Origin: Tetrahymena thermophila SB210
Taxonomy: Eukaryota; Ciliophora; Oligohymenophorea; Hymenostomatida; Tetrahymenidae
NCBI RefSeq assembly: GCF_000189635.1
Contig: NW_002476432.1
Coordinates: 310,001 to 374,000 of the forward strand
Direction of reading: 5' to 3'
Length of the DNA: 64,000 bases
In this document: positions 1 through 64,000 of the stretch, piece after piece
Layout: each line of letters opens with the position of its first letter
How positions within the stretch are numbered: the stretch's first letter is position 1
The notes under the pieces: generated by a model
The model's input: the letters and a program-made list of their open reading frames with translations, nothing else
Databases searched by the model: none
What the model was told of the DNA's origin: nothing
Translations under genes and position numbers: made by a program

Positions 1-535
1 TGGTTTCTAATTTAACAAAATTACCTGAATCTTAGCATTCAGATGTACCTGTATCTATTTAGCCTTATGATATGCACAAACATCTACCATAGTCGTGTCC
101 TTAAAATTAGTCTAAATATCTACTCTTAGGACAAGATGTACAAAAACTTTCTTGACCCTTCTGCAAGCACTTCTAACATGTATAATGGCAACCAGAATCT
201 ATTACAATTTATTCTTCATCAAGCTTACGGCTCATGCTTTTATTCTTGTATTCTGAATTAAAACTATGTTTTATGCATTATGTAAGATCGTTTTCATCCT
301 GTGTAAATTCCTTTTTACATTAAATGCATTTTGATTCTGTACAACTTTAGCAATTTATAGAACATCTTTTACAGTTCAATCCGTTATTGCTCAAATGAAA
401 TTGGTTTTCACATTCAATGCATCTACTCTCGTCTTAACTACATAATAAGCAATTTTTTATGCTACACCACTCTTTTGTTATTGCTTATCTAATTATAAGA
501 GTAAGAATAAGCATTAAAAAAAGAGATACCCTCAT
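1..535 (-). CDS. Cysteine-rich secreted or surface protein, N-terminal part (runs off left edge)
   Basis: The frame is open for 178 codons from the ATG at 535 to the window edge, reading TAA/TAG as Gln. It begins MRVSLFLMLILTLII, a clear signal peptide. A run of CxxC and CxC pairs follows, for example NCLLCSQ, RCIECEN, NCKRCS, SCTESKCIQC and YTCQKC. Such repeated cysteine knots are typical of the furin-like / growth-factor-receptor Cys-rich repeat proteins that are abundant in ciliates, which are usually secreted or membrane-anchored. The C-terminal part, including any membrane segment, lies outside the window, so final topology cannot be judged. The start is chosen because the signal peptide begins exactly there. 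Ligand and role are unknown. Confidence 0.8.
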
Positions 536-1442
536 TTTTTTCTTTAAAAATCTCTAATTTATTATTCTTTTAGTTTTTGTTTTTCTCTTTTTTTTTGAAT
601 TATTAGAACAAATTAATCAAAATAATTAAATATAATTAAAAGCAATTCTTCTAACACTATAAAAATATTATAGTACAATTGTGTTTATTAATGAATTCAA
701 AAAGTAAAATCAAAATATCGAAATTTATTGATGGATGAAATGTAGTTTTAATTATTTGTTTGAATAAAAATGTAAAAGCTAGTTTCAAATAGTAATTTTT
801 TAAGAGAATTAAGAATACAATTTTTTTTAAATGAATAAACTCTAGCTTAAGAAATTCATCATAATGGTTTTGATACCATCTTTTTATCTAGACTAAAATA
901 AAAGAAAATTAATTAATCTTAGAAAAGAAAAGGTTATTTGGTAGTGCATAAAATCTAAAATATTCTCATAGATTTTCGAAATCAAAAATTAAAAGTCTAA
1001 TAAGCACATGGTAATATAAATTTTAATTAACAAAAGGAAAATTAGATTATTCTATTTAAAAAGGCTAGACAGACACTTAATAACTAAAGATTATCAATTT
1101 CTTTATTCAATTTTTATATATAATAAATTTTAATAATTAAATATTTATAATTTAATAAATAAATAATAAAAATTTCATCTATAAAAATTATTTTATTTGA
1201 TAAATATTTAATGAATATGATAAAATAAGAATAAATAAATATAGGTAAATAATATTTGGTTTTATTGCTTACTTTTAAATATTAAAATAATAAAACAATA
1301 AAGAAACACACACAATGAATTCAAAATAAAAGTATTAAAATTAGAAATTTCATAGAAAATAGAATGTTAAATACAAGAAATAGAAAGCCTTTTTAATTTC
1401 GAATATATATTTTTTTCTAGTAATTAATATAGGCATATTTAA
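536..1442. other. AT-rich intergenic DNA
   Basis: This is about 900 bp between the start of the cysteine-rich gene and the stop of the next minus-strand gene. I see only AT-rich tracts and no frame with coding character on either strand. The part next to 535 should hold the promoter of the cysteine-rich gene. Confidence 0.6.
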
Positions 1443-2996
1443 TCAAAATTATTTGAATTTTTATATCGATTAAATGTTAAGCTCTATTTGCCCACAAAGT
1501 CCAAAAAATAGTCTAAAATCTTTGTTTGTTTTAATAATTTATTAATTACTTCCAGCTATTTTCAAAAGGTTGCTTTTGTTAGGTAAAGTCTCTATTTACA
1601 AAGTACCTTCGTTTATTTGTATTTTAATTAGTAAAGACAGTTCTTGCTATTTTATAATAAAATCTCCATGCTAATTTTTTTAAATTGAATCCATATCCTA
1701 AGCAAGTTAGAATTAGTTTTCTATTTATTTGTAGACATAAGAAAAGCACATTTTCTCTTCATAACAATATTTTTTATCTTTTTCAGAATCTCTTATTAAT
1801 CCAACTTCAAAAAGTCCATATTTATTTAGGTTTGATTTTAATTTTATTTTAATTAAGTATAAGGCATTTGGGTTTAGTATTTTGGTTGAATAGTAATCTA
1901 TTTAGCTATCATCCGAATTATTATTTATTGTAATTTAACCAGAATTTTAATTTTTAGATAAAATTGGTTAATATTCTTATGGGTCATACTAAGATAAAGT
2001 CAACTCGAATTTAGATAAAATTTCACTCTTTTTAATGAATTAGAAATCTTACTTGTTTATCAAATCTTCTGGCATTTCAATTGAATTATTATTAACAAGC
2101 ATATCTTATAATTATTTTATAGAGTTTTTTATTATATGGTTACTTTACTCTACAATTTATTTTGCTTTAGAAACTGCATTTTATTATTGTTTCTCTAAAT
2201 TTATTTATGCATTTTCAACTTGCTGATATTTTTAATTTATTAATTTTAAATCTTATGCAAATTACTTTTCATTATCAGATTAATAGTCATCAAGAGATGC
2301 TTATTCTAAAAATTTAAGCTTAAATTCACTTAAGGATGAATTAAAAAAATCAGGGATTTAATTTATAATCCAATTTATTTAGTTAAAAGCATAATCAATA
2401 TTGTTAAATTTGACATTTTAATCTAAATTTTTGTATTATTAGACTAAGTCACAGATTATTTATTAATTAAATTCTTTTTAGTTTTGAAATTATTCTATTA
2501 TTTAGATTAAATTTTCTTACTTTTTTTCAATTGAAACATCTTAATTTATTATTTCTTTTAGCTTATCAACTTAGCTTATTTCTTTATAAGTCTCGATAAT
2601 TTTAAATTAGCTTATTTAACTATTTTGAATAGAAGTTAGTAAGTTTTTTTTACATTGAATAATATTTTAATTTATGCTTTATATGAAAGAATCAAAGTAT
2701 TATTCTATTTATTTACAAATTTTCTCATTTTTATCTTCGCTCTCGCTTATAATTTTAGATAATTTCCTTTAAACCTTGTCATCTTCCATAGGAGGCCAAC
2801 TATTAATAACATGGTATTTTTAATAGTCCAAAATTTAATCTATTTTTACAAAATTTTGCAGCTTAAAATCTTTATCTTAAAAAGCGCAATCATCACAATA
2901 GTAAATAGATTTATTTTTTTAAATCCTATTAACTTGAATATAAGTGTATGGCTTTTTCTTATGCTTTTAGCATGACTCTATATTGATAATATCCAT
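1443..2996 (-). CDS. Zinc-binding (B-box-like) coiled-coil protein, 517 aa, single exon
   Basis: I translated the frame fully: 517 codons from ATG 2996 to TGA 1443-1445, with no intron and many TAA/TAG glutamines. The N-terminus has Cys9, His12, Cys34 and Cys37 (SCQKH ... YCDDC), a spacing like a minimal B-box or treble-clef zinc site. Residues about 75-320 are Lys/Gln/Glu/Asn-rich with heptad-like stretches, probably coiled coil. The C-terminal ~180 residues form a more globular, beta-rich segment (YGLFEVGLIRDSEK, then FRLFFGLCGQIELN). This is reminiscent of SPRY-type domains, but that is inference only. B-box/coiled-coil/SPRY proteins are often ubiquitin-system or scaffold proteins in animals; no RING finger is visible here. 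It ends well before the cysteine-rich gene and is not obviously co-transcribed with it. Confidence 0.8.
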
Positions 2997-3482
2997 ATTT
3001 TTCTTACTATTATCTTATTTTATTATGTTATTAACTATATATTATATAATCAATTTATTAATTAAATTGACTAGTTTTTTACACGTAATGTAATATAAAC
3101 AATATTCTAATTAATCTCAACTCACTTATCTCAAATCAACAAAATAATAAATTATTTACTAGAAATAATATTTTTAAATATGGATTTAAATAATTAATAA
3201 GGCTTTTGTCAAAATAAAATAAGATTTGAAAGTAAAATTAAATTATAAAATATGGAATTATAAATACATTTTTGGATATGCTGATAGTCATTCTCACATT
3301 TATTTACCAATAGTTTTAAAAATCAAATTAAATTAATTATTGAAAATGAAAATAAATTTCTTTGTTTTGTCTATTACAATTATAGATTCTTTATTTTAAA
3401 AAATATATCTAAAATAAATAAAAACATTTCTCTAAAATTATAACTTTTATTGTATAATAATATCCTAAAATAGTCTAATATA

Positions 3483-3560
3483 TATCTTGTTGATCAAAAT
3501 ATAAATTATTTTGATAAAACAAAATAGTTAATATTGGAAAGGTTTTTTAAATTAATTTTA
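3483..3560. repeat. Partial copy of intergenic repeat R2
   Basis: It shares the segment beginning TTGTTGATCAAA and ending AAAATAGTTAATATTGG with the copies at 22.9, 31.3, 33.6 and 36.9 kb. It lacks the GGGTGGCGG block that starts the full copies. Confidence 0.55.
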
Positions 3561-4099
3561 TTTTTTAGTTAAAAAATAAAAGATATTGATGCCATTTAAT
3601 TTTGTTATTATTAATTTTAGAATAGCTAAAAATTAATTTATTTCACTAATAGAGTCCGTCTTTATATATTTTTTTGTAACCATCTTAGAATTAATATATA
3701 TAGCTAATTAAGGAGAATGTAAATTATCATGACATGAAAGAATAGTATTACTAACATCCTTAATAAAAGATAAATCTATTTCTTCGATTACTCTAATACT
3801 AAAGGCAAGTTGCACAGCTTATTAATTTTTAAACAAAGGTAATATTTATTACTAAATTAAAAATTTATTATTTACAAAGATCTCAGGTTACATATTAAAT
3901 AAATAACACCTCCGATTTGGTAAATACTCAAATTTGAACTATATTTAAATGTATTTTTAATTTTAAAATTAAAGAAAAAATATAAAAGTATTAAATGCTA
4001 TTAAATTCAAAAAATAAATAATTAAATTTTTAAATAAAAAGCTTTTCTTGAAATTTTGAGAAGGAGGTTTCTAAAAATAATTTTATTTTTATATTTTTC

Positions 4100-4245
4100 A
4101 TCAATTTATTGAGTTAGCAAAAAAAAAAATTATACAAAAAATAAAATTTTATTTTAATAATAACCACCAATAGTTTTTATTCATCATCAAATAAAAATAA
4201 TTATGAAAATCTAATGGCAAAACGAGCAAAATATTTTTAAAAACT
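4100..4245. repeat. Repeat R3, copy 1
   Basis: This AT-rich block is matched at 7437-7592 with small gaps. Shared landmarks are TTTTATTTTAATAATAACCA, then CATCAAATAAAAATAATTATG and a closing AAAAACTACTGT. It ends abruptly where the fragment of array copy 1 begins. Confidence 0.6.
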
Positions 4246-4254
4246 ACTGTTTAT

Positions 4255-4451
4255 CAATCTAAATTTAGGATCCATTTAACCATCAAAATATCTAAATCAT
4301 TGATAAAAAAAATAAATGAAGGTTAAAATAAATATTGATATTTTTAATAATGCTCCTTCTAATGTTCTATTTCTCAGTCTCTATCTAATAGCATTGAATT
4401 AAACAGTCTCTGAAAAATGTCTAAATCTTTTAAAAATTCTATTAATTTCAT
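4255..4451 (-). pseudogene. Array copy 1: N-terminal fragment of the tandem transmembrane protein
   Basis: It starts at ATG 4451 and is closest to the N-terminus of copy 3 (8.6-10.3 kb). It covers the N-terminal segment, TM1 and the MDPKF motif, then stops where repeat R3 begins. Relative to copy 3 a short deletion shifts the frame after codon 13 (a T-run in DIF is shortened), so a TGA follows after about 25 codons. Its 5' flank (to about 4640) also matches that of copy 3. It is a truncated, dead duplicate. Confidence 0.75.
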
Positions 4452-4780
4452 TATTTTTTCTTCTTCTTAATATTATTACCTCTACTTTACTATTATTATT
4501 AAATTACATATAAATCTTAACAACTATTTCAAAAATTTTTAAAAAAATGACTTTATTAAAGTATTAAGGAAATTTAAATAACAATTAAGTAACAAGTACT
4601 GATTAACAATAGTTTTAAAAAAATACTAATACAATTATTGTTATTAATATTATTGGTTCTACTTATTATTCTTGAAAATAAGTAGAAATTAGATAATGAG
4701 ATTGTTTTTATCTTTTTGTTCACAATTTATTCAAATATGCTGTTGATATTCGAAAGGAATTCAGTTTATATATATAACTT
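4452..4780. other. 5' flank of array copy 1
   Basis: It is homologous to the 5' flank of copy 3 (about 10288-10560) and carries no gene of its own. Any promoter it retains would now serve a broken fragment. Confidence 0.5.
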
Positions 4781-7095
4781 TCATTAATTTATTAGTAATG
4801 AAGATAAAATTCTTTTATCTAAGTTATCTAAACTTTAATTGTTGTATTGACATCTTTTTAAAAAGTCATTTATATATTATAATTATAATTCTTTTGATTA
4901 TAACAGTTCATACTACTCTCTGAAGTGATTACCATATTTTTCCTCTTATTTTTGATTATATTGATATAAGGTAAATTTATTTATATTTAAATGCAAATAA
5001 AACAATACCTGTTTAGTTAGTAAGTGCTTTATTTTCCTTGTTTTAGTTTATTATTTCTACATCCATTCCAACAATCTATAAGGCAGCAAATTATTCTTTG
5101 TTTAATAAAATCATAATAGCTTTCTTTAGTAGTAAAATTTCTTTATAAAATGTGAAGAAATCTAAGCTATCATCAACACTCTTTTCAAAATCACTTATTA
5201 TTTTTTATTTTAATCCTTTAGAAGATAGAAATTCCTTTCTTTTGATACACCTATTATTTAAAAAATGATTTATTTTATATCTAATATAAAAAAGTAATCA
5301 AAAAAATTAATTAATAACAATGATAAATTTTGAAAAAATTCAAATATTTTTTTGATTTAAATTTTTGTGTAATTGATGTTTATATTTTATGTATGATATA
5401 CGAATTTAATTTACTTTGGTTTATAGATTATTTATTCAAGTTTTAACTGCATAGATTTATCATTCAACGTTTAAAAGTGCTAATTTAATTGCTTAATAGT
5501 ATAGTTATTATATTTTTTACTTTTTTCTTAAACATTATTAAAATTTGATTAATCTTTATCTATGTTTTCATGTTTACTGAATACATATTGATTCCTTGTT
5601 TAGCTGTTTTTAGAATCTCTCATTTGTTACTAAGGTTGCTGAACTAAATATTTTTTTCTAAATATTTTAGGAGTTTAATCATTTTCATTAAATTTTTAGA
5701 GTTTCATTGGCATTTAAAAGTCAATACCCGAGCTATCTAATTTAATTTATTTGTACAATATTTTATTCTTAACTAATCTAAAAATTTACCTGTTTATTTG
5801 ACTGATGTTACTGTATCTTCTTTTATATAATCTTAATCTGCAATCTCATCATTATTTTATTAAAATACTTTTTAGTTAGATTTTGGTGTTAAATAAGGAA
5901 GAATAGAATTTTTATTATTTTCTTCGGTATCTCCAATACTCTTTTCTTTAACTTATGCATCCTAGAGAATTAGATTTTCTTCAGTTTAAATGCTGGTATC
6001 AACTATTTTATTATGTTCTAAGATATTTAAATATGTTCCTGAAAAAAAATCCTTCATTAAAATAAAAAATATATCTCTTCTGATAATATTCTGTGCAAGC
6101 CTTCTACAATAAGATCCTAAAAGTAGCAATAAGGCTAAAGTACTGTTACAAAGTGCTAAAACCTCTGTAAATATTGGGTATTATATTTTAAAGTAAGTTA
6201 CAGTTTCATCTGAAATAATGATGATTTGACAAAAACATTAAATACCTTTTGCTTATATCATTTAATCGCGGTTATATACTTAACTTTTCAACTAATATGA
6301 ATAGGGTGAAGAAAATTTTTGTTCAGATTAAATTAAAAAACCTTATTTCACTTTAGTTTATTAACTCTATACCCTTATCTCATTATATGAGAAGGTATTT
6401 GCCTAATTAATGAAGGTCTAAGTTCTATATTAATATTCGATTTACTGCGAAGTTGTGTTAAATTAAGAAACTTATATTTTTACATTTAACATAAAAGGTT
6501 CTAGATTAATAAAATTATCTATTGATTGTTAATCTGCACAATTATCAGGAACAAAAGATTTCCATGAATCAACATCTTAGCATCTGAAAAGAAGCAAATT
6601 TATGTAAGAAAAAATTGTGTCATTATTTAATAATACCAAAGCTGCGCTAGGTATTTTACTAAAATCAAAACAATTTAATCCTTTTAATTCTGGATTTTAA
6701 CATTTTATTATATCTAAATATATAATTTCATTCTTTGTACCATTAGTTAGAAGAAAAGCTCCAACAAATACAATATATGTTTTATTTTATTGCTCTTATA
6801 ATTAATTTAAGTATTAACCATTGTAAATATTTAAATAATCAAACCCAAACATTTCATTGTTAACTTAAATATCAATATTTTATGATACATAAGTTTATGA
6901 TATAAATTTAGGATCCATTTATCCAGTGAAATATTGGTAGGATTAATACACAAAATAAATGATAGTTATTAAGATAATTAATAATGTTAAAATTGCACCT
7001 AAAAAAGTCCTTTTTCTGAATTTCTGTCTACTAGAATTGAATTAAACAGGCTCAGAAAATAAGTCTAAACTTTTAAAAAATTCTACTAATTTCAT
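4781..7095 (-). pseudogene. Array copy 2: transmembrane protein with 10-nt frameshift deletion in the tail
   Basis: ATG is at 7095. Exon 1 runs 5415-7095, exon 2 5009-5250 (242 nt) and exon 3 4781-4944, with stop TGA 4781-4783. I translated exon 1: TM1, the four-Cys ectodomain and TM2 are all open. In the tail, 10 nt present in copy 5 are missing around 5752-5762, so the frame runs to TGA at 5704-5706 and predicts a 463-residue product without the C-terminal helical domain. The frame resumes correctly after the lesion, so the break is recent. The remaining tail, both splice sites and the true stop are intact. It could still make a truncated membrane protein. Confidence 0.8.
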
Positions 7096-7919
7096 TGTTT
7101 GCTTTTCTTTTATTCTTTATCTCTACTTTGTTTGCCTATTATCAATTAAATTCTGAATAATTTTTTCCTGTAAAAATTAAATGTCTTTTCTAAATTTAAA
7201 AATCAAGATTGTTTAGGAGTTCATTCAAACAAGCGCAAACTGAATAGCTAAATAATTTAAAGCAAAATGTAGTCATTTAAAAATTTGGAAGTCAAATAAA
7301 AAATTTATGTGTTAGCTAGCGTAAAATGTCATTTCAATTTACAATAAGTGAAATTTAATATTATAATTTATTTAAGATTATTTACAAGCTTTTAGGTGGG
7401 TATTTAAATTTTTTTATTAAAATTCGTACAAATTCATTTGTTTCCAAAAAAAAAACAAATAATACAAAAAAAAAATTTTATTTTAATAATAACCATCAAG
7501 AGTTTTTTTAAATTTCTTCATCAAATAAAAATAATTATGAAAATCTCGTGAAAAAATGAGCAAAATATTTTAAAAAACTGCTGTCAATTTAAGATAAAAA
7601 AAGAAAGTTAAAAACAAAATGAAAAAATTAGAATTTTTAATAGTTTTTAGCATTAAGTAATAAATTTAATTACTTCTCATCTGTAAAATAATTCAACTCT
7701 TAGAGAGAAATATGGTTATTGTTGATGGATTTTTACATTGTTTAAAACTATATTCAATATTTATGTTATTAATTTTAATTTAAAATTTATAAATGTTAAA
7801 GTTATTTATTCGAATTTAAAATATTTAAAAATCTATTATGGTTATTTAATTATATATAATTGAATACAAAAATTTTATGATAAATTTTTTCATTTATTTT
7901 ATAAGATTATTTCTTTCTT
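7096..7919. other. Intergenic region between array copies 2 and 3, with repeat R3
   Basis: No gene is seen. The second copy of repeat R3 lies at about 7437-7592. The first ~100 bp next to 7095 hold the 5' leader of copy 2. Confidence 0.5.
7437..7592. repeat. Repeat R3, copy 2
   Basis: It matches 4100-4245 (see there) and differs by short indels in A/T runs. Here it is flanked by unique AT-rich DNA rather than by a gene fragment, so this is probably the ancestral context. Confidence 0.6.
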
Positions 7920-10287
7920 TCAATTTTACTAATTTATTAATAATGAAGATAATATTCTCTAATCAATAACATCTAAATTTTATCTATTCTCTTGGCATCT
8001 TTTCAAAAAGTTATTAATATAATATGATTGCAGCTTTTTTGATTGCTATATTTCATATTAATCTTTGAAGTGGTTTGCATTATTTTCTTCTAGTTTTAAT
8101 AAATAAAAGCTTAAATAAATAAAAGTAAATAGCTAAAATAATTAATACCTTTCTAATTAACCATTATGTTTTTTTCAAAATTTTGATTTAATTTTTCTAT
8201 ATCAATTCCTATAACCTGTAAAGCTGCATATTACTCTTTATTTAACAAAATCATTATTGCTTTCTTTAGTAACAAAATTTCTTTATAAAAAGTATAGAAG
8301 TCTAAACTATCATCAATTTACTAGTCAAATTCGCTAATTATTTTTTACTTCAGTCCTTTAGATTCTAAAAATTCTTTTCTTTTAAATAACCTATTAATTT
8401 TATTTATATTTGAATAAATTTTTATTTAATTATCAAAACATTTTTAAAGTCTATGTCTAGGTAATAAGAAAATTAAAGCTTTTGTTTTTGTAAACTTAAA
8501 TTAGGTTTAAAATTTAGATAATTAATGAAATTTTTCAATTGAATTGTAAAATTTATTTACTTAGTTTTGAAGAGCAGGTTTTGAAGTTTTTACTGAAAAG
8601 ATTTATCATTCAAACTTTAAAAACTTTTGTTTATTTGCTAACTATTGTTTTTGTTTATATTTTTTTCATATTCTTAAACTTGATTATAATTCAATTAATC
8701 AGCTTAATTTAACACATTTTTGCATTTAGGAGTATTAGAAATACCTTTTATGAGCTCATAATTGATATCTTTTACTTAGAGTTAGAATTGTTTTTGTTAT
8801 GATTTGCTACTAAATACACTTGGGACTTATTCTTTTTCGTTTTCATTATCAATATGATTTTCATATAATTTTGTTTAATTTGGTGGAGCCTAAAAGATGG
8901 TATCCTTGTCTAAGTTTATTTCTTTCTTGATTATTTTGTCTTCATTAGTTCTTAAAGATTCTAAAAATTCATCTGCTTATTTAGCTATTGATCCAGAGTC
9001 TTCTTTATTATGATCTTATTTTACATTTTTTGCATAATTTGCCTACTTTTTTAGATTGACTGCTTTACCAGGCTTCGTAATAGACAATGGAAGTATGATA
9101 TTTTTTTTGTTTTCATCATCACTTTTCAATTAATTTTCTTAAGTCTACTCTTCATTAATATTTTTCATTTCTTCAGTTTAGTTGTGAAGAGTTATAATCT
9201 TGTTATGTTATAAGATATTTAAATACGTTCCTGAAAAGAATTCCTTCATTAGAATAAAAAAAATATTTCGCCTAATAAGATTTTGGGCTATTTTTCTGCA
9301 AAATGTACCTGTTACCAATAATAGAGCTAAAACACTGTTGCAAAGGGCTAGAACTTCTGCAAAAACGGGATATTATATTGTGAAATAAGTTACTTACTCA
9401 TCAACATTAAATGTAACTTAAGTCAAAAACTAATAACCAATCGTTTATTAAATTTACTTGCGGTCAAATGATTAGCTGTTCATTGTTTATGAGAAAGGAC
9501 TAGAAAAAGTTGATTCAGATTAAACTACAAGTCCTTTCCAAACTTTAGTGACTTAATTTTATATTTTTAACTCATTATTCAATACCGTAGTGGGTGAATT
9601 TATAATTGTCTAGCTTTTATACTGATATTCTACTTGCTATGAAGTTGTGTTATATTATGAAATTTATGTTTTTATAGCTAAATTGTATGGCTCATAAGTA
9701 AGAAAGTTGTCTATTAATTATTCCTCAGCACAGTTATCTGGGACAAATTATTTATACTGATCAATATCATTGCATTTGTAGATAAATAAATTTAAATAAG
9801 AAAATGTTTAATCATGATTAGTTAATACTAAACTTGGATTAGATATTTTACTAAAATCAAAACATTTCATTCCTTTCAATTCTGGGCTTTTGCAATTGAT
9901 TACATCTAATTAAATAATTTAATTATTAGCACCATTTGTAATCACATATCTTCCTACATATACTATGTAAGTTTTATTTTACTCTGTCTCTCTTTAATTT
10001 AGAAATTAACCTGTATAAACAGAAAAAAAATCAAAACCAAACATTTCATTATTTAATTGGAAGCTAATATCATTTGATACAAATGTTTATGACCTAAATT
10101 TAGGATCCATTTACCCATCAAAATATCTAAAAGATTGATAAACAAAATAAGCGAAAGTTAAAACAAATATTGATATTGTTAATAATGCTCCCTCTAATGT
10201 CCTATTTCTCAGTCTCTATCTAATCGCATTGAATTAAACAGTCTCAGAAAAAATGTCTAAATCTTTTAAAAATTCTATTAATTTCAT
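7920..10287 (-). CDS. Array copy 3: two-TM ectodomain protein, 712 aa (most divergent intact copy)
   Basis: Exon 1 is 8561-10287, exon 2 8159-8400 and exon 3 7920-8089; stop TGA 7920-7922. Exon 1 was translated completely and has no internal TGA. All exon phases match the family (phase 2 then phase 1). It keeps TM1 after a basic segment and the cysteines in NCKSPEL, KCFDF, YKCNDID and DNCAEEQ. TM2 is VLALCNSVLALLLVTG, followed by the conserved RRNIFFILMKEFFSGTYLNI segment. Its intron 2 acceptor context (CTAG/AAGAAAAT) differs from the AAG/AGGAAAA of other copies. Sequence scraps beside the broken P450 genes derive from a copy like this one. Role unknown; it is probably a surface or endomembrane protein. 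Confidence 0.85.
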
Positions 10288-10651
10288 TATTTTTTTACTT
10301 ATTATTATTATCTCTACTTTACTAATATTATTAAATTACATATAAATCTTAACAACTATTTATAAATTTTTTAAAAAAATGACTGTATTAAAGTATTAAG
10401 GAAATTTAAACAACAAGTACTGAATAACAACAAAATAAAAAAATATTAAAACGATAATTAATTGTTAATATTATTGATTCTACTTGTCATTGTTGAAAAT
10501 AAGTAAAATTATGATAATCAAATAATTAATATTCTTTGTTTTCATCTTTTCTTAGTAATTTATTCAAATAAATTATTGATAGTCATAGAGGATTAGTTTA
10601 ATAAAAAATATTTTTTTTTAAAATAATTACTTTATTAAACATAAATAACTT
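10288..10651. other. Intergenic spacer between array copies 3 and 4
   Basis: The first 270 bp are the 5' flank of copy 3, also seen beside fragment copy 1. The rest is AT-rich and appears empty. Confidence 0.45.
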
Positions 10652-12968
10652 TCATTAATATATTAATAATTAAGATAAAATTCTTTATCTAAGTTGTCTA
10701 AACTTTAATTATTGTATTGACATCTTTTTAAAAAATCATTTAAATATTGTAATTGTAATTTTTTTGATTATAACAGTTCATTCTATTCTCTGAAGTGGTT
10801 TCCATATATTTCCTCTTATTTTTGATAATATTGATATAAGATAAATTTATTTATATTTATAAAAGAATAAAACAATACCTGATTAGTTAGTAAGTGTTAT
10901 ATTCTCCTTATTTTAGATTACTATTTCTGCCTCCATTCCAACAATCTATAAGGCAGCAAGTTATTCCTTGTTTAATAAAATCCTAATAGTTTTCTTTAGT
11001 AGTAAAATTTCTTTATAAAATGAAAAGAAATCTAAGCTATTATCAACATTTTTTTCAACTTGACTTATTATTTATTATTTAAATCCTTTAGAAGATAGAA
11101 ATTCCTTTCTTTTAATAAACATATTATTTTAATAATGATTTTTTTATAACTTCTTTTTAAAAAAAATAATAAATTATTAAAGATAATTTATATTAAAGAT
11201 TAACTTTGAAAAAATTCAAATATTTTTTTAGTTAAAATGTTGTATGATTGAGTTATGCTTAATATAGGAGTTTAATTTACTTTGGTTAAAAGAATATTTA
11301 TTCGAGCTTTGACTGCATGGATTTATTATTCAATGCTTAAAAATGCTAATTTAATTGCTTAATTGAATTTTGATACATTTTTTACTTTTTTCTTAAACGC
11401 CAGTAAAATTTAATTAATCTTTATCTATGTTTTCATGCTTACTTAAGATAGATTAATTCCTTTTTAGACTGATTTTGGAATCTTTTAATTGTTACTAAGA
11501 TTGCTGAACTAATTAATTATTTCATTCTAAATATTTTAGGAGTTTAATCATTTTCAATTAATTTTGAGAACTTGAATGTCATATAAAAGTTAATACCTTA
11601 TTTTTCTAATTAAATTTTTTTGTTCAATATTTTATCATCATTTATTCTTAATGAATCTAAAAATTTATCTGTTTATTTGACTGATGCTACAGTATCTTTT
11701 TTTAAATTTTAATTCTCATCATTATTTTATAGAAGTTATTAAAATACTTTTTAGCCAGATTTTGGTGTTAAACAAGGAAGAATAGAATTTTTTTATTTTC
11801 TTCAATATATCCAATACACTTTTCTTTAGTTTTTTCATCCTAAATAAAAAGTTTTTCTAAATTTTAAATGTTGAAATCAACTATTTTATTATGTTCTAAA
11901 ATATTCAAATATGTTTCTGAAAAAAAACTTTCATTAAAATAAAAAATATATCTCTTCTGATAAGATTTTATGCAAGCCTTCTACAATAAGATCCTAAAAG
12001 TAGCAATAAGGCTAGAGTGCTGTTACAAAGTGCTAAAACCTCTGTAAATAAAGAGTATTATATTTTAAAGTAAGTTACACTTTCATCTGAAATAAAGAAG
12101 ACTTGACAAAAATATTAAATACCTTTTGCTTCTATCATTTAATCACGATATATACTTAACTTTTCAAAGAATGCGTATAGGGCGAAGAAAAATTTTGTTC
12201 AGATTGAATTAATAAGCCTTATTACACTTTAGTTTATTAACTCTATACCCTTACCTCATTATAAGAGAAGGTATTTACCTAATTAATGAAGGTCTAAGTT
12301 CTGTATTAATATTCGTTTTACTGTGAAGTTGTGTTAAATTGAGAAACTTATATTTTTACATTTAACATAAAAGGTTCTTGATTAATAAAATTATCTACTG
12401 ATTATTAATCTGCACAATTATCAGGAACAAAAGATTTCCATTGATCAACATCTTAGCATCTATAAACAAGCAAATTTATGTAAGAAAAAATTAAATCGAG
12501 AATTAATAATACCAAAGCTGCGTTAGGTAGTTTACTAAAATTAAAGCAATTTAATCCTTTTAACTCTGGGTTTTAACATATTATATCTAACTATATAATT
12601 TAATTTTTAGTACCATTGGTTAGAAAAAAATTTCCAACAAGTACAATATATGTTTTATTATATTGTTCTTACTTTTAATTTAAGTATTAACCTGTGTAAA
12701 TATTTAAAAAATCAAACGCAAACATTTCATTGTTAACTTTGATATCAATACTTTCTGATATATAAGTTTATGATCTAAATTTAGGGTCCATCTATCCAAT
12801 GAAATATTAATATGATTAATATACAAAATAAATTAAAGTTATAGTAATTATCAATATTGTTAAAAATGCACCTAATGATGCCTTTTTTCTGAATCTTTAT
12901 CTACTAGAATTGAATTAAACAGGCTCAGAAAATAAGTCTAAACCTTTAAAAAATTCTACTAATTTCAT
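10652..12968 (-). pseudogene. Array copy 4: transmembrane protein with several frameshifts and a lost splice acceptor
   Basis: It belongs to the same branch as copies 2 and 5. From ATG 12968 the frame is open through TM1 and most of the ectodomain. A 1-nt deletion near 12145 then produces TGA at 12135-12137 (277 residues). A second 1-nt deletion lies near 11930 in the segment after TM2. At the 3' end of intron 1 the AG acceptor has become AT (plus strand 11121-11122 reads AT where others read CT). Exon 3 lacks one T of a T-run near 10675, which replaces the true C-terminus. The net exon 1 length is divisible as expected, so the shifts partly cancel. This is the most decayed near-full-length copy. 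Confidence 0.82.
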
Positions 12969-13555
12969 AGTTTTTCTTTTATTCTTTATCTCTACTTTAT
13001 TTGTCTATTATCAATTTCAATTTTAATTCTAAATAATTTAACCAGTAAAAATTAAATGTCTTTTCTAAATTTAAAAAATAAAGATTGTTTAGAGTTCACT
13101 CATAAGCACAAATAAGAATATATAAATAATTTATAGCAATATCTACCCATTTCAAAATTAGGAATCCAAAAAATTTTCTGAAAAAACTACATTACATAAA
13201 AAGAACAATTTTGAAGAAATCAAAAATTTGAAGTATAAAGTAGCAAATATATGTGCAAATTCACCTTTTGTACCATTCTAATTAGTTTCTGCAAAAAATT
13301 AATTCACAAATACTTAAAAGTTTTTAAAAAATGATAAAGGAAATTTAAATAACAAGTACAAATACTGACAAGCAATAATATAAAAAAAATACAAACAATT
13401 ATAGTTATTAATATTATTGAATCACTTGTTATTGTTGAAAATAAGTAAAAATAAGATAATGAAATAATTAATGTTATTTGTGTTCCTCTTTTGTTACAAA
13501 TTTATTCAAATAAGCTATTGATAGTCGAAAAGAATTAAATTTATATAAACAACTT
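12969..13555. other. Intergenic spacer between array copies 4 and 5
   Basis: No gene. The stretch 13160-13330 resembles 16060-16220 upstream of copy 5, so the 5' flank was duplicated together with the gene in this branch. Confidence 0.5.
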
Positions 13556-15889
13556 TCATTAATTTATTAGTAATGAAGATAAAATTCTTTTATCTAAATT
13601 ATCTAAACTTTAATTGTTGTATTGACATCTTTTTAAAAAGTCATTTATATATTGTAATTGTAATTCTTTTGATTATAGCAGTTCATACTATTCTCTGAAG
13701 TGGTTTCCATACATCTCGTCTTATTTTTGATAATATTGATATTAGATAAATTTATTTATATTGATAAAAGAATAAAACAATACCTGATTAGTTAGTAAGT
13801 GTTATATTCTCCTTATTTTAATTTATTATTTCTGCATCCATTCCAACAATCTATAATGCAGCAAGTTATTCCTTGTTTAATAAAATCATAACAGCTTTCT
13901 TTAGTAGTAAAATTTCTTTATAAAATGTAAAGAAATCTAAGCTATCATCAATACTCTTTTCAAAATGACTCATTATTTATTATTTCACTCCTTTAGAAAT
14001 TAGAAATTCCTTTCTTTTGATACACCTATGATATAAAAAATGATTTATTTTATATATCTTTTAAAAAAATAATCAAGAAAGATAATTAATAATAATGATT
14101 AAATTTGAAAAAATTCAAATATATTTTTAATTTAAATTTTTTTGTAATTGGTGTTTATATTTTATGTTTGATATACGAATTTAATTTACTTTGGTTAATA
14201 AATTATTTATTCAAGTTTTAACTACATAGATTTATCATTCAACATTTAAAAGTGCTAATTTAATTGCTTAATCGAATATTTATTATATTTATTACTTTTT
14301 TCTTAAACATTAGTAAAATTTGATTAATCTTTATCTATGTTTTCGTTTTTGCTGAATATAGATTAATTCCTTTTGAGACTGGTTTTAGAATCTCTCATCT
14401 GTTACTAGGGTTGCTGAACTATATATTTCTTTCTAAATATTTTAGGAGTTTAATCGTTTTCATTAAATTTCTAGAGTTTTAATGGCATTTAAAATTCAAT
14501 ACCTGAGTTATCTAATTTAATTTATTTATTCAATATTTTATCATCATTTATTCTTAATGAATCGAATAATTTATCTGTTTATTTGAATGAAGATACAGTA
14601 GCTTCTTTTACATAATCTTAATTTGCAATCTCATTATTATTTTATGTAAATTACTAAAACACTTTTTAGCTAGATTTTGGTGTTAAACAAGGAATAATAT
14701 AGTTTTTATTATTCTCTTCGGTATCTCCAATACACTTTTCTTTAGCTTATGCATCCTAGAGAATTAGATTTTCTTCAGTTTAAATGTTGATATCAACTAT
14801 TTTATTATGTTCTAAGATATTTAAATATGTTCCTGAAAAAAAATCCTTCATTAAAATAAAAAATATATCTCTTCTGATAAAATTCTATGCAAGTCTTCTA
14901 CAATAAGATCCTAAAAGTAGCAATAAGGCTAAAGTACTGTTACAAAGTGCTAAGACCTCTGTAAATATTGGATATTATATATTAAAGTAAGTTACGCTTT
15001 CATCTGAAATAAAGAAGACTTAACAAAAATAGTAAAGGCCTTTTGCTTCTATCATTTAATCGCGATTATAAACTTAACTTTTCAACGAATATGAATAGGG
15101 TGAAGAAAATTTTTGTTCAGATTAAATTAAAAACCCTTATTACACTTTAGTTTATTAACTCTATACCCTAACCTCATTATAAGAGAAGGTATTAACTTAA
15201 TTAATGAAGGTCTAAGTTCTATATTAAAATTCGATTTACTGAGAAGTTGTATTAAATTAAGAAACTTATGTTTTAACATTTAACATAAACGGTTCTAGAT
15301 TAATAAAGTTATCTACAGATTATTAATCTGCACAATTATCAGGAACAAAAGATTTCCATTAATCAACATCTTAGCATCTGTAAATAAGCAAATTTATGTA
15401 AGAAAAAATTGTGCTACGATCTAATAATACCAAAGCTGCGCTAGGTACTTTACTAAAATCAAAGCAGTTAAATCCTTCTAATTCTGGGCTTTAACATTTT
15501 ATTACATCTAACTATACAATTTAATTGTTAGTGCCATTGGTTAGAACAAAATATCCAACAAATACTAAGTATGTTTTATTATATTTTTCTTACTTTTAAT
15601 TTAAGTTTTAACCTGTGTAAATATTTAAAAAATCAAACCCAAACATTTCATTGTTAACTTAGATATCAATATTTTATGATACATAAGTTTATGATCTAAA
15701 TTTGGGATCCATTTATCCAGTGAAATATTGGTAGGATTAGTACACAAAATAAATGATGGTTATTAAGATAATTAATAATGTTAAAATTGCACCTAAAAAA
15801 GTCCTTTTTCTGAATCTCTGTCTACTAGAATTGAATTGAACAGGTTCAGAAAATAAGTCTAAACCTTTGAAAAATTCAACTAATTTCAT
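13556..15889 (-). CDS. Array copy 5: two-TM ectodomain protein, 701 aa
   Basis: Exon 1 is 14190-15889, exon 2 13784-14025 and exon 3 13556-13719; stop TGA 13556-13558. I translated the whole of exon 1 and found it open. It is the only intact member of the copy 2/4/5 branch, marked by the exon 1 end IIYQPK and intron 1 donor GTAAATT. The C-terminus is two codons shorter than in copies 6-18. Ectodomain cysteines lie in IKCQSPEL, NCFDF, YRCQDVD and DNCADQQ. TM2 is ALCNSTLALLLLLG. It provides the reference that shows copies 2 and 4 are broken. Confidence 0.87.
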
Positions 15890-16540
15890 TATTTTTCTTT
15901 TATCCTATATCTCTACTTTGCTTGTATATTTTCAATTAAATTCTGAATAATTTTTTCCTGTAAAATTTAAATTTCTTTTCTAAATTTAAATGATATTGAT
16001 TGTTTAAGAGTTCATTTAAATAATCACAAAACAGAATAATTAAATAATTTAGAGTAATACGTACGAATTGCAATTAGGAAGCCAAAGAAAAAAATCTAAT
16101 TTAATAACAGCGACGTTACAGAAAAAGAATAATTTAGAACAAATCAAAAATTTAAATCAAAAAGTAGAAAAGTAGCACATACCTGAATTAACATTTTACA
16201 TCCCTCTAATTAATTTCTGTAAAAAATGAGTTTTTTAAATTAAGTTTATTTTATAATAATTGATTTCTTAAAAAATATATCTATTTTATTACATTTAAAA
16301 ACTTTTCTTTAAAATATTTAATAAATAAATTAAATTTAACTATAATTTAAACTATTTTAAATATTCAATACTCTAATCAAAATAAAAAAAACATTTATTC
16401 ATCAATATAATTTAATTTTAAATTTACAATAATAGAATGGCTAAGAATTTATTATTTAAAAAATAATATCGCAAAATAAAAATTAGGTAATTAATTTTAC
16501 AATGCTTAATTTTGAATAATTTTAGCTTAATTAATCAATT
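15890..16540. other. Intergenic spacer between array copies 5 and 6
   Basis: No gene seen. The part 16060-16220 is the duplicated 5' flank shared with copy 4; the remainder is AT-rich. Confidence 0.45.
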
Positions 16541-18886
16541 TCACTAATTAATTAATAAGGAAGATAATATTCTTTTGTCAATATTATCCAGATTTGATCT
16601 ATTTTACTCACATTTTTTTAAGAAATCATTAATATATTATAATTATAATTCTTTTGATTAAAGAATTTCATATTGCTCCTTGAAGTGATTTTCAGTTGCT
16701 TCCTCTTATTTTAATAAGTAAATTTTTAAAATAAAAAATTATAAATAAATTAGATAATACCTGATAAATAATTCCTCTTTGAGTTTTCCTAATTTTTGCT
16801 TTGTTTTTCCAAATCAATTCCAATTACTTATAATGCAGCAAGCTATTATTTACTTAAAATAATCATAATAGCTTTCTTTATTAACAAAATATCTTTATAA
16901 AATTCATAATAATCTAAACCTTCATCTATCCGCTGCTCAATTTCACTAATAATCTATTCTTTCAATCCTTTAGATTTTAGAAACTCTTTTTTCTTACACA
17001 ACCTATCATAATTTATTAAATTACTTTAATCATTAAAAAATTATTTGAATGAAAATAAATAAAATAAAGAATAAAAATAAAGGTTTTAATGAATCAACTC
17101 AAAAATTGAGATTTCTTTTTATCATTAAATATTACAGATAAAAATAAAAATTGGCTTACTTAAATTAAAAGAGCATCTTTTCAACCTTTAGATGAACTGA
17201 TTTATCATTCAAATTAGAAAATATTTTATTTACTTGCTCATTTTTATTTTTAAAATTCTTAGTCTCAATTTCTTCAGCTTCAAATTAATTTGATTAACTC
17301 GCTTTATTTTATCTAGTTAAGCATTTAGGGGTTATAGATACTCTGTTTACAAGTTTGTTAGTAGAATCTTTCATAAATAACTAGAATTATTGTTATTATT
17401 ATTGCTAAATATTTCTAACTACACTTTAAGCATAATTCTTTTCATTTTAATCAGGCTTATTTAAATTTAGTCTGATCTAATAATCTGATTATTTATCTAA
17501 ATTGTCTTACTTGTTTATTATATTATCTTAATAAATTCTTAATGATTCTAAGAGATCATCTTTTTTTTAGTTTTAAGTTTGTAACTCCTCTAACACTTAG
17601 TCTTAACATGTATTTTATGTATAGTTAGTTTGATGCTATTAAAATAGTTTTTTGCAAGATTTTGGCGATAAAGATGGAATAAATATATTTTTTTAATTGT
17701 CTTCTTCATAATTTTTATTAAACATTTCTTCAGCTTATTCATCATGAATAATTTCACTTAATTAAGTTTAATTTTTGAGATTGACAATTTGATTATGCTA
17801 CATGATCTGTAAATATGTTCCTGAATAGAAGTGCTTCATTAAGATAAAAAAAATGTCTCTTCTGATAAATTTTTATGCTAGTTTCCTAGAAAAAGACCCT
17901 AAAAGCAGTAGCATTGTTAATGTACTATTGCAAAGTGCTAAAACCTCTGTAAAAATTGGATATTGTATGTGAAAGTAAGTTTAGCTTTCATCTAAATTAA
18001 TTACAATTTAACTTATACATTTAATACCAGTTTCTTATATAACTTGGTTGAGATTATATGAGTAAGAGGTGAGTTATTATGATAATGGAGATGAAAATGT
18101 TTGTTAATCCTAAACTATCAAACCTTACTATACTGAAGTAACTTAGTTTTGAATTTTTAACTCATTATACATGAAAGTATTAGCAGTATTTAAAAATATT
18201 TAACTTTTATATTACTACTAAATTTGATTTGAAGTTATATTAAATTAAGAAATTTATGTTCTTATTTAGAATTTAAAGGGAGAAGTATTGATAAATTAAT
18301 TTATTGATTATTCGTCAGCACAGTTATCTGGAATTGAAGTTTTAAATTAATCAACATCTTAGCATTTATAAACCATTAATAATATGAAAGAAAAAATACT
18401 TTGATGATCTTCTAGAATTAGCTAAGGATTTGGTAATTTGCTAAAATCAAAGCAGCTCAATCCTTACAAATCTTACCTTTAGCATTTAATTATGTCTAAA
18501 GGTACATTTAAATTGTTGCTACTACTATTAGTATTTGTATATTCAAAAACTGCTTTAAAAACTAAATATGTTTTATTTTATTGGGCCTATAATTAACTTA
18601 AGTATTATCCTTTTTAAACAGAGAAAAAATCAAAACCAAACATTTCATTGTTTAAATCAATTGTAATTTTGTCAGAAATAAAAGTTTGTTATCTGAATTT
18701 AGGGTCCATCAATCCAGCGAAATATTGGTAGGATTAATACACAAAATAAATTAGAGTTATTAAGATAATTGATATTGTTAAAATTGAACCTAAAATAGTC
18801 CTTTTTCTTAACCTTTATTTATTAGCGTTAAACTAAATTGACTCTGAGAAGATGTCAAAATCTTTTAAATATTCTACTATTTTCAT
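16541..18886 (-). CDS. Array copy 6: two-TM ectodomain protein, 710 aa
   Basis: Exon 1 is 17160-18886, exon 2 16761-17002 and exon 3 16541-16704. Exon 1 was read through without a TGA. The stop TGA (16541-16543) replaces a Gln codon two codons upstream of the stop used by neighbours, so the protein is two residues shorter at the end. Cys positions follow the family. The TM2 region has TLTMLLLLGSFSRK, where the usual Cys after TM2 is Ser. It is the first of the large branch comprising copies 6-18, which share the intron 1 donor GTAAGCC and the exon 1 end LFQFK. Confidence 0.86.
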
Positions 18887-19364
18887 TTAAATCTCTACTT
18901 ATTTTTATGTCTATTTAGTTTGCTTTTACTTTATTAATTTACTAAAAATTTTAGAAATTTCTAAGTTATTAATTTATAATATTAAATATTGTTTTTCCAA
19001 CTCAATATTAAAAAACTGTTATGATAGTTGAAAATAAATTTTAAGATCATAAAAAAACAATATATATACTCGTTCTTCAGCAAACAATGATGATTGACTG
19101 ACTAGTTAAGACTTAATAAAAATTTGAACAATTTCAGAATTATTTTTTTTATTTTTAAATATTTAATAATTTTTAATTTATATTCTGGTTAAATTAAAAA
19201 AATTTTTTTAAACAAAAAAATATGAGATATTAATAACATTTAATTTTGGTATTATTAGTTTTAAAATAACTTAGAATTTATTATTTTAAAAAATGTTATA
19301 ACAAAACATAAATTAAGTAATTAATTTTACAAAACATAATTTTAAGTAATCTGAGATAAATTAA
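18887..19364. other. Intergenic spacer between array copies 6 and 7
   Basis: It holds the conserved upstream block around 19065-19115, containing TTCTTCAGC ... GACTAGTTAAG, and otherwise AT-rich sequence. Confidence 0.45.
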
Positions 19365-20223
19365 TCAATTTTACTAATAAATTAACAAGGAAGATAAAAT
19401 TCTTTTGTCAATATTATCCAAATTTTATCTATTTTACTCACATTTTTTTAAGAAATCATTAATATATTATAATTACAATTCTTTTGATTAAAGAATTTCA
19501 TACTACTCCTTGAAATGATTTTCAGTTTTTTCCTCTTAATTTAATTAAATTTTTTTTAATAAAAAATTATAAATAAATTAGATAATACCTGATAAATAAT
19601 TCATCTTTGAGTTTTCCTAATTTTTACTTTTTTTTTCAATATCAATACCAATTACTTATAATGCAGCAAGTTACTATTTATTTAAAATCATCATAATAGC
19701 TTTCTTTATTAACAAAATTTCTTTATAAAATGCATAATAATCTAAACTTTCATCTATCCGCTACTCAATTTCACTAATAATCTATTAGTTCAGTCCTTTA
19801 GATTATAGAAACTCTTTTTTCTTACACAACCTATCACAATAATAATTTATTAAATTCTCTTATTTTAGTCATAAAATATTATTTAAATGAAAATAAATAA
19901 AATAAAGAATATAAATAAAAGTTTTAATTATTCAACTCAAAAATTGAGATTTCTTTTTAACATTAGATTTTACTGATTAAAATAAAAATTGGCTTACTTA
20001 AATTAAAAGAGCATCTTTTCAAGCTTTAGATGAACTTATTTATCATTCAAATTTGAAAATATTTTATTTACTTTCTCATTTTGTTTTTTAATATTCTTAG
20101 TCTCACTTTCTTAAGTTTTTAATTAATTCGATTAACTCGTTTTATTTTATTTATTTAAGTGTTTATGGGGTATAGATACTCCATTTGCAAACTTGCTACT
20201 AGAATCTTTCGTAAATAATTAGA

Positions 20224-20258
<35 letters not shown>

Positions 20259-21736
20259 ATATTTCTAATTACACTTTGAGTATAATTTTTTTCATTTTGA
20301 TTAGACTTATTTAAATTTAGTCTAATCTAATAATCTGGTTATTTATCTAAGTTGATTTACTTATTTATTATCTTATCTTAATTAATTCTTAATGATTCTA
20401 AAAAATCATCTGGTTTTTAGATTTAAGTTTGTAATTCTTCTAATACCTAGTCTTAACATGTATTTTATGAGTCACATAGCTGCTCTTATTAAAATAATTT
20501 TCTGCTAGATTTAGGAATTAAAGATGGAATAAATATATTTTTTTTATGTTATTCATCATAATTTTTATTTAATTTTTCTTCATCTTATTCATTAAGAGTA
20601 ATTTCATTTTATTAAGTTTAATTATTTAGATTAACAATTTGATTATTCTACATGATATTTAAATATGTTCCTGAAAAGAAGTCCTTCATTAAGATAAAAA
20701 AAATGTCTCTTCTAATAAAGTTTTATGCCAGTTTCCTACAAAATGAACCTAAAAGCAGTAACATTGCTAATGAGCTATTGCAAAGCGCTAAAACTTCTGT
20801 AAAAATTGGAAATTGTATGTGAAAGTAGGCTTAGCTTTCATCTACATCAATTATAATTTCACTTATACATTAAAGACCAGTGTCTTATATAATTTGGTTA
20901 CGGTCATGGGTGTAAGTGATAAGTTATTATGATAATGGGGATGAAAATGTTTGTTAATCTTAAACTATCAGACCTTACTAAACTGAAGTAACTTAGTTTT
21001 GAATTTTTAACTCATTATACATGAAAGTATTAGCAGTGTTAATTAATACTTAATTCTGATATTACTATTAAATTTGATTTGCGGTTATGTTAAATTAAGA
21101 AATTTATGTTTTTATTTAAAATTTAAAGGGAGAAGCATTTATTAATTAATTTATTGTTTATTCATCAGCACAATTATCTGGAATTGAAGTCTTAATAAAA
21201 TCAACATCTTAGCATTTATAAACAAATAATTTTATGTAAGAAAAAATACTTTAATGGTCTTTTAGAACTAGCTAAGGGTTAGACAATTTGCTAAAATCAA
21301 AGCAGTTCATTCCTTACAATTCTTACCTTTAGCATTTTATTATATCTAATGGTACATTTAAATTGTTGATATTACTATTAGAATTGGTAAATACAAAGCT
21401 TGCTTTAAAAACAATGTATGTTTTATTTTATTAGGACTATAATTAACTTAAGTATTATCCTTTTTAAACAGAGAAAAAATCAAAACCAAACATTTCATTG
21501 TTTAAATCAATATTAATCTAATCAGAAATAAAAGTTTGTTATCTGAATTTGGGATCCATTTATCCAGTGAAATATTGGTAGGATTAATACACAAAATAAA
21601 TGATAGTTATTAAGATAATTGATAAAGTTAAAATTGCACCTAAAAAAGTCCTTTTTCTTAACCTTTATCTACTAGCATTAAACTAGATTGATTCAGAGAA
21701 GATATCAAAATCTTTTAAAAATTCTACTAATTTCAT
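19365..21736 (-). CDS. Array copy 7: two-TM ectodomain protein, 716 aa (reference copy)
   Basis: Exon 1 is 19998-21736, exon 2 19589-19830, exon 3 19365-19534. Intron 1 is 167 nt (GTAAGCC..TAG), intron 2 is 54 nt (GTATTATC..AAG). All 716 codons were read. N-terminus 1-30 ends in a basic patch (RQRLRKR), so the N-end is probably cytosolic. TM1 is about 31-52. The ectodomain, about 57-305, has Cys135, 145, 175, 189 and 290 and N-glycosylation sequons at Asn104 and Asn216. TM2 is about 312-334. The conserved RRDIFFILMKDFFSGTY follows, then a Gln/Asn-rich tail with a poly-Gln run. Exons 2-3 encode a charged helical domain (FYKEILLIKKAIMMIL, KQQLAALQVIG, QYINDFLKKC). The family is a ciliate-type putative transmembrane protein of unknown function. 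A loose likeness of the N-terminus to ERGIC/Erv46 proteins is discussed under findings. Confidence 0.9.
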
Positions 21737-22183
21737 TAAATCTCTACTTATTTTTATGTCAATTAACTTTGTTTGCTCTTATTTTATTAATTTACTAAAA
21801 TTTGAAAAATTCTAAAGATCAAATAATAATAGATATTGTTTTTCAGCTCAATATTAAATAATTATTATCACAATTGAAAATAAATTTTAAATTCATAAAA
21901 ACACTATATATATACTCACTCTTCTGCAAATAATGATGATGGACAGACAAGTTAAGTAAGATTTAATAAAATTTGATATTGGACATGCAAAAAAAGTGGA
22001 CAATTTATTATATTTAACAGATTTTTTAAGTTTTACATTAGTTATTTTTTAAGAGATTAGAAACATTAATTTATTTAAATATATAATGATATATTTATTT
22101 AAAAGTAAAAAGCATTTTTTTTATTTTTGAAACTTTGTTCAAAAATACGTCTCATTTCTTAAAATTATTCTTTAAAAAATAAA
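21737..22183. other. 5' flank of array copy 7 and AT-rich spacer
   Basis: The conserved upstream block sits at about 21911-21955. From about 21985 on, the DNA resembles the region downstream of the broken P450 genes (GGACATGCAAAAAAAGTG is matched at 51265 and 55180 by GGGCATGCAAAAAAAGTG). The inserted P450 segment therefore begins here. Confidence 0.55.
21911..21955 (-). promoter_or_regulatory. Conserved upstream block of array copy 7
   Basis: It lies about 175-220 nt upstream of the ATG. Plus-strand landmarks are CTCTTCTGC, then AATAATGATGATG and GACAAGTTAA. Similar blocks lie at the same distance upstream of copies 6, 10, 12, 13, 16 and 17. Conservation in otherwise drifting AT-rich DNA suggests promoter or leader function, but shared descent alone could explain it. 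Confidence 0.4.
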
Positions 22184-22570
22184 TCATTTTCTAAGATCAA
22201 AATAAACAAAATTATCTGGATAAATACCATAAATTATTAATAAGTTTTTCACTAGGATAAAGTAAAATGTTATAGTTTAGAAAATTGTTTGAAAGCATGT
22301 ATTTTTCTTCAATTATAGCTAAATACTGTCCAATACAGTTTCTATGTCCTAAAGATAAAGGAGTAAAGTTAAAAGCATTATTTTATCTTTTTATTTTAAA
22401 AATGAACAAACAAATTAATAAAATAAATTTAAATGCTTCAATAAAAGAAGTAATTTTTTTAAGTAAGTTACTCTTATTAATTCATCCCATTTCAAATTTT
22501 ATCAGGATTTGGGTATAAGTTTAGACTGTTTTAGCTGTAGATAATTTGTATATTGACTAAATATTATGAT
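22184..22570 (-). pseudogene. Cytochrome P450 C-terminal fragment
   Basis: It is homologous to the last part of the intact P450 at 57.2-58.9 kb. Reading leftwards it retains the end of the penultimate segment and the whole heme-binding exon. The heme signature is still readable (LSLGHRNCIG, Cys ligand present). A small deletion just before the end shifts the last codons. The upstream parts (oxygen-binding I-helix and ExxR) are absent. At about 22570 the fragment joins a scrap of the array gene. It is dead DNA, probably a by-product of the P450/array shuffling. Confidence 0.75.
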
Positions 22571-22639
22571 CAAAAAAATATTTCACTAATAAGATTTTGA
22601 GCTAGTTTTCTACAAAATGTTCCTGTTACTAAAATATCT
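22571..22639 (-). pseudogene. Scrap of array gene (TM2 region) joined to the P450 fragment
   Basis: The plus strand AAAATATTTCACTAATAAG ... TTTTCTACAAAATGTTCCTG matches copy 3 at about 9255-9320, the sequence encoding TM2 and the following IRR segment. It matches copy 3 better than the neighbouring copies 7 and 8. It is bounded by the P450 fragment on one side and the 56-bp palindrome on the other. Confidence 0.7.
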
Positions 22640-22695
22640 AATCCAGGTTTTAAAATATGATGAACTGGATAGTATTATATTTTAATACCTGGATT
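22640..22695. repeat. 56-bp palindromic element, copy A
   Basis: 19-bp arms AATCCAGG(T)TTTAAAATAT and ATATTTTAATACCTGGATT flank an 18-nt centre. One arm base differs from a perfect match. The same element occurs at 52897-52952 and 56761-56816 in the same setting. Confidence 0.8.
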
Positions 22696-23265
22696 ATGTT
22701 TAGCTTAAAACGAAAAAAACAAATTAAAATATTTATGAAAAAGTATGTAAAGGAACTATTCAATAAAATTCATAAATTCAATATAATATATAATTATATA
22801 TAGTATAAAAAGTGTTCAAATACAATATTCAATATTTTTTCAAATTTTTGAGGTTTCTCAATAATCTTCATTAAAACAAAATAAGAAAAATCTTACTGAT
22901 AGGGTGGCGGGATAACACTTTTTCCTATATCTTAAGTCTAATTTATACTTGTTGATCAAATAATTAAATTATTTTGATAAAAAAATAGTTAATATTGAAG
23001 AGGTTTTTTAAATTAAGTTAATTTAATAATTCATAATTTAAAAAAGTATTTATTAAAAACTTTAACTTAACATATATTATTTATTTCATTTTATAATATT
23101 TAATTTGTAATCTAAACAAATTTAAAAAATTGAATACTATTTAATTTTGGAATCATTAATTTTAGAATAGCTTAGGATTAATTTTAATAAAAAATGTTAT
23201 GATAAAACATAAATTATGTAATTAATTTTACAATACTTAATTTTAAATAATATGAGCTAAATTGT
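22696..23265. other. Spacer with P450-linked flank and repeat R2
   Basis: The first ~150 bp (TTATGAAAAAGTATGTAAAG ... CAATATTCAAT) are also found after the palindromes at 52.95 and 56.8 kb. Repeat R2 follows at about 22899-23010. No gene is visible. Confidence 0.55.
22899..23010. repeat. Repeat R2 (diverged copy)
   Basis: It contains GATAGGGTGGCGGGATAACA, then CTTTTTCCTATAT, TTGTTGATCAAA and AATAGTTAATATTG, all shared in order with 31.3, 33.6 and 36.9 kb. The GC-richer first block stands out in this AT-rich DNA. Confidence 0.65.
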
Positions 23266-25624
23266 TCAATTTTGCTAATAAATTAATAAGGAAGATAATA
23301 TTCTTTTGTCAATATTATCCAAATTTGATCTATTTTACTCACATTTTTTTAAGAAATCATTAATATATTATAATTACAATTCTTTTGATTAAAGAATTTC
23401 ATACTGCTCTTTGAAGTGATTTTCAGTTGCATCCTCTTATTTTTTTTAATAAATATTTTTAATAAAAAATTATAAATGATTGAATTAGATAATACCTGAT
23501 AAATTATTCATCTTTAAGTTTTCCTAATTTTTGCTTTGTTTTTCCAAATCAACTCCAATTACTTGTAATGCAGCAAGTTATTATTTACTTAAAATCATCA
23601 TAATAGCTTTCTTTATTAACAAAATTTCTTTATAAAAGGCATAATAATCTAAACTTTCATCTATTCGCTATTCAATTTCACTAATAATCGATTATTTCAG
23701 TCCTTTAGATTAAAGAAACTCTTTTTACTTACACAACCTATCACAATAATAGTTTATTAAATTCACTTACTTTAATTATTAAATCATTTTTTGAATGTAA
23801 ATAAATAAAATTAAGAATGTAAATAAAGAATATAATTATTGAACTCAAAAATTGAGATTTCATTCAAAATTATTGATTAAAATAAAAACTGGCTTACTTA
23901 AATTAAAAGAGAATCTATTCAAGCTTTAGATGAACTGATTTATCATTCAAATCTAAAAATATTTTATTTATTTGCTCATTGTATCTTCTAATTTTCTGAG
24001 TCTCTCTTTCTTAAGTTTCTAATTAATTTGATTAACTTGTTTTATTTTATCTTTTTAAGCGTTTATGGGTTATAGATACTCCGTTTGCAAGTTTGTTACT
24101 AGAATCTCTCATAAATAATTAGAATTATTGTTATTATTATAACTAAATATTTCTAAATACAGTTTGACCATAATTTTTTTCATTTTAATCAGACTTATTT
24201 AAATTTAGTCTAATCTAATAATCTGATTATTTATCTAAGTTGGTTTACTTGTTTGTCTTCTTTTCTTAATTAATTCTTAATGGTTCTAAAATTTCATCTG
24301 GTTTTTAGATTTAAGTTTGTAACTCTTCTAACACTTAGTCTTAACATGTATTTTATGAATCAGTGCTTAACTGTAATTAAAATAATTTTTTGCAAGATTT
24401 CGGTGTTAAAGATGGAATAAATATATTTTTTTTATGGTCTTCATCATAATTACTACTTAATTTTTCTTCAGTTTGTTCATCATGGATTATTTCATCTTAT
24501 TAAGTTTAATTATTGAGATTGACAATTTCATTATGCTACATAATATGTAAATATGTTCCTGAAAAGAAGTCCTTCATTAAGATAAAAAACATGTCTCTTC
24601 TGATAAATTTTTATGCTATTTTCCTACAAAATGACCCTAAAAGCAGTAGCATTGCTAATGTGCTATTGCAAAGAGCTAAAACCTCTGTAAAAATAGGAAA
24701 TTGTATGTGAAAGTAGGTTTAGCTTTCATCTAAATCAATTAAAATTTCATTAAAACAATTAAGACCAGTGTCTTATATAATTTAATTACGATCATAGGAA
24801 TAAGTGACTATTTATTATGATAATGGGGATGAAAAAGTTTGTTCATGTTAAACTATCTGACCTTATTATACTGAAGTAATTTAGTTTTGAATTTTTAGCT
24901 CACTTTTCATAAAAATATTAGCTATATTCATTAACACATAACTTTTATATTACTACTAAATTTGATTTGAGGTTATGTTAAATTAAGAAATTTACATTTT
25001 TATTTATAATTTATAGGGAGAATAGTTAATAAATTAACTTATTGTTTATTCGTCAGCACAATTATCTGGAATAGAAGTTTTAAAATAATCAACATCTTAG
25101 CATCTATAAACCAATAATTATATATAAGATAAAGTTCTTTGATTGTCTTTGAGAACTAGCTAAGGATTAGATAATTTGCTAAAATCAAAACAGTTCATTC
25201 CTTACAATTCTTATCTTTAGCATTTAATTATATCTAAACGCACATATTAATTGTTGATACTACTATTTGAACTGGTGAATGCAAAATTTGCTATGAAAAC
25301 AAAATATGTTTTATTTTATTGGGCCTATAATTAACTTAAATATTATCCACTTTAAATAGAGAAAAAATCAAATCCAAACATTTCATTATTTAAATCAATA
25401 CTAATCTAGTCAGAAATGAAAGTTTGTTATCTGAATTTGGGATCCATCTATCCAGTGAAATATTGGTAGGATTAATACACAAAATAAATGAGAGTTATTA
25501 AGATAATTGTGAATGTTAAAATTGCACCTAAAAAAGTTCTTTTTCTTAACCTTTATCTGTTAGCGTTAAACTAAATAGACTCAGAGAAAATGTCAAAATC
25601 TTTAAAAAATTCTATTACTTTCAT
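23266..25624 (-). CDS. Array copy 8: two-TM ectodomain protein, 712 aa
   Basis: Exon 1 is 23898-25624, exon 2 23496-23737, exon 3 23266-23435; stop TGA 23266-23268. Exon 1 was translated throughout and is open. Cys motifs are IKCQRQEL, NCFDF, YRCQDVD, DNCADEQ and LNCFNE. TM2 is ALCNSTLAMLLLLGSFCRK. In the variable ectodomain patch it reads FTSSNSSINNQYVRL, unlike any neighbour. The poly-Gln run is short and interrupted by Leu. Confidence 0.87.
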
Positions 25625-25949
25625 TTAAATCTCTACTTATTTTTATGTCAATTTTGTTTGCTTTTACTTTATTAATTTACTAACAATTATATATACAGAA
25701 TAGTGCCCTTGAGCTCAGTAAAAAAAAAAAATATATTTCATCTCTCGGTCCCAACAAATTTAAAAATTTAATAGAAAAATCATAAAGATTGAAAAAAATT
25801 AAAATTATTAATATTATTAATTAAATTCTATTATAAAATTATTTATTTTTATATTAATAATATTCAAAGGCATCAACCATTCAAAAAAATAGTGATCTCA
25901 ATTCACTAAATTTTTGAATGGCATTTTGCTATAATATGAGCTAAATTGA
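25625..25949. other. Spacer between array copies 8 and 9 with a hairpin
   Basis: It holds no gene. The array-type upstream block seen elsewhere is missing; instead there is unfamiliar sequence (AGTGCCCTTGAGCTCAG, TCTCGGTCCCAAC) and an imperfect hairpin at 25877-25921. Confidence 0.5.
25877..25921. repeat. Imperfect hairpin, 19-bp arms, 7-nt loop
   Basis: CCATTCAAAAA ... AGTGA / TCTCAAT / TCACT ... TTTTTGAATGG. Two mismatches lie in the A/T run. It sits 25 bp downstream of the stop codon of copy 9 and has no counterpart next to other copies. Confidence 0.6.
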
Positions 25950-28295
25950 TCACTTTTACTAATAATTTAATAAGGAAGATAATATTCTTTTGTCAATTTT
26001 ATCCAAATTTGAACTATTATACTCACATTTTTTTAAGAAATCATAAATATATTATAATTACAATTCTTTTGATTATAGAATTTCGTACTGCTCTTTGAAA
26101 TGATTTTCAGTTGCTTCCTCTTATTTATTTAAAGAAAATCTTTTTAATAAAAAATATAAATCAATAATGAAATTGATAATACCTGATAAATTATTCATCT
26201 TTGAGTTTTCCTAATTTTTACTTTGTTTTTCCAAATCAATTCCAATTACTTATAAAGCAGCAGGTTATTATTTATTTAAAATCATCATAATAGCTTTCTT
26301 TATTAACAAAATTTCTTTATAAAAGGCATTATAATCTAAACTTTCATCTATTTGCTACTCAATTTCACTAAAAATCGATTATTTCAATCCTTTAGATTAT
26401 AAAAACTCTTTTTACTTACACAACCTATCACAATAATAATTTATTAAATTATTTTACTTTAATGATTAAAAGTATATTTGAATAAATATAAATAAATTTT
26501 TTAATTTTTATACTCTAAAATTGAGGTTTCATTCTAAATGATTGATTGAAATAAAAATTGGCTTACTTAAATTAAAAGAGCATCTATTCAAGCTTTAGTT
26601 GAACTGATTTATCATTCAAATTAGAAAATATTTTATTTATTTGCTTATTGTATTTTTAATATTCTTAGTCTACCTTTCTTAAGTTTCTAATTAATTTGAT
26701 TAACTCTTATTCTTTTATCTATTTAACTGTTTAGGGGTTACAGATACTCCGTTTACAAGCTTGCTGCTAGAATCTTTCGTAAATAATTAGAATTATTTTT
26801 GTTATTATTATTATTAAATATTTCTAATTACACTTTGTGCATAATTTTTTTAATTTTGATCAGACTTATTTAAATTTAGTCTAATCTAATAATCTGATTA
26901 TTTATCTAAGTTGGTTTACTTATTTATTATTTTGTCTTAATTAATTCTTAATGATTCTAATAATTCATCTGGTTTTTAAATTTAAGTTTGTAACTCTTCT
27001 AATACTTAGTCTTAACATGTATTTTATGAATCATTATTTAGCTGTTACTAAAATAATTTTTTGCAAGATTTTGGCGTTAAAGATGGAATAAAAATATTTT
27101 TTTTATTGTCTTCATCATAATTACTATTTAATTTTTCTTCAGCTTATTCATCAAGAGCAATTTCATTGCATTAAGTTTAATTATTGAGATTGACAATTTA
27201 ATTATGCTACATAATATGCAAATATGTTCCTGAAAAGAAGTCCTTCATTAAGATCAAAAAAATGTCTCTTCTAATAAATTTTTATGCTAATTTCCTACTA
27301 AACGAGCCTAAAAGCAGTAGAATTGCTAATGTGCTATTACAAAGTGCTAAAACTTCTGTAAAAATTGGAAATTGTATGTAAAAATAGGCTTAACATTCAT
27401 CTGCACCAATTAAAATTTCACTTATACATGCAAGACCAGCGTCTTAAAAAACTTTGTTACGATCATATGTATAAGCGGTGAGTGATTATGATAATGGGGA
27501 TGAAAAAGTTTGTTAATGTTAAACTATCAGACCTTAAAATACTGAAGTAACTTAGTTTTGTATTTTTAACTCATTATACGTGAGAGAATTAGCAGTATTC
27601 GATAATACTTAAATTTTATATTACTACTCAATTTGGCTTGAAGTTATGTTAAATTAAGAAATTTATGTTTTTATTAAGAATTTAAAGGGAGAATAGTTAA
27701 TTAATTAACTTATTGTTTATTCGTCAGCACAATTATCTGGAATTGAAGTCTTAATATAATCAACATCTTGACATTTATAAACATATAATTATATGTAAGA
27801 AAAAATACTTTGATGGTCTTTTAGAACTAGCTGAGGGTTAGGTAATTTGCTAAAATCAAAGCAGTTCATTCCTTGCAATTCTTATCTTTAGCATTTAATT
27901 ATATCTAAAGGTACATTTAAATTGTTGATACTATTATTAGTATTTGTTAATACAAAACTTGCTTTAAAAACAAAATATGTTTTATTTTATTGGGCCTATA
28001 ATTAACTTAAGTATTATCCTTAATAAAGAGAGATAAAATCAAAACCAAACATTTCATTGTTCAAATCAATGTTAATCTAGTTAGAAATGAATGTTTGCTA
28101 TCTGAATTTGGGATCCATCTATCCATTAAAATATAGGTAGGATTAATACACAAAATAAATAAGTGTTATTAAGATAATTGATATTGTTAAAAATGCACCT
28201 AAAAGAGTCCTTTTTCTTAACCTTTATCTATTAGCGTTAAATTAAAAAGACTCAGAGAAAATGTCAAAATCTTTTAAAAATTCGACTACTCTCAT
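25950..28295 (-). pseudogene. Array copy 9: transmembrane protein with late 1-nt frameshift
   Basis: Exon 1 is 26567-28295, exon 2 26183-26424, exon 3 25950-26119; exons 2 and 3 have family-typical lengths and splice sites. Exon 1 is 1 nt short modulo 3. Translation is open through TM1, ectodomain, TM2 and most of the tail. A single base is then missing from a T-run near 26650-26660 and the frame hits TGA at 26616-26618, predicting 559 residues. Only the helical C-terminal domain is lost, so this could be a very recent mutation or a sequencing error in a homopolymer. The shared N-terminus MRVVEFLK groups it with copy 16. Confidence 0.72.
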
Positions 28296-28631
28296 TTAAA
28301 TCTCTACTTATTTTTATGTCAATTTTGTTTGCTTTTATTTTATTAATTAATTTACTAACAATTAAAGAAATTCCAAAGATTAACTTATAACATGAAATAT
28401 TGTCTTTCAACTCAATATTAAAAAACAAATTGTTTGTTATCTTAGCTGAAAATAAATTTTAAAGAAATAAAAATACAACATGTTCCCTCTTCGTTTGATA
28501 AGATGATTAAAATATTAGATAAACTAGGTGAAAAATTAAAACTTAAAATTTACTATCTAAAAAAATGTTATGACAAAACATAAACTAGGAAATTTTACAA
28601 TATTTAATTTAAATTATATGAGTTAAATTGA
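28296..28631. other. Intergenic spacer between array copies 9 and 10
   Basis: 5' flank of copy 9, including the CCCTCTTCG remnant of the conserved upstream block near 28480. No gene. Confidence 0.45.
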
Positions 28632-30994
28632 TCAATTTTACTCATAAATTAATAAGGAAGATAATATTCTTTAGTCAATATTATCTAAATTTGATCTATT
28701 TTACTCACATTTTTTTAAGAAATCATTAATATAATGTAATTACAATTCTTTTGATTAAAGAATTTCATACTGCTCCTTGAAATGATTTTCAGTTACTTCC
28801 TCTTAATTATTTTAAGTAAATTTTTTTAATAAAAAAAAATAAATGAATTAGATAATACCTGAATAATTCATCATTGAGTTTTCCTAATTTTTACTTTGTT
28901 TTTCTATGTCAATCCCAATTACTTATAATGCAGCAAGTTATTATTTGTTTAAAATCATCATAATAGCTTTTTTTATTAATAAAATTTCTTTATAAAAGGC
29001 ATAATAATCTAAACTTTCATCTATTCGCTGCTCAATTTCACTAATAGTCTATTATTTCAATCCTTTAGATTATAAAAACTCTTTTTTCTTACACAACCTA
29101 TGGCAATAACAATTTATTAAATTATTTTACTTTAATCGTTAAAAGTATATTTGAATGAAGATAAATAAAATAAAGAATATAAATAAAAGTTTTAATTATT
29201 GAAATCAAAAATAGAGGTTTCATTAAATATTACTTACTGATTGAAATAAAAATTGGCTTACTTAAATTAAAAGAGCATCTATTCAAGCTTTAGATGAACT
29301 GATTTATCATTCAAATTTTAAAATACTTTATTTATTTGCTCATTTTATTTTTTAATATTCTTCGTCTCTCTTTCTTAAGTTTCTAACTAATTTGATTAAC
29401 TTATTTTGTTATATCTATTAAAGCGATTAGGTGTTACAGATCCTCCGTTTACAAGCTTATTATTAGAATCTTTCATAAATAATTAGAATTATTGTTGTTA
29501 TTATTGTTATTATTAAATATTTCTAATTCCACTTTGCGCATATTTTTTTAAATTTTGATCAGACTTATTTAAATTTAGTCTAATCTAATAATCTGATTAT
29601 TTATCTAAGTTGGTTTATTTGTTTATTATCTTGTCTTAATTAATTCTTAACGATTCTAAAAAATCATCTGGTTTTTAGATTTAAGTTTTTTACTCTTCTA
29701 AAACTTAGTCTTAACATGTATTTTATGTATCATTGTTTAGTTGTTGTTAAAATAATTTTTTGCAAGATTTTGGTGATAGAGATGGAATAAATATTTCTTT
29801 CTTATTGTCTTCATCATAATTTCTATTGAATTTTTCTTCAGCTTATTCATCATGGACTATTTCACTTTTTTAAGTTTAATTATTGAGATGGAAAATTTTA
29901 TTATGCTACATAATCTGCAAATATGTTCCTGAAAAGAAATCCTTCATTAAGATTAAAAAAATGTCTCTTCTAATAAATTTTTATGCTAATTTCCTACAAA
30001 AAGAGCCTAAAAGCAGTAAAATTGCTAATGTGCTATTACAAAGCGCTAAAACTTCTGTAAAAATTGGAAATTGTATGTTAATATAGGTTTAATTTTCATC
30101 TGCAGCAATTACAATTTCACTTATATTTGCAAGACCTGTGTCTTAAAAATATGTGTTACGATCATAGGTATAAGCGATGAGTGATTATGATAATGGGGAT
30201 GAATAAGTTTGTTAATATTAAGCTATCAGACCTTACTATACTGAAGTAACTGAGTTTTGGATTCTTATCTCATTATGAGTGAGAGAATTAGCAGTATTCG
30301 CGGATAATTAACTTTTATATTACTACTAAATTTGACTTCAAGTTATGTTAAATTAAGAAATCTATGTTCTTATTAAGAGTTTAAAGGGAGAAGAGTTAAT
30401 AAAATAATCTATTGCTTATAAGTCAGCACAATTATCAGGAATATCAGTTTTAATAGAATCAACATCTTAGCATCTATAAATATAAAATTGTATGTAAGAA
30501 AAAATACTTTGATGATCTTTTAGAATTAGCTAAGCATTAGGTATTTTACTAAAATCAAGACAACTCATTCCTTACAATTCTATTCTTTAGCATTTAATTA
30601 TATCTAAAGGTATTATTTAATTGTTGGTACTATTATTAGTATTTGTAAATACATAAACTGCTTTAAAAACAATATATGTTTTATTTTATTGCTCCTATAA
30701 TTAACTTAAGTGTTATCCTGAAAAAAGAGAGGCAAAACCAAAACCAAACATTTCATTATTTAAATCAATATTAACCTGGTTAGGAAGGAAAGATTGCTAT
30801 CTGAATTTTGGATCCATCTATCCAGTAAAAAATTGGTAGGATTAATACACAAAATAAATGAGAGTTATTAAGATAATTGATATTGTTAAAATTGCACCTA
30901 AAACCGTCCTTTTTCTTAACCTTTATCTATTAGCGTTAAACTAAATTGACTCAGAGAAAATGTCAAAATCTTTTAAAAATTCTATCATTTTCAT
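28632..30994 (-). pseudogene. Array copy 10: transmembrane protein with a single nonsense codon in the ectodomain
   Basis: Exon 1 is 29262-30994, exon 2 28859-29097 (239 nt, one codon shorter than usual) and exon 3 28632-28801. Phases are all correct, giving 714 codons. The only defect found is TGA at 30338-30340, codon 219, where other copies have TCA (ACT TCA AG). The sequence continues open beyond it through TM2. If real, the product would be a TM1-anchored 218-residue ectodomain stub. A single base difference could also be an assembly or sequencing error. Confidence 0.72.
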
Positions 30995-31683
30995 TTAAAT
31001 CTCTACTTATTTTTAATTCAATTTTGTTTGCTTTTACTTATTAATTAATTTACTAACAATTAAAGAAATTCAAAACATCAGTTTATAATAAAAAATATTG
31101 TCTTTCAACTCAATATTAAAAAAACTGTTTGTTATCTAGTTAAAAATAAATTTTAAAATAATAAAAACGCAATAAATTCCCTCTTCTACTAATAAATATG
31201 ATGAACTGATAAGTTAACAATTAATAAAAATTTGAACAATTTCTGATATATTATTAAAATTATAAACAAAAAAATAAATATGAAAAATTTTGATAATAGG
31301 GTGGCGGATAACACTTTTTCCTCTATATTAAGCCTGATTTATTTTTTGTTGATTAAATTATAAATTCTTTAAAATAATTAAATTATTTTGATAATACAAA
31401 ATAGTTAATATTGGAGAGTTTGAGAGTTTTTTCAGTTAAGTTTACTTTGTTATTATTTATTTCTTTAAAAATATTTCTATTAAATTTCATTTAATATTTT
31501 TCTTTAATATGTTTCATAAGTAAATTTATTCAAATTTAATAAAGTATTTTAAATATTTAAAACAAATTTTGACATCATTATTTTTAGAAAAGCTTAGAAT
31601 TTATTATTTGAAAAAATATTATGACAAAACATAAATTATGCAATTTTACAATATTTAATTTTAAATAATTTGAGCTAAATTGA
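30995..31683. other. Spacer between array copies 10 and 11 with upstream block and repeat R2
   Basis: The conserved upstream block is at about 31177-31220, followed by repeat R2 at about 31265-31440. No gene. Confidence 0.5.
31265..31440. repeat. Repeat R2
   Basis: AAATATGAAAAATTTTGATA, then ATAGGGTGGCGGATAACAC, TTTTTCC, AAGCCTGATTTAT, TTGTTGATTAAAT, AATAGTTAATATTGGAGAG and CAGTTAAGTTTACTTTG. It is nearly identical to 33567-33740 and 36891-37070. Confidence 0.75.
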
Positions 31684-33115
31684 TTAATTTTACTAATAAA
31701 TTAATAAGGAAGATAATATTCTTTTGTCAATATTATCCAAATTTGATCTATTTTACTCATATTTTTTTAAGAAATCATTAATATTTTATAATTACAATTC
31801 TTTTATTTATAGAATTTCATACTACACTTTGAAATGATTTTCAGTTGCTTCCTCTTATTTATTTTAAGTAAAAAAAAATAAAAAATAAATAAATGAATTA
31901 GATAATACCTGATAAAAATTCATCTTTGAGTTTTCCTAATTTTTACTTTGTTTTTCTATGTGAATTCCAATTACTTATAATGCAGCAAGTTATTATTTAT
32001 TTAAAATCATCATTATAGCTTTCTTAATTAACAAAATTTCTTTATAAAAGGCATAGTAATCTAAACTCTCATCTACTCGCTACTCGATTTCATTAATAAT
32101 CTATTATTTCAATCATTTGGATTATTAAAACTCTTTTTTCTTACAAAACCTATCGCAATAAAAATTTGTTAAATTATTTTACTTTAATCATTAAAAGTAT
32201 ATTTTAATAATGAAGATAAAAATAAAGAATATAAATAAAAGTTAACTCAAAAATTGAGGTTTCATTAAATATTACTTACTGGTTGAAATAAAATTGGCTA
32301 ACTTAAATTAAAAGAGTGTCTATTCAAGCTTTAGATGAACTGATTTATCATTCAAATTTGAAAATATTTTTTTTATTTGCTCATTTTATTTTTTAATTGT
32401 CTTAGTCCCTCTTTCTTAAGTTTCTCATTAATTTATTAACTAGTTTTGTTTTTTCTATTTAAGCTATTAGGGGTTAAAGATACTCCATTTACAAGCTTAT
32501 TACTAGAATCTTTCATCAATAATTATAATTATTGTTATTATTGTATTTATTAAATATTTCTAATTCCACTTTGCGCATAATTTTTTTAATTTTGATCAGA
32601 CTTACTTAAATTTCGTCTAATCTAATAATCTGATTATTTGTCTTAATTACTTCTAAGTGATTCTAAAAAATCATCAGGTTTTTAGATTTAAGTTTGTAAT
32701 TCTTCCAACACGTAGTCTTAACATGTATTTTATGTATCACTGCCAAGCTGTTATTAAAATAATTTTTTGCAAGATTTTGGCGATAAAGATGGAATAAATA
32801 TACTTTTTTTATTGTCTTCATCATAATTACTATTTAATTTTTCTTCAACTTACTCATCATGAATTATTTCAATTGATTAAGTTTAATTATTAAGATTGAC
32901 AATATTATTATGCTACATAATATGCAAATATGTTCCTGAAAAGAAGTCCTTCATTAAGATAAAAAAAATGTCTCTTCTTATAATTTTTTATGCTAATTTC
33001 CTACAAAACAAGTCTAAAAGCAGTAAAATTGCTAATGTGCTATTACAAAGTGCTAAAACTTCTGTAAAAATTGAAAATTGTATGTAAAAGTAGGTTTAAC
33101 TTTCCTACTTATTTT
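31684..33115 (-). pseudogene. Array copy 11: 5'-truncated transmembrane gene (TM1 and ectodomain deleted)
   Basis: Homology starts just before TM2 (TM2 region about 32990-33085) and runs to the C-terminal exon. At about 33100 the sequence passes directly into the 5' flank (CTACTTATTTTTAAATAAAT), so roughly 0.9-1 kb encoding the start codon, TM1 and most of the ectodomain is missing. Exon 2 has lost one base near 31912, and the normal TGA stop has become TAA (Gln) at 31684-31686. No start codon in frame with TM2 is evident. It is a dead copy created by an internal deletion. Confidence 0.8.
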
Positions 33116-33330
33116 TAAATAAATTTGTTTGCTTTTATTTTATTAATTAATTTAGTAACAATTAAAGAAATTCAAAAGATTAGTTTTTTTATCAAATATT
33201 GTCTTTCAACTCAATATTAAAAAACTGTTTGTTATCTTTGTTGAAAATAAATTTTTAAAATAATAAAAACTCAATACATTTCCTCTTCTGCTCATAATGA
33301 TAATGAACTGACAATTAACAATTAATAAAA

Positions 33331-33561
33331 ATTAGGATTTTGATTGTGAGCTTACTATAAAATTTACAAATTTTATTGGGGTATTATTCATATGTTTAGA
33401 TGTGTAACCCCATCATATAGTCGAAAATACAGATTTCAAGCTTTTATTTTCTCTTAAGTTTCCTTTAAACTAAATTCCTTCTGAAAAGTATTTCAGAAAC
33501 AGCTGATTTTAAAATGAAAATTAAAAAATAGGGGAAAAGATTTTTAAAAAATTTTTTTAAG
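33331..33561. repeat. Repeat R1
   Basis: Landmarks in order: TTAGGATTTTGATTGTGAGC, then TAGATGTGTAACCCCATCAT, AATACAGATTTCAAGCTTTT, TCTCTTAAGTTTCCT and a closing TAGGGGAAAAGATTTT. It is repeated at 36.55, 39.89 and 42.22 kb. Confidence 0.75.
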
Positions 33562-33566
33562 ATACA

Positions 33567-33740
33567 AAAAAATAAATATGAAAAATTTTGATAATAGGGT
33601 GGCGGATAACACTTTTTCCTATATATTAAGCCTGATTTATTTTTGTTGATCAAATTATAAATTCTTTCAAATAATTAAATTATTTGATAATATAAAATAG
33701 TTAATATTGGAGAGTTTTTTCAGTTAAGTTTACTTTGCAA
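33567..33740. repeat. Repeat R2
   Basis: Close match to 31265-31440; here it directly follows R1. Confidence 0.75.
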
Positions 33741-33982
33741 TTATTTATTTCTTTAAAAATATTTCTATTTAATTTCATTCAATAGTTTTTCTTTAATATA
33801 TTTCATAAGTAAATTAAACTCAAATTTAATAAAGTATTTTAAATATTTAAAATTTTAATCTAACTTAATTTTGACATCATTATTTTAAGAAAAGCTTAGA
33901 TTTATTATTTAAAAAAATATTATGACAAAACAGAAATTATTAAATTTTACAATATTTAATTTTAAATACATGAGCTAATTGA

Positions 33983-36307
33983 TCAATTTTACTAATAAAT
34001 TAATAAGGAAGATAATATTCTTTTGTCAATATTATCCAAATTTGATCTATTTTACTCACATTTCTTTAAGAAATCATTAATATATTATAATTACAATTCT
34101 TTTGATTATAGAATTTCATACTACTCTTTGAAATGATTTTCAGTTGCTTCCTCTTATTTATTTTAAGTAAATTTTTTAAGTAAAAAATTATAAATAAATA
34201 AATGAATTAGATAATACCTGATAAATAATTCAACTTTGAGTTTTCCTAATTTTTACTTTGTTTTTCTATGTCAATTCCAATTACTTATAATGCAGCAAGT
34301 TATTATTTATTTAAAATCATCATTATAGCTTTCTTTATTAACAAAATTTCTTTATAAAATGCATAATAATCTAAACTTTCATCTACTCGCTACTCGATTT
34401 CACTAATAATCTATTATTTTAATCCTTTAGATTATTAAAACTCTTTTTTCTTACACAACCTATCGCAATAACAAATTGTTAAATTATTTTACTTTAATCA
34501 TTAAAATTATATTTGAATGAAGATAAAAAATAAAGAATATAAATAAAAGTTTTAATTATTGAACTCAAAATGTAAGGTTTCATAGATTGAAATAAAAATT
34601 GGCTTACTTAAATTAAAAGAGCGTCTATTCAAGCTTTAGGTGAACTTATTTATCATTCAAATTAGAGAATATTTTATTTATTTGGTCATTTTATTATTTA
34701 ATATTCTTAGTCCCTCTTTCATAACATTCTAATTAATTTGATTAACTAGTTTTGTTTTTTCTATTTAAGCTATTAGGGGTTAAAGATACTCCGTTTACAA
34801 GCTTATTACTAGAATCTTTCATCAATAATTAGAATTATTGTTATTATTATTATTATTAAATATTTCTAATTCCACTTTGCGCATATTTTTTTAAATTTTG
34901 ATCAGACTTATTTAAATTTAGTCTAATCTAATAATCTGATTATTTGTCTTAATTAATTCTTAATGATTCTAAAAAATCATCTGGTTTTTAGATTTAAGTT
35001 TGTAACTCTTCTAACACTTAGTCTTAACATGTCTTTTATGTATCATTGCTAAGCTGTTATTAAAATAATTTTTTGCAAGATTTTGGTGATAAAGATGGAA
35101 TAAATATGCTTTTTTTATTGTCTTCATCATAATTACTATTTAATTTTTCTTCAGCTAACTCACCATGAACTATTTCATTTTATTAAGTTTAATTATTAAG
35201 ATTGAAAATTTTATTATGCTACATAATCTGTAAATATGTTCCTGAAAAGAAGTCTTTCATTAAAATAAAAAAAATGTCTCTTCTTATAATTTTTTATGCT
35301 AATTTCCTACAAAATGAGCCTAAAAGCAGTAAAATTGCTAATGTGCTATTACAAAGTGCTAAAACTTCTGTAAAAATTGGAAATTGTATGTTAAAGTAGG
35401 TTTAACTTTCATCTGCACCAATTACAATTTCACTTAAACATGCAAGGCCAATATCTGAAAATATTGTATTACGATCATAGGTATAAGTGAGGAGTGATTA
35501 TGATAATGGGGATGTAAAAGTTTGTTGATTTTAAACTATCAGGCCTTACTATACTGAAGTAACTTAGTTTTGAATTTTTAGCTCATTATACGTGAAAGAA
35601 TTAGCAGTATTCGTAAATACTTAACTTTTATATTACTACTGAATTTGGCTTGAAGTTATGTTAAATTAAGAAATTTATGTTTTCATTTAGAATCTAAAGG
35701 GAGAAAAGTTAATTAATTAATTTATTGCTTATTAGTCAGCACAATTAACTGGAATGTCAGTTTTTAAAAAATCAACATCTTAGCATTTATAAACCATTAA
35801 TTATATGTGAGAAAAAATATTTTGATGGTTGTTTAGAATTAGCTAAGGATTAGATAATTTGCTAAGATCAAAACAGCTCATTCCTTACAATTCTTGTCTT
35901 TAGCATTTAATAATATCTAAAGTTATATATGAATTGTTGGTATTACTAATAGAATTAGTATAATAAAAAATTGCTTTATAAATAAAATAAGTTTTATTTT
36001 ATTGGGCTTATAATTAACTTAAGTATTATCCACTTTAAATAGAGACAAAATCAAAACCAAACATTTCGTTGTTTAAATCAATATTAATCAAGCCTGGAAG
36101 GAAAGTTTGTTATCTGAATTTGGGATCCATCTATCCAGTAAAATATTGGTAGGATTAATGCACAAAATAAATGAGTGTTATTAAGATAATTGATATTGTT
36201 AAAATTGCACCTAAAACAGTCCTTTTTCTTAACCTTTATGTATTAGCGTTAAACTAAATAGACTCAGAGAAAATGTCAAAGTCTTTTAAATATTCTATTA
36301 TTTTCAT
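33983..36307 (-). CDS. Array copy 12: two-TM ectodomain protein, 703 aa
   Basis: Exon 1 is 34608-36307, exon 2 34218-34459, exon 3 33983-34152; stop TGA 33983-33985. Exon 1 was translated in full and is open. It lacks a stretch of roughly 10 residues in the tail before DKQSDYQIRL, as does copy 13, which marks a sub-branch. The ectodomain shows the variable patch YTNSISNTNNSYITL. The third Cys pair reads YKCQDVD and VNCADQQ. Confidence 0.87.
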
Positions 36308-36494
36308 TTAAATCTCTACTTATTTTTATATCAATTTTGTTTGCTTTTATTTTATTAATTAATTTACTAACAATTAAAGAAATTCAAAAGATTAGTTTAT
36401 AATATTAAATATTGTCTTTCAACTCAATATTAAAAAATAAACTGTTTGTTATCTTAGTTGAAAATAAATTTTAAAAATAGTAAAAATACAATAC

Positions 36495-36548
36495 ATTTCC
36501 TCTTCTGCTAATAATGATAACGAACTGACAGTTAACAATTAATAAAAA
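36495..36548 (-). promoter_or_regulatory. Conserved upstream block of array copy 12
   Basis: It lies about 190-240 nt upstream of the ATG. Plus-strand landmarks are TTTCCTCTTCTGC, AATAATGATAACGAACTGAC and GTTAACAATTAATAAAA. The R1 repeat starts immediately upstream of it. Confidence 0.4.
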
Positions 36549-36792
36549 TTAGGATTTTGATTTTGAGCTTTCTATAAAACTTACAAATTTGATTGGAATA
36601 TAATTCATATGTTTAAATGTGTAACCCCATCATATAGTTGAAAATACAGATTTCAAGCTTTTATTATCTCTTAAGTTTCCTTGAAACTAAATTCCTTCTA
36701 AAAAGTATTTCAGAACTAGTTGATTTTAAAATGAAAATTAAAAAATAGGGGAAAAGATTTTTAAAAAATTTTTTAAGCTAAACATATAGTCA
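36549..36792. repeat. Repeat R1
   Basis: Same landmarks as 33331-33561. It extends slightly further, to AAGCTAAACATATAGT. Confidence 0.75.
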
Positions 36793-36890
36793 AGTATTTT
36801 TTTTATGTTTTGATAATTTTTACAATTTAAATTTTTTATAATGCATAAATTAAATTCTAATAGTTAATTTTTAAATATTCATTTTTTCTT

Positions 36891-37070
36891 ATAAACAAAA
36901 AAACAAATATGAAAAATTTTGATAATAGGGTGGCGAATAACACTTTTTCCTATATTTTAAGCCTGATTTATTTTTTGTTGATCAAATTTTTAAATTCTTT
37001 AAAATAATTAAATTATTTTGATAATACAAAATAGTTAATGTTGGAGAGTTTTTTCAGTTAAGTTTACTTT
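36891..37070. repeat. Repeat R2
   Basis: Near-identical to 31265-31440, with GGGTGGCGAATAAC instead of GGGTGGCGGATAAC. Confidence 0.75.
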
Positions 37071-37304
37071 GCAATTATTTATTTCTTTAAAATATTTCTA
37101 TTAAATTTCATTTAATAACTTTCTTTAATATGTTTCATAAGTAAATTTATTCAAATTTAATAAAGTATTTTAAATATTTAAATCAAATTTTGACATCATT
37201 ATTTTTAGAAAAGCTTAGAATTTATCATTTAAAAAAATATTATGACAAAACAGAAATTATGCAATTTTACAATATTTATTTTTAAATAATATGAGCTAAA
37301 TTGA

Positions 37305-39656
37305 TCAATTTTATTAATGAATTAATAAGGAAGATAGTATTCTTTTGTCAATGTTATCCAAATTTGATCTATTTTACTCACATTTTTTTAAGAAATCATT
37401 AATATTTTATAATTACAATTCTTTTGATTAAAGAATTTTATACTACTCTTTGAAGTGATTTTCAGTTGCTTCCTCTTATTTATTTTAAGTAAATTTTTTA
37501 AGTAAAAAAAAATTATAAATAAATAAATGAATTAGATAATACCTGATAAATAATTCATCTTTGAGTTTTCCTAATTTTTACTTTGTTTTTCTATGTCAAT
37601 TCCAATTACTTATAATGCAGCAAGTTATTATTTATTTAAAATCATCATAATAGCTTTCTTAATTAACAAAATTTCTTTATAAAAGGAATAGTAATCTAAA
37701 CTTTCATCTATTCGCTACTCTATTTCATTAATAATCTATTATTTCAATCCTTTAGATTATTAATACTCTTTTTTCTTACAAAACCTATTGCAATAAAAAT
37801 TTTTTAAATTATTTTATTTTAATAATTAAAAGTATATTTGAATAATAAAGATAAAAATAAAGAATATAAATAAAATTTAACTCAAAAATTGAGGTTTCAT
37901 TAAATATTACTTACTGGTTGAAATAAAAATTGGCTTACTTAAATTAAAAGAGCGTCTATTCAAGCTTTAGATGAACTGATTTATCATTCAAATTTGAAAA
38001 TATTTTATTTATTTGCTCATTTTATTTTTTAATAACCTTAGTCCCTCTTTCTTAACTTTCTAATTAATTTGATTAACTAGTTTTGTTTTTTCTATTTAAG
38101 CTATTAGGGGTTAAAGATACTCCATTTACAAGCTTATTACTAGAATCTTTCATCAATAATTAGAATTATTGTTATTATTGTTGTTATTATTATTATTATT
38201 ATTATTAAATATTTCTAATTCCACTTTGTGCATAACTTTTTTAATTTTGATCAGACTTATTTAAATTTAGTCTAATCTAATAATCTGATTAGTTGTCTTA
38301 ATTACTTCTAAGTGATTCTAAAACATCATCTGGTTTTTAGATTTAAGTTTGTAACTCTTCCAACACGTAGTCTTAACATGTATTTTATGTATCATTGCTA
38401 AGCTGTTATTAAAATAATTTTTTGCAAGATTTTGGTGATAAAGATGGAATAAATATATCTTTCTTATTGTCTTCATCATAATTACTATTTAATTTTTCTT
38501 CAGCTTATTCATCATGAACTATATCATTTTATTAAGTTTAATTATTAAGGTTGACAATTTTATTATGCTACATAATACGCAAATATGTTCCTGAAAAGAA
38601 GTCCTTCATTAAGATAAAAAAAATGTCTCTTCTTATAATTTTTTATGCTAATTTCCTACAAAACGAGCCTAAAAGCAGTAAAATTGCTAATGTGCTATTA
38701 CAAAGTGCTAAAACTTCTGTAAAAATTGGAAATTGTATGTAAAATTAGGTTTAACTTTCATCTACACCAATTGAAATTTCACTTATATATGCAAGACCGG
38801 TATCTTTAAAAAATGTATTATGATCATAGATAGAAGTGAGGACTGATTATGATAATGGGGATGAAAAAGCTTGTTAATGTTAAACTATTAGACCTTACTA
38901 TACTGAAGTAACTTAGTTTTGAATTTTTAGCTCATTATACGTGAGAGAATTTGCAGAATTCGTAAATATTTAACTTTTGTATTACTACTCAATTTGACTT
39001 GAAGTTATGTTAAATTAAGAAATTTATGTTTTCATTTAGAGTCTAAAGGGAGAAAAGCCAATGAATTAATCTATTTCTTATTAGTCAGCACAATTAACTG
39101 GGATGTCAGTTTTTTAAAAATCAACATCTTAGCATTTATAAACCATTAATGAAACGTAAGAAAAAATATTTTGATTGTTGTTTCTAACTAGCTAAGGATT
39201 AGATAATTTGCTAAAATCAAAGCAGCTCATTCCTTACAATTCTTGTCTTTAGCATTTAATTATATCTAAAGATACATATGAATTACTGGTATTACTAGTA
39301 GAATTAGCATATATAAAAATTGCTTTAAAAACAAAATACGTTTTATTTTATTGGGCCTATAATTAACTTAAGTATTATCCACTTTTAATAGAGACAAAAT
39401 CAAAACCAAACATTTCGTTGTTTAAATCAATATTAATCTAGTCAATAACGAAAGATTGCTATCTGAATTTTGGATCCATCTATCCAGTAAAATATTGATG
39501 GGATTAATACACAAAGTAAATGAGTGTTATTAAGATAATTGATATTGTTAAAATTGCACCTAAGACAGTCCTTTTTCTTAACCTTTATCTATTAGCATTA
39601 AACTAAATTGACTCGGAGAAAATGTCAAAATCTTTTAAAAATTCTCTCATTTTCAT
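37305..39656 (-). CDS. Array copy 13: two-TM ectodomain protein, 709 aa, longest poly-Gln
   Basis: Exon 1 is 37939-39656, exon 2 37543-37784, exon 3 37305-37474; stop TGA 37305-37307. Exon 1 was translated throughout and is open. The tail has about 14 consecutive Gln codons, mostly TAA (plus-strand TTA/TTG repeat at about 38166-38208), the longest in the array. The Cys after the third ectodomain motif is replaced by Tyr (GLAYIS). Sister of copy 12 by the shared tail deletion. Confidence 0.87.
38166..38208. repeat. Coding TTA/TTG microsatellite (poly-Gln of copy 13)
   Basis: Fourteen trinucleotide units, TTA or TTG on the plus strand, read as TAA/CAA glutamine codons on the minus strand. The corresponding run is clearly shorter in every other copy. 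Confidence 0.8.
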
Positions 39657-40241
39657 TTAAATCTCTACTTATTTTTAAATCAATTTTGTTTGCTTTTATT
39701 TTATTAATTAATTTACTAACAATTAAAGAAATTCAAAAGATTAGTTTTTTATATCAAATATTGTCTTTCAACTCAATATTAAAAAAAAACTGTTTGTTAT
39801 CTTTGTTGAAAATAAATTTTAAAAATAGTAAACTCAACACATTTCCTCTTCTGCTAATAATGATAATGAACTGACAGTTAAAAATTAATAAAAATTAGGA
39901 TTTTATTGTTTGTGAGCTTTCTATTAAACCTACAAATTTTATTAGGGTATTATTCATATGCTTAGATGTGTAACACCATTATATAGTTGAAAATACAGAT
40001 TTCAAGCTTTTATTTTCTCTTAAGTTTCCTTTAAACTAAATTCCTTCTAAAAAGTATTTCAGAAGCAGCTGATTTTAAAATGATAATTAAAATAGGGGAA
40101 AAGATTTTAAAAAAATTTTTTAAGCTAAACATATAGTAGTGTGTGTCTTAGAATTTATTATTTAAAAAAATATTATGACAAAACATAAATTATGCAATTT
40201 TACAATATATAATTTTAAATTATATGAGCTAAATTAATTGA
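39657..40241. other. Spacer between array copies 13 and 14 with repeat R1
   Basis: It holds the 5' flank of copy 13 with the conserved upstream block (about 39840-39880) and R1 at about 39894-40148. No R2, and no gene. Confidence 0.5.
39894..40148. repeat. Repeat R1
   Basis: Same landmarks; here AACACCATTATATAGT replaces AACCCCATCATATAGT. It ends AAGCTAAACATATAGTAGTG. Confidence 0.7.
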
Positions 40242-41985
40242 TCAATTTTACTAATAAATTAATAAAGAAGATAATATTCTTTTGTCAATATTATCCAAAT
40301 TTGATCTATTATACTCATTTTTTTTTTTAAATCATTAATATTTATAATTGCAATTCTTTTGATTAAAGAATTTCATACTGCTCCTTGAAGTGATTTTCAG
40401 TTGCTTCCTCTTATTTTAATAAGTATATTTTGTTTAATAAAAAATTATTAATAAATGAATTAGATAATACCTGATAAATAATTCCTCTTTGAATTTTCCT
40501 AATTTTTACTCTGTCTTTCAATATCAATCCCAATTACTTATAATGCAGCCAATTATTATTTATTTAAAATCATCATAATAGCTTTCTTTATTAACAAAAT
40601 TTCTTTATAAAATGCATAATAATCTAAAATTTCATCTACTCACTAGTCAATTTCACTAATAATCTATTATTTCAATCCTTTAGATTATTAAAACTCTTTT
40701 TTCTTACACAACCTATCGCAATAACAATTTATTAAATTATTTTACTTTAATCATTAAAAGTATGTTTGATGAAAGATAAATAAATAAAACAAAGAATATA
40801 AATAAAGTTTTAAATATTGAAATCGAAAATTGAGGTTTCATTAATATTATGAAATAAAAATTGGCTAACTTAAATTAAAAGAGCGTCTATTCAAGCTTTA
40901 GATGAACTGATTTATCATTCAAATTAGAAAATATTTTATTTACTTGCTCATTTTATTTTTTAATATTCTTAGTCTCTCTTTCTTAAGTTTCTAATTAATT
41001 TGATTAACTCATTTTCTTTTTTCTATTTATGCTATTAGGGGTTAAAGACACTCCGTTTACAAGCTTGTTATTAGAATCTTTCATAAATAATTAGAATTAT
41101 TGTTATTATTAAATATTTCTAATTCCACTTTGTGCATATTTTTTTAAATTTTGATCAGACTTATTTAAATTTAGTCTAATTTAATAATCTTATTATTTGT
41201 CTAAGTTGGTTTAATTGTTTATTATGTTGTCTTAATTAATTCTTAATGATTCTAAAAAATCATCTGGTTTTTAGATTTCAGTTTTTAACTCTTCTAACAC
41301 TTAGTATTAACATGTATTTTATGTATCATTGCTAAGCTGTTATTAAAATTATTTTTTGCAAGATTTTGGTGATAAAGATGGAATAAATATGTCTTTTTTA
41401 TTGTCCTCATCATAATTAAATTTTAATTTTTCTTCAACCTATTCACCATGGACTATTTCATTTTATTATGTTTAATTATTGAGATTGACAATTTTATTAT
41501 GCTACATAATCTGTTAATATGTACCTGATAAGAAGTCCTTCATTAAGATCAAAAAAATGTCTCTTCTAATAAATTTTTATGCTAATTTCCTACAAAACGA
41601 GCCTAAAAGTAGTAAAATTGCTAATGTACTATTACAAAGCGCTAAAACTTCTGTAAAAATTGGAAATTGTATGTTAATGTAGGTTTAACTTTCATCTGCA
41701 GCAATTACAATTTAACTTATACTTGCATTACCAGAGTCTTAAAAATATGCATCACAATCATAGGTATAAGTGGTGAGTGAATATGATAATGGGATGAATA
41801 AGTTTATTAACGCTAAGCTATCAGACCTTACTATACTGAAGTAACTTAGTTTTGAATTCTGAATTCATTATATGTGAGACAATTAGCAGTATTGGCGAAT
41901 AATTAAATTTTATATTACTATTAGCGTTAAACTAAATAGACTCAGAGAAAATGTCAAAGTCTTTTAAATATTCTATCATTTTCAT
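40242..41985 (-). pseudogene. Array copy 14: transmembrane gene with internal deletion of TM1 and half the ectodomain
   Basis: The first 22 codons (ATG 41985 ... FNAN) are normal. At about 41919 they join mid-ectodomain sequence out of frame, so TGA follows at 41821-41823 (54 residues). TM2 and tail remain. The intron 1 donor is GTTAGCC rather than GTAAGCC. Exon 3 (40242-40409) is 168 nt instead of 170 because of changes in a T-run. Roughly 0.6 kb is missing compared with copy 12. It is dead, and independent of the copy 11 deletion because the breakpoints differ. Confidence 0.8.
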
Positions 41986-43010
41986 TTAAATTTCTACTTA
42001 TTTTTAAATCTATTTTGTTTGCTTTTATTTTATTAATTTATTTACAAACAATTAAAGAAATTCAAAAGATTAGTTTTTTATATCAAATATTGTCTTTCAA
42101 CTCAATATTAAAAAACAAACTGTTTGTTATCTTAGTTGAAAATTTTTTAAAAATATTAAAAACTCAATACATTTCCTCTTCTGCTCATAATGATAATGAA
42201 CTAACAGTCAACAATTAATAAAAATTAGTATTTTGATTGTGAGCTTACTATAAAACTTACAAATTTTATATGTTTAGATGTGTAACCCCATCATATAGTT
42301 GAAATTACAGATTTCAAGCTTTTATTTTCTCTTAAGTTTCCTTTAAACTAAATTCATTCTGAAAAGTATTTCAGAAACAACTGATTTTAAAATGAAAATT
42401 AAAAAATAGGGGAAAACATTTTTTTTAAAATTTTTTAAGCTAAACATATAGTCGTGTGTGTCTACAGATTTATGGACAGATACTAATAATTAAAAATATA
42501 TTTACTTAGTAAAAATTTCTTAAATTTAATATAATGAATGCATAACTCAATTGAGATCCTTAATTTGTTGAATCAGAAATTAATATAAAACAATCACATT
42601 GTGAGTATTGAAAAATAAAAAAATAAATATGGTCTTATCTTTCAAAATTTATAATTTTTTTTTGAAAAATTTGGCATCACCTATGAATGAGTACAACAAC
42701 TAGCAAAAGGCTATTTAGTTTATATGTTTATTATAATCTGACTGAGAAATAGTTTGCTTGTTTGTTACACGATAATCTAGAATAATTAACTTTTTTTTTA
42801 AAAAAACTTCCCATATTTTGTTTAAAACTAAAATTGAAAAAATATACCTTGTTCTACGATTATTTATTATTTATTTAAATTTATTTTTTATATTTTTTTG
42901 ATAATTAATCCATTAATTTTAGAATACCTTAGGACAATAAAAAATTTTAAGATAAAACATAAATTAGGTAATTAATTTTACAATACTTAATTTTATATAA
43001 TTTCTTTTGA
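41986..43010. other. Spacer between array copies 14 and 15 with repeat R1 and unique DNA
   Basis: R1 lies at about 42224-42463. Sequence from 42464 to 42900 has no counterpart elsewhere in the window that I can see, and no gene. Confidence 0.5.
42224..42463. repeat. Repeat R1
   Basis: Same landmarks as at 33.3 kb, with a short internal deletion after ACAAATTTTAT. It ends AACATATAGTCGTGTGTGTC, close to the 39.9 kb copy. Confidence 0.7.
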
Positions 43011-45371
43011 TCAATTTTACTAATAAATTAATAAGGAAGACAATATTCTTTTGTCAATATTATCCAAATTTGATCTATCATGCTCACATTTTTTTAAGAA
43101 ATCATTAATATATTATAACTATAAATCTTTTGATTATAGAATTTCATACTGCTCTTTGAAATGATTTTCTGTTGCTTCCTCTGATTTATTTTAAGTAAAT
43201 TTTTTTAATAAAAAAATATAAATAAATAAATCAATCAATTAAATAATACCTGATAAATAATTCATCTTTATGTTTTCCTAATTTTTACTTTGTTTTTCCA
43301 AATCAATTCCAATTATTTATAAAGCAGCAAATTATTGCTTATTTAAAATCATCATAATAGCTTTCTTTATTAACAAAATTTCTTTGTAAAAGGCATAATA
43401 ATCTAAACTTTCATCTATTCGCTACTCAATTTCACTAATAATCTATTTTTTCAGTCCTTTAGATTATAAAAACTCTTTTTTCTTGTACAACCTATCACAA
43501 TAATAATTTATTAAATTAATTTAAATTAATTACTAAAACATTATTTGAACAAAAATAAATAAAATAAAGAATGTAAATAAAAGATTTCATTATTGAACTA
43601 AAAAATTGAGATTTCATTTAAAATTATTAATGAAAATAAAATTGTTTTACTTAAATTAAAAGAGAATTTATTCAATCTTTTGATGAACTGATCTATCATT
43701 CAAATCTAAAAAAAATTTATTTATTTGCTCGTTCTGTCTTTTAATATTCTTAGTCTCTCTTTCTGAAGTTTCTAATTAATTTGATTAACTCATTTAAGCT
43801 TATCTATTTAAGCGTTTAGGGGTTATAGATACTCCATTTACAAGGTTATCATTAGAATCTTTCATAAATAATTGGAATTATTATTGTTACTAAATACTTC
43901 TAATTCCACTTTGCGCATATTTTTTTTAATTTTGATCAGACTTATTAAAATTTAGTCTAATCTAATAATCTGATTATTTATCGAAGTTAGTTTACTTGCT
44001 TATTATCTTGCTTTAATTAATTCTTAATGATTCTAAAATTTCATCTGGTTTTTAAATTTAAGTTCTTAACTCCTCTTATACTTAGTCTTAACATGTATTT
44101 TATGTATCATTGCTTAGATGTTATTAAAATTATTATCTGCAAGATTTAGGAGTTAAAGATGGAATAAATATATCTTATTTATTGTCTTCATCATAATTTT
44201 TATTTAATTTTTCTTCAGCTTATTCATCAAGGGCAATTTCATTTTATTAAGTTTAATCATTAATGCTGATAATTTTATTATGCTACATGATCTATAAATA
44301 TGTCCCTGAAAAGAAGTCCTTCATTAAGATCAAAAACATGTCTCTTCTAATAAATTTTTATGCTACTTTCCTACAAAACGACCCTAAAAGAAGTAGCATT
44401 GCTAATGTGCTATTGCAAAGCGCTAAAACCTCTGTAAAAATTGGAAATTGTATCTGAAATTAGGTTTAGCTTTCATCTAAACCAATTACAATTTCACTTA
44501 AAGCTTTAAGACCAGTGTCTTATATAATTTAGTTACGATCATAGGAATAAGTGACAATTTATTATGATAATGGAGATGAGAAAGTTTGTTAATCTTAAAT
44601 TATCAGACCTTACTAAACTGAAGTAATTTAGTTTTGAATTTTTAACTCATTATACATGAAAATATTAGCAGTATTCACGAAAACTTAACTTTTATATTAC
44701 TACTAAATTTGACTTGAAGTTATGTTAAATTAAGAAATTTATGTTTTTATTTATAATTTAAAAGCAGAATAGTTAATTAATTAACTTATAATTTATTCGT
44801 CTGCACAATTATCTGGAACTGAAGTCTTAATTGAATCAACATCTTAGCATCTATAAACAAATAGTTATATGTAAGATAAAATGCTCTGATTGTCTTTTAG
44901 AACTAGCTAAGGATTAGATAATTTGCTAAAATCTAAGCAGTTCATTCCTTACAACTCTTATCTTTAGCATTTAATTATATCTAAAGGTACATTTAAATTG
45001 TCGTTTTTATTTTTAGAATTGGTAAATGCAAAATTTGCGAAGAAAACAAAATATGTTTTATTTTATTGGGCCTATAATTAACTTAAATATTATCCACTTT
45101 AAACAGAGAAAAAATCAAAACCAAATATTTCATTACTTAAATCAATAGTAATCTAGTCAGAAATGAAAGTTTGTTATCTGAATTTTGGGTCCATCTATCC
45201 AGTAAAATATTGGTAGGATTGATACACAAAATAAAACAGAGTTATTAAGATAATTGATATTGTTAAAGTTGCACCTAAAATAGTCCTTTTTCTTAACCTT
45301 TATCTATTCGCGTTAAACTAAATAGACTCGGAGAAAATGTCAAAATCTTTTAAAAATTCTATTATTTACAT
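43011..45371 (-). CDS. Array copy 15: two-TM ectodomain protein, 710 aa
   Basis: Exon 1 is 43651-45371, exon 2 43250-43491, exon 3 43011-43180; stop TGA 43011-43013. Exon 1 was read through without TGA. The second codon is TAA (Gln) where other copies have AAA/AGA, so a standard-code reader would see a stop right after the ATG. The intron 1 donor context is GTAAAACA and the intron 2 donor GTATTATT. One ectodomain Cys (codon 290 region) is Ala (GLKALS). Otherwise the family pattern is kept. Confidence 0.86.
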
Positions 45372-45905
45372 TTAAATCTCTACCTATTTTTATGTAAATT
45401 TTGTTTGCTTCTACTTTTTTACTAATTTACTAACAAATTTAAAAATTCTAATGATTAAATAAACAATTATGGCAGTTGAAAATAAATTTAAAAGTAATAA
45501 TAACACAATATATGCTCTCTTTTACAAATAACAATAATAAATTTACTAGTTAAGAAAATTTGAATAAATTCATATATTATAATTGGATTTACTGTATATT
45601 ATTATTTAAACATAATAAAATTTATATGGTATTCTGTCAAATAAAAATTCAGAGAAAAGCCCCTCAATTTTTAATTTCTATTTAATTTTTAAATTTTTCT
45701 TTAAAATGTTTCATATGTACATTAAATTAAATTCAAATTTAATAAATTATTTTAAATATTAAAAACTTTAATCTAACATAATTAATTTTGGCATCATTAT
45801 TTTAGAATAGCTTAGAATTTATTATTTAAAAAAATATTATGACAAAACAAAAATTAAACAATTTTACAATATTTAATTTTAAATTATATGAGCTAAATTA
45901 ATTGA
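45372..45905. other. Intergenic spacer between array copies 15 and 16
   Basis: 5' flank of copy 15 with a degenerate upstream block near 45510-45540. No R1, R2 or gene. Confidence 0.45.
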
Positions 45906-48283
45906 TCAATTTTACTAATAAATTAATAAGGAAGATAATATTCTTTTGTCAATATTATCCAAATTTGATCTATTATACTCACATTTTTTTAAGAAATCAT
46001 CAATATATTATAATTATAATTCTTTTGATTATAGTATTTCATATTGCTCTGAGAAATGATTTTCAGTTGCTTCCTCTTATTTATTTTAAGTATTTTTTTT
46101 AAATAAAAAAATATTAATAAATAAATAAATTAGATAATACCTGATAAATAATTCATCTTTGAGTTTTCCTAATATTTGCTTTGTTTTTCAATATCATTTC
46201 CAATTACTTATAATGCTGCAAGTTATTATTTACTTAAAATAATCATAATAGCTTTCTTTATTAACAAAATTTCTTTATAAAAGGCATAATAATCTAAACT
46301 TTCATCTATCCGTTACTCAACTTCACTCATAGTCTATTATTTCAGTCCTTTAGATTGTAAAAACTCTTTTTTCTTACACAACCTATCACAATAATATTTT
46401 ATTAAATTCTTTTACTTTAATCATTAAAAGATTATTTGAATGAAAATAAATAAAATAAAGAATCTAAATATATTTTTCAATTATTGAACTCAAAAATTGA
46501 GATTTCTCTTTATCATTAAATATTACTTATTGAAATAAAAATTGGCTTACTTAAATTAACAGAGCATCTATTCGAGTTTTAGATGAACTGATTTATCATA
46601 CAAATTTGAAAAAATTTTATTTATTTGCTCATTATATTTTTTAATATTCTTAGTCTCTCTTTCTTAAGTTTCTAGTTAATTTGATTAACTAGTCTAATTT
46701 TATCTATTTAAGCGTTTAGAGGTTATAGATCCGCTGTTTGCAAATTTTTTACTAGAGTCTTTCGTAAATAATTAGAATTATTGTTGTTGCTATTATTATT
46801 ACTAAATATTTCTAAATAAACTTTGTGCATATTTTTTTTCACTTTGATCAGACTTATTTAAGTTTAGTCTAACCTAATAATCTGATTATTTATCAATGTT
46901 GGTTTACTTGTTTATTATGTTGTCTTAATTAATTCTTAATGATTCTAAAAAATCATCTGGTTTTTAAATTTAAGTTTGTAATTCTTCTAATACTTAGTCT
47001 TAACATGTATTTTATGAATCACATAACTGCTATTATTAAAATGATTTTTTGCTAGATTTTGGAGTTAGAGATGGAATAAATATATTTTTTTTATGTTCTT
47101 CATCATAATTTTTATTTAATTTTTCTTCATCTTATCCATTAAGAACAATTTCATTTTATTAAGTTTCATTATTGACATTAATAATTTTATTATGCTATAT
47201 GATCTGTAAATATATTCCTGAAAAGAAGTCCTTCATTAAGATAAAAAACATGTCTCTTCTGATAAAGTTTTATGCTAATTTCCTACAAAATGACCCTAAA
47301 AGCAATAACATTGCTAATGTGCTATTGCAAAGTGCTAAAACCTCTGTAAAGATTGGAAATTGTATGTGAAAGTAGGCTTAGCTTTCATCTGCATCAATTA
47401 CAATTTAACTTATACATTTAAGACCAGTGTCTTATATAATAGAGCTACGATCATAGGTATAAGTGATTAGTGATTATGATAATGGGGATGAAAAGGTTTG
47501 TTAATCTTAAACTATCAGACCTTACTAAACTGAAGTAACTTAGTTTTGAATTTTTAACTCATTATACGTGAAAGTATTAGCAGTGTTAATTAACACTTAA
47601 TTCTGATATTACTATTAAATTTGATTTGCAGTTATATTATATTAAGAAATTTATGTTTTTATTTAAAACTTAAAGGGAGAAATATTAATTAATTCATTTA
47701 TTGCTTATTCATCAGCACAATTGTCTGGAATTTCAGTTTTAACATAATCAACATCTTAGCATTTATAAGCAAGTAATATTATATAAGAAAAAATACTTTG
47801 ATGGTCTTTTAGAACTAGTTAAGGATTAGGTAATTTACTAAAATCAAAGCAGTTCATTCCTTACAATTCTTACCTTTAGCATTTTATTATATCTAAAGGT
47901 ACATTTAAATTATTGATACTACTATTAGAATTAGTAGCTATAAATTTTGCTTTAAAAACAATATATGTTTTATTTTATTGGGACTGTAATTAATTTAAGT
48001 ATTATCCTTAATAAACAGAGAAAAAATCAAAGCCAAACATTTCATTGTTTAAATCAATTTTAATTGAATCAGAAATGAAAGTTTATTACCTGAATTTTGG
48101 ATCCATCTATCCAGAGAAATATTGGTAGGATTAATATATAAAGTAAATCAAAGTTATTAAGATAATTGATACAGTTAAAATTGTACCTAATAAAGTTCTT
48201 TTTCTTAACCTTTATCTATTAGCGTTAAACTAAATTGACTCAGAGAAAATGTCAAAATCTTTTAAAAATTCGACTACTCTCAT
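45906..48283 (-). CDS. Array copy 16: two-TM ectodomain protein, 714 aa
   Basis: Exon 1 is 46551-48283, exon 2 46141-46382, exon 3 45906-46075; stop TGA 45906-45908. Exon 1 was translated and is open. It begins MRVVEFLK like copy 9. In the segment after TM2, FFSGIYLQII replaces the usual FFSGTYL. The poly-Gln run mixes TAA, TAG and CAA codons. Confidence 0.86.
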
Positions 48284-48659
48284 TTAAATCTCTACTTATT
48301 TTTATGTCTATTTTGTTTGCTTTTACTTTATTAATTTACTAAGAATTTTAGAAATTTCTAAGTTATTAATTTACTAAGAATTTTAGAAATTTCTAAGTTA
48401 TTAATTTTTTATATTAAATATTGTTTTTCCAAATCAATATTAAAAACTGTTATGATAGTTGAAAATAAATTTTAAAGTCATAAAAAAAGAATATATATAC
48501 TCCCTCTTCTGCAAATAAGGATGGTGAACTAACTAGTTAAGATTTAATAAAATTTGAACAATAGCTTAAAATTTGTTATTTAAAAAAATATTATGATAAA
48601 ACATAAATTATGCAATTTTACAATATATAATTTTAAATTATATGAGCCAAATTATTTGA
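48284..48659. other. Intergenic spacer between array copies 16 and 17
   Basis: A 38-bp direct repeat (TTAATTTACTAAGAATTTTA ... TTTCTAAGTTA) occurs twice in tandem at about 48330-48405. The upstream block is at about 48501-48540. No gene. Confidence 0.5.
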
Positions 48660-51025
48660 TCAATTTTACTAATAAATTAATAAAGAAGATAATATTCTTT
48701 TGTCAATATTATCCAAATTTGATCTATTATACTCACATTTTTTTAAAAAATCATGAATATTTTATAATTATAATTCTTTTGATTAAAGAATTTCATACTG
48801 CTCCTTGAAGTGATTTTCAGTTGCTTCCTCTTATTTTAATAAGTATATTTTGTTTAATAAAAAATTATTAATAAACGAATTAGATAATACCTGATAAATA
48901 ATTCCTCTTTGAATTTTCCTAATTTTTACTCTGCCTTTCAATATCAATCCCAATTACTTATAATGCAGCCAGTTATTATTTATTTAAAATCATCATAATA
49001 GCTTTCTTCAATAACAAAATTTCTTTATAAAATGAATAATAATCTAAACTTTCATCTACTCGCTAGTCAATTTCACTAATAATCTATTATTTCAATCCTT
49101 TAGATTATTAAAACTCTTTTTTCTTACACAACCTATCGCAATAACAATTTATTAAATTATTTTACTTTAATCATTAAAAGTATGTTTGAAGAAAGATAAA
49201 TAAATAAATAAAACAAAGAATATAAATAAAAGTTTTAATTATTGAAATCGAAAATTGAGGTTTCATTAAATATTACTTACTGATTGAAATAAAAATTGGC
49301 TTACTTAAATTAAAATAGCGTCTATTCAAGCTTTAGATGAACTGATTTATCATTCAAATTTGAAAATATTTGATTTACTTCCTCATTTTATTTTTTAATA
49401 TTCTTAGTCTCTCTTTCCTAAGTTTCTAATTAATTTGATTAACTCATTTTTTTTTTTCTGTTTAAGCTTTTAGGGGTTAAAGACACTCCGTTTACAAGCT
49501 TTTTACTAGAATCTTTCATAAAAAATTAGAATTATTGTTATTATTAAATATTTCTAATTCCACTTTGCGCATATTTTTTTTAATTTTGATCAGACTTATT
49601 TAAATTTAGTCTAATCTAATAATCTGATTATTTGCCTAAGTTGGTTTAATTGTTTATTATGTTGTCTTAATTAATTCTTAATGATTCTAAAAAATCATCT
49701 GGTTTTTAGACTTTAGTTTGTAACTCTTCTAACACTTAGTATTAACATGTATTTTATGTATCATTGCTTAGCTGTTATTAAAATAATTTTTTGGACGATT
49801 TTGGTGATAAAGATGGAATAAATATGTCTTTTTTATTGTCTTCATCATAATTACTATTTAATTTTTCTTCAACCTATTCATCATGGACTATTTCATTTTA
49901 TTATGTTTAATTATTGGGATTGACAATTTTATTATGCTACATAATCTTTAAATATGTTCCTGAAAAGAAGTCCTTCATTATGATCAAAAAAATGTCTCTT
50001 CTAATAAATTTTTATGCTAATTTCCTACAAAACGAGCCTAAAAGCAGTAAAATTGCTAATGTACTATTACAAAGTGCTAAAACTTCTGTAAAAATTGGAA
50101 ATTGTATATTAATGTAGGTTTAACTTTCTTCTGCACCAAGTACAATTTAACTTAAAGAATTAACGCCAGTCTCTTAAGCAAATGTGCTACCATCATAGGA
50201 ATAAGTGATGAATGAGTATGCTGATGGGGATTAAAAAATTTATTAATGCTAAGTTAAAAGACCTTACTACACTGAAGTAACTTAGTTTTGAATTCTGAAC
50301 TCATTATACGTGAGAGATTTAGCAGTATTTGCCAATATTTAACTTTTATATTACTACTCAATTTTACTTGTAGTTATGTTAAATTAAGAAATTTATGTTT
50401 TTAGTAGGAGTCTATAGGGAGAAAAGTTAATTAACTAATCTATTGTTTATTTTTCAGCACAATTATCTGGAATTTCAGTTTTAATATAATCAACAACTTA
50501 GCATTTATAAACATATAATATTATGTAAGAAAAAATATTTTGATGGGTGTTTATAACTAGCTAAGGATTAGATAATTTACTAAAATCAAAGCAGCTCATA
50601 CCTTACAATTCTTACCTTTAGCATTAAATTATATCTAAAGGTACATATGAATTATTGGTGTTACTACTTGAATTAGTATATTAAAAAATTGCTTTATAAA
50701 TAAAATACGTTTTATTTTATTGGGCCTATAGTTAACTTATGTATTATCCTGAAGAAAGAGAAATAAAATCAAAACCAAACATTTCATTGTTTAAATCAAT
50801 GCTAACCTAGCCAGGAAGGAAATTTTGCTATCTGAATTTGGGATCCATCTATCCAGTAAAATATTGGTTGGATTAATACACAAAATAAATGAGAGTTATT
50901 ATGATAATTGATATTGTTAAAATTGCACCTAAAACAGTCCTTTTTCTTAACCTTTATGTATTAGCGTTGAACTAAATAGACTCAGAGAAAATGTCAAAGT
51001 CTTTTAAATATTCTAATATTTTCAT
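48660..51025 (-). CDS. Array copy 17: two-TM ectodomain protein, 710 aa
   Basis: Exon 1 is 49305-51025, exon 2 48891-49132, exon 3 48660-48829; stop TGA 48660-48662. Exon 1 was translated throughout and is open. It is almost identical to copy 18, including flanks and the broken P450 behind it, so it is half of a recent block duplication. The ectodomain has NITTSKIEQQ where others have NITSSQI. One Cys is absent (VNSLSQ for xxCIS). Confidence 0.88.
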
Positions 51026-51465
51026 TTGAATCTCTACTTATTTTTATGTCAATTTTGTTTGCTTTTTTTTTATTAATTAATTTATTAATAATTTCCAAAG
51101 ATTAACTTATAATATAAAATATTGTCTTTCGACTCAATATTAAAAAACTGTTTGCTATCTTAGTTGAAAATAAATTTTAAAATAGTAAAAATACAATATA
51201 CTTCCTCTTCTTCTAATAATATTGATGAACTGACAGTTAACAATTAATAAAAACTTCATTTCGGGCATGCAAAAAAAGTGCAAGGATTCAAGTGTATTTA
51301 ACAGATTTTTAAATTTTACATTATTTATTTTTGAATCAACAAACTAATTTTAGGAATGTGGACTTATTTAAATATAATAGTAAATTTTTTTAAATGTAAA
51401 AAGCAATTTTGAAGCTATTTTCAAAAATTTGATTAATTAATTACAAATATTCTTTAAAGATGAAC
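51026..51465. other. Spacer between array copy 17 and the broken P450
   Basis: 5' flank of copy 17, then sequence shared with 55140-55375 and 57010-57232 (CATGCAAAAAAAGTG, TTTAACAGATTTTTAAATTT). This is the natural 3' flank of the P450 gene. Confidence 0.55.
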
Positions 51466-52813
51466 CCATTTTCTAAGTTCAAAATAAACTAACTAATCTG
51501 GAAAAAAACAATACATTTTTTTTAGTCTTTTTAATAGGTTCTTGACTAGGATTAGGTAAAATGTTGTAATTTAGCAAATAGTTTGTAAGAATACAATTTT
51601 CTTCAATAGCTAAATACTTTCCAATACAGTTTCTAGAGAGAAGGGAGTAAAGTTAAACGCATTTATTTATATTAATAAAATAAATTTAAATGTTTCAACA
51701 ATAATAAGTAATTTTTTTAAGTAAATTATTCTTTTTAATTCATCCATCTATAAAAGTCAAATTTTTCAGGATTTTGGTATAAGTCTGGATTGCTTTGACT
51801 GTAGATAAAATGTGTATTTACTAAATATCCTTTTTTAACCAAAAATTCACCTATCTCTATATCTTTGTTTGCATATCTTCCTAAAACTGCTCTGACGGAG
51901 GAATAAGTCTTTAGGATACTTTCAAAATAGAATGAACCAATAGCATTTAAGAGAGATCTTCGAATGTAAGTGCTTTAAATAAGTCTTATGGGTCTTAGCT
52001 TTAAATTATAGATTTAAGGATATTTATTACTTCATCTCTTGCCTCTTCTTAAATTTTTGAATTTTAGGAAAGATAGTAAAGTGAGACACCTGTCATATTT
52101 CCTATTTTATCAGTTCCTACAAAGATGAGAGCACATAAATTAATAATAATTTCATCTATGATAGTTTCTTTGTTTTCATTCAAAGGGATTTCTTTCAAGT
52201 AGAGGTCTAAGAAATTTCTTATAAATAAGGAAGGATCTTTTTAAAGTTCCTCTTTTCTTTGCATGATAAATTGTTTAAATGTATATTTATATATACATTT
52301 AAATAAGAGAATAAAGTTTTTCTTTTTTCATAGGGAAAATATTCTAACTTTTCCTTTTTAAAATTACATCTTTTAGTAGAAGTAATTTTTTTGTCTAAAG
52401 AATACGGATTGAATCAATAAGCAATTAAACAATTTCTGATGAAAATAAAATAGTACTCCCATCTTCCCTTTTAATAATAATATTCTTAGAATTTTAGCTG
52501 AAAAACGCTCTAAAGGCAACTTCTGAAGTTAATTTTTCACAGATTTTACAACTTGAATCATTTTTTAAGCGCTATTATTTAGATCTTAAGTAATCTCATC
52601 AGAAACTACAAGGCTTACCTCTTTGATTATTGGGAAATCATTTTTTATTTCATCAAAATAGAATGATTTATCCAAAAATGTCTCTATCTCTACTTTTCTT
52701 TACCACTCACACAGAGTAAAGAATTAGAAAACAAAAATACAAATAAATGCTTATGAAATATCCATTTTTAAAAAAGCATCATGATTTTAGTGAACTTATT
52801 TAACAATCTCAGG
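51466..52813 (-). pseudogene. Cytochrome P450 pseudogene, lacks N-terminal region
   Basis: Homologous to codons from about residue 100 to the end of the intact P450 at 57.2-58.9 kb. The missing part is the membrane anchor and first ~100 residues; homology ends near 52813. The heme loop has lost about 7 nt (CTCTAGAAACTGTATTGG against CTAGGGCCCAGAAATTGT), which shifts the frame and removes the Gly/Arg before the Cys ligand. The normal TGA stop is TGG here. The I-helix codes for a degraded AGTD segment. It cannot encode a working enzyme. Confidence 0.8.
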
Positions 52814-52896
52814 ATCTAATCTACTCTTCTTTGATATTTAACATTTCTTCTGTTTAGTTGTTAAAATTTAATCTTGTTATGTTATATTTTATTACT
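52814..52896 (-). pseudogene. Scrap of array gene (tail after TM2) joined to the P450 pseudogene
   Basis: The plus strand ACATTTCTTCTGTTTAGTTG ... AATCTTGTTATGTTATA matches copy 3 at about 9160-9212, the coding region just after the FFSGTYLNI segment. The equivalent piece sits at 56677-56760. Confidence 0.6.
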
Positions 52897-52952
52897 AATC
52901 CAGGTATTAAAATATGATGAACTGGATAGAATTATATTTTAATACCTGGATT
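52897..52952. repeat. 56-bp palindromic element, copy B
   Basis: Perfect 19-bp arms AATCCAGGTATTAAAATAT / ATATTTTAATACCTGGATT around 18 nt (GATGAACTGGATAGAATT). Confidence 0.85.
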
Positions 52953-53216
52953 ATGCTTAATTTTAAATGTAAAAAAATATTTTAAAATATTTATGAAAAA
53001 GTATGTAAAGGCATTCTTCAATAAAATACATAAATTGAATATAATATATAAATATATATAGAGTATAAAAAGAGTTCAAATACAATATTCAATTATTTTT
53101 TCAAAATTTTGAGAGTTTTAACTTAGAATTTATTATTTAAAAAAATATTATGACAAAACATAAATTATGCAATTTTACAATATATAATTTTAAATTATAT
53201 GTGCTAAATTATTTGA

Positions 53217-54923
53217 TCAATTTTACTAATAAATTAATAAAGAAGATAATATTCTTTTGTCAATATTATCCAAATTTGATCTATTATACTCACATTTTTT
53301 TAAAAAATCATGAATATTTTATAATTATAATTCTTTTGATTAAAGAATTTCATACTGCTCCTTGAAGTGATTTTCAGTTGCTTCCTCTTATTTTAATAAG
53401 TATATTTTGTTTAATAAAAAATTATTAATAAACGAATTAGATAATACCTGATAAATAATTCCTCTTTGAATTTTCCTAATTTTTACTCTGTCTTTCAATA
53501 TCAATCCCAATTACTTATAATGCAGCCAGTTATTATTTATTTAAAATCATCATAATAGCTTTCTTCAATAACAAAATTTCTTTATAAAATGAATAATAAT
53601 CTAAACTTTCATCTACTCGCTAGTCAATTTCACTAATAATCTATTATTTCAATCCTTTAGATTATTAAAACTCTTTTTTCTTACACAACCTATCGCAATA
53701 ACAATTTATTAAATTATTTTACTTTAATCATTAAAAGTATGTTTGAAGAAAGATAAATAAATAAAACAAAGAATATAAATAAAAGTTTTAATTATTGAAA
53801 TCAAAAATTGAGGTTTCATTAAATATAACTTACTGATTGAAATAAAAATTGGCTTACTTAAATTAAAATAGCGTCTATTCAAGCTTTAGATGAACTGATT
53901 TATCATTCAAATTTGAAAATATTTGATTTACTTCCTCATTTTATTTTTTAATATTCTTAGTCTCTCTTTCCTAAGTTTCTAATTAATTTGATTAACTCAT
54001 TTTTTTTATGTTTAAGCTTTTAGGGGTTAAAGACACTCCGTTACAAGNNNNNNNNNNNNNNNNNNNNNNNNNNNNNNNNNNNNNNNNNNNNNNNNNNNNN
54101 NNNNNNNNNNNNNNNNNNNNNNNNNNNNNNNNNNNNNNNNNNNNNNNTAAGTTAAAAGACCTTACTACACTGAAGTAACTTAGTTTTGAATTCTGAACTC
54201 ATTATAAGTGAGAGATTTAGCAGTATTCGCGAATATTTAACTTTTATATTACTACTCAATTTTACTTGTAGTTATGTTAAATTAAGAAATTTATGTTTTT
54301 AGTAGGAGTCTATAGGGAGAAGTGTTAATTAACTAATCTATTGTTTATTTTTCAGCACAATTATCTGGAATTTCAGTTTTAATATAATCAACATCTTAGC
54401 ATTTATAAACATATAATTCTATGTAAGAAAAAATATTTTGATGGCCGTTTATAACTAGCTAAGGATTAGATAATTTACTAAAATCAAAGCAGCTCATACC
54501 TTACAATTCTTACCTTTAGCATTAAATTATATCTATAGGTACATATGAATTATTGGTGTTACTAGTTGAATCAGTATATTAAAAAATTGCTTTATAAACA
54601 AAATACGTTTTATTTTATTGAGCCTCTAATTAACTTATGAATTATCCTGAAGAAAGAGAAATAAAATCAAAACCAAACATTTCATTGTTTAAATCAATGC
54701 TAACCTAGCCAGGAAGGAAACTTTGCTATCTGAATTTGGGATCCATCTATCCAGTAAAATATTGGTAGGATTAATACACAAAATAAATTAGAGTTATTAT
54801 GATAATTGATATTGTTAAAATTGCACCTAAAACAGTCCTTTTTCTTAACCTTTATGTATTAGCGTTGAACTAAATAGACTCAGAGAAAATATCAAAGTCT
54901 TTTAAATATTCTAATATTTTCAT
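53217..54923 (-). CDS. Array copy 18: two-TM ectodomain protein, interrupted by assembly gap
   Basis: ATG 54923. The N-terminal half of exon 1 is 54148-54923, a 100-N gap is at 54048-54147, the end of exon 1 is 53868-54047, exon 2 53448-53689 and exon 3 53217-53386 (stop TGA 53217-53219). Outside the gap it is nearly identical to copy 17. By comparison the gap should hide about 750 bp, including TM2 and most of the tail. One base is missing right at the gap edge (CCGTTACAAG against CCGTTTACAAG), most likely low-quality sequence. Integrity therefore cannot be decided. Confidence 0.75.
54048..54147. other. Assembly gap (100 N)
   Basis: Exactly 100 Ns, the conventional placeholder for a gap of unknown size. 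It lies inside exon 1 of array copy 18. Confidence 0.99.
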
Positions 54924-55374
54924 TTGAATCTCTACTTATTTTTATGTCAATTTTGTTTGCTTTTTTTTTATTAATTAATTTATTAATAATTAAAGAAATT
55001 CCAAAGATTAACTTTTTATATAAAATATTGTCTTTCGACTCAATATTAAAAAACTGTTTGCTATCTTAGTTGAAAATAAATTTTAAAATAGTAAAAACAC
55101 AATATACTTCCTCTTCTGCTAATTGATGAACTGACAGTTAACAATTAATAAAAACTTCAAAAATTTCAGACATTTCGGGCATGCAAAAAAAGTGCAGGAT
55201 TCAAGTATATTTAACAGATTTTTAAATTTTACATTATTTATTTTTGAATGAACAAACTAATTTTAGGAATGTGAACTTATTTAAATATAATAGTAAATTT
55301 TTTTAAACGTAAAAAGCATTTTTGAAGCTATTTTCAAAAATTTGATTAATTAAAAATAATTTTTAAAGATGAAT

Positions 55375-56676
55375 TCATTTTCTAAGTTCAAAATAAACTA
55401 AGTTATCTAGAAAAAAACCATTAATTTTTTTTTGTCTCTTTAATATTTTTTGACTAGGATTAGGCAAAACGTTGTAATTTAGCAAATAGTTTGCAAGAAT
55501 GCAATTTACTTCAATAGCCAAATGCTTTCCAATACAGTTTCTAGGTTCTGGGAGTAAAGTTAAAAGCATTTATTTTTGTGTAACAAAAATAAGTAATTCT
55601 TTTAAGTAAGTTATTCTTTTTAATTCATCCATCTATATAGGTCAAATTTTTCAGGATTTTGGTATAAGTCTGGATTTCTTTGGCTTTAGATAACTTTGTA
55701 TTGAATAAATATCCTTTTTTAACATAAAATTCACCTATCTCTATATCTTTGTTTGCATATCTTCCTAAAACTGCTGCTGCAGGAGGAATAAGTCTTAAGG
55801 ATTCTTTCAAAATAGAATGAACCAATGGCATCTAATAGATTTTCGAATGTAAGTGCTTTAAATAAGTCTTAAGGGTCTTAGCTTTACACAAAAAATTTAA
55901 GGATATTTATTTATTACTTCATCTCTTGCCTCTTCTTAAATTTCTGGATTTTAGGAAAGACAGTAAAGTGATACACCTGTCATATTTCCTATTTTATCAG
56001 TTCCTGCAAAGAAGAGAGCACAGAAATTAGTTATAATTTCATCTATGGTAATTTCTTTGTTTTCATTCAAAGGGATTTCTTTCAAGTAGAGGTCTAATAA
56101 ATTTCTTTTAAATAAGGAAGAATCTTTTTAAAGCTCTTCTTTTCTTTGCATGATAACTTTATATACATTTAAACAAGTGAATGAAGTTTCGTTTTTCATA
56201 GGGAAAATATTCTAACTTTTTCTTTTTAAAATTACATATTTTAGTAGAAGTAATTTGTTTGTCTAAAGAATACAGATTAAATCAATAAGCAATTAAACAA
56301 TTTCTGATGAAAATAAAATAGTACTCTCATCTTATCTTTTAATAGTGATGTCCTTAGAAGTTTAACTAAAAAGCGCTCTAAAGGGGACTTCTGAAGTTAA
56401 TTTTTGGCAAATTTTACAACTTGAATCATTTTTTAAGCGCTATTATTTAGATCTTAAGTAATCTCATCAGAAATTACATGACTTACCTGTTTGATTGTTG
56501 GGAAGTCATTTTTTATTTCATCAAAATAGAATGATTAACATAAAAAATTTATCTATCTCTACTGTTCTTTAACACTCACACAGAGTAAAGAATTAGAAAA
56601 CAAAAATACAAATGCTTATGAAATATCCATTTTTAAAAAAGCATCATGATTTTAGTGAACTTATTTGACAATCTCA
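55375..56676 (-). pseudogene. Cytochrome P450 pseudogene, lacks N-terminal region
   Basis: It aligns with the intact P450 at 57.2-58.9 kb from about residue 100 to the stop (TGA 55375-55377) and is the block-duplication twin of 51466-52813. The oxygen-binding I-helix reads AGTDKIGN instead of AGTDTTGN. About 8 nt are missing in the heme loop, so PFSLGPRNC becomes PEPRNC with a shifted frame before it. The ExxR helix (KESLRLIPPAAA) and the C-terminus are still legible. No start codon or anchor is present. Confidence 0.82.
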
Positions 56677-56760
56677 CATCTAATCTACTTTTCTTTGAAA
56701 TTCAACATTTCTTCTGTTTAGTTGTTAAAAGTTAATCTTGTTATGCTATAATTTATTGCT
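56677..56760 (-). pseudogene. Scrap of array gene joined to the P450 pseudogene
   Basis: Same piece as 52814-52896, matching copy 3 near 9160-9212, followed directly by the palindrome. Confidence 0.6.
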
Positions 56761-56816
56761 AATCCAGGTATTAAAATATGATGAACTGGATAACATTATA
56801 TTTTAATACCTGGATT
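56761..56816. repeat. 56-bp palindromic element, copy C
   Basis: Perfect 19-bp inverted arms AATCCAGGTATTAAAATAT / ATATTTTAATACCTGGATT, centre GATGAACTGGATAACATT. Confidence 0.85.
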
Positions 56817-57232
56817 ATGCTTAATTTTAAATTAAAAAAATATATTAAAATATTTATGAAAAAATATGTAAAGGCACTCTTCAATAAAATTCATAAATTG
56901 AATATAATATTTAAATATATATAAAGGGTAGGTAGTTGTTATCTGGGTCTGGATTGACCCTGATAAAGCGATGGATGCTAATTTATTATATTTAGCATTT
57001 TTATTTTGATTTTTAAATATCGGGCATGCAAAAAAAAGGAAAGAATTCAAGTATGTTTAACAGATTTTTAAATTTTACATTATTTATTTATGAATGAACA
57101 AACTAATTTTAGGAATATGAACTTATTTAAATATAATAGCAAATTTTTTTAAACTTAAAAAGCATTTTTGAAATTATTTTCAAAAATTGAAAAATTGATT
57201 TGATTAATTACAATTATTCTTTTAAAATGAAT
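56817..57232. other. Spacer between P450 pseudogene and intact P450
   Basis: The first 110 bp are the flank shared with the other palindromes. From about 57010 on it is the 3' flank of the P450 gene (CATGCAAAAAAA, TTTAACAGATTTTTAAATTT). In between, 56927-57000 holds a GC-richer unique stretch (GGTAGGTAGTTG, GTCTGGATTGACCC) that may mark a duplication junction. No gene. Confidence 0.5.
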
Positions 57233-58910
57233 TCATTTTCTAAGCTCAAAATAAACTAAATTATCTGGACATAAACCATAAATTGTTTTTGCCTCTTTAA
57301 TAGGCTCTTGACTAGGATTAGGCAAAATGTTGTAATTTAGCAAATAGTTTGCAATCATGCATTTTCCTTCAATGATAGCTAAATGCTGTCCAATACAATT
57401 TCTGGGCCCTAGAGAGAAGGGAGTAAAATTAAACGCATTTTTTTATCTTTTTATTTTAAGAAAGAGCAAATTAATAAAATCAATTTAAAGGTTTTAACAA
57501 AATAAATAAATAATTATTTTAAATAAGTTACTCTTTTTAATTCATCCATCTATAAGGGTCAAATTTTTCAGGATTTGGGTATAAGTCTGGATTGCTTTAG
57601 CTGTAGATAAAATGTGTATTGACTAAATCTCCTTTTTTAACCGAAAATTCACCAATCTCTATATCTCTGTTTGCATATCTTCCTAAAACTGCTGCAGCAG
57701 GAGGAATAAGTCTTAAGGATTCTTTTAAAATAGAATGAACCAATGGCATCTAAGAGAGATCTTCGAATGCAAGTGAGTTGAATAAGTCTTTTGGGTCTTA
57801 GCTTTACGTTCTAGATTTAAGGATATTTATTACTTCATCTCTAGCCTCTTCTTGAATTTTTGGATTTTAGGAAAGATAATAAAGTGAGACGCCTGTCATA
57901 TTGCCAGTAGTATCTGTTCCAGCAAAGAAGAGAGCACAAAAATTATCGATAATTTCATCTATGGTGATTTCTTTGTTTTCATTCAAAAGGATTTCTTTCA
58001 AGTAAAGGTCTAAGAAATTTTTTTTAAATAAAGAAGGGTCTTTTTGAAGTTCTTCTTTTCTTTGCATGATAACTTGTTTGCATGTATCCTTAAATACATT
58101 TAAGCGTGCGAATAAAGATTTTTCTTCTTTCATAGGGAAAATGTTCTAACTGTTTCTTTTTAAAATTACATACTTAAGTAGAAGTAATTTGTTTGTCTAA
58201 AGAATGCGAAAAGAATCAGTAAGCAACTAAACAATTTCTGATGAAGCTAAAACAGTGCTTCCATCTTCTCTTTTAATAGTGATGTTCTTAGAAGTTTAAC
58301 CAAAAAACGCTCTAAAGGCAACTTCTGAAGTAACTTTTTCGCAGGTCTTGACAACTTGAATCATTTTTTTTTAAGAGCTATTTTTTAGATCTTAAGTAAT
58401 CTCATCAGAAACTACAAGACTTACCTCTTTGATTGTAGGGAAATAATTTTTTATTTCATCGAAATGGAAGGATTTACCCAAAAAATGTCTCTATCTCTAC
58501 CATTCTTTTCCGCTCACACAGAGTAAAGAATTAGAAAACAAAAATACAAATGCTTATGAAATATCCATTTTTGAAAAGGCATCATGATTTTAATGAACTT
58601 ATTTGATAAGCTCAGGATCCAAAAAGCAATATCCCAATTTAAGCCCTATGTTAAAGCTATATGCTTTTACTTTGCTTTTTTCTGTTAAAGCCATCTCTCT
58701 TAAAAAGCTCAGACTGTCATTTTTATTTTTTAAGCCCTTCCTATACTCACCTAAAAGTCCAACTCCAAAGTGATAAATAATTTTGATTTTATCACCATAC
58801 ATTCTCTTGATTCTATTTAATTTAATGTTTGGAAGTATAACAATATAAAAGGCAAAAAGAAGGAGAGTTAGAAGCAATCCTAAAGCAAAAGTAGCAAATC
58901 CAGATATCAT
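57233..58910 (-). CDS. Cytochrome P450 monooxygenase, 530 aa
   Basis: Exon 1 is 57532-58910, intron 57447-57531 (85 nt, GTAAC..AAG), exon 2 57233-57446; stop TGA 57233-57235. Residues ~5-27 form a hydrophobic anchor (FALGLLLTLLLFAFYIVI), placing the enzyme on the ER membrane. Family landmarks: C-helix SGKEWQRQRHFL; I-helix AGTDTT at 330-335; ExxR (ESLR) at 397-400; NPEKFDPYRW; heme loop FSLGPRNCIG with Cys477 as iron ligand. All are intact and length is normal. P450s use O2 and electrons from a reductase to oxidise lipophilic substrates. The substrate is not predictable; local expansion suggests xenobiotic or secondary metabolism (inference). It is the parent of the three nearby broken copies. 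Confidence 0.93.
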
Positions 58911-60069
58911 TTTTAGCGTATTTAAATATTTGAAGATTTTTTTAATATCTTTTTATTTTGTGAATAAATTACAATTATTTTCATGGATTTAAAACATCTT
59001 AATAGCACTTTTGATTTTGAAAATGTCTATTTTGAATATTTATTACTATTTTTCTTACACAATATTTTAATATAATTTGAATTATTTTGTTTGTAACTCT
59101 TAAAACACCAGTATTAAACTACTATTTATTTCTGACACTAATTTTATGATAATTAATTACATATGTAAATATTATCAAAAATATATCTTTCTTTTTCTAA
59201 ATCATAATATTTAAAACATTTAAAAATAATACTTAAAATTTAAAATAATTTAAATTGATTTTAGATTTTGAAGCAGAAAGAAGTAAGTAATTTTAAGATG
59301 ATATCATGCAAAAAATTATGAGCACTTATTTACTTTTAAATTAGAAAAATAACTTTATTAAAAATATTTAGAAAAGTCAGGATAAAAATTAACTAAATGC
59401 TAGCAATAAATAGTGCTAATTAATTATATAATTTCTATTACTTGATTTATTTAAAAGATAAATATAACTAACTCTATTACTTACAAAGTTTAATACATCA
59501 GAGATGTTGTGTTAAATTTGAAATAAAAATAAGTTAAAATTCTTTAAATTATTACTCTTAATGTTGTAAAAATATAGCAATTTTTATTAATATTCTAGAG
59601 AAAATAAAACATTTGTTAGGAATTATTAAAAAATAAATTTAATTTATTATCAAATTTTAAAAATGATTTGAGATAAGCAAAATATAAATTTGTCATAAAT
59701 TTAGATAATATTTATTAAATATTGTTATTAATCAAAATTAATTGTTTGTTTTTACTTAAGTAGAACTTGTAATTATTAAAAAAAATAAATTAACTCTAAT
59801 TAATTATATTCAGTTTATATCAAACATTTCTTAAAATAATTTCTAAAAATGAGTGTCTGTTTGTTAATAACAAAAAGTATATTCTTTATGATTTGTTGTA
59901 TAAAGAATTTAAAAAAAATCTTTTGTTATCTTTAGTAGGGTAATTTGGTGAGAAAATATGATTTTTTTCTAAATAATTGCTATTAAATCTAATTAATAAA
60001 TATAATAACTTTAATAATCAATTTCAATAAAATATTTAGTATTATTACAAATATTATTAACATAAAAAA
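58911..60069. other. Intergenic region upstream of the P450 and downstream of the 5S cluster
   Basis: About 1.15 kb of AT-rich DNA with no coding frame, repeat or RNA gene that I can recognise. The P450 promoter should lie near 58911-59150. Confidence 0.6.
60064..60069 (-). terminator. Pol III T-run after 5S copy 1
   Basis: Six T residues on the minus strand directly after the 5S 3' end. Confidence 0.8.
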
Positions 60070-60188
60070 GGTTGTCGACACTGGGACTTCCCAAGCGGTC
60101 CCCCACCTTAGTACTAACCCAGCCTTAAGGCGCTTAACTTCGGAGTTCGAATGGGATCCGGTGTTTTCACCTTAGTATGGCCGACAAC
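60070..60188 (-). rRNA. 5S ribosomal RNA, copy 1
   Basis: Minus strand starts GTTGTCGGCCATACTAAGG and ends GTCCCAGTGTCGACAACC, so the two ends pair as helix I. It contains the internal promoter region (GAACTCCGAAGTTAAGCG) typical of eukaryotic 5S. About 119 nt. A T-run on the minus strand follows at once (60064-60069), the RNA polymerase III terminator. GC content is far above the surroundings. Confidence 0.97.
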
Positions 60189-60319
60189 AAAATTAATTGC
60201 AAACAATATATATTTATTATGATTAAAAAGACTACTTTTAAGTAAGTAAGTAATATATCCTTATGAGTAATTTTTTAAGTTGTAAAATTTGTTCGAACAT
60301 TTTCATAAAAGTAAAAAAA

Positions 60320-60438
60320 GGTTGTCGACACTGGGACTTCCCAAGCGGTCCCCCACCTTAGTACTAACCCAGCCTTAAGGCGCTTAACTTCGGAGTTCGA
60401 ATGGGATCCGGTGTTTTCACCTTAGTATGGCCGACAAC
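60320..60438 (-). rRNA. 5S ribosomal RNA, copy 2
   Basis: Base-for-base the same as copy 1 as far as I can read, 250 bp away, again followed by a minus-strand T-run (60313-60319). The spacers between copies are unrelated, so identity is kept only across the gene. Confidence 0.97.
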
Positions 60439-60572
60439 AAAATTAATGAATTATTCTATCTATTTATAATAATATGTTTTTTTATGGAATAAACAAAATT
60501 AATTTTTATTTATTCATTTAAATTTATTTTTCAATATTTTAACAATTATAAAATGTTTTTTATTTAAAAAAA

Positions 60573-60691
60573 GGTTGTCGACACTGGGACTTCCCAAGCG
60601 GTCCCCCACCTTAGTACTAACCCAGCCTTAAGGCGCTTAACTTCGGAGTTCGAATGGGATCCGGTGTTTTCACCTTAGTATGGCCGACAAC
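60573..60691 (-). rRNA. 5S ribosomal RNA, copy 3
   Basis: Same sequence as copies 1 and 2, 253 bp from copy 2, with its own T-run at 60565-60572. It is transcribed in the same direction as the others. Confidence 0.97.
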
Positions 60692-61027
60692 AAAACTTGT
60701 ATGATGAAAAATATTTATATATATAATATTTAAATATTTATTAATGTTTCATGTTAAATAATAAAATAGAAAATAAATATTTATTAGAGATTAAATAAAT
60801 GGATTTCAATAAATGTCTTAATAAAATTTTAGATTTAATTTAACTCTTAAAATTTACATTTTAATAGCAGGTATTTATTTAAATAAGAATAATATTGTTA
60901 AATAATTTTTAATTTTAATATAAAAATATGGTATTTAAAATAAAAATTAGAAGTAAAAGCCAACTTAAAATGAATAAAATACCTTTTTTTAAATTTTTGA
61001 ACCTATTAAGAATATAAATTTTGCTGA
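60692..61027. other. Spacer between 5S cluster and tRNA
   Basis: 336 bp of AT-rich DNA; nothing recognised. Confidence 0.6.
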
Positions 61028-61110
61028 GGCAATTTGCCCGAGTTGGTTAAGGGGGACGACTTAAGATCGCCTGGATGTAATCCGCGTGAGTTCGAATCTC
61101 ACAGTTGCCA
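61028..61110 (+). tRNA. tRNA-Leu (anticodon UAA)
   Basis: 83 nt, starts GGCAATT and ends AGTTGCC A, which pair as the acceptor stem. The D-arm has AGTTGGTTAAG, the anticodon loop is CTTAAGA (anticodon TAA), there is a long class II variable arm (TGGATGTAATCC), and the T-arm is GTGAGTTCGAATCTCAC. It reads Leu codon UUA, the dominant Leu codon in AT-rich DNA. It must not be confused with the Gln tRNAs that read UAA codons (anticodon UUA). One A-C mismatch lies in the anticodon stem. Box A and box B promoters are internal; no intron. Confidence 0.95.
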
Positions 61111-61113
61111 ATA

Positions 61114-61126
61114 TTTTTTTTTTTTT
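61114..61126 (+). terminator. Pol III T-run after tRNA-Leu
   Basis: Thirteen consecutive T residues 3 nt after the tRNA end. Confidence 0.85.
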
Positions 61127-61583
61127 GCACTTTATATATAGAATTTTTAAATAGATAAAAAACTAAAAAAGCAAGAAGATCGATCCATAATTATCTAAAC
61201 AAAAGAGAAATAAAAAACATCATTTATTTTTATTTGCCAAGAAAAAACAGAGAAAAATAATTTATTTAATACAAACTTAAATAAGAGATATAATTTAAAT
61301 CTATTATAATTATCAAATTAATTAGATTAATGGCAAAAGTTCTAAGAAAATTGAAAGAATCTTTTAGAACAAAGAAGAAACACAGATTAGATTTGATATA
61401 GAAAAGGGAAAGCAAAAAATAAAGTAAATGAGAGGAAATTCACAAATAAAAAGAAGAAGATTAGATTGAATTTTTAAAAATAAATTAGTAGAAGTTAAGG
61501 ATGAAAAATAAGGTGAATGTTTGAACAGATTGAATTAATGTAATTATGATTTCAATGTGAATAGATTTATTTACTTTTCAATT

Positions 61584-61632
61584 GATAGATAGATAGATAA
61601 AAAGAAAGAAAGAAAGATACAAAGAGAGAAAT
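61584..61632. repeat. GATA/GAAA simple repeat
   Basis: Four GATA-type units followed by GAAA units, about 110-155 bp upstream of the FKBP start codon. Confidence 0.7.
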
Positions 61633-61740
61633 CAAAGCAGTAAAAAAAGTAAAGTAAAGTAAATTAAATAATATAAAATTTCAAATTTTAATTTAAACAA
61701 AATATCTAAAGATAAAATTAATAAACACATAAATAAATAA

Positions 61741-62070
61741 ATGTCTGAATTATAAGTAGTTACCAAGAAACCAGGTGATGGTAAGACTTATCCTAAAAAG
61801 GGATAAACCGTCACAGTCCACTACGTCGGTACCTTCACTGATGGTAGAAAGTTTGACTCTTCTAGAGACAGAAAGGAACCTTTCTAATTCAACATCGGAA
61901 GCGGTTAAGTTATTAAAGGTTGGGATGAAGGTGTCGCTAGAATGTCCCTCGGTGAAGTTGCTGTTATCACTTGTCCTTACTAATACGCTTATGGTGAAAA
62001 GGGTTATCCTGGTGTCATCCCTCCTAAGGCCACCTTAGTTTTCGAAGTTGAACTCCTCGGTATGTAATGA
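61741..62070 (+). CDS. FKBP12-type peptidyl-prolyl isomerase, copy 1 (109 aa)
   Basis: ATG 61741, stop TGA 62068-62070; the TAA before it is a Gln codon and the last residue. A single FKBP domain with no signal peptide, so probably cytosolic. Pocket residues of human FKBP12 are all present with an offset of two: Tyr28, Phe38, Asp39, Phe48, Val57, Ile58, Trp61, Tyr84, Ile93 and Phe101 (motifs [37 protein letters not shown]). It catalyses cis-trans isomerisation of Xaa-Pro bonds and, by family, binds FK506/rapamycin and can inhibit TOR when drug-bound. Codons are less AT-biased (GTC, CTC, TCC) than in the array genes, typical of a highly expressed gene. Confidence 0.96.
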
Positions 62071-62877
62071 AACAAAATACAAATAATAAATAAATAAAAA
62101 CACTTAGAAAGAGTTAAGAAATAAATCAGCATTATTTTAAATAAAGTCTTAAAATACCATAAATAGGCTGTATTTTTTATTTTTTAATATTTATGTGTGC
62201 AGTATTGTTTTTTAACATGCTATTTTAATATCTTAAGCTATAAATTATTATCATTATTAGTTGTTTGTTTCTCTATTCTTAATTAATGGTTTAAAAATTC
62301 TATTTATAATTCCACAAAAATTAACTCCTGCCTGCACAAAAAAAAAATCTGAAAAATAAAATCAAAGTTACAATAAATTGCTTTATTCATATGTAATTAT
62401 AACATCAAATTTTTAACAATAGAGAAAGTTTTTATTTATTTGATTTTTTTGTTGTATTATAAGTAAATTTTTAAAAGAAAGTGGGTTTCTTCTAAATTTA
62501 AAATTCCTGCACAATTTGAAATTTAAAAAAGAAATGATTTTTTTCATCAATTCTCTGATATCCTTTTAATTCAGTCTTCTTTAATACCTGCTCACTCATT
62601 TAGGCTAACAAAATTTTAGATGTTAAAACATGAGTGCAGGTAGTTTGCTTTAAGGACAACTATAATTCTAATTCAAGAATACCTGGTTATGATATAGATA
62701 AAGTATTTATTTTAGTAAAAAAAAAGGATTTTCAAGGAGCAGATTATATACCAAATTTTTAGAATCTTAAAAATAGCTTTAAAACGTACTGTTAACGTCA
62801 AAAAAAATTAATCAATTTATCAAAAATATAAATCACTTTTTCAAAATTTTAAAAGTAAACAATAAATATCAAAAAAC
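62071..62877. other. Spacer between the two FKBP genes
   Basis: 807 bp, AT-rich, with no coding frame or RNA gene recognised. It should contain the promoter of FKBP copy 2. Confidence 0.6.
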
Positions 62878-63207
62878 ATGTCTGAATTGTCTGTAGTTAC
62901 CAAATAGCCTGGTGATGGCAAAACCTATCCTAAAAAGGGTTAAAATGTTACTGTACATTATGTAGGTACATTCCCTGATGGCAAAAAATTTGATTCCTCA
63001 AGAGACAAGAACAGACCCTTCAAGTTCGTCTTGGGTGCAGGTTAAGTTATTAAAGGCTGGGATGAAGGTGTAGCCAGAATGAGTCTCGGTGAAATCGCTG
63101 TTATCACTTGTCCTTACTAATATGCATATGGTGAACAAGGATATCCCGGAGTTATTCCTCCTAAAGCCACCTTGGTTTTCGAAGTTGAATTATTAGGATT
63201 GAATTGA
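62878..63207 (+). CDS. FKBP12-type peptidyl-prolyl isomerase, copy 2 (109 aa)
   Basis: ATG 62878, stop TGA 63205-63207, same length as copy 1 and about 85% identical in protein. All pocket residues listed for copy 1 are kept. Differences cluster on the surface and in the 40s loop ([13 protein letters not shown] against DRKEPFQFNIGSG) and at the end (GLN against GMQ). Synonymous codons differ widely (for example TCTCGGTGAAATCGCT against CCTCGGTGAAGTTGCT), so the duplication is old and both copies are under selection. Promoters are separate. Confidence 0.96.
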
Positions 63208-63943
63208 AGAAAATTTATTTAATTAATAAAGAGAGTTGATGTAACAAATATGAGATAGTTAAAAAGGAAAGCCAATTAGATATCAATAATTAACATATAA
63301 ATAAAGCTTATCTTACCAATTTGTATTCCTCTATTTTTTAATACATGTTGTCTTAAACATTGTGATTTTATAGATATTTTTTACCACTTTTAGCATTATC
63401 TTAAAAGATTAAGTAAAAAAAGTTAAATTATATTCATATTTTATACTTCATTTTAAACAAACAAGCAAACATAAATTTTGTTGTACTTTGATGTGCTTGC
63501 TTTAAATAATACATAAAGAGATTTAAACATTTCAACACTTTAGGCTAAATATAATAAATATTTTATTATTTATTGTAATTGTATTCATTTCATAGAATTA
63601 AAAAGAGATTTTATTTATGAAATAAACACTCTGATCTTGCTTTTTTTGAATGAAATAAATGAGTTAATTTTATTTTTATTAACCTATTTTTAATTTTAAA
63701 ATAAATTTTTTCTTTTGAATAATAAATTATTTTATGAAAACAAAGAGTTGATTTTGATAGTAAAAAAATAAATTTTTTAAAAATTAAGTAAAGAGCGAGA
63801 AAGTAGATATTAATTAGTGAATAAATGATTGATGCCTTTCTGAGCGTATGTATGATATTTTGATTAAATTGAAGACGTAGATTAGATAGTACGATAAAAA
63901 AATTATATATATTATTCAGAAAATCATTCAAAATTTAAATAAA
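63208..63943. other. Spacer downstream of FKBP copy 2
   Basis: AT-rich. A 106-codon minus-strand frame (63611-63931) exists but has no coding character. The leader of the right-edge gene lies at the end. Confidence 0.5.
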
Positions 63944-64000
63944 ATGAATAAATTATTATAAACAGCTATTACAAGATCAACTTTCTTCGCAAAGCAATCC
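63944..64000 (+). CDS. Start of a gene with probable mitochondrial targeting peptide (runs off right edge)
   Basis: The 19 codons from ATG 63944 read MNKLLQTAITRSTFFAKQS with TAA as Gln. The peptide has Lys/Arg residues, hydroxylated residues and no acidic residue, as in mitochondrial presequences. It is preceded by an A-rich leader (AATTTAAATAAA). Base composition turns less AT-rich exactly here, supporting real coding DNA. Function cannot be told from 19 residues. Confidence 0.55.

Follow-up and report, generated by a model that had tools for sequence, protein, structure and literature searches.

Organisation of the tandem array

The window analysed here is a stretch of 64,000 nucleotides from Tetrahymena thermophila SB210 (contig NW_002476432.1, positions 310,001 to 374,000 of the forward strand), and all coordinates below refer to it. 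A tblastn search with code 6 located 18 copies of one gene between positions 4186 and 54923, all 18 of them on the minus strand, as had been noticed in a preliminary description made from the letters of the DNA (Table 1). Spliced models under the ciliate code left 10 of the 18 copies open from ATG to TGA, with products of 701-716 aa, while one copy was crossed by an assembly gap and seven were broken, the same counts as in that description. Of the 17 start-to-start distances, 15 lie between 2.1 and 3.4 kb, so that the spacing of 2.3-3.3 kb given earlier held approximately for these; it did not for the other two, which measure 3.9 kb and both contain cytochrome P450 remnants. DNA identity over the ectodomain-coding stretch was 63-97% among the 15 copies that could be compared, which excludes chance likeness of the copies. 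The earlier remark that gene finders using the standard code would miss the array is moot, as the code of T. thermophila is known.

Table 1. Gene copies and cytochrome P450 remnants in the array. The higher coordinate of each copy is its start in the tblastn search; that of c16 is the ATG, the first BLAST match being at 10275.
Feature	Position	Strand	State and details
c01	53217..54923	-	100-N assembly gap at 54048-54147; 97% identity to c02 over comparable ectodomain-coding DNA
Cytochrome P450 remnant	51717..52819	-	between c01 and c02
c02	48660..51025	-	intact, 710 aa; exons 51025-49305, 49132-48891, 48829-48660
c03	45906..48283	-	intact, 714 aa; exons 48283-46551, 46382-46141, 46075-45906
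c04	43011..45371	-	intact, 710 aa
c05	40240..41985 (low end approximate)	-	broken; deletion from about residue 22 to about 223, other lesions
c06	37305..39656	-	intact, 709 aa; exons 39656-37939, 37784-37543, 37474-37305
c07	33983..36307	-	intact, 703 aa
c08	31684..33104 (low end approximate)	-	broken; lacks 5' half (TM1, most of ectodomain), other lesions
c09	28632..30994	-	broken; in-frame TGA in ectodomain
c10	25950..28295 (low end approximate)	-	broken; frameshift late in exon 1
c11	23266..25624	-	intact, 712 aa
Weak cytochrome P450 remnant	22444..22665	-	between c11 and c12; 41% over 81 columns, E 1e-7
c12	19365..21736	-	intact, 716 aa
c13	16541..18886	-	intact, 710 aa
c14	13556..15889	-	intact, 701 aa; in a divergent subgroup; the better structure model has it as first sequence
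c15	10639..12968 (low end approximate)	-	broken; frame lesions, altered intron-1 acceptor
c16	7920..10287	-	intact, 712 aa; most divergent of the intact copies
c17	4781..7095 (low end approximate)	-	broken; frameshift in exon 1
c18	4186..4451	-	broken; N-terminal fragment only, leftmost copy

The gene consists of three exons of about 1.7 kb, 242 nt and 164-170 nt. Across the intact copies exon 1 measures 1700-1739 nt, exon 3 either 164 or 170 nt, and the introns lie in phase 2 and then phase 1, in agreement with the shared layout and phases described before. Among the 17 modelled copies, 15 share an exon 2 of 242 nt (its length is 241 in c08 and 239 in c09; c18 has none). The donor of intron 1 could be refined to AA|GTAA, which is common to 15 of the 17 modelled copies (the exceptions being c05 and c08) and stands in phase 2 in all ten intact ones; a downstream site of the CA|GTAAGT type was rejected as the common donor, being found in some copies only. 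The presence of ten intact and seven broken copies on one strand, among them the internally deleted c05, the truncated c18 and a c08 lacking the 5' half, bears out the proposal of tandem duplication with birth and death. Strong gene conversion was not found in the array, trees of the 5' and 3' parts being incongruent only in part.

Protein layout and similarity to ERGIC proteins

The protein encoded by c12 has a first transmembrane segment (TM1) at about 30-53, an ectodomain at 54-310, a second transmembrane segment (TM2) at about 311-333, a linker and a coil-like C-terminal part at 581-716, the tail after TM2 comprising about 370 residues. Hydropathy of the three copies inspected and both structure models agree on two segments flanking an ectodomain, in line with the preliminary description. 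Four ectodomain cysteines were invariant in 15 of 15 aligned members, and the three inspected copies contain 8-11 cysteines per 700 residues in total.

The Pfam profile ERGIC_N (PF13850) matched all four exon-1 array proteins scanned, with E-values of 2e-7 to 2e-4, two of them above the Pfam cut-off, and it matched 14 of the 15 members of set A2 at E<0.1. Composition bias was ruled out as the source of the match, since both native N-termini tested were matched (1.4e-8 and 4.1e-8) and none of eight segment-wise shuffles was. When the genome was searched with ERGIC_N, 11 places in the array were among the matches listed, four of them above the cut-off. This N-terminal similarity, like the wider family described below, had gone unnoticed in the preliminary description. 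Searches of PDB chains by sequence and by profile gave no informative match, the profile hitting only one subunit of a GABA receptor, with an E-value of 0.26, and neither an NCBIfam search nor an Rfam search of locus L036 returned a useful one.

Foldseek placed Erv41 (3zlc) first for the better structure model (mean pLDDT 66), at E 4.1e-4 and as the only hit below 1e-3; a search of a viral fold library gave no hit below 1e-3. The ERGIC_N match and this first Foldseek hit suggest a distant kinship of the protein with the Erv41/Erv46 (ERGIC2/ERGIC3) receptors, whose ERGIC_N motif at TM1, two transmembrane segments and beta-rich ectodomain it would share. The same evidence would also fit a stricter reading, in which the family has grown into many sorting receptors between ER and Golgi, every one of them serving particular secretory or surface proteins. 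However, the lumenal domain of such receptors, COPIIcoated_ERV (PF07970), found no match in Pfam scans of the array proteins and the set A2 members, its only matches in the genome being separate genes at C314, C399 and C81, and the C-terminal dilysine (KKxx) is absent from all ten intact copies, which end in INQ or QQN. The cytosolic tail of Erv41/46 is short and bears a retrieval or export signal, and that of the array proteins would be far longer, so that we regard the strict reading as unlikely.

With a second structural aligner two-pass channels outscored Erv41, the rmsd over the long alignments being large. Because of this preference, the missing COPIIcoated_ERV match and the long tail, the family was not classed as Erv41/46. 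The proteins could be imagined as subunits of trimeric two-pass ion channels like PAC, ASIC and P2X, in which the ectodomain is rich in beta structure, but this is rather improbable; no profile of the PAC/TMEM206, ASIC/ENaC or P2X families was among the Pfam matches of the array and family proteins, and no sequence match to them was found.

A family of clusters across the genome

The union of five whole-genome searches, in which 73/382, 104/386, 114/379, 109/384 and 116/394 candidates were scored, placed the family at no fewer than 194 places on 56 contigs, a hand-compiled lower bound. Of these places 161 fall into 39 clusters of two or more, and neighbouring family members lie on the same strand in 122 of 122 pairs. 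The array of 18 is the largest cluster found, and the view of it as a single, isolated locus was ruled out by the presence of at least 39 clusters across the genome.

Selection on the array and its relatives

For all 45 pairs of intact copies dN/dS was 0.25-0.55; the copies are under purifying selection overall, and a value near 1 for all of them, which the preliminary description had named as the sign of a gene with no protein function, was rejected. Function at the coding level, as proposed there, is supported. It has also to be asked whether the array is mostly a neutral by-product of a recombination-prone region, the majority of copies being unexpressed. The seven broken copies would fit this, as would the T. 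thermophila P450 genes with many paralogues, which the available text of PMC2691746 describes as mostly silent or low in expression; yet the pairwise values, the ten intact frames and the constraint on TM2 and the coil speak against it, and we consider it the least probable of the readings weighed here.

Constraint differed by region, dN/dS among eight close intact copies being 0.48 in the ectodomain, 0.48 in the linker, 0.26 in TM1, 0.20 in TM2 and 0.19 in the coil. Codon models, run with custom software and branch lengths scaled from M0 on eight of the ten intact copies (c14 and c16 were left out because they are too divergent), favoured a class of fast sites over the whole gene in models without recombination (M1a/M2a p 0.003, M8a/M8 p 1e-4) and in the ectodomain with its own tree (p 0.014 and 6e-4, respectively). 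The ectodomain accounts for 257 of 712 codons and holds 17 of the 22 sites with a naive empirical Bayes posterior above 0.9 (hypergeometric 8e-5).

Seven other paralogue sets were tested as well: C100 (9/9) with one member of C431, C265 (8/9, as two sets), C94 (4/5, without L079), C165 (5/14), C115 (4/5) and C78 (4/5); loci L041-L045 and L047-L056 were also left out. One of the seven, C94, showed fast sites in excess in its ectodomain; five, whose ectodomains are conserved (M0 omega 0.07-0.21), did not, power being limited in those sets with dS near or above 1. These results bear on the possibility that the proteins are tandem-duplicated receptors of the cell surface or the cilia that recognise prey, mates or chemical cues and use the coiled tail for signalling or clustering. 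The fast ectodomain sites of the array, set against its conserved TM2 and coil, and those of C94 are consistent with such a role, but five sets with conserved ectodomains do not fit the usual picture of an arms race of antigens or receptors, and a surface site is only predicted; we hold this reading, too, to be doubtful. The variable-surface role once suggested for the array found no support, given the missing signal in those five sets.

Discussion

Comparable clusters are known in ciliates. Tetrahymena leucine-rich-repeat genes form tandem clusters that are young and fast-evolving, the largest strict cluster being one of 17 genes in T. pyriformis, according to the available text of PMC6564038; the array resembles them in tandem clustering, though the protein family is different. 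The immobilization antigens of Tetrahymena and Ichthyophthirius are multigene families of surface proteins, arranged in Ichthyophthirius in tandem arrays that include pseudogenes (PMC3341644 and PMC4136848, as far as available). Those antigens are GPI-linked and cysteine-rich, whereas the array proteins have two transmembrane segments and four invariant ectodomain cysteines. In the three inspected copies a hydrophobic C-terminus of the GPI-signal type was absent, hydropathy peaking only at TM1 and TM2, and periodic cysteine repeats of the Ser/i-antigen type were not found. PDI-Erv hybrid receptors were also considered and rejected, the available text of PMC4729789 giving zero such genes for T. 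thermophila. No paper on the two-pass family was among the best-ranked literature matches, which cover subscription journals thinly and do not imply absence from print, and the available portions of PMC6564038 and PMC5182062 name no such family.

The explanation that we favour, with some reserve, is that the array is the largest cluster of an expanded two-pass family built on an ERGIC/Erv41-like core, whose ligand- or cargo-binding ectodomain diversifies by tandem duplication. It would differ from Erv41/Erv46 in the features given above and in its mostly clustered multiplication. The N-terminus would probably be cytosolic, with TM1 inside the ERGIC_N motif, and the beta-rich ectodomain with its four cysteines would face the lumen or the outside. 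After TM2, a Q/N-rich linker and the conserved coil-like end would follow in the cytosol, where the tail may couple or cluster the protein. The ectodomain would most likely bind ligands, whether cargo of the secretory pathway or ligands at the surface membrane. Copies would be created and destroyed by unequal crossing-over; under selection the membrane parts would stay constant, as would the coil, and certain positions of the ectodomain would diversify.

A wider picture can be offered only tentatively, namely that some hundreds of ERGIC-fold two-pass proteins, once sorting receptors, have become diversified receptors that bind ligands and carry coiled tails in the cytosol, that some arrays (the 18-copy array and C94) diversify in separate bouts while sister arrays stay conserved, and that the fold links cargo receptors with two-pass channels.

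These results provide a relationship, and with it testable biochemistry, for membrane proteins that form a large and uncharacterised family in a model ciliate. They suggest that an ERGIC-type core can multiply within a single genome until it occupies 194 places or more. Arrays whose ectodomains are fast, the 18-copy one and C94, can be set against those whose ectodomains are not, which permits a direct test of ectodomain ligands, and the 18-copy array itself preserves tandem birth and death as a natural record.

Structure and surroundings of the gene copies

The window corresponds to C116:310001-374000. Part of the telomerase reverse transcriptase of this genome (locus L036) matches T. thermophila TERT (PDB 6d6v) without any difference in two blocks, of about 100 and about 135 residues, whose ends are presumed splice edges, and the genome is accordingly treated as that of T. 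thermophila. With TAA and TAG read as Gln (the ciliate code of T. thermophila), code-6 tblastn and spliced models of the array copies (c01 to c18, numbered from high to low coordinates) reproduced the tally of the preliminary description, 18 copies of which 10 are intact, 1 is gapped and 7 are broken. The spliced models also bore out its three-exon layout and shared intron phases (2, then 1), with a first exon of about 1.7 kb, a 242-nt second exon and a third of 164-170 nt. The common intron-1 donor, AA|GTAA, occurs in 15 of the 17 modelled copies (exceptions c05 and c08) and in phase 2 in all ten intact ones; a GTAAGT-type site farther downstream is missing from several intact copies, e.g. 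c07 and c11. The kinds of break vary. Copies c05 and c08 lack whole stretches, c18 is truncated, c15 has more than one lesion, c10 and c17 are frameshifted, and c09 is interrupted by a TGA in frame; in c09, c10 and c17 an error in the sequence could account for the lesion. The array genes are presumably present in public annotation as putative transmembrane proteins.

The left neighbour, an ORF at 1446-3116, was unrelated to the array family by tblastn and gave no significant Pfam match, and the right flank holds P450 pieces and one P450 gene. Both 3.9-kb spacings of the array are the intervals holding P450 remnants, and the duplicated segment may thus once have contained P450 sequence. The P450 gene, its broken neighbour (together 55575-58910) and the intra-array remnants form a second small tandem family. 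The three FKBP-type genes are also arranged in tandem, as are the paired deiminase-like genes.

Other genes in and near the window (window positions unless a locus is named; L037, on contig C116, lies left of the window)
Feature	Position	Strand	Evidence or context
P450 gene	57483-58910		Pfam, E 6e-51
P450 copy, broken	55575-56675		beside array, next to P450 gene
P450 remnant	51717-52819		between c01 and c02
P450 remnant, weak	22444-22665		between c11 and c12
5S rRNA genes, three	60070-60691	minus	about 250 nt apart
tRNA-Leu(UAA)	61028-61110	plus	
FKBP-type peptidyl-prolyl isomerase	61717-62064		Pfam
FKBP-type peptidyl-prolyl isomerase	~62800-63204		translation similarity
FKBP-type peptidyl-prolyl isomerase	start of locus L038		translation similarity
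Peptidyl-arginine/agmatine deiminase-like	L037:4349-5440		PAD_porph, E 5e-98
Peptidyl-arginine/agmatine deiminase-like	L037:6293-7504		translation judged by eye

Family size and clustering

The union of five protein searches of the genome (101 Mb, 445 contigs), compiled by hand, placed the family at no fewer than 194 places on 56 contigs. When neighbours within 15 kb were joined, 161 of these at least 194 places fell into 39 clusters and 33 were solitary, and all 122 neighbouring pairs in the list lie on the same strand. Among the listed places, the next largest clusters after the array are on contigs C165 (14), C81 (10), C100 (9) and C265 (9). The nine same-strand copies on C100 (10298-41115) fill most of this 42.6-kb contig and are perhaps near a chromosome end. 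Tandem arrays are described as frequent in T. thermophila in PMC6564038 and PMC2691746; the largest cluster that the former reports across ten Tetrahymena species has 17 strict tandem inparalogues, a figure obtained by different cluster criteria and so not to be ranked against the array.

Selection and the role of the protein

All 45 pairwise comparisons between intact copies gave a Nei-Gojobori dN/dS of 0.25-0.55. For the eight close copies the value was 0.48 in the ectodomain, the same in the linker, and about 0.2 in both TM2 and the coil. Over the C-terminal half of the ectodomain, dN came close to dS in several pairs. Codon models favoured a class with omega >1 for the whole gene (M1a/M2a p 0.003, M8a/M8 p 1e-4) and the ectodomain alone (p 0.014 and 6e-4, respectively), with weak support in linker plus coil (p 0.14 and 0.008). 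The ectodomain holds 17 of the 22 sites with posterior >0.9 and the linker 4; the remaining site belongs to the TM2-juxtamembrane part. Two pairs of fast sites, 113/115 and 169/171, alternate along predicted strands of a poor structure model, as exposed faces would.

The best explanation, which we hold to be somewhat probable, is an ERGIC/Erv41-like two-pass family whose ectodomain, in the predicted membrane topology, would bind ligand or cargo and diversify at some sites, while the tail would serve clustering of the protein. Sorting receptors of the secretory pathway are a doubtful reading, and surface receptors an equally doubtful one. The array family is not filed as plain Erv41/46, since its proteins show no PF07970 match, lack the KKxx ending and have a long tail. 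Two-pass channels scored higher than Erv41 in VIA-align, which slightly weakens the Erv41-like explanation and slightly raises that of channels, still an improbable one. Neither an ERGIC relationship, nor the family scale, nor array-specific diversification was found in the best-ranked open-licence literature.

History of the array and comparison with other clusters

The array combines duplication on one strand and copy loss with constrained membrane parts and coil and faster ectodomain sites; copies would have been gained and lost through unequal crossing-over. When the close copies between c02 and c13 are placed in a tree, c03 groups with c12 and c04 with c11, a mirrored order inside a same-strand array for which simple block duplication does not account; in the tree of the 3' half, c04 and c11 are unpaired.

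Codon models were also applied to copies outside this array, grouped by cluster into seven sets. Four close copies at C94:594170-608158 had a fast ectodomain (omega 0.63, M8a/M8 p 5e-4), making this the other array apparently diversifying, whereas five of the seven sets gave no ectodomain signal and the C165 set was uninterpretable. Among sets with dS well below 1, C94 was positive, and C78 and C265a (one of two sets from C265) were negative. Diversification thus seems to characterize certain arrays rather than the family as a whole.
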